Below are positions 1-64,000 of a stretch of 64,000 nt of DNA, piece after piece; the stretch's first letter is position 1; each line of letters starts with the position of its first letter. Below the pieces are notes generated by a model, which worked only from the letters and a program-made list of their open reading frames with translations, was not told where the DNA came from and did no database searches. Location of the stretch: NCBI GenBank assembly GCA_004123355.1, contig SCHM01000004.1:5173017-5237016 (forward strand), written 5' to 3'. The position numbers and the translations under genes were made by a program. The DNA comes from Amphirosellinia nigrospora (taxonomy: Eukaryota; Ascomycota; Sordariomycetes; Xylariales; Xylariaceae).

Positions 1-2254
1 GGGGATCGCACATGGCATCCCTGATTCGCTCTCGTGCGCTTATCATAAGTGGTTGTGCACCCCGTCAATTCCCGAGTTTCGGAACCTGCATCACGAAATG
101 AGTGAGTGAGCGATCGATCCGAAACAAGCTCTAACGCTGGAGGTCGTCAACAGTAATAGGACTTGGCTTATTAGTACTAGTGGTTAATTTCCTGTATACA
201 TGGCGCGATTTCAGCCACCGCGTAGTCGATTATGCTATGCTCAATTGAGGTAGAGGAGAGAATATAGAGGCAACGATTGAGTTAGCTAATAGGGACTAGA
301 ACAGCTAGATCACGTAGGTAGTAAATACACTTCCCCGGCGCATGTCTTTATGCAAGGCTACCTGGATACCTAGCTAGATACAGTAGATATCCTCCATCAA
401 GGTAGATTGGAAAGGGGTCACCAGTCCGCGAGCCAACAAAGTCGACGAGCCCACCCACATCCGTCTCGCCGCTCCCCCATTGGCCCGTCACCTCCGGTTG
501 GCTCTGCTTGTAGATGGCTATGCTAACGGCTGGCCGCGGAGGAGTCACATGGCCGACGGATAGGCTAGGCTATCGCATCATCGTCTATTGTCTTAATAAC
601 AATGGCATCATCGTGGCAGACGTTGGCATTCTTACTGGCCGCTGCCCACGTTGAGACATCGAGGACGTAGGTCGGTACAAAGATAGACGAATCCACCCAC
701 ACCTAATTTGGATATAGCGAGGACTAAGTAACGGCCTTGGAATCTTATCAATTACAGTCGACGGCGGCGTGTAACGTGCTGGTGAGGTACAGTTACGTAG
801 ACATGAGCCGTCCATGGTCAGTCAGCGCGACGACCGCCGGCCATGATTTAATATTCCTTTTTAATAAAGACTGTTGTACATGTATACGTATATATAAATC
901 ATTCTACACACTTCTTCTTATTATTAACGCTACCGAACTGCCATAGAACTAGGTATCAAGAAACTTGCTTGCATATAATAGCAAGGCTGAATAAAACCTC
1001 CTGTTTCACCATTCTTATCCCCTCTATGCTATATTTCATCTCCAACCCGAAATCGACCTTGTCCTTGTCTTGTCTTGTCTTGTCTTGCGTTTGCATGAAC
1101 TCAGACCAACTACGGACATTCAACTTACATATATATACCTGCTATCCACCTACAGCAAGGAAGATACTCGCTCGGTACCTAATCGATAGCGCCAATCACG
1201 CTAGAGCTTCTGGGAGGGACCAATCACCATCTGCCTATCGCGTATCGCTGCACCCTGGATTTCCTAATCCGTCCCGTCATATTACCTGCCTAGACTACTA
1301 GGTAGGTACCTACAGCACAGCCAGCAATCTACTGTACTGTAGATAGCTACTGTGCTCACGCCTGCGAGGCCTCGGCTTTCTGCGTCAGGTCTTATCTGAG
1401 TCACACGGTCAGTGCAGTCAGTCAGTCAATCCATTGCGCGAAGCAATCGGACTCTTCATCGCCCTCTGACTGTTTAGTCACAATCCTTCTCTCGCCCTTA
1501 TTGTTGACTGAATAAATACGGGGTGTGTCCCTCCAGACCTTCCTCACTAACGTTCAGTCTCACAGGTCATAGTTCCTTTATACTCCTAACCGCATAACGA
1601 ACAAAGCGGCGGGTCCCTCCTCGTCCAATATACCCAATATCCACAATATACACAATATACCACGAGTGTTGCGTCACTTGATATTGTATACTCATATATC
1701 TGGTCCCGGACTGTTGTCCTATCGCTGTGTCGTTATCTCCTGCACGGTATCTGGGCGTAGCTGTCTTCTTTCATCCTCTACTTGTTCAACCGTCCTGTTG
1801 GAGAGACAAAGCAGCTTCCCCGGCTTTGCAAACGGCAACAAAACAACAGGCACAAGACATACCTCATCGCGCCTTACCTAAGCGTTAAGCGTTACGCTTA
1901 CCGCGTGATCTGGATCCCCTTCTGTTGCCTCCCCATCGCTTTCACCGGGTCACACCATCCAAGAGAGCCCTCCGCCCGTCCTGCATAAACCGTCTCTTCT
2001 CCTCCTTCTCCTCTTGCTCGTACCCTACAACCAATATCTTCTGTATCATCAACAACCAAACTTCCGTCAGTTGTCCAGCCACTCTGTGCATCCAATCCGT
2101 GCATAGCATCGTTGGCTCATCCCAAAGGACCCTACTCCGCCAGGTACTCGTCGACCCGCAGCATTCGAACATCGGTATCGTCGCCGTAGAGAACATAGCC
2201 CCTAGGAATACTTAGTCCGCCCAGGATTATAGCCTTACTTTACTCAATTCCTAA
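1..2254. other. Intergenic region, no gene seen
   Basis: No reading frame here looks coding: the frames are short, rich in Ser/Arg/Cys and match no family I recognise. The stretch contains a (TTGTC)n microsatellite near 1062-1087, a TAGGTAGGTACCTA-like motif near 1299-1313, and a pyrimidine-rich zone from about 1500 to 2100. The last could belong to the promoter and leader of the gene that starts near 2276. Confidence 0.6.
1062..1087. repeat. (TTGTC)n microsatellite
   Basis: About five tandem TTGTC units in non-coding DNA. Confidence 0.8.
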
Positions 2255-2275
2255 GTGCTACCGGACGTTGCACAA

Positions 2276-2961
2276 ATGGCGTTTGAACAGACACGCGATC
2301 TGCGAAGCGACGCCCACGAGACGAAGCGAGTCAACGACCACAATCATAAGTGGGCGCGAGGCAAGCGCCCATCTCCTGGTGTCAAACCTAACCGGTATGG
2401 GGATAGTGGCTTTTCGACTGGCAGCCCGGAGCAACAGGAGAAGGTCCGACCTTGCTCGTCGCCTAAGTAAGTCGTGATCAATCCGTATATCGACCGTCCG
2501 CCCAAGCCATATACTAACAAAGAGGTAGCGACAAGCACGTTCCGTCGCCAAACGTCACCAAGACGAGTCTGAACCGTCGCAGGTTCTATATGGTTACAGG
2601 AGGCTACTCAGCATCCAAGCCTCAAGTCTTGGTCGAGTTACGGGATCCTGCCAACATGTCGTTGTCTCTGCGCGAATTACTCCCATCTCGTCGCACCCAG
2701 CGAAAGGAGAGTGTGTCCGAGGACTTCCTGTACAGCTTCGATAAATCAGAGAGTCCGGGAAAGCCACTACCACTCGAAGCCTTCATCAAGACCAACACGA
2801 AGGCGACGGAGAAGTTAGTCGAGAAGGAATACGAGATCCTGGACTATAATGGGGATGCCGTGAAGGGCCGAAAGGCCCTCAAGGATGTGCATCGCGGCAA
2901 GGCGGCGCCCGCTGCACAAGAGACTGAGCTCATCGAAGATGAAGGCTTCGAGCTCGTGTAG
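2276..2961 (+). CDS. Small conserved-looking fungal protein of unknown function
   Basis: Two exons: 2276-2466 and 2523-2961. The intron 2467-2522 has a GTAAGT donor, an ACTAAC branch site and an AAAG acceptor; a second acceptor six bases downstream is also in frame. The product is about 209 residues. An upstream in-frame ATG at 2255 would add seven. It is strongly hydrophilic, with a basic N-terminal half, a middle segment ELLPSRRTQRKE, and an acidic tail ending EDEGFELV. There is no signal peptide or membrane segment. The KATEKLVEKEYEILD stretch with its flanks looks like a conserved motif, but I do not recognise the family. Joining the exons keeps one open frame, which is the main support for the model. 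Confidence 0.6.
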
Positions 2962-4211
2962 ACGATCAAGTTGGTCTCCTGATTACCATGACATCGTTGT
3001 CCTTTCGATAATGCTGCATCTTGTCTATTCGCGGCCTTTTCCTGTATACCTCCCTTGTTAATAACCCGATCGGTTGGCTTTTTTCTCATTAGCGGCGTGT
3101 TTGTTTTTGCAGCCGAGGAACAGGCGACTTGGTTGTGTCCTGTCACGGCTGCACCTTATTTTCCTTGTACGCATTAATTGGCGATCGCATTATTCCAGGC
3201 CGACCAACATCTCATCTTAGATTCTTATCGCGTCACTGCGGACGGCCACTGCATCATGGTTTTCGAGGGCCATGCATTGACGATGAACGTCTTGTTATTT
3301 TATGTTCTTGCATCCTATTAAGCGAAGGTGCTCTAGTAGGCGGTGTTCAGCCTAACTTGGTCCAGAATTACGGTATGGACAGAGGAGGATGGCTCGGCGC
3401 ATCGGGGGTTCTGGCTGAAGCTTTTCATGGGTGATGGCTGTTAGGGATTACCTTATGGTTCAAGGGTTTTGCGACATGCTAGTAGGGTTGCAGGACGCAG
3501 TGTCCTAGGTGACTGACAAGCATGGTTTGAGTAGCATTTTTCGAATGATCAAATTGATAAATAGAAATTGTTACATCTTGTAGAATCCATCGGCGCATCA
3601 TATTATCATACCCATGATGAAATGGCATGTGGATGTGAGAGGAGAAATGGCGGTGATCATTTTTGTTCACTCACGCAGCGCATATCTTAATTTGTGCGGG
3701 TCCGTGCGCTCACTACCGTACCATTCCACCTCCAAACTCTTGTCTGGCGGCTCGAACAACAACAAAAGACATCAAAGGCAAGCTCTTTCTTCATAGTTTA
3801 TTTACCATCAGAACATCGGCTCTTTTTCTTACTCTATTCCTATACCTAAGCCTATTTTTCATTACCATGCTTTGCTCTTTTACGTCTATCAGGTTCTGCC
3901 TCTGGCGTATATTTTAATTTGTCGTTGTAGGCACGTACAGAATCATCGTTGGAAACACGACATCGCAAGGTCGAAACGTGTTATGTATAGACTTACTTAG
4001 GTAGGGCTATATGGGAATACTTGGTGTTCATATCTCACTTTTTATTGTTTGTTTTTCTATACGGGATCCAGATGTCTCGGCTGTAGACATAACGTGCCAT
4101 AGGGAACGCTACCTCAACATATCTACATATAAGAGGTAGGTACCGTGTTTTCAATCCTCAGAAGGGATGCGTCTAAATCCACGACAGTCTAAAACATGGG
4201 CACTTCCTTTT
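2962..4211. other. Intergenic region between convergent genes
   Basis: No convincing reading frame. It holds the 3' flanks of the small gene on the left and of the alpha/beta hydrolase on the right. A TAGGTAGGTACC-like motif lies near 4133-4143. Confidence 0.6.
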
Positions 4212-5475
4212 TCAAGCCTCCTTCTCCGTCCCCTCTCTCCGCCCATCTGACGGAACCAGCTCTTCGATTATCGTACCCAGGTGCTTCACCATGCTGAAAT
4301 GAGTCTCTCCCTCGAGCTCGCGCAGCTCGCAGTGCGGTAGGTGCTCCGCCAGGTACCGCACCATGCGGATGGGCGACTGCCCGTCCTCGGCGCCGTGCCA
4401 GATGATGACCTTATCGTACCGCACCGACTCCAGCGGAAACCCCCACCCCTCCCATGTCAGGAGCTGGGCCTCCCGCACCATGGGCGCCGTACCTTGTGCG
4501 AAGGTCTCAAAGAGGGTGCGCAGCAGGGCGGCGCGGGAGTCCTGGATCGACGGTGTTGGGGTTGGGATCGCGGTTGGTGATGGGGCTGTCGTAGACGCGG
4601 CTGGCGATGTCGATGGTGCGCTGTCCTTGTTTCTACTCGACTCGAGCCATCGATCGATCCGCCGCGTGACGAAGTTGGTCGTCGTAAGCCAGCGACATAG
4701 CCCGACCACGCCGGCCGCGATGACCCTGAGCGAGGCTGGCCAGTAGTACGCCATGAATGCCGCTATCCTAGCCTATCAAGTCACGGTCAGTCAGAGGCGT
4801 CTTATGCGACTAGCGGGCCAATCTTCAGGACGGACGGACTACCTACCGAAGGCGGGACCCCCGCGACCCCGGCCTCCCACGGGGCCGCCGGCGCGAGGAG
4901 TCCCACGGCGGACAACGTCTCGGCAGGAAACGCGCGCGCGCAAGCCAGCGCGTACGGTGCGCCGCCCGAGCCGCCGAGGATCGCGAACCGGCCGAGCCCG
5001 AGATGCGCCGCCAGCGCGCGGACGTCTGCCGGCCAATCGGTGATGCGATAGCGCGGGTTGAACGTCGAGAGCCCGAAGCCGGGCCGCTCGGGCGCGATAA
5101 TGCGGAGGTCCTGCCTGTGGACCTCGAGGATTCCCTCGGCCTATTACGCGACTCGGGTTAGATGAGTGCTCGTCAAGTTCTGATCTGGTGTTTTCGTTTT
5201 GGGGCTCCCCCACGACTATCGAGACACGGGGTTTCTCTATATGGTGTGTGCGTGTGTATGTACCCTGGGAAAGAAGGAAATACTAAATTTCAAGACAAAC
5301 CTCGAGTCGTGAAGACGGAAACCCATGGAAGAAGAAGATCGGCTTCCCGTTGGCGAGCCGTACTCGCGAAGCCTAGTACACGACCATCCGGGAGTTCAAC
5401 GGTCTGGCTATTTCTTTTCGTCTTCGTGCCCTCTGTCGAGTATGCCTTGTCGCCGCTGATTCTGCGTCCTGGCAT
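4212..5475 (-). CDS. Alpha/beta-hydrolase fold protein
   Basis: Three exons on the minus strand: 5475-5301, 5140-4843 and 4762-4212, about 340 residues. Seen: ELPDGRVLGFA near the start, an oxyanion-type FFFHGFPSSRLE segment, RPGFGLS, the nucleophile elbow LGGSGGAPYA (G-x-S-x-G), an acid-region segment with IIWHGAEDGQSP, and the C-terminal ETHFSM carrying the catalytic His. That order is typical of the family. The substrate cannot be told. Exon 1 needs two single-base losses (near 5345 and 5365) to be read through, each beside a short G or C run, so they may be sequencing undercalls. A Ser/Thr/Pro/Ala-rich linker separates the two halves of the fold. The ATG at 5475 is the first in frame. Confidence 0.8.
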
Positions 5476-6436
5476 AGTGGTCAATAGGGCTGGCGTGATT
5501 GTGGGAGTCGAAGTCGTGGTTTTAAAGAACTTGTCTTATTCATCGTGGGCGGGATGTCGAGTTTAGGTATTATACAAGTGAAGTATAGGTACAGGTAACG
5601 AGCATAGATTACGCGAACGGGGCATCTCAGGAATATATAGCTCTTCCCCTAATTTGAAAACATAGCTCTGACTTATAACGCTTTGCCAACCATCTTACCG
5701 TGTATACTCTTATTATCCTCTATACTCAGTATCAGGTCGTTGTTGATGCTTGGCGGCCCACTCGCTATCTAAATGTGTAGCTATGATTGGCTGTCATATT
5801 GTGAATACGGCGTATTCAGGGACACTAGTTATAGGACGAATCAGCAGTCCTTATTCCTTAGGGACGTTCCCCTTCGCCTCATGATGCAAAATGACTTTTT
5901 GAGTAAAATTAGACTTGAGATTTTTTAGTGTGAATTGTGTTTCTATGGGGGACAAGGGGAGATAACCATAGTTTGTTCAATTAGGTGAGAGCGGCGGGCT
6001 TATTATTACCCTGTCAGATTATGCTGTGGAGTTCTACGAAACTACTTTTCTCCTCATCATGCCGGCGGTAACCATTACCTGCGAGGGAAACAATATAATG
6101 CGTTCTTCTTTTTCAACATTCCATCCTCGTTGTTATCTCCCTTACGAAGGACCAATATCTAAAACCCGTGTCGTTCGGGCTCAACTACCTCATAACGCCC
6201 ATACCTTAAACAAGACTGTGTGTGAGGCGATCCGCCTCTTTAATCTTTCATCTAAGCCATGGTAACGTCGAGCTTAGATGAATTTGGTAAACAAACTCAA
6301 TGTTAGTGTTTCAATGCCCATCTCATCCATCTCCATCCCATGTTATTTTGACACGCAGTTGCGCTTGGGGCTTATTCGTTGCGTATCATCATAGACATGT
6401 CTGACACCTACTTCCGCAGGTACTGGCGGCGACCTA
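5476..6436. other. Intergenic region, no gene seen
   Basis: Lies between the 3' end of the repressor-like gene and the 5' end of the hydrolase, both on the minus strand. It presumably contains the hydrolase promoter. No coding frame or structured element was recognised. Confidence 0.6.
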
Positions 6437-8919
6437 TCATGATAATCTCTGTGGCTGGAATGGAGCACATTGTCGAGTCCACGTCTCATCGCAAACCCTC
6501 CTCATCAACCTTCGTGGTGCATTACGGCCTGTGAAGAGCTCGAAAACTTCCATAGCCATCTCAGACACAACCTCCAAGCCGTCGATGAGCACCCACGACG
6601 TGTTGCCGTCTTCGCGCATCTTTCGTATCTGGACGATCAGAGGGGTGATAAGAGGTTCATATGCCAACTGATCTGATTAGCCTGGTACCATTTGAAGGCC
6701 ATGTTGGGTGAGTGCTTACCTCTATAACTACACCACCAGTGGGGCTCCGCAGCCACTGAGTTGGCATCCTGAAATCCACGGCAGGTTCGTCGTCGATGCC
6801 GAAGGAAGGGATACATGATAGGATGATGGTAGGTTGTTGATACCCTTCGGGCCAAGGATCTTTGGCCGATTCGATGACGTGACAGATCCGCTCCTCTTCC
6901 CCTCGCCGCCCTATAAGCTTGTGCTCCTTTGCGTACGCATCAAAGTGTGCCGCAACCTCTTCCGCCTTGGCTATGGTGCGGTTGAATATAAATATTTTGC
7001 GGCATCCCAGTTTGATCAGCGCGTATACGGCGGCGCGTGCCATGCCACCGGCACCAATGATCAGTCCAGTGGTCCACGAGGGTTGGATTGAGTTCCGGGG
7101 GCTGATGGCCCGACGAAGACATGTGGCTATAGAGCTCCAGTCGGTGTTATCGCCGTAAAACTTGTCTGTTATGCCGGATTTGTTTCGTGCATTAGCGTGA
7201 TCGAGAATCGAAGAAGTACTACCACGAAGAGGGATAAGGGTATTCACTGCGCCGATAGCAGTGGCGTGGAAGCTGAGGTGGTCAACGTGATCTGTTACGG
7301 CTACCTTGAAGGGCGGGGTGAGTGAAGCACCGCCAAAGTTGGGATCCCGTCGAAGTCGATCTAATTCTTCCATTGTGGTGCACCGCTTTGCTTCGAAAGC
7401 GTGTGGCATCATGTAGTGTTCAAAGGCTGCTCTATGCATAGAGGGCGAGGCCGAGTAATAGATGTTGGCGCCCACAGCGTAGAAATTGAGCGGCTGCAGC
7501 CATCCTCTTCGGAAGAATGTCCGTATCGTCCCACGGGTTGTGCTGACGCCAACCATCTGCTCTCGGCTGGACTTCTCCAACAATTCGTGGCCAGTTGGAT
7601 TCAAACTTAGGCCTTGAAATGGACTGACTATTCCAAATACAGAGTAATCCGAAAGCGACAATATTAGGTTTGGGTTCGGGCAGAGCCGCTATTCTGTCCA
7701 TCAAACTCTGTCGCCGTTCATCGTCTCTGTTCCCTGCACAAAACCTTGCAATCCGGACAATATGACACCCTAGCTTTTGAGCACGCAGATAGCGCTGAAA
7801 ATAAATTTCATCATCCCACTGTGGGGCGCCGAAGCCTTTGATCACGTAGTTGCCAATGATCTTGGTCCGGCCGCGCGCGGAGAGGACTTTGCGAATAAGA
7901 TCCTCACTTCTCTCAAGATCAAGGCTGAGATAATCGACACCGAGGCGAAGGCCATGCAGCATCAGTTCAAGATCTGTAGCATCCCTATCTTCTAGCTCCC
8001 TTCGGGGTTCTTCCCGCGGATTTTCCTCGACGTTATATACTATTGGTAGGTCAAGTTTCCGTCTTATGAGGGCAATCTGTGTGGCTATGAAATCAAACAT
8101 ATTATTCGGCACGTGTCAATGATCAGCTCTACCATTTCGGCAGGAGCCTCCAATTTTGCCAAAGTCTATTTCCGGTTTGCTTAGGGTCGAGAGCCGTATA
8201 TTCATGATGAATGTGTACAGTCGATGTTCTGGCGGAATTGCCTTGATAGAAAAGGGGTTCTGTACCCAAGACCGTGTAACAGCCTGCCCGGAGATGTGAT
8301 CGAGGAAGTTGATGAATTCCTGCTTGGCGTGGATTAATCTAGCGGAATGGGCAGACGCAGACCGCAATGGTGACTCCCCATCAGCCTGACCATTTGGGCT
8401 GGTGTCCAGAAGATTAAAGTATTCAAAGTTACATAACTCTCGATGTTTCTGGTCTGTCATCAATAAACGTTCCGCTTCAGAGACGGGGAGCCCGAGTAGC
8501 TTGTATAGGTCTTCCTTGTCTCGGTGAACATAGATGACTGGATTCGTCTCGGCATATGCCGATAACACAGCTTGCGTCTCTTGTGCCAGGGTTGCGGAAC
8601 TGCATTCGATGACACAGTTGAGGCGATTAGCATCTAGGGTCTGCGCTAGTACAACGGCTATCTGGCTATTGAACGTGTCGCGCCCATATTTTTGAAGGAA
8701 GGTTGTCCTGTTGCACCCGGTAGAGTTCTCGAAATAGTAGTCCTCTGTAAGGAGTCTGCGGCCTAGATACTTGGCGGCGATGAAGCCCAGCGTCCTCTTT
8801 CCCGCACCACGACATCCGACCAGCACGACAGAAGCATCTGATGGGAAAAGCCGGAGATTCGCCTTAATTGGCGTGGTTAAGGTCTCCGTTTCGGCCGCGC
8901 CATATTGGGCGTCTCTCAT
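6437..8919 (-). CDS. qutR: Quinate-repressor-like protein (inactive shikimate kinase + dehydroquinase + shikimate dehydrogenase domains)
   Basis: The product, about 811 residues, has the three C-terminal domains of the AROM polypeptide in order, which is the hallmark of the QUTR/qa-1S repressors. The kinase-like domain keeps a P-loop (LVGCRGAGKRT) but lacks the usual acidic DxD. The type I dehydroquinase domain reads GNYVIKG where active enzymes have the YHD histidine, and HIVRIAR where they have the Schiff-base lysine. The shikimate dehydrogenase domain keeps SASPSMH, NTDW and GAGGMARA. Exon 1 is 8919-6720 and exon 2 is 6667-6437, ending with a typical SDH C-terminus. The frame is interrupted near 8150-8110 and near 7655; these shifts are ambiguous (+1 or -2). 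Known relatives repress quinate use by binding the activator. The gene is divergent from the Zn2Cys6 factor at 10088. Confidence 0.82.
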
Positions 8920-10087
8920 TGCGACTCGTATGCCGTCTAGACGATCTCCGAACAGTAACCTGTGCTTTCTCTCGGGACCGTTGGTTTTCTTCTTCCCGAC
9001 TCAAGGTGTCTTCAGGTGGACGATGGTGAGTTTGAATCCCACCCGAGCAGGTCTACCCAAGACAATAAATAGTCGGCGACGAGGATGCACGGCGTGTTAG
9101 TAGGATGCTTGTCATACGATAGAGGACAGTCTAATATCCCGTCACCCACCCGCCCCAACGGGACGACCACACAAGCTTCGGTGATTCTAATGTGGCCGAT
9201 GAGTGTGTTGCGATGCGTATTAGTAAAGCTTCCCTCAATCGCTCCCTAATCTCATCGAAGGCTGAGTGCTACGGTCTCACTTCGATATGCCCTTCCCAAG
9301 TTGATCATTATCCTGGCAGGCAAGGCAAAGGGATGACACGACATGCGTGAAGCCCTATGAATTACATAAACCTCGACGGCGGTAGTCAAGTCCGGCAAGA
9401 TAGACAAGAGGATGGAGGTGCTGGACTGGACAGTGGGTCGAGTGGCCCTGGACGGCAAGCTTGTCGCAGGCCGGGTGGAAACATTGGCCGTACAGAGACC
9501 GCACATAGCGTCCGCTTCGTCAGGGTTGGATTGTTCTAAACTAAAAAGGGAAACTGATCGACCGTATCAGCCACAAGCAGCCGCCAAGTCTGGCAGCGTA
9601 GTCCGAGGTCTGGTTGAGCCACGTCTCTCACCACCATTGCGTGCATATTCGTTAACGCGGACTTGAGACTTGGCTGCCGAGCCATGTAGCAGCTTCAAGT
9701 ACCCGATCTATTTTTGATACCAATGACCAATGCATGAACGTCTCTAAACCCTTTCGAAGCACAACAGCGAGGCATATTTGACCCTGTCTACCGACTAGGT
9801 AGTAGGTAGTAGCATTGCCAAGTCCTAATCTTACTAAGCCGCATATAACATCTCATGGGAATATTATTGCCCATCACACACACCTAGTATATGAAAGCCT
9901 CCGCGCCATCGTTGCTCTACCCACTCGTAAAACACGGCAACGGATCCTACAGGCCACATTTATCGTGCCATCTCCCTCCCCCATAGACTAGCAGACTTGG
10001 CCGCCTGTCCCCATTCCACGTCAAACGGTACCCGGAACCCGGCGGCGGCAGCGTGGGTCACCGGTACCTCACCCTGCCGCGGAGGCT
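8920..10087. other. Divergent promoter region between the repressor-like gene and the Zn2Cys6 factor
   Basis: The two genes point away from each other, so this 1.17 kb should hold both promoters. Short frames inside it do not look coding. I did not find a clear repeated operator. Confidence 0.5.
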
Positions 10088-11483
10088 ATGAGTGATGGTG
10101 AGAGCGATGATGGCAGGCGGGCGGCGAAGAAGCGCAAGGCGAGTCGTGCCTGTGACCGTTGCAACTCCCAGCACCAGCCCTGCGACAACGCCGTCCCCAA
10201 GTGTAGCGTATGCGTCCGCGCCGGGACCGAGTGCACTTACAACAGGCCCGTCCGTAAAAGAGGGCCGCGCAGTGGCTACACTGGTCAGAATGGCGAGCGC
10301 CTGTGGGCAGTCGTACTCCAGACCAGGCCCGACCTTGAAGACATTGTGTTGCAGGTGCTCCGTGGTGGTACATACGGCAATACGGGCGTCTCCAATCTAG
10401 AATATTATCGAAACAACGAGAATCAGACGGAACTAGTGAGCAAGTTCAATGAGAGCCGCATAGGTCGATTTCTTCAAAACGGCGAGTCGGCCGATCTGCA
10501 TCTTCCGCCATTAGATCAGGAACTACCCCTTGTGCCATGCTTCCAGCAGCCGCGCAATGAGGCAAGCTTTAGAAAAGACGATAGTGCTCGGGGACCATCA
10601 TCGACTCTCCCTATCCTGCCTAATCAGCATAGTCGAAGAACGTCTTCGACGTCTGGAGCGGCTTCGGGCACAGTCAATCCCCACGGTGCGCCCCAAAATC
10701 CTAGTGACATATATCTGCAAAGCGAGGACATCAGAAGACGTGTGTTTGATTCGCCACAAGACCAACGACGTGGTTACGACGGCCCAAGCTACCAAGGATC
10801 CCCGGCTATCCAAAACACCCCCTTCGGATCGAACAGTTCAGTAAATGACTACCATGACTTCAAAGCTCCCGGACTCGATGTGGCAACACCCGCCAACTTG
10901 AACGATTTTGGTTCTGTGACGAGCGCGACGCGGTCCACATATCAGGGCGACGACCAAAATGGTACGAAGATAGACCTCCCGGACCTTGAGACAGCTTATC
11001 ATTCTCGATGGTGAGTAGACCTCCTACATTTACTCCTAACGCGCGATATCGAGGCTAACCGAGTAGGCTCGATTCGGTCCCAAGAGACACTCTACTGAAC
11101 CTTGGATTCGCCCCCGGCGAGGGAATGGAGGAAGACTTCTTCCAACTCTGCGCGAATCCTGACCCTATTGACTTAACACCCACCAACTTCGTGGCTGATC
11201 AAGATGAGGATGAAGAGGCAATCTGGCGCCGTTTAGTTTTGAGAGGCAGATTCTTATAAACACTATAGTTCGAACTGCCTTTCTACAGAACGGTTGTTGG
11301 AGTATGAACTATATCTCGTCTATTGCCACGGCCAGCTTACCCCCTAATGGAAACATCGAAGACCTACTTGGTGAAGAGGTACTTCTTGAGTTCATATATT
11401 CTAAAGGCGGATTCCTACCAGCCTCGATAATAGGGGCATTCTCCATCCCCGTCCGGTGTGTGACTCTAAATTCTAACCAATAG
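10088..11483 (+). CDS. Zn2Cys6 transcription factor
   Basis: Exon 1 is 10088-11010, intron 11011-11066 (GTGAGT...GTAG), and exon 2 starts at 11067. The N-terminal zinc cluster fits C-x2-C-x6-C-x6-C-x2-C-x6-C exactly, starting CDRC, followed by a basic KRGPRSGYTGQ linker. The loop between the second and third Cys reads NSQHQP instead of the common basic stretch. After the linker comes a segment beginning GERLWAVVLQTRPDLED. The middle is Ser/Pro/Asn-rich and looks disordered. One base appears to be missing in the T run near 11237. With it, the frame runs on through WRRLVFERQILINTIVRTAF to a stop at 11483; without it, it stops at 11259. A short further intron near 11455 is possible, so the C-terminus is uncertain. 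Confidence 0.75.
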
Positions 11484-12137
11484 GTCTATTAGCCTTTATT
11501 CCTCCTACCTTGCTACTTACGTGGCAGTAGAACCCTGAGGTATGAGGTGCGTGGAGCCTCCTGGCCGACGTCCCCGTGTTGCTTTGCGGCGCGAGTCAGT
11601 GCCCGTGGGTACACTGTGGGGAGTGCAACACCTCGCACGGCGAATCCAACTGTCATTTTTCGCCTCTTAGGTGTTTGGAATCACGCGATGGTAGTCCGCA
11701 CTGCTCGTATAGAGCACACCTAATTGTACATATGTCGCGATATTGAACGATCCTCGATAGCTGAACTCTCGGCGGCTCATCGGGTCTATATAGCTTACTG
11801 ATATAAAATGAATACAGATACCCTTTTTGTTTGGCTTGATAAGTAGTGTGTCTATCTGACATCCGATGACTAGGAAGTACTTTAACGGCGCAAGTGGTGA
11901 GGTGGGGGATTTTGATTGCTAGCGACAGGCAGCACTCAAAGTACCTAGTTAAATCAAGCTGAGTTCCTTAAGAAATCTAGACGGGTAAAACGATATACGA
12001 AAGGACGAACGACGTGCTGAAGAATGAGAATAGTTCGATAATAGGCTAAGACTAGATGTATCTATCCAAGGACAAGTTCGACTCCTAACCGTTTATGTAG
12101 AGCCGGTTCCGTTCGCCAAACATTGCATCACACACAT
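11484..12137. other. Intergenic region between convergent genes
   Basis: 3' flanks of the Zn2Cys6 gene and of the dioxygenase gene. No coding frame recognised. Confidence 0.55.
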
Positions 12138-13538
12138 TTACTCCAAGAACGAGCTTGGAATTTCGGGACCTGTAATCGCGTTAGCCGACTTCGCTCTTTT
12201 GACTCCCTAGTTTTCATCATGATCTATTTATCACACCTACCCCAGACATGGATACTTCCCGGCCCAGCTTGCGAGCGATGGGTTGGCTCATCTGCATTCA
12301 ACAGATCCCCGTCAACGTAATGTTCAAGGATGAATTTATCTGGATCAAACCTGGTATTATACATCCACGTCAGTCTGTTGGCCCGCGTTTCCATCTTACC
12401 CTTGATCCTCTCAATGGGGCGAGTAGCGGCAAACACATAGCATGAATAGGGACTTACCAATAATCAAATATCTGACTCCCTAGGACATGGCGTCCGATAC
12501 CCCAGCAGTTCTCATACCCTTTCTCACGTAGCCAGTCGTGTCCAACACCTGCGTGTCGAAATCGTGTGTCTCGTACGACGAATGGTGGACTTTGTAAGTC
12601 TGGCCCTTGGCAATAAAGAATGAGTGATGATCGACCTCCTCGTCCCCCCTATTCAGACGGTAGAAGGAGCTGATATCGACGTTCTCAGCGTCGTGCACGA
12701 TCTGTTGTTATCCATAATTCGTCAGCCTCCTCAATATTCCCGGACGATTTACAAGGAAAACGAAGTGGAAACGAGGGTTGATAGTCAGGAATATGGGGCA
12801 TGGGGATTCCTCTTACGTCACTCGGAATCAAGTTGAAATGAGAGCAGTAGAACTCGTGCGCCTTCGCGTAATCCGTGGTGAGCACGCCGAAGTGGCCTAG
12901 TTTGTGAACTGGGGCCGGACGCTTCGTGAATCGTTGGGTCTTGTTGACTGGGCGGTTTTTCTCCGTCGGCTTTACTCCATGGAAATGATAGTAGTCAGTG
13001 AGATAATCAGAATTCATGATTATCAACCAAATACGCAACTGAACGATTTGAGAGCAAGAGTATGTGAACCCCCCGTAATCATGATAGAAACCAGTCTAAG
13101 GAGGGATATGGCTTACATAATTCATAGGTCTTTTAGGCAGACTGATATCTAGCATATCGACACCCTCTGCCCATGAACAAGATGCATCGGCCACCCGTCC
13201 ACAGGGTCATGGAAAGTGACACATCGCCCGCCGCCCGGAGCGTCTTTCAACTCGTAGATGCTCGACGCCTTGGGCAATGTCTCGGCGGCGATGCGCAGGT
13301 CCTCCTCCGACTCGACGACGAAGGCGGCGCCTCCAAACTCGGACTTGTCGGACCTGATGGCGCACAGGACCCAAGGCTCGGTGCCATAGCCGCGGAAGTA
13401 GATCTTCTCGTCGCCGACCCTCTTCTCCTCGGTGAAGCCGAAGTCGAGGAGGAACTGCTTTGCTTTTTCTAGATTGGGGTACTTGTAGTATACATGTGCT
13501 ATGCGCACGAGCTGGATCTTGCGGGAGATGTCTGCCAT
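12138..13538 (-). CDS. VOC-superfamily extradiol-type dioxygenase (glyoxalase fold)
   Basis: Five exons: 13538-13117, 12969-12817, 12701-12458, 12350-12241 and 12169-12138, with all splice phases consistent. Two glyoxalase-type repeats are visible: ISRKIQLVRIAHVYY onward in exon 1, and RPAPVHKLGHFGVLTTDYAK onward in exon 2. Probable metal ligands are the His in HKLGHFG, the His in HHSSYETHDFDTQ, and the Glu in FILEHYVDGD. That arrangement fits ring-cleaving dioxygenases related to catechol 2,3-dioxygenase. Two single-base losses in G runs (near 13165 and 12553) interrupt the frame. The physiological substrate is not known. Its place beside a quinate-repressor-like gene suggests aromatic metabolism, but that is inference. 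Confidence 0.85.
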
Positions 13539-15197
<1,659 letters not shown>

Positions 15198-15607
15198 ATG
15201 ACATACGGCCTTCGAACTGGCGGCGATTAGAGAAAGACGGATATATTTGCACAGCTCGGCGTTACGGTTACGGGGGCAATGTTTCTGGGGGGACGTGGCA
15301 TGGCATATCCGACTAAACGATAGACAGACGACATGGCGTGTTTTTTGTGGGGGTGTTGGGCGGGCGTTGTATAATTGATAGACTACCTTAAAAGTATAAA
15401 CCGCCAGAGATGATACCAATTCTATATGACAAAAAGTTTCACCAGAGCTCAGCATAGGTATGTATATTTCTCCTTCCGCCATCTACTTTCATCCAACTGC
15501 TGGATTGCCCATCGTCTGTTTGAGGCAATGCACACCGGCATCTGCACCATTATAAGATGTAAGAATGCTCGTTTCTATACGTGGGGGTTAATGTATTTGC
15601 GGCACAA
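15198..15607. other. Short intergenic gap between convergent genes
   Basis: 410 bp holding the 3' flanks of the HAD phosphatase and of the Sec14-type gene. No coding frame seen. Confidence 0.6.
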
Positions 15608-17246
15608 TTAATGCGCTTTTGTTTCGGTAGCGGCGTCGGCTGCATGAGCGATCTTCTCGGTGAGGTTCTCGGCAGAATCCTTGGCGTCGGTGATGACCAG
15701 GCCGGCTACAGCATCGGCCGTAGATTCAGCGGTTGTAGCCTCCGCTTTGGGCGCTATCCCCGTAGCAGCATCTTCAGTCTTTTCGGCGGCAGCCCCTTCT
15801 TTCACATCGCTCGCCACCGCAGTTTCGGCCGATGTGTTAGAAGAGGCGAACGCCTTTGGGATGGTACACACTCGCGTGTGTCTCTCCTGACCGTCCTTGC
15901 TACCGACCGCAACACACTCTAGTCGCGTCCCATCGTCTATAGGTTGCCAATAGCATGGCCCAGGTGGGAAGTTGGTAAATCCGTTCTCCATGTCACTATC
16001 CGCTTAATCTCGTCGTCGTAGGCAGGCTCGTCGAAAAAGTTCCACTCGAGTTTGCCTCCGTAATTTTTCGGGATATCGTCAAGGTCCATAAAGGTGGTCA
16101 GGACGGGGAGTACATCTTGGTCGCTGAGGATGAAGATCTTCGACACGGTGACGGGGTCAAACCACCGCTTGATCCAACCCCAGACGGTCGAGAAGAAGTA
16201 TGGCGCACCGATAATGAAAATTCCTAAGATCGGTTCAAGTTAGCACATTCCGTCTAGCTGTCCCTCCATGTTTATTGTAGTTATTGATGCGACACAGGGC
16301 GCGATTGGGGGTGCTCACGATCCAGAGTCTCGGGGTAATGGGCGGTGGCGAGCTGACTCGCAGCCTGCATGTGCGCCTTCAGGTTCCAGAACATGCGCAG
16401 ACTGACGTTCGAGATGTCGACGATGTTTGTGCTTAGGGTGATTGGTGTATGGGGATTCTCGCGATCGGTGCATTGGGACGACAGAGGTTGGGCAAACCTG
16501 GTCAGGTTCTCGTACAGCGCAAACAGACGCAGAAGCTTAGGTGGCGTCTTCCCGTCCGTCTTGGCCTTGCTATAGGTGGTCTCGGTGGACTTCTCGTAGT
16601 CGGCGACGGCTTTCGAGTCGAGATGTCGGATCTGAAAGACGTAGATGGGAATACCACTGCACCGCCAAAGCAAGCCGTCAGCATTCGTTCGGTCCCGCAA
16701 GATTAATACTCTGACACGGTAGAGTACGTAGTGATACATACCGCTTGTCTCGCCGTCCGGTGAAGCGCGGGTACTACACGGCAAAAGCATTGTGAGCTAC
16801 ACATGCCTCCAAGGTTGGGGTTATGGGTCTGGTGTACCAATTTCCGCGAGGACTCGTACGAGTCGATGTCGATGGTGTCGTAGAGCTTCTCGATCTCATT
16901 GGCGTTCCGGAACTTCTCCGTCTCGGCGAACTGCACGTAGGCGTCCTGTGGCACCCATTTTCTGGCGCGCAGATATCGGCTGGTGGACGCGCGACGGGTC
17001 AGGGTCAGCAAGAACGGTTCCCAGGGCCATTGGTCAGCGGGGAGACACCGTCGGGACGCACAGTAACGTGGGATCGTCATGGGACGGCGGGGGTCCCGGC
17101 TTGTAGAGACCCTTCTCTTCTATGAGAGTCTTGAACTCTGCTAGCGCCTGTGTTTCGTGTTCGGTGAGATGCCCGAGATGTCCCGTTGGATAGCCGACCT
17201 CGACGGCGCCTGACGAGGGAACCCGGCGTAGAGAATCGCTGGCCAT
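15608..17246 (-). CDS. CRAL-TRIO (Sec14-type) lipid-binding/transfer protein
   Basis: Five exons: 17246-17062, 16979-16838, 16773-16742 (only 32 bp), 16656-16319 and 16223-15608; all phases agree. Residues about 25-110 form the CRAL-TRIO N-terminal helix region (RYLRARKWVPQDAYVQF). The Sec14 lipid-binding domain follows (GIPIYVFQIRHLDSK, LYENLTRFAQPL, HMQAASQLATAHYPETL, MDLDDIPKNYGGKLEW). The tail is Ala/Glu/Thr-rich and probably disordered. The family exchanges phosphatidylinositol and other lipids between membranes. A single G is missing near 15988 (ACATGGAGAACG), which makes the ORF appear to end early. Past it the family sequence WENGFTNFPPGPCYWQP continues to a stop at 15608. Confidence 0.88.
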
Positions 17247-18710
17247 GGTGGATAAATAAACGGCAAAAAATGTACGAAACTAAATGGAAGACGGCGGCGT
17301 GATCGGAATGTGTGGATGAATTGGTAGGTTGACGATGGATCATGTAAGATATTCCCCGGCGCCTTTATGACATTACCACTACTTACTAGGTAGACTTGCT
17401 GCCTCCATCTACTCTCTTCAGTTAGTATGCGCTACACTAGCCTCAGGTAGGTAGCGCCTGTAACAACTGCCAGGTAGTGTACCTACAGGTAGCGAATAGC
17501 GGAGGCTGAGGGCAGCTTTATTACTTGTCAACTTACCTAAGGTACTTAGTTATTGCGCCACTGAGCGCATCGGCTTACAGGGAGGCCTTGGAGATCCCGG
17601 GGCAATCCACTCAGCCTTGTGGTGCGTCCGCAGCTTGGAGCTATATAATGCCTGCTATTGAGAAGCGTTAAAGTCCAATATCAATAAATACCCAGTAGCT
17701 TAGTTTCCGAAGGGCGTTCTGACTTTACCTTCCCCAGCCTCTAAACAAAGTTCCGTACCGCTCATGCAATCAATTGGCCAATCATGACGTGATCCGATCT
17801 CGTTTTACCGGGTAAGCTCTCATCCATCTTGCTTTGCATCTGCATAGCGTAGCTATCCTTACCGTACCCATGCTATATTTACTTTCACCGCTTACGACTT
17901 TGGGGCGCAAGAGGCGTAAATAGCTTATGAGTTATCATTTTGCGTGAGCACAAAATCAGATCATTGGGGAGCAACATTCGCCGATATCAACCTCTCCCCT
18001 CCCTGGACTTGGACGTGCCCGCTTGAATGCGGTTAATAATATCCGCAAGGAGCTCTGGACACTTCTCTGGATCTTGCTATTATGAAATGCGCGGTGGGGA
18101 TTTGATCGCAACTAAGTCCCTGACGGGATATCTATGATCTCAATACTGGAACAATGCCCCTAAAAACGACCCAGACCCAGAATCCGGGGCGTACGCAGTC
18201 TCGGGTTGCCCGTTCAGGTATTTCCCCTCCCTCCCCCAATTCAGAGCCCTAGGCCGCCTGCCCAGGCTTTCTCCGCAGGCAAATCATTAAAGTGTACGTG
18301 TAAACGTTCAGCTCTTGATGTGATCCTGACGTCCGAATACGGGTGGTCTGCCACCGCGACTATCGGCGGGATGCAGAGGGGGCTGTCATGTCTTGAATGA
18401 GATATCGAGTGCGACAACTTGTCATTGGCTCTCTGGCGGTTCGACGCCGAAATCGCACTCACAATTTGACGAGGGATATGGTTGAGGCTTGGATACACTG
18501 GTTGATCAATATGCATGGTTCAGCTTTAGCTGGAACATTCAGTGTTGCGTGACTCGACTCCGAAGTCATACCCCAATTACGTGCGGGGTCTCCGCACGAG
18601 CTCGATCTATAAACCAACGCTCTTGGTCTTGACTTCTTCATGACGAGCTTGAGTTTGTAAAGGTATAGAGAGCGAATCCTAGTATAGTTGCTCATAGACG
18701 ATTTCCCACA
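17247..18710. other. Divergent intergenic region
   Basis: 1.46 kb between the divergent Sec14-type and monooxygenase genes. It has repeated TAGGTAG/TACCTA segments near 17385-17550 and a CT-rich stretch near 18225. No coding frame recognised. Confidence 0.55.
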
Positions 18711-20780
18711 ATGGCAGAACATATTCCCTCGAGCGAGCGACATGTTCCTGGGTCTATAAACATCCCAATTTCGCCGTGGCCAACAACAGCAAACATTGAT
18801 GAAAACGCCACCGATGCCATTGCGATATCCTCTCAAATCATTAATTCTTTCAATAAGTCGTTGGAGAAGAAAGATTATAACGCCACCGCAGACCTCTTCG
18901 TGGATAACGGGTACTGGCGAGACCAGCTCGGCGTCACTTGGGACCTTCGGACGGCCAAGGGCAAAGACAAGATCGTGAAGTTACTCCAAGGGGGCCATCA
19001 CCTGGTCAGCGTTCAAATAGATCGCTCATCTCCCGGCAACAACCCCCAGGTTGCAGATCTGAGATACGATGGCTCTGTTCGCGGCATCCAGCTCCTCACA
19101 ACCATTACCACCCAGTTCGGTTCTGGTGGGGGTGTCGCACGCCTCATAGAAGAATCCGGCCAATGGAAGATATGGACTTTCCACACCTCGATGGAAAAAC
19201 TCAAGGATCACGAGGAAGCTGTAGGGCCCAATCGCCCAGTGGTGTGCAACACGGCGCACGAGCTGGCAGGAAGAATGTGAGTTATCCCGATTTTACTATT
19301 TTATTGTAAAGAAGAGGCGGCGGTCTTTAATCATCCCTTCAAGAATACCTACTAATTCCCATCATCATAGTGGGTGGAGAGGAGACAGGCTGAGTCCAAT
19401 TTCGAAGATTCAGAACCCGACGTCCTCGTTGTTGGTAAGATTTACCCCTGAGATGCTATGCACCTTTTCTAATACAGTCTAGGTTCTGGTCAAGCTGGTC
19501 TATCGGTTGCCGCCCGATTAAAGATGTTGAATGTGTCAACACTTACTATCGATCGAGCCGATGATATCGGTGACGCCTGGCGTAATCGGTACCATCAACT
19601 TGTTTTACATGATCCGATCTGGTACGACCATAGTGAGTAGTAGGCTATTGGTTCAGATGGATTTACTGCTAAATTGTATTAAAGTGCCATACCTCAAATT
19701 TCCTGATTTCTGGCCTATATTTACGCCCAAAGACAAGATGGCCGACTTTTTGAAAACCTACGCCCATATGCTGGAGTTAAACGTGTGGACCAAGACTGAG
19801 CTGGAGTCTAGTGTATGGGACGACGGGAAGAAGCAATGGACTGTAGTCCTAAAGCGTAAACACGCCGACGGCAGCATAGAGACGAGGACTCTCCACCCGA
19901 AACACATCATTCAATCAACAGGCCACTCGGGAAAAAGAATTACCCCCAATTAGGGATGGAGAACTTCAAAGGAGATGTTTTCTGCCACTCCTCAGACTTC
20001 CGTGGGGCGAGAAAGGACACCAACGGCCGGAGGGCGGTCGTCATCGGCTCATGCAATTCGGCCCTCGATATCGCGCAAGATTATTACGAGAACGGGTACG
20101 ACGTTACGATAATCCAACGGTCTTCCACGACAGTCTTCAGCAGCAAGGGTGTCCTAGAACTACTATTGGGAGCCCTATACAGCGAAGGAGGCCCGTCTAC
20201 CGAACTCGGGGATTTGTTATCTTGGTCTATACCCCAGGAAGTTAATAAAGCTATCCACGCAGACATAAACACGCTGCAGCAAGACTTCGACAAGGAAATC
20301 CTCGAGGGCTTGAATAAAGCCGGATTTAAGACGGACCGGGGCCCGATGAACTCCGGCATGTTTTTCAAGTATCTACAGCGCGGGGGCGGGTACTACATCG
20401 ACGTCGGTACATCCCAGCTCATTATAGACGGCAAAGTGAAGGTCAAGCACGGTTATGGCGTGGACGAGATCCTACCGAGCGGCTTGCGGCTTGAAGACGG
20501 CACCGAGCTGCAAGCTGATGAGATCGTCTGCGCCACGGGCTATCAAAATATGAGGACGATGACTGAGATGATCTTCGGCCCGGACGTAGGAAGCAAGATC
20601 GGTAATGTCTGGGGCTTCGACGAGGAGGGCGAGACGAGAATTATGTGGCGTCGGAGTGGCCATCCCGGACTTTGGCTTCACGGCGGAAATCTGGCTATGT
20701 GTCGGTATTTTTCCAGGATCGTGGCTCTGCAGATCAAGGCCCAATTAGAGGCTGGCGTCTTGAGTATACAGATGGCCTAG
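18711..20780 (+). CDS. Flavin-binding monooxygenase with N-terminal NTF2/SnoaL-like domain
   Basis: Four exons: 18711-19276, 19371-19434, 19483-19632 and 19685-20780, about 625 residues. Residues about 40-185 look like an NTF2/SnoaL-type fold (KSLEKKDYNATADLFVDNGYWRDQ). The FAD-binding Rossmann motif is VLVVGSGQAGLSVAARL. FKGDVFCHSSDF resembles the FxGxxxHxxx[WF] fingerprint of class B monooxygenases. The NADPH-site region reads VVIGSCNSALDIAQ, with Cys where Gly is usual. ATGYQNMR is the typical C-terminal motif. One base is missing at the exon 1/2 junction (near 19276) and one in the A run near 19935; otherwise the frame is continuous. The family oxygenates small nucleophiles or ketones. 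The substrate here is unknown. Confidence 0.87.
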
Positions 20781-21626
20781 ATAGATGAGCTATCTGCATC
20801 GGGGCCCTATTACTTGAAATGTAGCGTCTGATGTTGCGATAAACGAGAAGGAAAAAAACAGTATAGTACTGCTAGAAGTAACTTTTTGGGTGGGAGGCTA
20901 CTTACAAACAGTGATTCCTCTTGTGTATTATCTTATCGAACCATCACGAGTGTTGTAGATGCGCAATCGAAGAAGGTACTCTCAACGGCTTATTATGTGG
21001 CGTTTCCTATACTCTCTCGGAGTGCTAAGTAGATGATTGTTGATCTTATTCATAATTGTATGATTAATGAGTCTACTAGAGGCGAAATGGTATGCCGGCC
21101 TCCTGAACAAAACGCAACGGTAATCAGCCCAGAAATCTGCCTAGTCGCAAGGCAGGAACTCGTCCGCAATCTGTCGTGGCTGACGACCTTTTGCAGGCGA
21201 GGGACCATAACCCTTTAAGGCGTCTATACTTTTCAATAATGGTCTCGTTCCTCACATTCTTTGCAACTACAATTCGTCTTACAACCGACGGCTAAACTCT
21301 ACCATCCTCCATCAATATTATGTTATGCTACGCGATTATGACGCAGATTTTACTACATCTAGAAATGTCTCGAGCCCATAATAGCTTCACCCCCACGGAG
21401 TAGCACAACATAGGAGTCAGTTACACAATTCAGGACATACAACAAAAACGTGAATGTAAGTATTTACATTAAACCTTCATATCCTATGGTTAAAGTGATT
21501 TCATAGGCAAAGGTAGTGGCAAGTTCGTTCGTGCTCCCAAAATTGACATTCCCACGAGGAGGAAGGCGTATGGATGTTCGTTATAGATGTTTTTGAGATA
21601 GGAGTTGAATTCAATTAAATACAGGT
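20781..21626. other. Intergenic region between convergent genes
   Basis: 3' flanks of the monooxygenase and of the beta-lactamase-like gene. No coding frame recognised. Confidence 0.55.
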
Positions 21627-24016
21627 TTATTGCTTATCTAGGGTGACCCTTAAAGAAGGGGAGGAGATGCTGATTACCTTGCCCTCCGCATTTACGTTGA
21701 ATATGAGCTCATCCATAGCTGCCGACCCATAGATGACTGATGCCACGTTGATCCAAGTCGCACAGTCAGTCGAAAACATGGCCGTCGCCTGCGATGGTGC
21801 ATCCGCGTCTTCGAACACAGCCTTGAATACGACTCTTTTGTCGCCGTCGGGACCTGGCCCCTCGAGTCCTGTCGGATACAGTCTAATTCGAGGCGTCAGG
21901 GGCAAGTAACCTGTCGGAGAATAGGAGTTAGTAGGTGCTTGTCAAAGCACTGATTTACGTAGCCTCAGGCAAGATTGCATAATGGCCCTGGAATGGTCAA
22001 ATAACGCACCGTTCTGCAATACGGTGGACATCCAGGCAAAGTCAGTTCCATTACTGATCCATTGTGACACACCCAGGCCCGGCTGGTCATCCGTCTCAAT
22101 GATCATTGATGAGTTGAGCTGCGTGGTATTAGAGAACGCGTAGTGTCCGTTATAGATGGCTCCAGCTTCAGCGCGGGCTGCTTCTTCAACGGCCGGGATG
22201 AGGATCTCTCCGATGGTATCTGAAGAGAGATTAACAATCTTTCTTTACTCTATACGACATGGTCTGGTTTGATATATACCTAGAAAGTTGAAATTCGCGT
22301 TGGCCGGTAGCTCTCCTGCCAGAAGGACTGATATGCCTATATCGTAATCCGGAACTTTCAACGATCAGAGTCAGTACTTTGTGTGAATAACGCTACTCTT
22401 AGCTATATTTGTATACAGAGAGCTTGAAACTGATCGAGGTTCGGAAAGAAAGATTCTGGAGTACATACTGATGGCCAGAACAGAGCTATAATCACTGATT
22501 CGTCCAGCTTTATTGAACGCCGTGATCCAGCGATAAGCTTGCCCTGCAACGTTGATCCTTCTCGCTCCCATGGCGCGCCAACTGACGCCCGCGGATCGGT
22601 AGAGAACGAGAAAGGTTTGAGCCAACGTCTTGTAGTGACAGGATCGAGCAACTCATAGCCAAGTATCGCACGCCCAATTTCCGATAAGTCTCCTACGGAA
22701 GTGTAAATATTACCGGCCCTGTATCGTCTATGTCAGTCTTGGGGGTACTGGAAACCCAGGAAAAATATGTCTTACGCAGCCGCCTCGCCCAGGTCAAACG
22801 ACCACCCTGTCTGATCGGGATTGCCCGGAATGATTCCCCTTGTGCTCTCTGGGGCCCTCAAGAATGCTTATTTGCACGCTATGGTTAGCAAACACCGTAA
22901 AGACTATGAATTAGAGCATGTCTCATGAGCGATGAGGCTCGAAGTCTGCTAAAGGGGAAATAAATAACACCTGGAGACTAACTGTTGTTCAAACCAAGAG
23001 GCTCGAGAAGCGTTTCCTTTAATAGGGATTCAAAAGTCCTCCCAGTAATAGTTTCCAAGGCATAACCACTATAATCTCTAATTAAAAGCTGTTATAGTAT
23101 AAAGCACAGACTTTACTTACAGGAGTTGGAACCCTACATTGGAATACGCAGCACTCGTGAAAGGGGTAACGACGGGCTTGACACATAACTTAGTAATTTC
23201 TCTGTGAGGTAGAGAATTAGTTTACGCAGGTTGTGTAGACTCACTAGAACTGCTCGATTCCACTGAAAAACTCTATGAGAGAAGTGAGTAGAAGTGTATC
23301 GGTTAGACACCAGAGAACTCACGTTTTCGATCGCAGGTAGGGAAGTCTCCACAAGGAGGGCGTTCCTGAGTATTCAATGGGGGGAATCCGTACTCAAGCA
23401 CATTATCTCGCGTTGACGGAGTCTGGGTTAATTCCCGAGCAGAGCGTCTGTATCATGATTAACCATACAGGACAGAATCACACCAAGGATAGTGCTTACA
23501 ATCCCGTGGAACACCAGTCATTTGCGTTGCAAGACCTCCGATCGTTACCTTTTCCCATGCTGTATTCGTTACAGGGTCCGAACGGTTCGTCAGTGCTTGC
23601 AGCTCAGGGACGTATTTCGTTATCGGTTCGTTCCATGCTTGATCGCCCGCGTTGATAAGAAACAGGTAGATGGTGTGAATCTTTGACAAACTACCTAAGC
23701 GGAAAACAGTTTTCTCATCCACCGTCTTTACCCCGGTTGTGTTTTGAGTCGCTAGCTTCGGTGCCGTATGGAGCACGGAGAAGATAGGGTCCGGATCGTG
23801 AGCCGAGAAAACCTCCAGTGCAAACGAGTAATTTTGCGCGTTATCCGTGATGCCCTTAAATACATCGGTCAAGTTTGAAACCGCCGCGGCGATGGTCTCG
23901 CTTTGTGCCAGCCGCAGCGGCTTAGGGAAAACTGGCCCCTCTAAGGGGCATGTTGGAGCAGCTCTGCATGCTGATAGCATGCCCGCCAATATTGTGGCAA
24001 GAGCCTTAACTAGCAT
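21627..24016 (-). CDS. Secreted serine beta-lactamase-like (class C/LACTB fold) protein
   Basis: About ten short exons. Well supported ones are 24016-23500, 23201-23121, 23068-22983, 22866-22776, 22718-22469, 22354-22280, 22219-22010 and 21910-21627. The start MLVKALATILAGMLSACRAAP is a signal peptide. The three active-site elements of the serine beta-lactamase/PBP family are present: S-x-x-K as GSLSKI, Y-x-N as AAYSNVG, and a KAG triad in FNKAGRISDYSS. The C-terminal domain is the beta-rich extension common in the fungal homologues. At least one base is lost near 22570 (GAGCGAGAAGG), and the join between the exons near 23335-23200 is not fully resolved. Fungal members are usually uncharacterised esterases or peptidases; drug resistance should not be assumed. 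Confidence 0.8.
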
Positions 24017-25434
24017 ATTGACTGAATACAGATTACAAAATATGTCGATAGTATATCCCAGAGCACCGAGCGCTGTTTTGAGCACTGTACTTAGTGTTTA
24101 GGTAAGTGGCTTTAAATGAGATTACGAGGTTGTATTTCCACGTGACATACTTGGATCAGTATCGACTGGGCATCGATCATAACCCAAAGATCTACACGGC
24201 GCGGGTGGTTAGGGTATCTAGAGATATGGTGTTATTGGGGCCTCGATGTGCTGGTATCATGATGTCTTCTTCGTTCCGCGATACGGATAAGGACGCAGAG
24301 TCCGGGATATCATGACGCTCATACCCAGGATTGGAGATGGCCACCCGATCGGGTAACATCATTGAAAGTAATCAACAGGCTCTATGTTTAGACCTTTGTC
24401 TATTGATCCGTCCTTATAGTTATGCCATGTCCGAGTTCAATCAACGCCGCCAAGAGAGCGAGCCTGTCGTACTTAGGCCCGGAGAAGGGCCCGGCGTGCT
24501 GCGAAGTGTGGGATTCCATGACAATAATGGCTATGAAATATAGCGCCTAATGTATTCAGCGTCTTATTTAGTAGATAGAGCAATGGTGTCGTTGCAAGGA
24601 TGGATGAAATGGTTCCACTGGCCCATGACGAAGTTTAGTGTTAAGCGGATAAAATGAATCTAATATACCCCTCATTCTAGACCTACCTATAACGTAGCAG
24701 TGCAATAAAAGCCGAGCCGGGATTGTCCAATCCAAGCGCAAATAAGTCAAGTTGGACATTTAGAAGACGAGAACGCATCAACTTTGAAATAAATATGACG
24801 AGTAACTGGCCAACTTGAGGTTGGTGTCTACAAGTTGATATTGCCCACAACGAGAACATGAAAACCATGTTTGGTATATGTTGTTTAAGACTTCGTCGTG
24901 GATCTTAAACAAAAAATTGTCAAATAAGTCCTCGGCATGGCAACATTGACATGGTGGAGCTGACACGGCCTTAGAATACAATCCGGAATACGGACAATCC
25001 GGAGACAGAGCCAGCAGTAATGGGACACTGGCTCCCTATGGTCTCTACCTTCTAACCAAATAAGCAACATTTCTACAATCAGCGAAGGTTGATAGCATAA
25101 CCGCAACCCTATTTTTAACAAAAAATATGCTATGCGGTCGGAAATTTACAAATAACTGCCCAGTTAGACTCGAGGGGCCAGTTTCTGCATTCGGCACCAT
25201 ACAGGGGTGCGAACAAAGACCAACTTTGCGCTCTCCCAATCGATGGATAAAGGGAAATAGAGCATTATGGATAATGACAGTATCGTGGTATACGTCGCTT
25301 TGTAATCCCTGTATTGGCTTGTATAACAATTGGCTGTTACTGTCAATACTGAAAAGTGTTTACTGTAGTGCAGCGTTCAACTTGCGTCCCTCAGTAGCAA
25401 ATACTAAATTAAACACGCAAGGGAAAAGTACGAA
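24017..25434. other. Divergent intergenic region, fairly AT-rich
   Basis: 1.4 kb without a convincing gene. Several short frames occur but are rich in Cys/Tyr/Leu with no family likeness. It should contain the promoters of the beta-lactamase-like gene and of the gene at 25592. Confidence 0.5.
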
Positions 25435-25591
25435 ATGCCTCGAAAACCGTTTAAAAAGCCGAATAGTCAGCCGCTCGTCGGCAGGGTGGATAAGATCGAA
25501 TTCGGCCGGGGAAGCATCCTTGTTAACGGCATGATCGGAGAAAAACCGACGAATAAAACAAAATTAGAGGCGTCCCGCCATCCCCGACCCG

Positions 25592-26575
25592 ATGGTAACG
25601 GAAAACGATATTTACGCACTTAATAGCTTGCAGTTACAAAGAGGCCGGCCCTTAGAGGAACTCACCGTCCAGATCCCAATGGAGTACCTCCTTGATAATC
25701 TGCCGCCCGGTGCGATGAGCAAGATAGGAATACCCATATGTGGGCCACCATACGTATTCAACTGTACCCAGGAGAATGTGGATAGGAGAATTCGCAAGTA
25801 TTACCGAAGGTGGCGAGATTTCTGGGATACGATCCGAAATTCGGAATATGTCTTTTGGCCAATCCAGGCCGAAAGGGGGTATTTTGTGACGGCTATCTTC
25901 CACATGGACAAAGGTCTAATAGATGATCCGAATTTTGATCCGAATGCGGATCTAAACGCCGATGTACCACAAGTCAAGAGTACGCTCTTTAATGTTGTCC
26001 ATGCGTGGTCTGTTGTAGACCCCCAACGGGGCGCGGCTTCGCAAGCAAGGGTAGACCGTGTCAGAGAGCGTATCAGGCACATCTTTAGAGCCGAAGGAAT
26101 CACTTTCCGGGCCCTATCTTACCGAGACCAGAATGTTGGAAATAATGTGCGGCGGGCCATACCGTGGGTGCCCCCGCTGGATGCCATGGATGAATGGAGT
26201 TCCGGGATTCGATCATTTGCTCTCGTGCGTGAGCTAATCCAGCGAGTGCTCAATTCCTACTGCTTAGAAGAAGGTTACTCAGATTGGCTCTTCCAAGAAC
26301 CGACTTGCGGCTGGCTTAATGTCGATCAGGTGCGTTACGAAATGATGGGCATCTGTGCCACGAACGTATTAGACGATATGAACTGGAATGCCCGCCTGGC
26401 GATCGAGTGTATTGAAGAGATTAACACAATACAAGGCATTCCTGAATTTAGAGCATCGTTGCTAAGACCGGACAACGCGGATAAGCAGTCAGTCTTTCTG
26501 AGCCGTTTATTTCCACATATTCTCAGACATGTTTGCCTCCTTGCGAATATTCTTCTTCCTTGCTCACAAATGTAA
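25592..26575 (+). CDS. Uncharacterised fungal protein with faint Ulp1 (C48) protease resemblance
   Basis: An intronless frame of 327 residues from ATG 25592. There is no signal peptide or membrane helix. The pattern YVFWPIQAERGYFVTAIFHM, then HAWSVVDPQR, then PLDAMDEWSSGIRSFALVRE recalls the His-Trp, Asp and Asp-Cys-Gly blocks of Ulp1-like cysteine proteases, but the cysteine position would be Ser and the other catalytic residues are not clear. If related, it is probably inactive. A 62-residue frame starting at ATG 25435 (MPRKPFKKPNSQPLVGRVDK) overlaps the start in another phase. It may be the true N-terminus if the sequence lost two bases or gained one near 25600 (A run). The family is not certain. 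Confidence 0.55.
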   Translation: MVTENDIYALNSLQLQRGRPLEELTVQIPMEYLLDNLPPGAMSKIGIPICGPPYVFNCTQENVDRRIRKYYRRWRDFWDTIRNSEYVFWPIQAERGYFVTAIFHMDKGLIDDPNFDPNADLNADVPQVKSTLFNVVHAWSVVDPQRGAASQARVDRVRERIRHIFRAEGITFRALSYRDQNVGNNVRRAIPWVPPLDAMDEWSSGIRSFALVRELIQRVLNSYCLEEGYSDWLFQEPTCGWLNVDQVRYEMMGICATNVLDDMNWNARLAIECIEEINTIQGIPEFRASLLRPDNADKQSVFLSRLFPHILRHVCLLANILLPCSQM

Positions 26576-27065
26576 ACGATAGTTTCTGACGTTTGATTCT
26601 TAACAGTGCTTATTATCCTAACGAAGCGCATGGTTTTCCGAGGCGCGTAACCTAACATTGGCATATACAAGCACTGGGCGATGGAGGTTAAAAGAATAGG
26701 TTGCAGGATACTGTTCGAATACACGAGCTAGCTGTTGTCTGGGATATTACCGCTTGCGTTTTGAATAATGTCGCCACGGGATTCTAATTCTCACTCTATA
26801 CCCCCTAATCTATGCGAAGACTTTAAATTATACGGTCTTACTAACGAGATATATAAGATTGCTGTACTTATTACTGGTATACATGAGGATAAATATTTAG
26901 TTCTTCCACTAGAGCTTATCATGTTTTCGAACAGTCGATTATAATATAGTAGCATCATTTAAATTCAACTGAATAGTGTCTTATAATCCTTTCGACCTTC
27001 ATTGCAAAGAAATCCCGAGACCATTCTCAGAAACGTTTGAACAATATCCCTCCAATATTTAGCGC
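26576..27065. other. AT-rich gap between convergent genes
   Basis: 490 bp, AT-rich, no coding frame seen. Confidence 0.55.
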
Positions 27066-28240
27066 TTAACATGTAAATACCGCAGGCCCGGGGATGGTGT
27101 ATGTTTGGGCCTGGTAGGCATCATACGTGATACCGGGGTCCGAGCCCTTGTACGCCCCAGGAAAAGCGACGAGGCCTGAGGAGGGAGTTGTACTGCCTGA
27201 GCTCGTCACTTGGAGCTGGTGGCAGCCGGGATAGAACTGTGCCCCTGGGTACTCATACGATGCATGCAGAGCGATGATCTCGTGGCGGACTAAGTAGTAT
27301 CCCGGAGCCAAACATGATGGAATCTGATAGTTCACACCGGCGTTCCCGGAAACCATGAGAGAGCTATCGCCCCAGGTGTTGGAAGTGCCTGATCGCCCGG
27401 CCTCGGCGATCTTGAACCAGACGGCGTCGCTGCCTGGCATATAGCTGGTGCAACCTATTTTGCGGAGATTAGTTTTCGGCCTTTTGTTGCTTTTTAATGT
27501 TACCTGTCTCCCACTTACCGCTGCTAGGGCACTTGGCCATGTAGGTGCTGCAAAAGCCGGTTTAGTAACGGTGTTTTCTTGATGATAGTTTTTGTCGTAA
27601 TTTTTGGGATAATCCATACAGGATAAGGAGAAACACAGACAAGACTATCTTGCGCCACTACTGCCGCCGAAGAGGTTATGAACGACTAGATGATCCACTT
27701 ACATGACTGGGCCGACGTGACTATCAGGCCACAGAGTCCAGCGAAGTGTAACAGTAGAACCAGCTGCAGCAGTCGCGTGAAGTGCAGCCGGTTCGGAGCC
27801 AACTATACCACCATCTGTGTATCCACCGCACTGCAAGTCCTCGTACGTGACGTCTGTGACGGGACCATTGCCCTCGATACGTCTTGAGATACGCTCGGGC
27901 TTAGCAAGATATTAGCTAGATGTTTATTACTGAAACGTTGGGTTTCTTGGGAGACAAAGTGCTCACTGTAGGAGTAGTGTAAGGGTCTGTACTGCAACAC
28001 TCGGTGTTAGTTATCGTTATTAGAGCGTAGTTTATAAATGTTTCAAGAGTTTCCAGGCAGTCTCTTATTCACCCTCCCAAGATATTGTGCTCTGGTATCT
28101 GTCCAAAGTAGAAAAGGCTCGACAATGACATACTAGGGCTGGTAAAATTGATAGACCTGGCCACCGATCGTAGCGTTGTCGACATAGCCGTGAGCTGCTA
28201 CGAGGGTCGCCCCGAAGAATAAGGCACTGAGGATTTGCAT
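27066..28240 (-). CDS. AA9 lytic polysaccharide monooxygenase (former GH61)
   Basis: Five exons: 28240-28134, 27991-27967 (25 bp), 27899-27703, 27547-27519 (29 bp) and 27454-27066; all phases agree and there is no frame break. The signal peptide MQILSALFFGATLVAA is followed directly by the mature N-terminal His (HGYVDN), the first copper ligand. The second ligand is the His in PDSHVGPVI. The axial Tyr is in AQFYPGCHQ, with the conserved His/Gln environment in VRHEIIALHAS. Family blocks PERISRRIEGNGPVTDVT and DLQCGG are present. Cysteines sit at the usual places. There is no carbohydrate-binding module; the tail ends soon after the catalytic domain. The enzyme would cleave cellulose or related glucans oxidatively outside the cell. 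Confidence 0.95.
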
Positions 28241-29608
28241 GTTTGCAGCCGAGCTCACTTCAATGGGAGAGTTGAAAAAGTTAACCTGGAAGTGACAGGG
28301 GCAAGTGCTAGACAAGGTCCTTCTCCTGAGTTGAGATGAGTTACATGGGAGTACCGCTTTCTATAATTGCAAGTGCTGCATCGTATTTAGTTTTAACGAA
28401 TGCTCCGTGACGAATAAAAGAGTCTAACAACATTTCCCGCGTGCTCCTATTGCCACGGAAGCAGCAAGGCCGCGGGTTGGCTGTAAGAAGCTAAGTATTG
28501 GTACTCCTGGCTCTCAACATAACCTCCGTACTATCATTATCATGTGAACAGAAACCGGACGCGTGGATGGTCTTGCCATCTCGTTCCATCTATCAGACAG
28601 CGGCAAGTCAAAAACACACGCTGAAACATCGAGGTTCGAATTGTATCTTAAAGCCCGATCATGTTGTGATGATTACTATTTTGGGGCCACGGAAGATCGT
28701 CCCCAGGTTCTTTTGTGGCTCTCGTCTCTACTAGTTGGTGGAATAACTTGGAACCCAGTGACTGGTATCCGCCCCGCTCAGGATGGGCCCCCTTTTTTAA
28801 ACAATCCGTCCGATAATCGTCGTCGTCATCGTCGCTGCCGCTACTATTCATAGTAGTTATATATAGGTACAGTCACTCCAATGCCGCCATATCTAAACGT
28901 AGGGGATAGCTTTATGCGCATACACGCAAGCTTCTATCTACGCTACACGCCGGTGCTGGCGAAACTATGTAGCACAAAGTCCCTTTCGGTTCCTAGCTCG
29001 TTAACTGCCTGTATATCTCTAAAGATGAGGCGCTTGCTACGTGCTAGTTTGGATGGAATGAGAGCGAGAGCTCAAGCAACTCGCAAGGTTGGCAACTAGG
29101 AAGGCGACAAGGAATGCGAGGAGAAGCGGTCGATCTTGCGAGAGTATCAATCTCAACAATCGCTACCTACCTAATGTAACCGCGAGCTAACAACGATCGG
29201 TCGCCATGAATCCAATACGTACCGAGGGACTAGGTCACGAATCTAGGACAAGAAATCTATCTGTCATGCATATCATCATATAAGTCTGCCCTTCAAGAAA
29301 ATTTAAAAGTTGTAAAACCGTGTATTTTCGAAGCAACATACCCCGGTATAGGGCTACCTAGATTGTGACACAATTCTCAAGTCTAAGGTTTCAGTTGCGT
29401 TCTTCACTGTAGTTTGACGCATGTTTAATTCATCGTATACCAACACAAGTGTGCGATATGTCTATTAAAATTACCAATACTGTATCTCGTAGGTCTAACG
29501 TGTCCAATCATACAAATCTTCCATCTTTTCCACGTTCTCCTCCTGCTCCTCCTCAACCCCCTCGCGTGGTTCAGCAAACACTCAGGTGCACCATAGCAGC
29601 TCAGGAAT
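28241..29608. other. Intergenic region upstream of the AA9 gene
   Basis: 1.37 kb containing the LPMO promoter and the 3' flank of the next minus-strand gene. Short frames here do not look coding. Confidence 0.55.
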
Positions 29609-30405
29609 CTAGGGTCCGTACTCGGGCCAGTTGATGGCAGAGACGTCCTTGTAGCACTTGGAGTTGGCGGCAAACTCGTGGCTGGAGAGGCTGCCTTCGG
29701 GGAGCTCAGGCAAGGTGTCGCACTCGGGGATCAGGGTGATGGCGGTGCAGCCCTCGGGGACGTTGCGGACGGGGAGCGCGGTCTCCTCGTCAAAGGTGTC
29801 GTAGGCGAAGCGGACGACGATGAACTGCTGGTTGTAGTACGGAACGGTCCGCGGGCAGGCGACAAAGGTTCCCTGCGCATGCGCGGTGACGTAGAAGTAA
29901 GGGTCGGGGAAGGACAGGAGCGACACGCCGATGGTGCCGGAGCCGACGTTGATGGTGACATCGTGCTCGGCCGGGTAGGTCGCGTCGACCTGCTCCTCCG
30001 TCTGCACGTAGATGCCGAAGGGGAAAGGCGGGCTGCCACCGTCGCTCAGAATGCTTCCCTCGCCAAAGCGGATCTCTGTGGCGGTGCCTAGTAGACATTG
30101 TTAGTCTTTAATACGTGAGTTTAAGTCGGTGTTTTTCACGTACCGTTGTGGTAGAAGATTTGACCTGTCCCCGACGTGATCACAGCATCGTTCAGGCCAG
30201 CGCCGGTGTGAATTCCCTCGAATTCCCAGCCATCGACCGAAGGCGTGAGGTCGGTCGCCGGGTCAGTGACGTTGGCAACCAGACGAAATCCAGTCGACAG
30301 TTCGTTAGGAGGGTAGTTGGGAATGACCTGGCGGGATTCGAGGGGAACAGCAGAAGCAATGCTGGCAGCGCCAACTGCAGCGAAAAGAGTCTTGAACATG
30401 GCCAT
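29609..30405 (-). CDS. Small secreted fungal protein (DUF7907-like)
   Basis: Two exons: 30405-30144 and 30087-29609, about 246 residues. The start MAMFKTLFAAVGAASIASA is a signal peptide; a second Met two codons later could also be used. After PLESR (a possible Kex2-type site) the mature protein contains GFRLVANVTDPATD, an early block with HTGAGLNDAV, and FVACPRTVPYYNQQFIVVRF. These blocks match a family of fungal secreted proteins of unknown function that I associate with DUF7907. It is Tyr-, Pro- and Asp-rich with few cysteines. It sits on the same strand as the AA9 gene, but 1.4 kb separates them, so they are separate units. Function unknown. Confidence 0.8.
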
Positions 30406-31778
30406 TGTGTAGGATGGTTGGTGTTGGTGTTGTTGTCTATGAGACGCTTGAGGCAATTCAGCTGATCTGTAGTGGCGATGAAGAGCGAATGATCTGTGGT
30501 GAGAGGATACTGTTTAGTTTCGTCGAGCCGGATGAACGACCTTTATATAGTCATCAATACGAAGTCCCCTTATGACATGACGATCGGCATGCACTTTAGC
30601 CCTACGGGGTCCCTTGGGTAGTAATTGTCATGATACATACAACGGCAATGATTGCGAAGTACACTAGGTATTCATCACTGCGAAAGCATCGCAACGGGAC
30701 GAGTCCCAAGCTTGCCGTCAGCAATACGAGCTTTGCTTTCGTACCCATGCAGCCAATCCCCTCCCCTGTCAATACCCGGCAGTCTAGCGTAGTGCACTGC
30801 CGTTCTTTGGTACCGTCGATGTCGGGAGCCACCGACTTAACAGCAAGGAGACGCATGACAACTTAGAATTGTTGATCGCACTATAGAATTTCCGAACTTG
30901 GTAACATATCTCGAGATTGCTTGATCCCGGTCGTGTCGGTATCATGCCGGCAGCGGCGCGTAACGGCGGGATCTTTTATATGCATGTACAGCCGGCGTTA
31001 TGCACACTCCGGCCCATTATGCCGGTTAGGTCCGAGGTCCTGAGTTTGACTATTGCATAATCGGCTATCTAGTGGAGCAGGATTAATCGGCCTCACCGCG
31101 GATACCTGAGCACCTGGGCGCTGTTTATATCCATCTTGAATACGAGTATTAATTTAGGTACGGTAACTAGAAGTTAACATCATCATCTAAACTTGAATAA
31201 ACGGTACATTCATAGTCTGAACGTTGCTTACCGCCTTATTATCTGGGCTTAGCAGCATGGCCCTCCGTCAACTACACCGGTACCGTGCGGGAATACTGGA
31301 TGCTCTGTCAAGCAAAACTAACCTTATCTCGCCTCGCGAGACGTGTGTTTTTCGCATACCACAATATACGTAGTTTCCGGGGATCATAAAAGCGTACCTA
31401 CAGAACAGTAGACTCTTATCGGCAAGGCATGCGTAATGTCATAATCCGACCTTTTACCCAGTCCTCGTATTTGAGAACGAACGCCGCCAAATACTCTGGG
31501 ACAGCGACATATGACACTTCAAATAAAGCGTTCCGATTGCAGCAGCCAAGCGAGCCATTATAGCATGTGAGTAAGGCCATATTCCTAGAGCCGGCATGGA
31601 CTCTCTAAACTATCCCTTCTTATTTTCGCCGCTGTTTTGCATATTCATCGCCGTCTCGCCGTTTTGAAGCCCTTTTAGGTATGACCCGCCTGATGCGCTT
31701 CAACTATTTGAAGCTACCTCACGCGAACCACGTAAATAACTTGACTATGAGGATACTGCTTTTTAAACCACCCATTGA
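30406..31778. other. Intergenic region, no gene seen
   Basis: 1.37 kb containing the promoter of the small secreted protein gene and the 3' flank of the glycolipid transfer protein gene. No coding frame recognised. Confidence 0.55.
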
Positions 31779-32584
31779 TTACCATTTAGCCTCCTTGCGG
31801 TCCTGGAATCCCTTCAGGATGGCGACTATCTTCTCTAGCGATGTCAAGTAGGTTCGCAGTTCGGCGGCGACGGCATCTTGGTCAGCTCCTAGTTTGGGAT
31901 AGAAGTCCTTGCGGTAAGGGCAGGCACTCATAGCGGCCGAGAAGACGGGCTTGACCAGAATACCGTGGTGGGGCTTGAGAGTAGCACCGTACGCGCCGCG
32001 GAACGAATCCGCCAGCTCTTCGCTAGACTTGGCCAGATTCTGGCTCAGTGCAATACACGTGAAGTCCAAGCCTCTGTGAGACGAAAGTCAGCGTCTGGGG
32101 CATGATGTTTGAAACATGCTACACGGAGGGACGTACCGGACCAGCCACACGAGACCCTCGGTAGCCTTATGGGACTTGGCCTTGAGCTCATTCAAGACAA
32201 GGGCTTGGAGAGTTTCGGACTCGGCGGGGCAGCGAGCTGGCGATCACGGATTTTCTTGTTTTTGGTTAGACTTGCCAACACTGGGTTTCATTTGGCGTGG
32301 ATATGGGGCACACCTTGACATTTCCCAACATGTCGGACTTCACAGGCGAGAAGGCAATGGATCCAAGGGCATCTGGGAACATCGTGGGTTAGAGACAAAA
32401 TGATCATATTTTTGCTGTTTCCCCCAGGGAGCTTACCAAACATGGTAGTCAACGACTCAGCTGCGTCGAGAAACTCGGTGGTTGAGATGGCATTGTCATT
32501 CTCGGCGTCGACAGGAACATCGACAAAGGAACGCTTGAAGGTCGAGAGGAGGGTGGCTCCCTGGGGTACTTCGGGGGCGGACAT
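31779..32584 (-). CDS. het-C2: Glycolipid transfer protein (HET-C2 family)
   Basis: Four exons: 32584-32437, 32372-32314, 32254-32137 and 32073-31779, about 206 residues, the usual length. Family landmarks: TFKRSFVDVPVD, ALGSIAFSPVKSDMLGNV, the central ATEGLVWLVRGLDF segment with the sphingolipid-headgroup-binding Trp, and FSAAMSACPYRKDF. It is very close to the Podospora HET-C protein, known for a role in heterokaryon incompatibility and ascospore formation. The protein moves glycosphingolipids between membranes in the cytosol. One G is missing near 32232 (GCCCCGCCGAG), shifting the frame inside exon 3; the sequence on both sides is well conserved. Confidence 0.92.
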
Positions 32585-33719
32585 GGTGATGGCAGGTTCA
32601 ATCTAGTCTGTCAATCTAGTCTGGTATAGATGGAAGTGGAGGAGGAAAAGGAGAAGTCGTGAGAAGAGAAAGACTTTGGAAATAAGGGGAAGAGGAGGGA
32701 GGTGAGGAGGGGCGGTCAGTCGACCGACGTCAATGGGTCCAGGGGCTAGTTGCGGAAGGAGACGTGTGTTGTGTTGTACAACACATAGCACAGAAAAGCA
32801 TAGGTAGGTAGCAGCACCTGCACTCGTTGAGGAGCAAGCACGATTCCAGACTGAGATGGACCCCTCCTTTACCCCTGTTTGGTTGCTTCAAGATGCCCCG
32901 CTCACAGTACCCGTACCAAGCTAGTTACATAAGGGAAAGGTAGGGGTAGCTTAGCTGGGCTGGGCGAGCCCCATCGCGGGGTTCACCCCCTCGGAAGCCA
33001 CAGATGTTACGCCACCGAACGCTACAGTCGTACTAGCCGAGTCGAGCCTCTATCGACCGGTTTATCAGTCCGATATGACGTCACAACAACTTCCTGCCCG
33101 CCTTGGGACTTTCCGACCAAATGATTTATATAACCAATTTCAGAATCACACTTCTCGCAAATCGCATGGTAGGTTAGATAAGTAACCTACAAATCAAATC
33201 CCCGTTTGATAAGTCACATTTGATGTCAGGAACACTACTACACATGTTTGGAGACAAGGGTAAATCATAGATAGGTTCGGCATGATCTTGCCGAGCGGGA
33301 GGGCTGAGCGAGGCTTCGCATCTGAACTGCTGTCTCGGATCACACGAAAATAACTTGCTTTCCCTCTATTTTAGTATTTTAGTATCCATTGTAATATCTA
33401 GATGCAGCTAGGTCGACAACAGCTACGGTCACACCACCCACGGGCGGGTTGCAGGAACTCAAGGCGCCACAATATTTACTGATTCAGCTCCGAGTAGATA
33501 CAGGCTCTATAAGTAACTATGACGTCTCCCTCTGTGCCTAGTTACTTTGCTTCATTACTTTTATTTTATCCTTCCCCCCAGTTTCACCTACACTCTAAGT
33601 ACGCGGCATATCATCTCGACGATTCACCAATGAATAGTAGTAGATTGGTGCTCAATTGATATCAGTATCAATTATTTTAATCCGAAAGAACCTACACCTA
33701 CACCCCGGCCTCCGCTACT
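32585..33719. other. Divergent intergenic region
   Basis: 1.1 kb between the divergent GLTP and phospholipase D genes. The plus strand is purine-rich from 32640 to 32710, just upstream of the minus-strand GLTP start, so it would read as a CT-rich leader. No coding frame recognised. Confidence 0.6.
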
Positions 33720-36661
33720 ATGTCCGGGTCCCACGCCAACGATGGAGATCACACCAAATTGGTAGACAAGCTGAAGCACCCCTTCCACGAATTAAAGGAT
33801 AAGCTAAGAGACACGCACCTACACGACGCCAAGGTCCACTTGAATCATAAAAAGTATGTTGATTGATTCATCCTCACAGTCCACTGCAGCTAACTCCATG
33901 CGTCAGGCATCAAATTGGTAAATTCAAAAACCTCGTACGTCCTCGGTCTCGGTGATGATGCACCCTGCCTGTGCTAGCCTCTCGCTTTACTGACACGTCT
34001 ATCCTACTTACCCACAGGTGAATCCTCAACATCGCCATGACGAAGAGCATGAGATTGTTTGTGATGAGAAGCGCAGCGGCATCGCCGACGAGCATCGTTT
34101 CAAGTCCTACTTTCCTGAGCATGACGGCAACCTAATTAAGTGGTACGTCGACGGGAGAGATTATTTCTGGGTGCGTATGACCGTCCCAGTTCTCCCTGGA
34201 CATGAAATAAGAGCAAAAGGACAACACTAACTCCTCCATCAAAGGCCGTATCAGTAGCTCTAGAGCAGGCCAAAGAGACCATTTACATTGCCGATTGGTG
34301 GTTGTCCCCCGAGTTGTTTCTGAGGCGACCCCCTCACACTAATCAGGAATGGCGATTGGACGCCGTCTTGAAACGTCGCGCCGAGGCGGGTGTGAAGATC
34401 TTCATCATCGTTTATCGCGAAGTCGAGGCCGCCCTGACTTGCAACTCGGAGCATACAAAACATGCCCTCCAGAGCCTCTGTCCCAAAGGCTCCCCAGGGT
34501 ACGGTAATATTAAAGTTATGCGTCATCCCGACCACAACGTCCTAGAGAATGCTGCCGACATGACCTTTTATTGGGCTCATCATGAGAAATTCATCGTCAT
34601 CGACTACGAGATGGCCTTCATTGGCGGCCTAGATCTTTGCTTTGGTCGTTGGGATAGTCACCAACACGCCCTTTCGGATGTTCATCCTGAAGGTGTTGCC
34701 AACGAAGTGTGGCCCGGCCAGGATTTCAATAATAATCGCATTATGGACTTCAAAAACGTTCAAGATTGGAAGCAAAACGAACTAAGCAAGGCCGAGTATG
34801 GCCGAATGCCGTGGCACGATGTAGCCATGGGGGTTATCGGACCGTGTGTGTACGATATTGCCGAGCATTTCGTCCTTCGCTGGAATTTTGTGAAGCGCGA
34901 CAAGTATAAGCGTGACGACAGGTTTGACTGGATTATGCTTCAAGGCCGCCAAGGAGAAGACGAAGATTTAGTTGGTGTACAGAGACCCAAACAGTATGAC
35001 AGCCTCAGCTTTATTTCCTGTTCCCCGTTATCTCTTCTCTCGAAACCGTCTTGAGTACCGATTTATTTCGAGTGCCATCTTACTAACTCGTGCTTTCGCG
35101 TAGTCCTGTTGGAGACTATGTCCTGCACCCTTTGACTCCCCTCGAAACTAAACAGCTCAATAAACGGGGGACGGTCCACGCACAGATCGTCCGGTCTAGT
35201 GCTGATTGGTCTAGTGGTATTTTGAGGGACCATAGCATTCAAAATGCGTACTCGGAGGTGATCCGGAACGCTCAGCACTATGTTTACATCGAAAACCAGT
35301 TCTTCATCACAGCCACGGGCGATCAGCAATCGCCTGTTCACAATCAAATTGGCAAGTCCATTGTGGAAGCGTGTGTTAGAGCTGGGAAGGAAGGCCGGAA
35401 GTTCCGGGTCATCATCGTCATCCCCGCCGTACCCGGATTTGCTGGCGACTTACGGGATGACGCAGCTGTGGGAACGCGCGCCATCATGGACTACCAGTAC
35501 AAATCAATCTGCCGTGGCGAGCACTCTATTTTCGAGCAGATTCGAGCTCAGGGTGTTGATCCGACAGAGCACATCTTCGTCTTCAACTTACGATCCTACG
35601 ACCGCCTCAACAAAACACCGGCAATTCGGAAACAGGAAGAGAGATCCGGTGTGGAATACCACGAGGTGCAACGCGCGCAAGCTGAGGAGATTATGGCTCT
35701 GGTATTCACGGCAGCGCAGATGTCGAGGGCGAGCGCGACAAGCATATGGGCAAGGCTGAGGAGCAGAAGGAGTCGAAGGAGACAACAAAGAGTGCGGAAG
35801 CTAAACAACGCTTTGAAGAGGCGAAGCAAAGCGGCGAAGAGACAGTATCAACATTTACTGTGGCGCACCACGCTATGGCCGGGACGGGCAAACTCTCGGA
35901 TGAGCCATGGGAAGGCGAACCTCAGGAAGAGGTTCATAACTGGATACAAGAAGAGCTATACATTCATGCCAAGATTCTCATCGTGGACGATCGCGTTGTG
36001 ATTTGTGGATCAAGCAATTTGAACGACCGCAGCCAGGAAGGTCATCACGATAGCGAGCTCTCCATTGTCATGGAAGACACGGAGAAAATTCAGAGCAGAA
36101 TGGACGGTCAGCCGTTCGAGGCCGGCAAGCACGCAGCTACCTTGCGGCGCTACCTATGGCGGGAACACTTGGGTTTGCTCCCGCCACAGGATCTCGATGC
36201 GAGTAACGACCCTAACGCACAGCCTCCGGGCGAAGACTCACCAAACGACATCTGGGATCGAGACGACAGCTACACGTTTGTGGAAGATCCCATGAGCGAT
36301 GCGCTATGGGAACAGTGGACTACTAACGCTACTACGAATACGGAGACGTTCAGGCATCTGTTTCACGCAGACCCCGATGACTACGGTAAGTGCCTGGATA
36401 ACGAAGGATCATTGGAGCTGGAGTATCAGAGCTAACGAATGTGTAGTCAAAACCTTTGATGACTACGACACCTTCCTACCACCAAAAGGTGTCCAGGCTG
36501 GCCACATATTTGATAGATTCCTGCCAGCCAATGACATCCGCGAGAAGCTGGATCAAGTCAAGGGTCACCTTGTCTGGATGCCGTTGGACTATTTGAAAGA
36601 TGCCAACATGGCTGAAACAGGACTGCAGGTGAACGCCTGGACCGAAAGTGTTTATACATGA
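33720..36661 (+). CDS. Phospholipase D, two HKD motifs, no PX/PH domains
   Basis: Six exons: 33720-33853, 33907-33934 (28 bp), 34018-34170, 34245-34993, 35104-36385 and 36447-36661, about 853 residues; all phases agree. The first catalytic motif is HEKFIVID (about residue 217) followed by GGLDLCFGRWD. The second is HAKILIVDD (about residue 642) followed by ICGSSNLNDRS. Together they form the HxKx4D pair that hydrolyses phosphatidylcholine to phosphatidic acid. The N-terminus (KHPFHELKDKLRD) lacks the PX and PH domains of Spo14/PLD1. A Lys/Glu-rich insert of about 80 residues lies just before the second motif and could be a coiled coil. One base is lost near 35697 (ATGGCTCTGG), at the start of that insert. 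Confidence 0.93.
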
Positions 36662-37355
36662 ACAAGTCTGGTGCTCTTTCGTCGAGCATACGATGGAAAA
36701 ATTAGCGTAGGCGTTTAGGTCGAGATTTGGAAAGTAGGATTGGTAATGGAGAGTCTTCGTATTCATATTAATTTTTGCTGCCATGGGATAGCTACACAAT
36801 TGAGAAGTGCCAATACCGTGTGCTTGATTCACAGACTGATTACTTGTCCCTGTGCTAGTAACAATGGTCCACGCTCTCCCGAAGTAGAGCTGAAGCAGTT
36901 GATAGGTTAAATAGAGCTGTTTGGTAGCATGGAGACAATGATATCATGTAACCCAGAACTCTCAAACGTAACGTGGGCGGAAGATCTGGGGAAGTTTCCC
37001 GATTCAACAGGGGTCAGAGGCAAATCACTGTGTTACATATGCAAGTATCTCGGCTGATTAACCTGCGAGCTATGTCCCTCCACCCGTCCTGCCAAGGCCC
37101 AGCAATAAAGTGCTCTCGCTGAGCCGGTCCAGTTGGGACGACCGCGCTGCATTGCTACGTCGGGTACCTGTCTGTGCTGCTGCGAAATGGCCGCTCGGGT
37201 ATCTATGTCGCGACACATCACGATATACTATGGCGGTCGTTTTTGCGTATAATTGGGACCGCATTACCGAGCTCGCAACTATGGGACTCGTGCTACTTTG
37301 GTGGTCATTAACTGGTTGACCTGGGGCCTGTGGTTTGTACAAAGCGATACCGAAG
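36662..37355. other. Intergenic region upstream of the CE12 gene
   Basis: About 700 bp with the 3' flank of the phospholipase gene and the promoter of the esterase. No coding frame recognised. Confidence 0.55.
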
Positions 37356-38447
37356 ATGGGTTTCTCGTGGATCAGAGTCGCTCTCCTCCTCGGCGCAGCG
37401 ACGGCGGTGAGTATACCTGCGGAGGGAAGGGGCGCGTATGAAAGGGCGAAGACACCGGCCTTCTTCCTCGCGGGCGATTCTACGACGGCGGTCGATGGCG
37501 GTTGGGGAAACGGGTTCCTCGCTCCGCTCATCAAGCCGGCTTGGGGCCTCAATGTTGGCTTAAGCGGTGCCACGACGAAGTCTTTCGTGGCGAGCGGAAA
37601 TTGGGAAAATATCACTTCGCATCTGAAGGAGAACGCGGATGAATATGATTGTTATGTGACGATTAGTGTAAGTCTGTTGAAAGAGGGGTAAGGGAGAGGA
37701 GTGTGATATTCCGGAACTATGCGGCTAATCTGTGATATCGCAGTTCGGACACAATGATCAGAAGGAGGGCAGTGGTGTTACCTTTACGTACGAGTTCCAG
37801 AATTAAAATGTGCCTTTCTACTCCTGTGGAGACTTGGATAGTGATCACTCCAGTATTGCGGTTGGATTTATCGGCGGCGCAATGACTGGCTAACTCCAGA
37901 TATTGAACAGGGAATACCAGCAGAACTTGATCAACTTCGCGAACGAAGTCAAGTCGTTAGGCGGCACAGCAGTAAGTAGTATTCCGACGATCGTTTCCCG
38001 CGATACCACAACCCCGCATCTCCGAGGAACGAATGGAAGAAACACCTTAAAACAAGTCCGCACCCGAACTAACCAAGCCAAACCTCTCCCCAAAGCTCCT
38101 CGTCTCCTCCCTCACGCGGCGCGTCTTCCCCAGCGACCCCCACAACGCCACCGACTCCCTGCACGACCAGCGTCTCGCAACCATCGAGGCGGCGGAGGCC
38201 ACGGGGTCCCCCTCGTCGACCTGAACGCCGCGAGCCTGGCGTACGTCGACGCCATCGGCCGCGACGCGTCGTGGGCGTACAACTGGGGCGACGACCAGAA
38301 GGACATGACGCACCTCAACCCCTGGGCGAGGTCGTCTTCGGCCGCATGGTGGCAGACCTGGTCATCCGCGCGAAGCCCGAGTTGGGACGCTGGATCACGC
38401 CTAATGAGACGTTGAGCGATGCTATTTGGAACGGCCAGCCGGCTTGA
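37356..38447 (+). CDS. Rhamnogalacturonan acetylesterase-like SGNH hydrolase (CE12)
   Basis: Four exons: 37356-37667, 37744-37787 (44 bp), 37911-37971 and 38096-38447, 256 residues after allowing for two lost bases. The start MGFSWIRVALLLGAATAVS is a signal peptide. SGNH blocks are in order: GDSTTAVDGGWG (Ser nucleophile), GLSGATTKSF (Gly), ISFGHNDQKEG (Asn), and DMTHLNPWGE (Asp-x-x-His). This layout matches the rhamnogalacturonan acetylesterases that remove acetyl groups from pectin. The losses are in G runs near 38201 and 38327. The ATG at 37356 is preferred because the signal peptide starts there. Confidence 0.9.
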
Positions 38448-38955
38448 TTGGGGGGGAGTGGCCTATATTGTGGTGAATTGTGACACGCCATGGGGTGGTG
38501 TTGAAATTGGGCCGAGGGCGAACACGTGAAGTTGTGCCCTGGGATTCCGCGAAAAGACCATCTTGAGAGAAAGCTATCAAATACGTTGTAGCAGCTAGAT
38601 TAACTATGTATCTGCTTTCCGGAGTAGTACATTTTAGTATCGCCAACTCTATGTTCTACGAGGTTGGCAACGTATGGAAGAGTTAATGACGTACAATGAT
38701 GCCATACAACAGTCCAGGCGAGTCACAACTTGTGGAAGGCGCAAAGAAATGCAATATGTGTGGTAGAAGTGTTGAATGTCAAGATGAGCTCTCTAGCATA
38801 AATATGCAACTCATGACCGTTTTGGGGGGGGGGGGGGGGGTCTAAACTATACCACACCATATCCCATGTGTGATCCCTCAATCTCGCAATTCTCTAACTC
38901 CGAGTCTCTTTCCGCTTTTGAACGACCGCTTTTAGACTATTTCACATTTCACAGG
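38448..38955. other. Gap between convergent genes with a 17-base G run
   Basis: 3' flanks of the CE12 and PDX1 genes. Apart from the poly-G at 38824-38840 nothing is recognised. Confidence 0.6.
38824..38840. repeat. Poly-G tract, 17 bases
   Basis: Uninterrupted G17 about 115 bp downstream of the PDX1 stop codon, on the opposite strand to PDX1. It could form a G-quadruplex-type structure; transcribed from PDX1 it would read as C17. Confidence 0.9.
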
Positions 38956-40004
38956 CTACCAGCCTCGCCCGGCCAGCTTCTGCTCGGCCGGCAAAGACCG
39001 CACGCTGATACCGACCATGGCCTCGCCCAAGCCCTCACTACACTCGGCCACGACCTTGGCGTCCCGGAAGTGCGTCGTGGCCCGAACGATGGCCTTGGCC
39101 CTCTGCGCGGCATCTCCCGATTTGAAGATGCCACTGCCCACGAACACACCATCGCACCCCAGCTGCATCATGAGCGCGGCGTCGGCGGGCGTAGCCACGC
39201 CACCGGCAGCGAAGTTCACGACGGGCAGCCGCCCGAGCTCGGCCGTCTGCTTCAGTAGGGTGGCGTCGCAACCAAATTCCCGCGCCAGCTGTCGAATGGC
39301 GAGGTCGCCCCCATCGCGCAGCGCGGCCTGTGCGGCGGCGATATCCTTCTTCACGGTACGGATGTGTCGCACCGCTTCCACCACGTCACCTGTCCCTGCC
39401 TCGCCTTTTGTGCGGATCATGGCGGCGCCTTCTGTGATTCGGCGGAGGGCTTCGGCCAGGTTGCGGCAGCCGCAGACGAAGGGCACGTTGACTGTGGCGC
39501 CAACGGCTCACATGTTAGTGGCATAGGACCTTTTCCATTTTTTCGGTATGAGTAGTTATTAGCAGATTATGAGATATACGTACACTCAGACTTCTCGACG
39601 TGGAATTCGTCGTCGGCAGGCGTGAGCACCTCGCTCTCGTCAATGTAGTCGACGCCCAGGGCCTCGAGGATCTGGCACTCGACGAAGTGGCCGATGCGGG
39701 CCTTGGCCATGACGGGGATGGTGACGGCGGCCTGGATCTCCTTGATCTTGGCCGGGTCCGACATGCGCGAGACGCCGCCCTCGGCGCGGATGTCCGCAGG
39801 GACCCTCTCGAGGGCCATGACGGCGCAGGCGCCCGCGTCCTCGGCGATGCGGGCCTGCGCGGCGTCGGTGACATCCATGATGACGCCACCCTTCAGCATC
39901 TGCGCCAGGCCTGCCTTGACGGTGAAGGAGGCCGTGGGTTTGCTGGTCGTGGCCGTCGTGGTCGTGGTGGCGGCCGCACCCGTGTTGGTTGTGTCGTTCG
40001 TCAT
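38956..40004 (-). CDS. PDX1: Pyridoxal 5'-phosphate synthase lyase subunit PDX1 (SNZ/PdxS)
   Basis: Two exons: 40004-39584 and 39491-38956, intron with GTACGT donor, 318 residues, the normal length, with no frame break. The TIM-barrel landmarks are all present: [64 protein letters not shown], and [19 protein letters not shown] with the phosphate-binding FVGSGIF. The lysines that carry the ribose-phosphate intermediates are retained ([15 protein letters not shown]). The enzyme builds pyridoxal phosphate from ribose 5-phosphate, glyceraldehyde 3-phosphate and ammonia supplied by PDX2. A Thr/Ala-rich N-terminal stretch precedes the fold. The gene is divergent from PDX2. Confidence 0.97.
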
Positions 40005-40912
40005 GATGAAATGGCGCTTTGCACTAACTGGTCGGGTTGATTTTCGAATTGTTGGTTCTCTAGCAAGTCGGGAGCAAGGATGTAAATCAATCGCACTCGC
40101 CTGTTCTCGCCTGGGTTTTCAATGGATGCTGTTGAGTCACGGATGAATCGGATCGCTCGAGACAGGACAGGACAATTCAAGGCGCTGGTGGAGGACCCCT
40201 CAAGCCGGGCCAGCGGTTTCCAGGGTCCAGTGTAACTACTACTATGGACATCGGCATCGGCAATGCCTCGGGTTGAGCCGGATAGTGTAGGGAATTGGCC
40301 GATAAAGGGCGAAGACGGCCCGTAGGTGAAAGTCGATGGACCGCGGAGAAGTGAAAAAGTTTAAAAAAATATTCCACTAAATACGCAAATGAGTCGTCTT
40401 TGCATAGGGCGCGCCAGTGCTATGACGCGATGAGTGCCGACTTCGGTCCTATAGGTATCTAGCTCACTACCTAACCTTTTAAGTATGTGCATGCGGCATG
40501 TACTGTGAGAAGTATGTAACTGGAGCGCACCTCCGATGCCAATGCCGATACCAGATCGTCGGTAGTGTGCTTGTAAGACTGCACACAAACGTCAATATCT
40601 ATCATAGAGGTCCAGTTCCGCTCGTGCATCTATCTCCCTAGACGGTCCGTGGCTTTCCGGCCTATACCGACCGTGAAGCCTCCTATTCTTTGCATCTCGT
40701 TCCGCTCTATCTCGTCTTAATTTCTGCTTATCACGTGTGGCGCATTCTCATATATCGTCTTCCCATATACTGTACCATTTAACCTACTACATACAGTATG
40801 ACACTTCGTGCACGTATTATATAAAATTCAAATCCAGACATATTATATAGGTCGGCGAGTTTTTCAATACGTCGTTGCCGGAGTCTAGGTCAACCAACCT
40901 CCTCCCTCGACC
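40005..40912. promoter_or_regulatory. Shared divergent promoter region of PDX1 and PDX2
   Basis: 908 bp separate the start codons of the two subunits of one enzyme, transcribed in opposite directions. No coding frame lies between them. Yeast SNZ/SNO genes are arranged in the same way and are co-regulated, so a common control region is likely. I did not identify a specific factor site. Confidence 0.65.
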
Positions 40913-41699
40913 ATGGTCACCGTGGGGGTGCTGGCGCTGCAGGGCGGCTTCGCCGAACATCTTAGCTTGTTGCGGAGGGCCGCTGATCGCCTATCTGTTG
41001 GCCGTGAACAGCAGGTTTTGGTCAATCTGACCGAGGTGCGCACGCCCGAGCAGCTGGCCATCTGCGATGCCTTGATTTTGCCCGGCGGGGAGAGCACCAC
41101 GCTATCACTAGTTGCGGCGCAGTCCGGGTTGCTAGAGCCCTTGAGAGAGTTCGTCAAGTGAGTCCCCGGACAGGAAACCCAGATCATTCCAACGCCGCCA
41201 TTTTACCCATCCTCTTCTGTTTCATTTTGCTAATCGATTGTCTCCCTGATCAAGGGTAGCGAAGAAGCCTGTATGGGGTACGTGTGCTGGATTGATACTC
41301 CTCTGTGAGCAAGCTAGTGCAACGAAAAGAGGCGGACAGGAACTCATCGGAGGTCTCGACGTCAAGGTGCATCGGAATCATTTCGGACGTCAGCTTCAAA
41401 GTTTCGTACAAGACATAGACCTGCCCTTCCTCGGCGGCGGCGAAACAAAGAAGGAAGCTCCGTTCCCCGCCGTCTTCATCCGTGCACCGGTTGTCGATCA
41501 AATGCTACACCGGGACGATTCACGGGGCCAGGACATCGAGGTTCTGGCTAAGTTTTCATCCAATGGGGGAGAAGATAACATAGTCGCTCTTCGGCAAAAC
41601 AACGTGTTTGGCACGAGCTTCCACCCCGAGCTGACGGATGATGTACGGATTCATGCTTGGTGGCTAGATCAAGTCATAAAGCCGCTGCGCGAAAGCTGA
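40913..41699 (+). CDS. PDX2: Pyridoxal 5'-phosphate synthase glutaminase subunit PDX2 (SNO/PdxT)
   Basis: Two exons: 40913-41157 and 41255-41699, 229 residues, with no frame break. The class I glutamine amidotransferase landmarks are present: VGVLALQGGFAEH at the start, ALILPGGESTT, the nucleophile Cys in VWGTCAGLILL, and the His/Glu pair in TSFHPELTDD. It releases ammonia from glutamine and passes it to PDX1. A loop of about 30 residues rich in Gly, Lys and Glu (GGGETKKEAP) follows IDLPFLG and is longer than in bacterial PdxT. The stop codon lies only 32 bp from that of the next gene on the other strand. Confidence 0.96.
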
Positions 41700-41731
41700 A
41701 CAGTGTGTATGTAATTAGCTACATCCTTGTC

Positions 41732-43318
41732 TTAGCGCCCGGGTTTACTAGAACTGGTAACATCCTTTCGGAGACCTCTCCGAATCACACCGGCAAAGCT
41801 CTCGAATAGAGATTCGTCATCGCCCTGCAACCAGCGCAGGAGAACAGCTGTGGTGCCGCTCGACTTATCCGGAGTCTTCGGCAATATCGAGAGGGAGAAA
41901 CCAAAAGCGCAGCCCGAGACATCTGGCAGAGAGACTGGGGCCACTTGTTCTGTATTCGCATTCTCCCCGGTTCTCTTCCGCCGGTACGCACGACTCCAGA
42001 CGTTGCCTTGAGAGAAACCAACGCCGCGGAGGCCTCGCTCGTCCCAAATCCACCGACACAGGTCTAGGGATTCAACCATGTCGCAGAGAATCTTTTTGAG
42101 CGGCGGTATGGGATCTGTGAGAATCTGGGAAGCACTTGTGTAGATAGTAATTGCCGTGATTGGGGGCATCAGGTGTTTACAAGTATGACTTAATCCGTGA
42201 CTTGAGCCCAATGAAGGCCGTCTACTTAAGAAACTCCATGCCAATCCCCATCGCCGTGTTTTGCTTCCTTGGATGAAGGTAGTGACGGCCCAGTTGTTGA
42301 TATGATGCTTCTTCAATGTCTCGATAAGCACCTCGAGACTAGACTGTTTGCCTAGCATGGCTGTATACCACTGAACTCTCCCTCCGAGAGCCAGAGACTC
42401 GTTGATCATCCGCTGGACGAACCTGACTTCTCCCCCTTCACATACCATCTCAACGGGCGCGCCAGTGCACGCACTATGCGGCGGCTCGGATTTTCGTGCG
42501 GCAAGGTCCAGCAGTTCGGTATCGGAGAGGTAGAACGGGGGGTTCACCATGACAAAGTCGATAGCATCTAGGTCTAAATCATTTAATGGGATGAGGGGCC
42601 CCGAGGCGACGCGGTCCACTATACGAATGCGGGATTCTAAATGGTTTAAGCGGGCGTTCGCACGCGCGCTAGACAATGATTTCGCGTCGATATCGGTAGC
42701 GACGAAGGACCATGTTGAGCGCTGAGCACAACCTAGCAGAGGATAAATCAAACTTGCACCCGTGCCGATGTCGAGGCCCGTGACTTTTCGCTCCGGTTCG
42801 TAACGTTCCAAGTATGACGCGGAAGTGCTATCGAGCAGAGCCTTCAGCCATAGTATATAGTTGTGGCGATTTGGCACCGGCGGACACAGACGATCCGATG
42901 GAAGGTGGATCTGAAGCCCGAGATCCTCGTTGAGGAGCGTCTTAGTCAGTTGCATGACGGCCGCTGGGTTTGTGAAGTCCAGGTGGACGCCGTCAGCGAG
43001 CATGGCCCCGAATTCTGGATATTTCAAGCCGAGACGATGGAAGTTGGGCTCTGTTGAGTACAGGTCTCTGAAATACTCCTCGCCGCGGTCTTCCGGGTCG
43101 CGCTGGGTATCGCCCAGGGCAGAGGCGCCTCCATCGCTCCCTGGGCCGGCTTTCGGTGTATGTTGTGGGCATGCGCGATAAGTGCGAACAGGCGCGTTTC
43201 CTTCTACAGAAGCTATATTTTCATGACTTATCTGTTCTTCAGAATATCGTCGCTTCGTCCTCGCGTCCGATTCATGGGCTCCATTCTCACACGAATCATA
43301 AGCGGCGACCGGCGCCAT
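41732..43318 (-). CDS. METTL16: METTL16-family RNA N6-adenosine methyltransferase
   Basis: One exon with no frame break, about 528 residues from ATG 43318. After a low-complexity N-terminal extension of about 75 residues comes the METTL16/METT10D core: GLKYPEFGAMLADGVHLDF, RHNYILWLKALLD, the SAM-binding VTGLDIGTGASLIYPLL, and the catalytic NPPFY motif (FVMVNPPFYLSD), the variant used by RlmF/METTL16 enzymes. The C-terminal part, about 200 residues, is less conserved and lacks an obvious vertebrate-type VCR domain. Known members methylate A43 (human numbering) in U6 snRNA. A fungal homologue would do the same in the nucleus. It overlaps or nearly touches PDX2 at the 3' end. Confidence 0.9.
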   Translation of the reverse strand: MAPVAAYDSCENGAHESDARTKRRYSEEQISHENIASVEGNAPVRTYRACPQHTPKAGPGSDGGASALGDTQRDPEDRGEEYFRDLYSTEPNFHRLGLKYPEFGAMLADGVHLDFTNPAAVMQLTKTLLNEDLGLQIHLPSDRLCPPVPNRHNYILWLKALLDSTSASYLERYEPERKVTGLDIGTGASLIYPLLGCAQRSTWSFVATDIDAKSLSSARANARLNHLESRIRIVDRVASGPLIPLNDLDLDAIDFVMVNPPFYLSDTELLDLAARKSEPPHSACTGAPVEMVCEGGEVRFVQRMINESLALGGRVQWYTAMLGKQSSLEVLIETLKKHHINNWAVTTFIQGSKTRRWGLAWSFLSRRPSLGSSHGLSHTCKHLMPPITAITIYTSASQILTDPIPPLKKILCDMVESLDLCRWIWDERGLRGVGFSQGNVWSRAYRRKRTGENANTEQVAPVSLPDVSGCAFGFSLSILPKTPDKSSGTTAVLLRWLQGDDESLFESFAGVIRRGLRKDVTSSSKPGR

Positions 43319-44266
43319 TCCCTCCAATGATACGAACTAACAAACGTTAAGAATTGATTTGACTTATAACTTGAGCTTGCATACTGAAGCGGTATGGTTG
43401 GATAGTCGTATATTCTATGAAGATGGTCGGTTTGATGAGCACTTAATTCGTGGTGCACTTCTCAGCCTTATAGAAAAAGCAAGGTCAATTCCCCAGCACG
43501 TGACCATTCTAATCTACTACTACAAGCGCGGCAATCACGAAGAGATAGAAATTTTCAGTTAATATGATAATATTTTGCCGTAGTAAATAGTGCAACATTG
43601 TGCTTTTAGGTTAACGTGATTAATTACAGCTTTACTTGTATTGCAATGTGCCACCTTTAGCAAGTTTCTTGCCTTGCTCGCGGCAACTGGACTGGCCTTA
43701 CCCTACACAGCCCTTGGTATCATCCACCCCATCCTATATTACAAACAAACTCAAACTCCTCGAGACGTATTACCGTACGACCCTATGAAAATTGCAACAA
43801 ACACCATATTCTTATGCCCTAGCATATCTGGAATAGGATTTAGAACCATCGTTGCTTTCAGTTTGTAATACCTTCACCGTGTCAGGCGTCGTTCCATCTG
43901 GCAGATGCTAGATGAAGCCACATCGGCAATCAGTTCGATCAAAGACAAATGGCGGCGGGCGTGTTCATGGTTGGTCCAACCATCTCAGTTTGTCCATAAT
44001 AAATCCGATATCGATAATAGGTGACCCGTGAAAAACAACCAGTTCTCCGAACTCCGCCCTACGCGCATATGCGAGGGCACCAACGACTGGGGATCCCTTG
44101 AAATGGGACCAGGCTTGAGTAAGGGGGCAAGCCTATGTAAAGGTGACTAAAACGCCTGGCCAAAATCATTCCCGCACAATATAACATTACACGCCTCACT
44201 CAATACAATCGCCTCATCGGGGTTGTCCAGATGCGGCAAGATTGGTAATCGGGCAAAGCAAAAAAT
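43319..44266. other. Intergenic region, no gene seen
   Basis: About 950 bp including the METTL16 promoter and the 3' flank of the Zn2Cys6 gene. Two short plus-strand frames (43359-43562, 43641-43868) have no family likeness. Confidence 0.5.
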
Positions 44267-47120
44267 TCAATGAGCGTCAGACACCGCCCCCATAAAAGCA
44301 GCCAGATCGTCTAGGTCAAGAAGTTGCCGCTCAAAAGCTGCACACAACTCAGCGCCAGTCATATCGGCGGGCACTTCGCCCGTCGTAGGATCGATTTGTG
44401 TGCGATCCGACGTCGGAGGCACTGGGGACTCTGCTTTATGCTGCGCAGGCGGGCTCGCTGTTCCTGTCGCTGGCGTCGATGTGCCTGCGGATCCACCATT
44501 GATCGTGGTAAATCCGGACTTACGTGGGGGGTCAGCACCATTAGTCTCTCCCGGCTCTTGAGGATTAGCTGATGAGTGCCGTACATAATCTATGCCCTCA
44601 AGACTGTTATCGGGCTGGCTCGCCGTGTCCTCTTTGATCAACGGCAGAGCCGGCTCCGTAACCGCCCGGCCCACTTCTCTGTCACCATTCTGCAAGACCT
44701 TTGCCATAACCGAGAGATGGCGATACCACGGGACGGCAAGCACCCACGTAGTGGCGCCGTCTTGGAGGAAACGCATGCCATCTGCAACCAGTGCCTCGGC
44801 GGTCTCGTTTATATCAACCGGGGTCAGGCCTTTCAGACTAAACCAGGCCACGGTCGCACAAGCAGTGAAACAGGAGAATAACATCACAAGTGGGAAGTTG
44901 GGTACGGAATCCTTGTCAGCGTTCGACTCGAGAGCGAGAAGGAGCGACACGACGGTATGCGACGCGGCGAAAACCCGATCTACTGTCTGAGCATGTAAAT
45001 GAGGGGCCATGCGCCAAGTCTCGTGCTTGAAACCCTCTGTTTGGATGAAGTGTAGAAGCCGGCGTCGGTGCACCATAATTGTAGCACAGTGCAGCAAGCA
45101 ATGAAGCATGGCATATGTGAATCCGCTTCCCATTGTAATGTGCAGATTAATGTGACCTGGTTTGTCGAGGTAATGCATGGGGAGAGAGTTGCGCACGGCT
45201 TCAATGCCGGCTTCAAGCGAGAGACACTGTTCCTCAGAATACGTATCGACCGTGACTGTGGTAAGCATCTCGACCACATTTCGCCAGGCCTGCGTAGCCA
45301 TAACAATATGACCAAACTCGCCTACCTCGGCCATAGGCGCGCCCTGGGGAAGGCCTGGTGGGGGGTTGCCCGCCAAGGTACGAACAAAGGCAGGAGTGCC
45401 GAAGTTGTAGCTCATGTCGGGGCACGGAAGAGGTACATCCTTGACATCATGGCGAGAGACTGCCGGGTGACGACCGGGGCTGCTCGTCAGGAAGCAATCG
45501 AGAATGTAGATGAGCCACAGAGTCCGGCGGAAGGACTCATCCTTGATGAACTGATCCGGGTCTCGGCTTTGGTGGCTAGTAATTACACGGTACATCTGAG
45601 TCATGCGGGCAGCTTGTCCCAAATAAATATAGGCACGAACGGCATTTCTATTGCCCCATTCATGGATGGTCAGGAGACATAGAGCCTGAATATCTGCCAA
45701 GCCCGGGTTATCGAGGTTCTGCATAACCAGATTGAAGGTCTTGACGGCAAAATGCTCGGCGGCTGCCGACGCACCACCGCCCTGGTTGCCAAAGCGGCGA
45801 ATCAGAACGGGAGAGCTCCTATGGAGTCAAGGTTAGCAGGGCTAGGCTACAGTTGCAACCGGGGGTGATTAAAAGCGCAGATGACAAGACTAGGGATAAG
45901 CGGAGGGAGCTCTCGGCCGCAACAAATGTCTGGGCGACAACAAGGTGGGCAGTCATTGGACTAGTGACACGACATGGGTGACAAGCCCCACCGCCGGAAA
46001 TTGGAGTAGTTCATGGTCCGAAGGATGACGGGTCATTTGAACGGACTCCGGAGGTAAAATAACGGGCATTTCTTAAAATAAAATAATCACTTACCGTGCA
46101 GCGCAGGTCAAGAGACCATTAATAATACTGGGCTCAAGTGTACCATTCTTGAGTTTTTGCAGGAAGGATGGCTTGTGAAATGCAACACATGACGGAAGTG
46201 TCTTGTTGATGATTCTCTCGCATTCCGCAAGTAGCTCCGGAGTTAACCTATGAAGGAAGTCGACGGTTAGCAATACAGGACTAGAACAAATCCAGATGGC
46301 CTGTGTTAATACGATGGACCCAGGAAGGGAGCGGTAGAGCGGATGAAGAGACCGCGACGGGTTGGAGGGCAGAGAGCGGGCGCGGTGATTTGGGAAAAGC
46401 AGGGGGGGATAAATTGGTAGTGCAAGGGGTGCGACCGGGACCATGGTGAGTTGGATGGGGATCCCAAGGCGAAGCGACGCAGCCGGCATCAGCCCCCGAA
46501 AAAAGCATGGCTGACGAAGGAAAGGTAGGGGAGGGGCGGCGAGCGCGATGCGTGTGATGCGCGTGTGCTGCGCGCTGGGCTGGGCTAGTGGGTACTGAGG
46601 TGCGCCTTGCCCTACCTAGCTGCAAACCCATCGAACTTGGGCGCGTGTGCCCGAATTCATGGCTGCCGGTATTGCCCTCACCCACGGTGCATACCATCCA
46701 GGCAGAACAAGGGCAACGACAACAATAACAGGACAGATGCGTATCGAATGAAATAAAACAGAGAATGGAGAGCTCAAAGACCAGATAGAAAAAAAAAGCG
46801 ACAGAAAGATTGACTTACTTTTCGTTATTTGTCTGAATGTTGCGTGGTATCACTGCTCCGGCGGCCGTTTGCTGCCGGTCGCTCGTGGCGACTACGTTGC
46901 GGTCACCTGGTAGAGACTCTCGCGGACGGGGCGCCCTGGCTGGAGACTGACCATGAAGACGAGCATCGGTCTCGGAGGGCAGATAGCAGTCGTGCATGCC
47001 CTTGGCACAGTTCTTGCACGGGGCACGGCCATTATCGTAGACGCATTTGGTCTTGCCTTTGCGACAGCGTACGCAGGCGCCGCCGGCTCGCAGCGACGTG
47101 CCACGGACGACGGATGTCAT
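44267..47120 (-). CDS. Zn2Cys6 transcription factor with fungal-specific regulatory domain
   Basis: Three exons: 47120-46819, 46247-46095 and 45818-44267, 668 residues, with no frame break. The zinc cluster is CVRCRKGKTKC...CKNCAKGMHDC (C-x2-C-x6-C-x8-C-x2-C-x6-C) at residues about 15-44. The fungal_trans (PF04082-type) domain follows from LTPELLAECERIINKTLPS, with LLTIHEWGNRNAVRAYIYLG, AARMTQMYRV and the signature FRRTLWLIYILDCFLTSSPGR. The C-terminal 150 residues are Pro/Ser/Thr-rich, ending in an acidic Leu-rich segment (RQLLDLDDLAAFMG) that may be an activation region. Intron 1 is 571 bp, much longer than others here. More than 5 kb of gene-free DNA lies upstream. Target genes cannot be told. 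Confidence 0.9.
46248..46818 (-). other. Long first intron of the Zn2Cys6 gene
   Basis: 571 bp with GTAAGT donor next to AACGAAAA and an acceptor TAG before TTAACTCCGG. Both flanks join in frame. Part of it stays open in one frame (46281-46697), but the sequence is Pro/Ser/His-rich and not family-like. The intron separates the DNA-binding exon from the regulatory exons. Confidence 0.7.
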
Positions 47121-47980
47121 GGCGGGCTGTAGTCAGGATCAGGATCACGGACGGATTAAATGTGGTGAGCCGAAACAATCAAGAGCGGGTGACAGGTCCG
47201 GGAAGAAGTAATAGAAAGGTTGTGGGAGAGTTCAAGAAGTGAACGGAGGAGTCGGGGGGGAGACGGTGGTGGCTCGGGGTGCGGTGGATTAAATTTGATC
47301 GAGTGGGTGGGCACGCGTGAGAGAAGGGAGGGCGCCCGGTCGGGAGTGGAGGTGGTTCGAGCGAGAAGAAAAAGAACCGACCAACCAACAGGCCAGCGCC
47401 AACCAGTGCTCGAGGGGGTGTGAGCAGAGGGTAGGTACAGTAGGCGGCGGGCCTGGCTACGGGCAGGGGTAGGGTAGCCTACCTAATACCTAGGTAGTCT
47501 ATGGTGCCGCGCGGTGCTGCGCTGTGCCGTGCTGGAGGTGTGTGGAGTAGGTGAGGTAGAATGTAGAATGTAGAATAAGTAAGGTACCTAGGGAGGTAGT
47601 TAGGTAGGTGGGCAGGTGCAGCGGCAGGAGCAGGACCGTAGGTATGCTGTAATCAGACGGAGAGAAGAAAGAGAGAACCCGGAGCGAACAGGGGAGGGGT
47701 GTGGGCAAAATGAGCTGAGACGAGACGAGACGATCCGGAGGACCAGGCAGGAAGAGAAGGCAGACCCGGCGGACAGGCTCAGGCGCTAACAGACTGACTA
47801 CCTAGGTAGGTAAGAAAGTACATCGGCGAGGTACACACCTTTAGGTTAGAGTAGATAGGGGAACAAAAAAAGCCAGAAGCCAGTTGCTCGCTAATTATGG
47901 CTACTCGGACCGGCTGTTGGTGGGCGGGTGCGCACGGGTGGGCGGACAAGGCGGGTACGACGCCTATGGAGAGAGGAGAG

Positions 47981-48028
47981 ATGGATGGATGGATGGATGG
48001 GTGGGTGGTCGATGGTCGATGGTCGATG
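47981..48028. repeat. (ATGG)n and (GGTCGAT)n microsatellite
   Basis: Five ATGG units followed within a few bases by three GGTCGAT units, non-coding. Confidence 0.8.
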
Positions 48029-51000
48029 GGCAAACTATGAATGGACGGCACGAATACGTGGGATCCTCTCCTTCTTCCCTCCTTCTCAGCATTGATTTCC
48101 TCCTCCACTTCTGCCGTCTCTCACCCGGGATCCAGACGAATCCGGGATAGCCGTAGTACCGTGTTAATGGCCAGACAGATAGAACGACGTGGATAGATAC
48201 AAATCGTCAGTGCTGCTCTAACAGTTATTACAATGCCCTGGCGGTAACAACAAAAACACCTGATACGTATTACGAATGGAAAACTTTTGTGCACGAAGAT
48301 AGGCACGTGTTAGTTATCAAAGGGCAGAGATGAGGCAAGGTTCGTGTTGGCGGGAACGCGCGGAAGAACATGCCGAGAAGGGGTTTGTGAATGGGATGAC
48401 GGTCTACTGCCTAAGGTGGGAAAGAAAAAGGACCGAGGCTACTTTGGCTCCGGGGAAAATTACACAGTCCACTACAAGGCGCAGATCGGAGAGAGGGGAG
48501 AAGGCGGGTGAAGGAGGACTACACAGTAGTAGTAGTAGTGGGGAAAGTACAAGCACCATCAGTTTCGTTGACTCCAGAGCCTAGGGCCGGTCCTAGTCGG
48601 TCGGTCGGAACACGGAGACCTTGGCTGGCCTGGTTTCTTTCCTTTACCTACTCTTTACCAGACGGGCGAGGAGCGGTATTGTATTATATATGAGGGTATT
48701 GCAAGTACGGGTGGTTCCAGGTTGGGTACTTGGGTAGGTAGGCAAGAGAGAAGCAGGTGGGCGGCAGGGCGGGCAAGTCTCGGGCTCACGGGTCTCCGGC
48801 GTCGATGGCTGGTTTCTTTTTGAGATGATGGGAAATTATGTGGGGCTGGCAAGATCAGAAGGAGACAAACTGCCACGGCCTCTGTACGGGTTTCCAGGTG
48901 CCACGGGGGTCAAGCGGTACGTACCTCCGTGCTCTAATGTTTGCCCAGGTGCTGTCGAGGTCGGCCACAAGCTGCTTGTGCCCAAGCCGGCCGCCAGAGC
49001 TCCGCGCCTTACGCAGTCACTCCCCTGTCCTTTTGCGATTGGCACACCACTTAAGGTTAGCTGGTGCTGGAAAAAAACTAAGAGACCTACCTAGGCAATG
49101 TGATAGGTCCTTAACACCTACCATAACATCGGAAGGTAATGTATTCCTCCCTGCTTGTGAGCAACACTCAAGAGTACCTACTAGCACTGAATTTATGTTA
49201 CAACTTCAACCTGATAGATATGATTATGGTATATCCCAGAACATGGGTGCTCGAGGAGGTCGCCGTCCGGATGCTTAAGCAATGCCTTGAGGTTTTTACT
49301 GGGCTAATTGAAGCCATGTGCAATATAGCCCGCCGGCGGAAATCAGCTATACGGAAGAGAACTGACCTATCCTTGATCTATTTTTGACGCATGCCATTTG
49401 TGTTATTTTGACCGCAGTACATTTGGGCCAAGACTAGGCAAATGGCATGTGAAAAATCAGGCACATGCATCTATCACCCTGGCGTTCTGCGTCTCCAGTC
49501 CCGAAGGCTTGGGCGTTGGCCTTTGATTTGCTCGGTAGCCAGCTGTGTCCAGCGAGCTGACCATCCAGCCAGCCAGCTTACTGGCCTTCCTCGGCGATAG
49601 ATGGGCCTCGTGGGAGGCCGATGAGACGAGGGACATGCCCGGCTCTGCTTACAGATTGTTGGCTCGGTAGACAGCCTCATCTCCATCGCCGCAGACGGTC
49701 TAATCCCCGGGAGCAACTTATGCGACTGTAGCGTAGACTACCTTTCGGCATCGTCAACAGCACCACGCTAGGACCGGTGTCAACTTTAAAATATTTGGAG
49801 GGGGGTCCGTGCTCCTATCACCTAATTTTATTCGCATCATATATCGTCCTTCCTAACTTCTTGCAAGTACAAATACTCTGTAGAAATTCGTTTGGCTACA
49901 GCCAGAAATACGCCACCTGCGGAGGAGCAGGATATGAGCTGGGTCGTCGCATTTCCCGCGCCGACTTGACGAACTGGACATTGCCCACGACTACGAACCG
50001 TAACCCCTTGCAGAGTGCAACTTCACCTTGCTATCTAGATTCTGAGAGGTGGTTTCGCATCAACATAGTCACCGAGTAAAGATAGTTTGTAGGGGATCTG
50101 AGTATCTACCCGTCGTAGTAGGTACTGTGCAATATGCGGTGCCCGCAACCAGCCCCAAAAGCCCGAAATTGGTGAGTTGGGGGCGGAGTGGACGGTCAGG
50201 GACGACCAGCTAAATGGTAAGCTTACGTTGGGTTCCCAAGTCAATCTGGAGGGGCGATGAGGATTTCACTTGTTACTTATGTGCATCGCCTGATCACCGC
50301 CAAGCCTGTAACGCGGCCTCCTCTAGGTACACGGGAATGTCCGTTAGTACCTACCTGGGGCCATGTTCATCAAGCCCCGAAGCAACCTTTGACCGCCCGC
50401 CGGCAGCTGTATTTGAACCCCAGTCGTGCCCATCGGTACCTCCGAACACTGTAAATAGATTGCTATGCCCCTCCACCGCCGTCTCTCTCTCCAACGACTC
50501 TGCCATGCGCGTATGGTAGATGGCTAATGCTTAGTTGGACTTTGTATGGATGTGTTTTTCATTTTTGGTATGATCTTTCTGGATAGTCGCGCAGCGCTCG
50601 TAAATGGTGGTGATGGTGAGACAATTGAAGCGCGCCGGCCGGTGGTTTGGTTTGGTGCCGCAATGGCCGGGACCAGAGGATCCAAGACACTTTTATTCAT
50701 GTACCTTTGACGTCACACTGCCAAGATCCGCCAGCACTCCAAGATAGCCCGGGGTCGCTCCGCACTATCATTAGAAGCCAAGGAGTTTAAATGATAATCT
50801 TTTCGCATCTCAGAATGGATTTGACACGGCTCGACGGCCGGTAACCATGTGTCCAAAACTCCACAAGAAACCCCCAATGAGTGGAAGATCTGCAGGCCTG
50901 ACGGCAGACGGCAGCGCTGTCGCGTTTGAGCCGGTGCCACAACCTCCTTAAGGCATCGCCGATTCAGTCTGGAATAGATACCTTCTCACCATTCTCGTCC

Positions 51001-51390
51001 GAGCGCGGGGGCGGAACTCATACTGCCTCATGATTACGGCGTCCGAAGGCCATGATGCATTTGCCGCTTGGCAATCCTTTTCATGCTCTCGAAGCCCTTT
51101 CTATCTAATTCGGTCTGTAGTCGCGCGAATCTCGTTGGTCATCACAAGTGCGTTAAATTGACTGGGCTTCACCCATCCTAACATACTTATAGTCGGGTCC
51201 GATCTCCCGTCTGCCGAATTCTACAACTATAAGGATCGACGCGCCTGCTGGCAAGTGTATGCGAAGAAACTGTCTGCTTTAGGCAATTGACGGGAATAAA
51301 GTCGCTGCGGAATCAATTGGTTGCTCAGTTCAAGGTTGCTGCTAATACGGCAGAGCAGGCGTCACATAAAAACGGCTCGGCTCAGGCCAA

Positions 51391-51408
51391 CCCCCCCCCC
51401 CCCCCCCC
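51391..51408. repeat. Poly-C tract, 18 bases
   Basis: C18 followed by further C runs broken by single T bases; non-coding. Confidence 0.9.
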
Positions 51409-52676
51409 TCCCCCTCCCACGCGCGGTGTAATCCTAGTGAGTTGGGGCTATCGATACTTCCGGCCAACATGTCCGGATCGTAAGTCGTAGGCTTTCGATA
51501 AGCTGACGTACGATGACGAGTTTGCCGCCGTCCCCGCCGAATTGTATCGCTAGTCCCCATTGTTTCACACCGGCATGCAGCAGAGTGAACAGTCCCGAGG
51601 TGAGCTGAGAAGCCGTGGTTCGACGTGTGGCAGACTTCGGCCCCTCATGAAAGTCGACCGATATTTTTCTCTGTCCCATCCGTGTCTCACAATATGCATA
51701 TCACCACGTACATTCGTGCGGGGTCCATGTTCGCTGGCATCGTAGCTCATCATGTCACGTTAATCAGTCTGGGATCTGAAGAGCGCGGTTTCGGAGTGCC
51801 GGAACGGTGCGGAAGGATTAGAGGGGGCCCCCTTGGTGAAGTCAGCATTCTTCGTGTGCTGAGTGTTCGGAAGCCTCGGTCATGGTCCCCACAACCACAC
51901 CCGACCACGAACGCAACATTACGTGGAGAGGCACTATTAAATGTAGCACGGTATATAAAAGAATACACGTCTGCATATTATCTTCATTCCTTAGATTTTA
52001 TTGATTAAGTTGGGGCCGATGAGATACCTCAAAAGTTTCCGGGATCCCTGGGCGTGGCTAGTCATGTTATGGCATTGCTCCAAAACAACTCGGAGCACAG
52101 CTACTCGCATTTCTGATGAATCCGGCTAGTTTTAGCAGCCATCATCCGAGCGCCCATCTTGGCATCCACGTTAATTTTTTAAGGCAAAACGAAATAGAGA
52201 ATAGGTATACCCTACTTGTGAGGGGTTCCCCGATCAGGACCCCGATGACCATTGCCGTCACATATTAGTCTTGTTGAGAAAGACACCGACACTCCAATAA
52301 TAGACAGAATCTTTCATTCTCTTTGCATGTTTCTAGTTACAATTCATCATCTTTTCAATAAAATTTAGTATCGGCACCATCACAGCTTATCACGTAACGG
52401 AGAATATATCGCAGTGTTTAGGTCTACATAAGTTTCCCAACTAATTACACTAATTGTGGTCCTTAAACCCAATTTCATAACAAGTCGTCCAGTACAATTG
52501 TTCGTCGCCCCTCCTCGGCCATTTAGTAATGGCCAAAAGCGCAACATGAATCAAGTAGATTGCTGCGTGCGAAAACCACATTTAAGCGTTAGTAGCCTGT
52601 GTGCCAATAGGGAAGTCGCATGCATATGACAGACTCAGTTTAGCGGAGCATCCAGGGTTTACAGTGACGGCCCATT

Positions 52677-55142
52677 CTACTTCACCTCCACGCTTAAGTT
52701 TAGCTTCTGCCTTTCCCCATGACTTGTCGCAATCCGTGTCATCACCGCCACACACAGTTGGCCATCGACGACCAGACCCTCCGGCTTGAAGATCGTAATT
52801 CTGAGCCGTTCATCTTGACTCACGGGGACTTGGTCGAGCACGGTGATTTGCAAAGGTTTCTCCTGGAGCTTATCCCGGGTGTTCACAAGCGTGATGGTCC
52901 GGGTGAACAGGCTGTGGTTATCTTGCTGGCTCCCGGAGAATAGGGAGCTGGCGCGGTGCTTGGCTTCGGGCTTGGGATAAAGAACCCGGATCGAAGGGTC
53001 GTTGCCCAGGTTGAGACTAAAAGTATCCCCGGTACTGCAACGCGGTAGCGCGACTCGCCCGAGAAAACTCCCGTCGAGGGTGAGCCCGGTCCGGCCTTTG
53101 GGTAGAGTGAGCTTGCTAGCATGGCGTACTTTAGCTTTCAGAAATACAACCCGCTTAATTTTAGGGACAGCAACATAGCTGAATACCACATCGGAGTAAG
53201 CCATACGAGCTACTCGGTGCCTCGACGTCGTCGATGAGGGCGAGAGCGACTTTAAGCCCACCAAGGCATACGTTGTTGTGAGTCCTGTTTCCTCAAAGTT
53301 GGATTCCTCAAACTCGAGGTCGGGTCGGAATGAGACCGGGGTTGGACAGTTGTCGGCATCTGAAACGTCCTTCTCGGGGAAGTCAGCTACGGGCTGGGCT
53401 CCCTCATAGCTACGTTGGCTTACTTGAGCTTGAGAGGGGTCCCCAAAAAGCCCGCTGTTAGCCGCCGGTTGAGAGTTCCCAGAAAGCCCATTGTTGCCCG
53501 CCGATTGAGAGTTGCCGAAAAGCCCACCATTACCTGCTGTGGGCTGAGAACCGAAAAGCCCGCCGCCTCCTGGGGGAGAGGGCTGGCCGAAACCGCTTGC
53601 CTGAGCTGTGGCGCCGAAGGCCGGCTGCGGTGGGCCGAATAGTCCTCCAGTCCTCGCGGTTGCTGCCTTCCACCAGGATCCCTGTGGTGGACCGAATAGT
53701 CCTCCCGTCCTCGCAGGTGCTATATTGGACGCCGATTCTTGTTCTAGAATCGAGCGAGGCTTGGGAAGTAGGTCATGATGTAGTGGAAGGCGGTCTACTC
53801 CAAATAGTTCGTGGCGCTGGAAGCGGATCTTCTGCTCCTGGATCGGATGGGCCCAGCTCCCCGTCTCGTCATGCGAGTACATGATTCCAGGTGTTTCAGA
53901 AGGAAATTTCCGATTAAGAGAGATGGTCCATGGCAGTAATTTGGGGGCCGGCTCATTGATATCAGAGAGTTCTGTCTGTGACGTGGATAGCGCGATGTTG
54001 CATTTGTCCCACGTCTCCGAAGTTTGGTTGATTAAACGGGCATCAAAATATAGTAGGCCTGAATTGGAAGTGGTCGAGAGTGACATGTCATAAGTGGGCG
54101 ACCAGAAAGCATGGTCAGTCGCGTAACTCAGAGTCATGTCACAAGTCTTCATGTCAACATCATCAGGAATGAATCCTTCATCATCGTCAGGCGTAGGTTT
54201 AACATCGACGTTCAGTGTGATGACATAGACCTTTTTAGGCCAGTACAGTTCTCGTTCTGCTCGTATACGTGCTCTCTCTTTCGCTTGCTCAAGGTCCTTC
54301 CGGCGCTGCTTCTCTATCTCCTTGTTTCTGGCTACACGCGCTTTCACACGGCGCTTTTCGATACGCTTGCGTAGACGACCTTCCTCCTTTTTCAAGGTCC
54401 GCATCTTCTTGAGGATGTCCTGCGCCTTACTTTCCCCTTCCCGATAGGTGCGGAAGATCTCTGCTCGCTCATTTTGGTAGATCCTCATACCGTCCTCGAA
54501 GGGTGTTTTCGAGTGGCCTTCATTTCCAGCAGCCATTGAATGTCCGTACGCTTCCAGAATATGCAAGCGACTTTCTGCGCTACGCACGGCTTCTGAGGCA
54601 ACCTTATTCTCGTCCTCTAACAGGCGGATCTTGTCTAATACAGCTTCGAGCTCCGGGTCATCATCATCTTGCTCCAGTGAATCAGTGCCTGAATCATCAG
54701 ACGGGTCGTTCACGTCGTCAGGCTCTGTAAAGACGTCATCGAATATTTCCCTATTGGGAAGAAGCTCAACGACGAGGTTGGTGATCAGAGCGTGACCGGT
54801 TCCGTCAATTTTCACAGAGTTTTCATCCAATGTTGGCGTCAGGCCTATGATAGCGATTTGGTTTGTCCCAACCTGGTAAAATGGTTAGCGAGTGTAGTAC
54901 GAAGTGAACGGTAACATAGACGCCAGAGAACTCGGCATGGGCACGGCTAAGAGTCTGAAGGGAAGAAAACTTGCCTTGAGGGGAACATCTTTGATGTCGC
55001 GAACAACGTGGGCACGTGTGGGAAAGAGTGTAACGGAGCGAGTCCCGAGCTCTCGAACATGATACTCCCGTCTATGATCAATCTGGGCTGCCGCATCAAT
55101 GACCGGCTCCGCTGCCGAAGATGATATAGCTCTGAATGCCAT
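52677..55142 (-). CDS. DUF4140/DUF4139 protein with internal GLFG repeats
   Basis: Two exons: 55142-54975 and 54872-52677, 787 residues, with no frame break. The intron is of the GC-AG type (AAG|GCAAGT). The N-terminus (HVRELGTRSVTLFPTRAHVVRDIKDVP... VGTNQIAIIGLTP) is the DUF4140 part. A charged coiled coil follows (about 115-250; KEEGRLRKRIEKRR). The DUF4139 beta domain starts near residue 255 with YWPKKVYVITLNVDVKP and continues in WSPTYDMSLS and RVVFLKAKVRHASKL. Between its two parts sits a segment of about 110 residues with GLFGPPQ (twice), GLFGSQP, GLFGNSQ, GLSGNSQ and GLFGDPS. Such repeats are typical of nucleoporins. Function of the family is unknown. Confidence 0.88.
54873..54974 (-). 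other. GC-AG intron in the DUF4139 gene
   Basis: Donor CTCAAG|GCAAGT and acceptor TACCAG|GTTGGG; the join K|VGTNQIAIIG restores the family sequence. No GT donor nearby gives an open frame. Confidence 0.8.
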
Positions 55143-55627
55143 GACGAATGATTTGTGTAGTTAAAAGTATCGGGAATTGAGTGACAAGAATAAACACATA
55201 CGTTTATATATACACCTGATTTCCTACCTGTCGTGCTAGGCAGTGAGTGGCTGTGCTGCCTAGGCTGCTAGAAGAACTGACAGCCAATCAAACGTTCAGG
55301 CATCAATGGAAGCGAATACTCAGCTGTGCCGCTAAGACATGCCTTTAACCTTAGTAAAGTGCTGTGAATCAACAAGACCAGATGTGATGAGCAAAAACCG
55401 CAGCGCTTGTATGTATCTAATAATTTGAGGAATTTCATGGTTAGATTCGGGGCTAGTCCAAATAAGTCTTAAATCCGACTTTCCCCGGGCTCTGGCTAAC
55501 TCAACAGGTAAGCGAAACTCCCTTCACCTACTAAGTACTAAGAGGTAGATACACTATGTGTTGCTGTGCTCTCTCGCTTTGATGTCTACGTCGCTTTCCC
55601 AGCAGCTGAAATAATAATCACTGCTCA
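55143..55627. promoter_or_regulatory. Divergent promoter region between the DUF4139 gene and a Zn2Cys6 gene
   Basis: 485 bp between divergent starts, with TATATATA near 55205 just upstream of the minus-strand gene. No coding frame. Confidence 0.5.
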
Positions 55628-57289
55628 ATGTTGCGGCGATCACATAAAAAGACAAGAAAAGGTTCCAAATGCGATGAGTGTCGGCGCCGTCATATTAGGG
55701 CAAGTTCCAGTCCGAGTCTTTCAGATATACTTGTTATATGTGCCCGTACACCCATTTCTCCCCATTGCGTTCTTAAGGAGACTATTCTGTCTGGATGTAG
55801 GCTAACCGGCGTATCAATCTCTCTCTGTAGTGTGACCAACAGCGTCCTAGCTGTATAAACTGTCAAAACTCAGAGCGCACCTGTATCTATAGATCTGTAG
55901 ACCGACCTCATGTGGGAGAGGCGCCTTCGACCTCAAGCACATCATCCAGCAATCACACGCCGCCCCATTCCGGAGAAGAGGCATCGCGGGAACCACCATC
56001 CTTTTCTAGTCTATCGGCACAAACTCCAGATGATTCTCTCGTCAATATCACTCACTTGGAGCTCTTCCACCATTTCACCCAGAGCACCTTTCTCTTCATC
56101 GACAAGGACACAGCCTTTACCGATGGGCTGAAGAAAACGACCCTCTCAAATGCTTTCTCACACCCCTACCTAATGCACGGCATCCTCGCCTTTGCCGCTC
56201 GCCATATTAGCACCCAGGTTGGTCCAGAGCGATCTCGCTTCTACCTCGATCAATCAACCAGGCTCCAGACTTGGGCGGTGGCCAAATTCAACCCCGCTCC
56301 TCCAGAGCCCGACCGTGATACTTGCGTGACACTTTTCCTCTTTTCCTGCTTGACCTGTATACATGGTCTGGCTGACATTGGCCTTTCTAATCTTACTCCG
56401 GAGCCTTTCTTCATTCGCCTCGGGCAATTCTTCGGCCTCCAACGTGGCGTGAGAACGGTCGTCGTCGACCACTGGTCTCAACTGAGCGAGTCCGAGATAC
56501 AAACCCTGTTTGAGTGGTGGGAGTTGCTAGCTCGAAGGAAGGGACAGGGGCCTGAGTGTGATGCCATTCGGCAGCTCGTCACACGTCGACTGATCTTTCA
56601 CCAGCGGCTGCCGAGGCTTGTCACTTTGCTATCGAGCAATTGCAATACATTCTAGATGAATATACCCCGGCCGCCCGGTGCCGGCTCATTCGGTTTACGG
56701 TAGGTGAACAACTATCTCGTCGACGTCTACATTGGCATTCCCTCCACACCTCACTACACTCCATTCATTACGTCGTCTAGTACTTTATTTAGTTGGTTGG
56801 CAGAGAGACAAATGCCGAACAGAATAGAAATACACTCCGCCATGGAAGATACCAGCCACTTGTACTAACTTCTATTCTCTAGCGATACTAGCGTGGCCAC
56901 TTCTCATCTCCGAGAAGATGATTGACTTACTCGTGCTACGTCGGCCGGCGGCGTTAGTCATTCTTACCTATTATGGCCTGACGCTCGATTTCTGCTGCCG
57001 GGATATGTGGATGGTTGGTCGAGTTGGAAAAGACATAGTGCATGCAGTCTCTCAGTATCTTGCCCAAGTTGGGCCGAGCGGCTTCGATGGCCTTGTGAGG
57101 CTGTTGGCATTGAATTGTTATGATCGAGTGGTCTATCAACTACCAACCGTGAAGTGCCACCTTACTTCCAAATATCTTTCTACGGTTTTAGGCCCCAACA
57201 GTGAGGGAAACGTAGGTACTGAGCATCGAGACAGCTCCCTCAACGGTTGCCTATCGCGAACTTATTGTCATCGGAGCCTTTGGCCTTAG
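55628..57289 (+). CDS. Zn2Cys6 transcription factor (UPC2-like layout)
   Basis: Exon 1 is 55628-55699 and ends ...KCDECRRRHIR. Exon 2 begins at 55831 with CDQQRPSCINCQNSERTC, completing a perfect C-x2-C-x6-C-x6-C-x2-C-x6-C cluster. The intron between them is GC-AG (AGG|GCAAGT). Exon 2 runs to about 56699 with a regulatory domain (LELFHHFTQSTFLFI, LMHGILAFAARHIS, RFYLDQSTRLQTW) as in sterol-uptake-type regulators. A lost base near 56595 makes the frame seem to stop at 56655. Past it, PAAAEACHFAIEQLQYILDE is family-like. A last exon from about 56882 continues as ILAWPLLISEKMIDLLVLR. The phase of that join is unresolved, so the C-terminus and the stop at 57289 are tentative. Confidence 0.75.
55700..55830 (+). 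other. GC-AG intron splitting the zinc cluster
   Basis: Donor ATTAGG|GCAAGT, acceptor CTGTAG|TGTGACC, phase 0. It falls exactly between the x6 spacer and the third cysteine of the zinc cluster. Confidence 0.8.
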
Positions 57290-58099
57290 ATTCTTCCTTT
57301 CATTGTCGTACTGGAAAAATCACTCATCGCCACAAGGGCTGACTATCGCAACATTAGTCTTTTCTTTGCCATAAGGCTTCTTCATAGCTTCCTCTCAGAT
57401 TCTTCAGCGAACTCGAATACGTAGCGCCGTGTTGATGTTCCCAAGTGTACGATTCCGTCCCCGGCAATGTGCGCGATCGGCTCATTACGCAACTGATCGC
57501 TCTACTACTTAAATGTAGTAGGGGGCTGTGGTTCCTACGTCATGCATCGTGAGGACTGGGAGACCGGCTTGACAGGTGGCTGCAAGGGACTCATGGCGTA
57601 TTGAACGGCGGGTAGGGAGAATTGGGAAAAGGGATAGAGGTATTCCAATCGCTTTGGTTCCGAGATGCAAGATACCAATGAAAATACAACAAGTTGGCAA
57701 AAGAGAGGCTCCCCAAGAACGATTCGCCGTTCGGCTAACACGGTTACCCCGCGGACCCAGCTACCACCCCTGGATGCATCATGCATTAGGTACCTACCTA
57801 CTCGGGCATCCTACGTACAGCTGCACATTGAGCTGGACATTGGGCGGCGGCAATGTGCATGAAACCTTTTGTGTGTTTTTTTGCCTTCGCGTACTTAGCC
57901 CCCCAAAATCCATTCGTATCTTCTCATAATTTCATAATCGTAGACCGCCATCTGTGTTGAAGCGCGTTTGTTCAGGTATCTTACATCGACTAACTCAAGC
58001 CACCATATCCGGCTCGGCTCGCTGCTTGCTTCTCTATAGCACTCATACCTCACCACTCACTCTACACCACCTGCCCCCGTCGTGCAGATATAGATCAAT
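57290..58099. other. Intergenic region, no gene seen
   Basis: 810 bp with the 3' flank of the Zn2Cys6 gene and the promoter of the next plus-strand gene; a TAGGTACCTACCTA motif lies at 57787-57800. Confidence 0.55.
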
Positions 58100-59275
58100 A
58101 TGGAGTACCAGGCGCCGACGCCATCTTTCCAGCCGACTGCTACGGCAGCACCGCCGGAGACTGCGCCGCCGCCCTTCCGGCAGCAGCAGTCACAGCAACA
58201 GCAACAAATCGATCAGCAGCCCATAGTAGCCTCACCCTTTGTCGGCACTGACCTGCGCACCATCAAATCCGCCTGCGAGATCTCGCTCCGCGAGTACGCC
58301 AGCCTGCAACACAGGGCGGCGGGCCCGGACGCGACCGGCTGCGTGCCCAGGGCGCACTCGCCGCGAGTGATCTCCGCGTCCTCCGCTCCGAGGTCGCGGC
58401 GCTGTTAAAGAAGGCCGAGGCTTCCAGGTGGCGGAAGTGGTTGCTCGGGGGTATCGTGTGAGTACTCATCATCGTTCCTTTCTTCCTTTCTTTCTTTTAG
58501 TGTTGATTGTGCCTATGCTTTCTGCGATTTCCTTTGCCCCTCTATTTCCTTTAGCAGCGTGCAACTTCGTTGCGCTGCTTCGTCTGTTCTACTTCTCCAT
58601 GGCCATCTTGGCTCTGTCCTCTCCTAGCACACGGCTTGGTGATAGGCGGGGATACTGTTGAACGAGGACAGGCGTGTATTAACCGCATTCAAGTGCGGCC
58701 CTCATCCCCGCCGTGCGCAAGATCTTCCGCAGATCACATGACGACAAAGCGTCCTCGAATGACACGGAGTACGCCTTCCGGAAGAGCAAGTCCCTCATCG
58801 CTCGCATCTTAGATTCCGTACGCGTTCACGGCAAGTCTGGCCTGGCATCTGTGGCATTCTTTGTGCTGGCTGTGCTTTACGTGTTTCAGAGCGAGGTGTC
58901 GCTACGTGTTGCTAGGACGGTCTCAAAGAGGTTGAAGAGGCTCGTCACCAAGGTGGAGAATGGTGTCGAGGATGTGGACCAACAGGATTTGAAGGTGCTG
59001 AACGGGTGGCGGTGGAGGGTGTTGCTTTGGTAGGGTGTTGCCAGTATTGGACGTTCCAGTAGCTCTGTTGTCTCTTGAGCATTTCAGTTCCACCGGGCTT
59101 TGGGACATTCATCTCTTACGTGGTGGATATGGCGTCGCTGGTGGACAAGCTGGACATTCTAGCACGGTTTCTCTCTCCAGATTCTCACGAGGGTATAGGT
59201 AGGGAGGTAGATCAAGATGAACCAGACAGGACAGGACAAAGGGGCAGAACTTGGGAATTCGAGATAGTTTTATGA
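58100..59275 (+). CDS. Conserved-looking protein of unknown function with one likely membrane helix
   Basis: Three exons: 58100-58457, 58694-59029 and 59080-59275, 296 residues with consistent phases. The N-terminal 50 residues are Pro/Gln-rich (a short poly-Gln stretch). A helical, Arg-rich segment follows (ACEISLREYASLQ, then LRVLRSEVAALLKKAEASRW). The next part has a charged stretch and one hydrophobic segment, GLASVAFFVLAVLYVF, probably a membrane anchor. Exon 3 adds PPGFGTFISYVVDMASLVDK and a polar tail. A lost base near 58320 shifts the frame inside exon 1. The last intron is inferred from an in-frame join to strongly coding-like sequence; without it the protein stops at 59033. I do not recognise the family. 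Confidence 0.65.
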
Positions 59276-59621
59276 TCGAGACTTTATAAGACATGATTGA
59301 GCTACAGGTAACAAGAGTCCTTGCCACTTTACGCTGGGCGTCTGCCTACGTGAGCCTAGGTTATTATCAAGTTAGTTCAAGTAGCGCCAGGCTTGTCGAG
59401 AGATGTCCCCCAAAGATGATCAATATCTTGTTGCTATCTGATCGAGGAATAGTATGCGCTGTTTACGCTCCATGCCGGGGTGTTTGAGGTATAGATTAAA
59501 ACGAAAGGAGAAACTCGCAAGGCATCGTTGAGTTATCCGTTTTCCTTCCTTTTCTGGTTCCGAACCGGGTATATACGCCACACAAAGCCGATAATATACA
59601 CGCCACCGAATGCTTGCTAGA
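59276..59621. other. Short gap between convergent genes
   Basis: 346 bp; 3' flanks of the preceding gene and of NUP49. Nothing else recognised. Confidence 0.6.
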
Positions 59622-61050
59622 TTAATATACACCATTGGTATTGTGGTCGTTGCTCATAAAGTCACCCAACTGGAGTCGAGTCATGCCTTCTCTAGCACTC
59701 CCGACGTCACCCGCCACCTTAAGGATGCCCTGCTCAAAGTCCCTCAGCACAGCGACCAGCTCTTGAATCTTCTCATCTGTCCCGGACGAGGCGGTGTTTT
59801 TCGTGGCCATCATTCGTTGAAGGTGCTCGACCAGGTTATCCGAGACTCCATGCATATGGAGTTCGATCTCTGTTAGGTTCCTCTCATACCGTTTCGTCTG
59901 TTTCTCTCATCAGCCGTCTTGGAGAAGAAACCCACAAGATCTTGGCCGTCAGTCTCGGCGTTCGCATTCCCGGATGCTTGCTGCCTGGGTGACCAGAAGC
60001 CAGGGGTATGGTACTGCTGTGGGAGCTTAAGGTTATCTATGGCGCGGAAGCTCAAGCGAGCATTGTCGGCATCTTGATTAACCAAGGCGCGGGCTGCTTC
60101 GATGGACTCCGCAGCAGATTCCAGGGCGTTTCGAGCACCATCGTATTTTCTGCTAATGAATGTGACGTCGTCGGGGATACTCTGGAGCATTTCACGGTGG
60201 CCAGACATGAACGAATCGACCTCTTGTTTCCTCCGGACTTGCTCGGCGATGAAATTATCGGCTTGTTCGACAATTTTCTGTAGGTCTTCTTGTAGGTCAT
60301 TGAACCGGGTGGTGCCCTTGAGGTTGGTGACGTCGATGCGTACACCTGGGACAGTGGGTTGGGCATTCGGCTGGCCCATGGTCAAGCCGAAGCCGAGCCC
60401 ACCGCCTAAGCCTATGGCAGGTTGTTGCTGTTGGGATTGACCGAGCGAGCTAGGTTGGGCTTGGGCTTGTTGACCGAGACCACCACTATGGAGACAAACC
60501 GTCAATTAGCACCTACATGGATCAAGGGATGGATGAGGAAGTCGCAAACTCACAACAAGCCGAGCCGCGGTTGGGCAGTCTGACCTAGTAAACTGGCCCC
60601 TGTCGCATTGTTGGCGGGTTGTGAGGGGTTCAAGAGACTACCGCCAAACACACTTGAACCACCTGTCGAACCTGTGTTTGCCTGGCCGGCTGTGGCATTT
60701 CCGAACAATGCTCCGGCGGTCTGGGTCTGGGTCTGGGGTTGGTTCTGAGTAGCAGTCCCAAAAAGGCCACCGGTCTGCTGCTGCTGGGGTTGCGCTGAGG
60801 CTGTAGAGGTGAACAAACTAGGCGTCTGCTGGGATTGGGGCTGGGATGCGGCGGCCGTCGGGGTAGCGCCAAACAATGAGCTGCCCTGCTGAGGCTGCGG
60901 TGTAGTGGAAGCGCCACCAAACAAACCGCCGGGCTTTGGGGTGGAAGTGTTCGCGGTCGAACCGAATAGACCGCCCGACGCAGGCGCCTGACTAGCGGTT
61001 GAGCCACTATTGTCGTCGTCAGTCTCGTCAACAAGTCTCTTGAGCGGCAT
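59622..61050 (-). CDS. NUP49: Nucleoporin NUP49 (Nup58 homologue), GLFG type
   Basis: Two exons: 61050-60554 and 60485-59622, 453 residues after allowing for one lost base. The first 190 residues are FG repeats (GGLFGSTANT, GGLFGGASTT, SSLFGATPTA, GGLFGTATQN, GALFGNATAG), rich in Gln, Ser and Thr. They form the permeability barrier of the nuclear pore. The second half is a coiled-coil domain (TRFNDLQEDLQKIVEQADNF) as needed for the Nsp1-Nup57-Nup49 complex. One G is lost near 59905 (GATGAGAGAAAC), after which KRYERNLTEIELHMHGVSDN continues to the stop. The ATG at 61050 begins MPLKRLVDETDDD. It is divergent from FIP1. Confidence 0.92.
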
Positions 61051-61808
61051 GTTGGCAGCACGGGAGCGGTGTCGGCAGAGCAGTAACAAGGAGGAAAGTG
61101 TAGGTAGGGGAAAGACGGAGAGCGGGCGCAAGAAACAAGGTTAGGGCGGGTTGGGGGAGCACAAGCAGATGGAGATGGACGTACAACATGTTGGCAGAGG
61201 ACGTGTTGATGCTCAAAGCTCCGGGACCACTTGCTGATCGAAAAAGGGCCATAGGAAGGCAAGCCGAGGCGAGGCGAGGCGAGGCGAGGCGAGGCAAGGG
61301 AGCAAATGAGCAAGGGAGAGGGCGAATGGATACCGACAGCTCGGGACGGCTGTGCGACTGGCTGGTTGCAGGTGAGATGAGGTGAGCAATCAACCAGCAA
61401 CAAACGAACGAGCGAACGAACAAGTGAACGAACGGAGAGAGAGACGATATGATATTAACGTGGATGATAAAAGATAAAAAGTACCTAACCATCGATAATG
61501 GTCCAGTCGGGTCGACTACCTAGTGAAGTACCTTAGGCGCGCTATTGGCAGGGTGATTGGTGATTGGTGATTGTCGATTAATGTTATGTACTGGGGTGGG
61601 GTACCTAAGCTACAGCACCTAAGATACCTCACTAGGTACGTGGATACATGCATGTAAGTGGGTTCAAGTCCGCTAAGCTACAGGGACATCATATGCCCCA
61701 CATATAGCTCTCTCCAGCTAGAATAGACTGGATGACAACAGCAACATCGCACTCCAGCTCTGTCGCACCCCGAATAGCATAACACACCATATCTAAATTG
61801 CCGTCACC
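61051..61808. promoter_or_regulatory. Divergent promoter region between NUP49 and FIP1
   Basis: 758 bp between start codons. Contains (GAGGC)6 at 61266-61295, a GAAC-rich tract near 61400-61440 and TAGGTA/TACCTA motifs near 61480-61640. No coding frame beyond shadow frames of NUP49. Confidence 0.5.
61266..61295. repeat. (GAGGC)6 minisatellite
   Basis: Six tandem GAGGC units, about 215 bp upstream of the NUP49 start codon. Confidence 0.85.
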
Positions 61809-62991
61809 ATGGAGATCGACGACGACGACTTCTACGCTCCTGAAGAGCCCACCACACAGTCTGTAGAGAGTGCGACCGCGACCACGACCGCGTCCGCGCC
61901 CGCTGCTGCTAATACCAATGCCCACGCTACACCCACCGCGCCACAGCACGATGAAGATCTAGAGGAAGGGGAGGAGGAAGATGAGGGGGCTGAGATGGAG
62001 GATTCTGACTCGGTGCGGCTGTCATGAATTGCCATCCATCTTCCCGCTCACTGGCGCTGACATCAACGCCTCAGGATATCGATATTATTACCGAGCGCAA
62101 GGACGGCACCAAAGCCGGTCCGCCAACGTGAGAACCCCTACCCTTACCCCTACAGCAGATGTGAGTCGCTCACATGAATCCATCTATCCAGTCAATCGCG
62201 CTATAGCGACATCAGGAACATTCCCCAGCGTTCCACGTCGACAGACACCTCGACAAAGCCACCCGTCAAGAAAGATGAATCTGCCAAGGGCGCCTCGGCA
62301 GCCGAGCTCCCGCCCGTCTCAACCTCCACCATTGACGTCAACGCAATCCCTGTCTACAAGCCCACAGGGAAGCCTATCACGCAGGTGAACATCGATCAAG
62401 GTTCGCTTCCCATCGCCACTCTAGCTACCCGAGTTCGTACACGGCTGATCGCTGACCGCTGCCACCAGATCTTCCCGAGAACGACAAACCCTGGAGAAAC
62501 CCAGGTACCGACCTTAGCGACTACTTCAACTATGGGTTCGATGAGTTCACGTGGGCCCTATATGCTGCCAAACAGGAAAACGTCCGAGGAGAATACAGCC
62601 AGGATGCCATTGCTCAGAATAATAAGAAGATGATGGAAGAAATGCAGATGATGATGATGGGAGGTATGCCTGCTATGGGAGCCGCCGGCGCTGCTGGCTC
62701 TATGGCCGCTATGCCCGGCATGGATGGGATGCCCCGGAATTCCAAGCCATGATGCAGCAGATGATGGCCTCGGGCATGGATCCCAGTCAGATGGACCCTT
62801 CTGCCATGACGGCCATGTTCTCCGGCGTGCAGAACACCGGGGGCGGGGCCGCTGGGCAAGGCTCCCAGAACCAGAACTTCGGTGGTGGTGGAACCGGTAA
62901 CCAAGGCCAGAATTTTGGTTATGACCAAGGTATGGGGCGTGGTGGTGGCGGTTTCGGTGGACGTGGACGTGGTGGCAGAAGGAACTGGTGA
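61809..62991 (+). CDS. FIP1: FIP1, pre-mRNA polyadenylation factor
   Basis: Four exons: 61809-62012, 62075-62127, 62192-62400 and 62469-62991, 329 residues after allowing for one lost base. The N-terminus is acidic ([13 protein letters not shown], then [20 protein letters not shown]), as in yeast Fip1, where it contacts poly(A) polymerase. The diagnostic FIP1 motif is [20 protein letters not shown] followed by [11 protein letters not shown], which binds CPSF30/Yth1. The C-terminus is Met-rich ([13 protein letters not shown]) and then Gly-rich with RGG-type repeats ([14 protein letters not shown]), likely RNA-binding. One C is missing in the run near 62735 (GATGCCCCGG), which otherwise causes an early stop. 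It acts in the cleavage and polyadenylation complex in the nucleus. Confidence 0.93.
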
Positions 62992-64000
62992 GGACTCTTC
63001 GAGTTCATATCCTGCACAACAGAACAGACCGTTCCCCAACACACAAGCAACCTTGATCTAGGTCACCTTGGAAGATCAACTTAAAGGCCATATCGATTCA
63101 CTCGCAATCATATTCAGCCGACTGGAACCCCCAGCTGCACAAGGACGCAGCTGGTTTTCCGCGATAACCTATAAACCGTTGAGTCCCAAAAGGGTTGCCT
63201 ATGTCCATACATGCCGTTGACGACATACTGCTTTTCCGAAGCGTAGAGGATGAAAGTTGGCAATAGAAGGTGATTTGGCCTCCTGGCATGTCAGGACATT
63301 GGCACAACCAAAGCAGTAGGACAGACACGCCAGCAAGGTCGGCAGTCCTTGTGGAATTTCACAGATGATCCACGTCTTCTGCCTCCATGTCTGGTCTACA
63401 TTATCATGAGATTATCATGAGAACCTGATGAGTGTTCGATGCTCATAACGCTTGGACCTAGAATGGCCGGTCAGCGAAGTGGACGCTCGACAGGATGTTT
63501 CGCCTTTCTCCCTCAGTACGCCTGCAAAAGGGCTCACATGGAAGCTTGATAGTTTGATAGACGTATAGATCAGAGCAGCCCAGTAGTGGAGACATACTAA
63601 TGTTGCCTACAAACGTTGAAGTGTTCGTATTGAAGCCTCCAAGGCTAGAAGTTCTAGCATCCTGAATTGGAATTCGAGTCTCCTACACTAGGTCTGCCCC
63701 ACAGGGGATTACTATCTAAACTTGATCCGTATTGCCATCGAATAAAATAGGTAAAAGAAGTGCAAAAACGAATAATTTGAACAATTACTGTTAATATAAT
63801 GCTTCTTGATAAACTTAAGTGGTGGTCTCCTTGAAACACTGAATTGGCATTGTTAATAGAAAGTAAGAGATATAATACATAATGTGGCAATAAACGAGCT
63901 CTTTACGGTTGACTACTAGGACTGCTTGCTAACAGTCATTAAGAACCGTCACTTATTCCGATAGTTTCCTACTCCAGATATAGCCTATCGCGCCACTGTG
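62992..64000. other. Right-hand flank, no gene seen
   Basis: Starts with the FIP1 3' flank. The rest has short frames only and no recognised gene or repeat up to the window edge. Confidence 0.55.

Follow-up and report, generated by a model that had tools for sequence, protein, structure and literature searches.

Among the closest described systems is the nanopore-only assembly of Drechmeria coniospora, in which most errors are homopolymer indels that shift the frames of conserved genes; some long runs there lack support from reads, and over-long runs were the commoner error after polishing (PMC7500977). The assembly analysed here resembles it in being fungal and in carrying homopolymer indels that break the frames of conserved genes, but differs from it in that one-base losses dominate. 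For bacterial MinION assemblies, the Kastor report gives deletions at homopolymers of two to eight, with a peak after four to five (PMC12007338); the deletions found here are likewise tied to homopolymers and break gene frames, whereas A/T runs were worst affected there and C and G runs are worst affected here, in the test of 5S rRNA genes given below. Deletions are also the main error of nanopore raw reads and become dominant as homopolymers grow, a trend shared by the present assembly, although raw-read runs below 5 are described as mostly well estimated (PMC8486125), while here consensus runs of 3-5 are already affected. According to the Homopolish report, systematic nanopore homopolymer indels shift frames, as they do here, and persist after read-based polishing, yeast included, but whether bases are lost or gained varies with the tool, Flye drafts being insertion-rich before Racon (PMC8011154). 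In filamentous ascomycete assemblies, lower coverage is reported to go with more homopolymer indels (PMC9453082).

The window, i.e. the whole 64 kb stretch of DNA that was analysed, corresponds to positions 5173017-5237016 of contig C6 in a genome assembly of 48,114,038 bases in 11 contigs. Its Pfam matches include Zn_clus, Fungal_trans, AA9 and Nup49_C, a fungal signature, and tRNA and Rfam scans of the window returned no matches. The Pfam scan used stop-to-stop pieces, because long read-through frames were insensitive in Pfam here. At three sites in the window, homology on both sides of a frame break brackets a loss (gene limits here, and for the phospholipase D gene below, are those of the codon model):

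14697..14712, plus strand, frame break in an Acid_PPase/HAD phosphatase gene (14445-15197), confirmed loss
19926..19947, plus strand, frame break in an FMO-like monooxygenase gene (18711-20780), confirmed loss
59897..59906, minus strand, frame break in NUP49 (59622-61050), confirmed as a loss modulo 3

The HAD phosphatase gene matches positions 2-31 of the Pfam profile Acid_PPase in one plus-strand frame, ending at 14712, and positions 27-168 in another, starting at 14697, with the common profile position one base early in the second frame. Two overlapping open frames of the FMO-like monooxygenase gene match residues 240-322 and 316-603 of PDB 8acs_A; the first frame places residue 316 at 19927 and the second at 19926, i.e. 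the sequence is one base short, and the codon model at its middle penalty also puts a loss at 19927. For NUP49, two minus-strand open frames match residues 2-140 and 141-225 of PDB 5cws_D and overlap by 4 bases, which amounts, modulo 3, to the loss of one base near 59900-59903; the codon model places a loss at 59906 at its loosest penalty only. At the level of sequence comparison, each of the three sites is a confirmed one-base loss modulo 3.

Apparent breaks of this kind could also be unrecognised introns or misjudged exon ends, and four other changes between matched pieces in the window are indeed of intron size:

16221..16311, minus strand, intron-sized gap in a Sec14-like (CRAL_TRIO) gene, no break (first piece weak, E 0.002)
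32078..32133, minus strand, intron-sized gap in GLTP with no change of frame across it, no break (first piece weak, E 0.00046)
30139-30088, intron-sized gap in a DUF7907 gene, no break
39489..39588, minus strand, intron-sized gap in a PDX1 gene, no break

The Sec14 (16311-16221) and GLTP (32133-32078) gaps were accordingly rejected as breaks on account of their size; the sites listed for these two genes in the initial annotation may lie elsewhere. In the HAD phosphatase, monooxygenase and NUP49 genes, in contrast, the two frames overlap in both genome and protein, and thus no space is left for an intron.

Five further sites in the window are candidate losses, and one gene shows a frame change of another type:

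35599..35935, plus strand, loss-type frame change in a phospholipase D gene (33720-36661), likely loss
15940, minus strand, candidate loss in the Sec14-like gene, from the codon model only
38320, plus strand, candidate loss in the gene at 37356-38447, from the codon model only
58301, plus strand, candidate loss in the gene at 58100-59033, from the codon model only
62727, plus strand, candidate loss within FIP1 (61809-62991) and downstream of its Fip1 motif, from the codon model only
7601..7741, minus strand, frame shifted by +1 or -2 within an AROM/quinate-repressor-like gene (6437-8919)

Matches of the phospholipase D gene to PLD1 stop at 35599 and restart at 35935 in the next frame; the intervening stretch of about 335 bases is without counterpart in human PLD1, and the codon model sets a loss within it, at 35701. 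The pieces of the gene at 37356-38447 gave no Pfam match. Frame or codon evidence at these five sites is consistent with losses. In the AROM-like gene, which is absent from the list of the initial annotation, matches stop at 7741 and restart at 7601 in another frame, with 16 bases beyond what the alignment to 7tbv_A needs, making this gene a possible exception to the loss rule. Against the 18 or more one-base losses that had been claimed for the window, three sites are confirmed by homology and five more fit frame or codon evidence, and the figure of 18 is unconfirmed, because the four nearby piece changes are intron-sized. The codon model assigns 24,534 coding bases to the window, for which the genome-wide lower-bound rate of breaks given below predicts about seven; a total of 18 would be on the high side of this expectation without being excluded by it.

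For a genome-wide view, nine Pfam families were searched in all six frames of this assembly, and a script sorted pairs of adjacent matches into classes. The search yielded 83 junctions, of which 42 were intron-sized, 23 were abutting in both genome and profile, and 18 were loose, with separated pieces whose offset is unreadable. Seventeen of the 23 abutting junctions were exactly one base short and none was exactly one base long (sign test, p 1.5e-5); the remaining offsets were short by two (two junctions), short by four (one), and +2, +5 and +38 (one each). The exact losses belong to CCT (n = 5), HSP70 (n = 4), kinesin (n = 3), actin-family (n = 2), P450 (n = 2) and tubulin (n = 1) genes, and the breaks are spread over the contigs. 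The loose junctions were unskewed, with eight in each of the two shifted frames and two in the same frame. Six families, for which all first-look candidates were scored, contributed 15 exact losses in 55,005 matched bases. For aldehyde dehydrogenases and sugar transporters, no abutting break occurred among the matches scored (11 of 62 and 9 of 272 candidates, best first), a partial scoring that favours intact genes. P450 scoring covered 92 of 327 first-look candidates; junctions of the P450, aldehyde dehydrogenase and sugar transporter families were counted but dropped from the rate comparison. The initial annotation had seen no clear single-base gain. This holds at the abutting junctions, with 17 exact losses and no exact gain, but is unproven across the whole window because of the +1 or -2 change in the AROM-like gene; one gain in the window, near 17060, moreover appears when the codon model is run at its loosest penalty.

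These junctions bear on two of the alternatives. About half of them (42 of 83) are intron-sized, as expected if introns had been misjudged, but an intron would have no space at 22 of the abutting junctions, the remaining one, at +38, being ambiguous, and introns have no preference for -1 over +1. Unrecognised introns are therefore a very unlikely source of the one-base losses. Real gene decay, with pseudogenes accumulating in a lineage under relaxed selection, would agree with frames that are genuinely broken in the sequence as given. It predicts gains as well as losses, however, against the 17 to 0 observed, and the same breaks occur in genes for CCT, HSP70, kinesin, tubulin and members of the actin family. 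Yeast and other fungi depend on CCT, actin and tubulin for survival.

The sequence context of the breaks was analysed for 14 localised junctions among the 23 abutting ones (CCT, n = 6; HSP70, n = 6; actin family, n = 2), with random intervals of equal width from eight CCT loci as the null. P450 sites were deliberately kept out of this set, as were the +38 junction, which is ambiguous, and the kinesin and tubulin junctions, which were found later. The mean length of the longest run in contact with a break interval was 3.5 bases, compared to 2.70 in random intervals (p 0.001). Runs of at least 4 were touched by six of the 14 breaks (2.0 expected, p 0.011) and runs of at least 5 by four (0.56 expected, p 0.002), while eight touched no run above 3. 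The link between breaks and runs is real, and incomplete at the current resolution. It also gives content to the earlier statement that most breaks lie at runs of 1-5 bases, which is almost empty as worded: the 14 housekeeping breaks from elsewhere in the genome do sit at longer runs than expected by chance.

A common direction and the location of many breaks at runs are also what translational recoding would produce, if ribosomes shifted frame at runs as in programmed frameshifting. The 14 localised breaks showed no common site, which speaks against this explanation, and non-coding genes provide a further test. For 5S rRNA, 47 of the 2127 first-look candidates were scored, and the 33 that matched were all aligned; 31 dispersed copies were counted, and two (L075 and L076) were excluded as rearranged. 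A single base is lost at 21 places in the 31 copies and gained at none; in addition, there are six losses of more than one base and one insertion of two bases. For runs of one to five bases, losses per opportunity were 0/2077, 1/465, 4/93, 5/62 and 11/31, with opportunities tallied on the consensus, from which divergent copies depart. By site, the 21 losses fall on a run of five C (n = 11), a run of four G (n = 4), a run of four A (n = 1) and C/G runs of 2-3 bases (n = 5), and thus mainly on C and G runs. Inheritance might account for five of the losses at the C5 site, which lie in divergent 5S subfamilies. Of the 13 copies nearest to the consensus, with no more than three substitutions each, eight carry a total of nine single-base losses, and none has an inserted base.

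Being non-coding, the 5S copies are the cleanest test of undercalls. They are not translated, so recoding cannot explain their losses, and we regard its probability as negligible. Having no reading frame, they likewise do not suit an explanation by introns. Some divergent 5S copies could be pseudogenes, as gene decay would have it, but the losses are already present in copies with at most three substitutions, and decay as the cause of the breaks is extremely improbable. Homopolymer losses that increase with run length would also fit a mutator lineage, for example one without mismatch repair, in which the runs are truly contracted. Loss of mismatch repair is known for homopolymer losses that grow with run length. 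Against such a lineage stand the genes needed for life, which are not spared, so that a haploid fungus could not survive, as well as the shortness of the affected runs (3-5 bases) and the overall lack of shortening in A/T runs; we consider it scarcely credible.

Three other lines of analysis gave weak or mixed results. In 245.8 kb, C/G runs of at least 6 bases were fewer than predicted (44 observed, 66 predicted) and A/T runs were not (119 observed, 109 predicted), and in a 50 kb control from E. coli the respective numbers for runs of at least 6 were 3 observed and 3.0 predicted for C/G, and 41 observed and 56.5 predicted for A/T. With the shortage confined to C/G runs, the homopolymer length spectrum is mixed and was rejected as proof of undercalls. 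The codon model, which penalises losses and gains equally and was run at three penalty levels, gave losses to gains of 32:11 at the loosest, 15:5 at the middle and 1:1 at the strictest penalty over all sequence. The middle-penalty calls divide into 6:0 in the window (losses near 15940, 19927, 35701, 38320, 58301 and 62727, no gain) and 9:5 outside it. In spike-in runs its count rose by 9-11 for 35-57 deletions and by 9-11 for 47-54 insertions, and hence its detection rate is only about one sixth to one third. Given the mild lean outside the window, the 1:1 ratio at the strictest penalty and this minority recovery of spiked errors, the codon model was not accepted as proof either. Overlapping open frames, considered as a sign test, gave 9:6, 6:2 and 4:0 in the window, 15:18, 7:8 and 4:3 outside it and 12:7 in a low-scoring control, and were rejected because the skew is absent outside the window and the control itself reaches 12:7.

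Several observations count against undercalls. A/T runs are not short, the codon lean outside the window is mild, and neither open frames outside the window nor loose junctions are skewed. Furthermore, eight of the 14 localised breaks have no run above 3, the partly scored aldehyde dehydrogenase and sugar transporter matches lack abutting breaks, the published sign of the error varies, and some of the differences between 5S copies may be inherited.

The combination of one-sided, one-base losses, their rise with run length and their presence in coding, non-coding and essential genes points to consensus undercalling. We are nearly certain that the losses are consensus undercalls of a long-read assembly at homopolymers and not biology. 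Under this explanation, the base-calling or consensus step would emit one base too few at runs of identical bases, with a chance that would climb steeply with run length; an affected run in an exon would leave the frame broken, and one in an RNA gene would leave the gene one base short. The losses would then have arisen during sequencing or consensus building rather than in the organism, and we infer a nanopore-like platform without accurate short-read polishing. That the shortening of runs is partly real, owing to a mutator or to a mixed-nuclei culture in which contractions in essential genes are masked by intact copies in other nuclei, strikes us as exceedingly improbable. The initial annotation, which had read the losses as sequencing undercalls, was right in substance: this reading, unlike its count, is supported by the losses without gains at abutting junctions, by the run-length trend in 5S genes and by the broken frames of CCT, HSP70, actin-family, kinesin and tubulin genes. 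Such an artefact is commonplace and belongs to a familiar type.

For any assembly with dispersed copies of an RNA gene, the 5S comparison offers an inexpensive check for undercalls that needs no reads. In the present assembly, exact breaks occur in the conserved coding sequence of the six fully scored families at a rate of no less than one in about 3.7 kb. Gene prediction on it will shorten proteins or create false introns, and counts of pseudogenes, gene losses and frameshifts derived from it are not trustworthy.

Losses are not always of single bases: at L037, a locus elsewhere in the genome (G000:C7:1399802-1400042), the junction between neighbouring HSP70 matches is four bases short, not one, possibly reflecting the loss of a short-repeat unit. 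Two genes and four isolated, very long homopolymers were also noted:

Window 6437-8919, (-) strand: AROM/quinate-repressor-like gene, matching shikimate kinase, dehydroquinase and shikimate dehydrogenase
Window 38956-40004, (-) strand: PDX1 (pyridoxal 5'-phosphate synthase) gene, split into two exons by a gap the size of an intron
Window 14147-14164: T18 run, isolated
Window 38824-38840: G17 run, isolated
Window 51391-51408: C18 run, isolated
L018 (a further locus of this genome) 9607-9654: C48 run, isolated

The AROM/quinate-repressor-like gene contains an in-frame stop at 8116-8118, within its dehydroquinase match, and its frame shifts by +1 or -2 between 7741 and 7601. No sign of a break was found in the PDX1 gene.

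Across the whole window, no homopolymer is 10-16 bases long and just one has a length of 8-9 bases. The T18, G17, C18 and C48 runs may be artefacts too, by analogy with Drechmeria, since polishing there is reported to have placed long A/T runs without read support (PMC7500977).

The 5S rRNA genes (L044-L076) are dispersed and fall into several sequence subfamilies; the 31 counted copies diverge from the consensus by at most 22 substitutions, and two copies, L075 and L076, are rearranged. Stretches of four further loci (L019, L021, L025 and L026, the last including 1978 N) have a G+C content of 8-14%, far under that of the other loci (44-55%); they may be parts of centromeres or may have been altered by repeat-induced point mutation.
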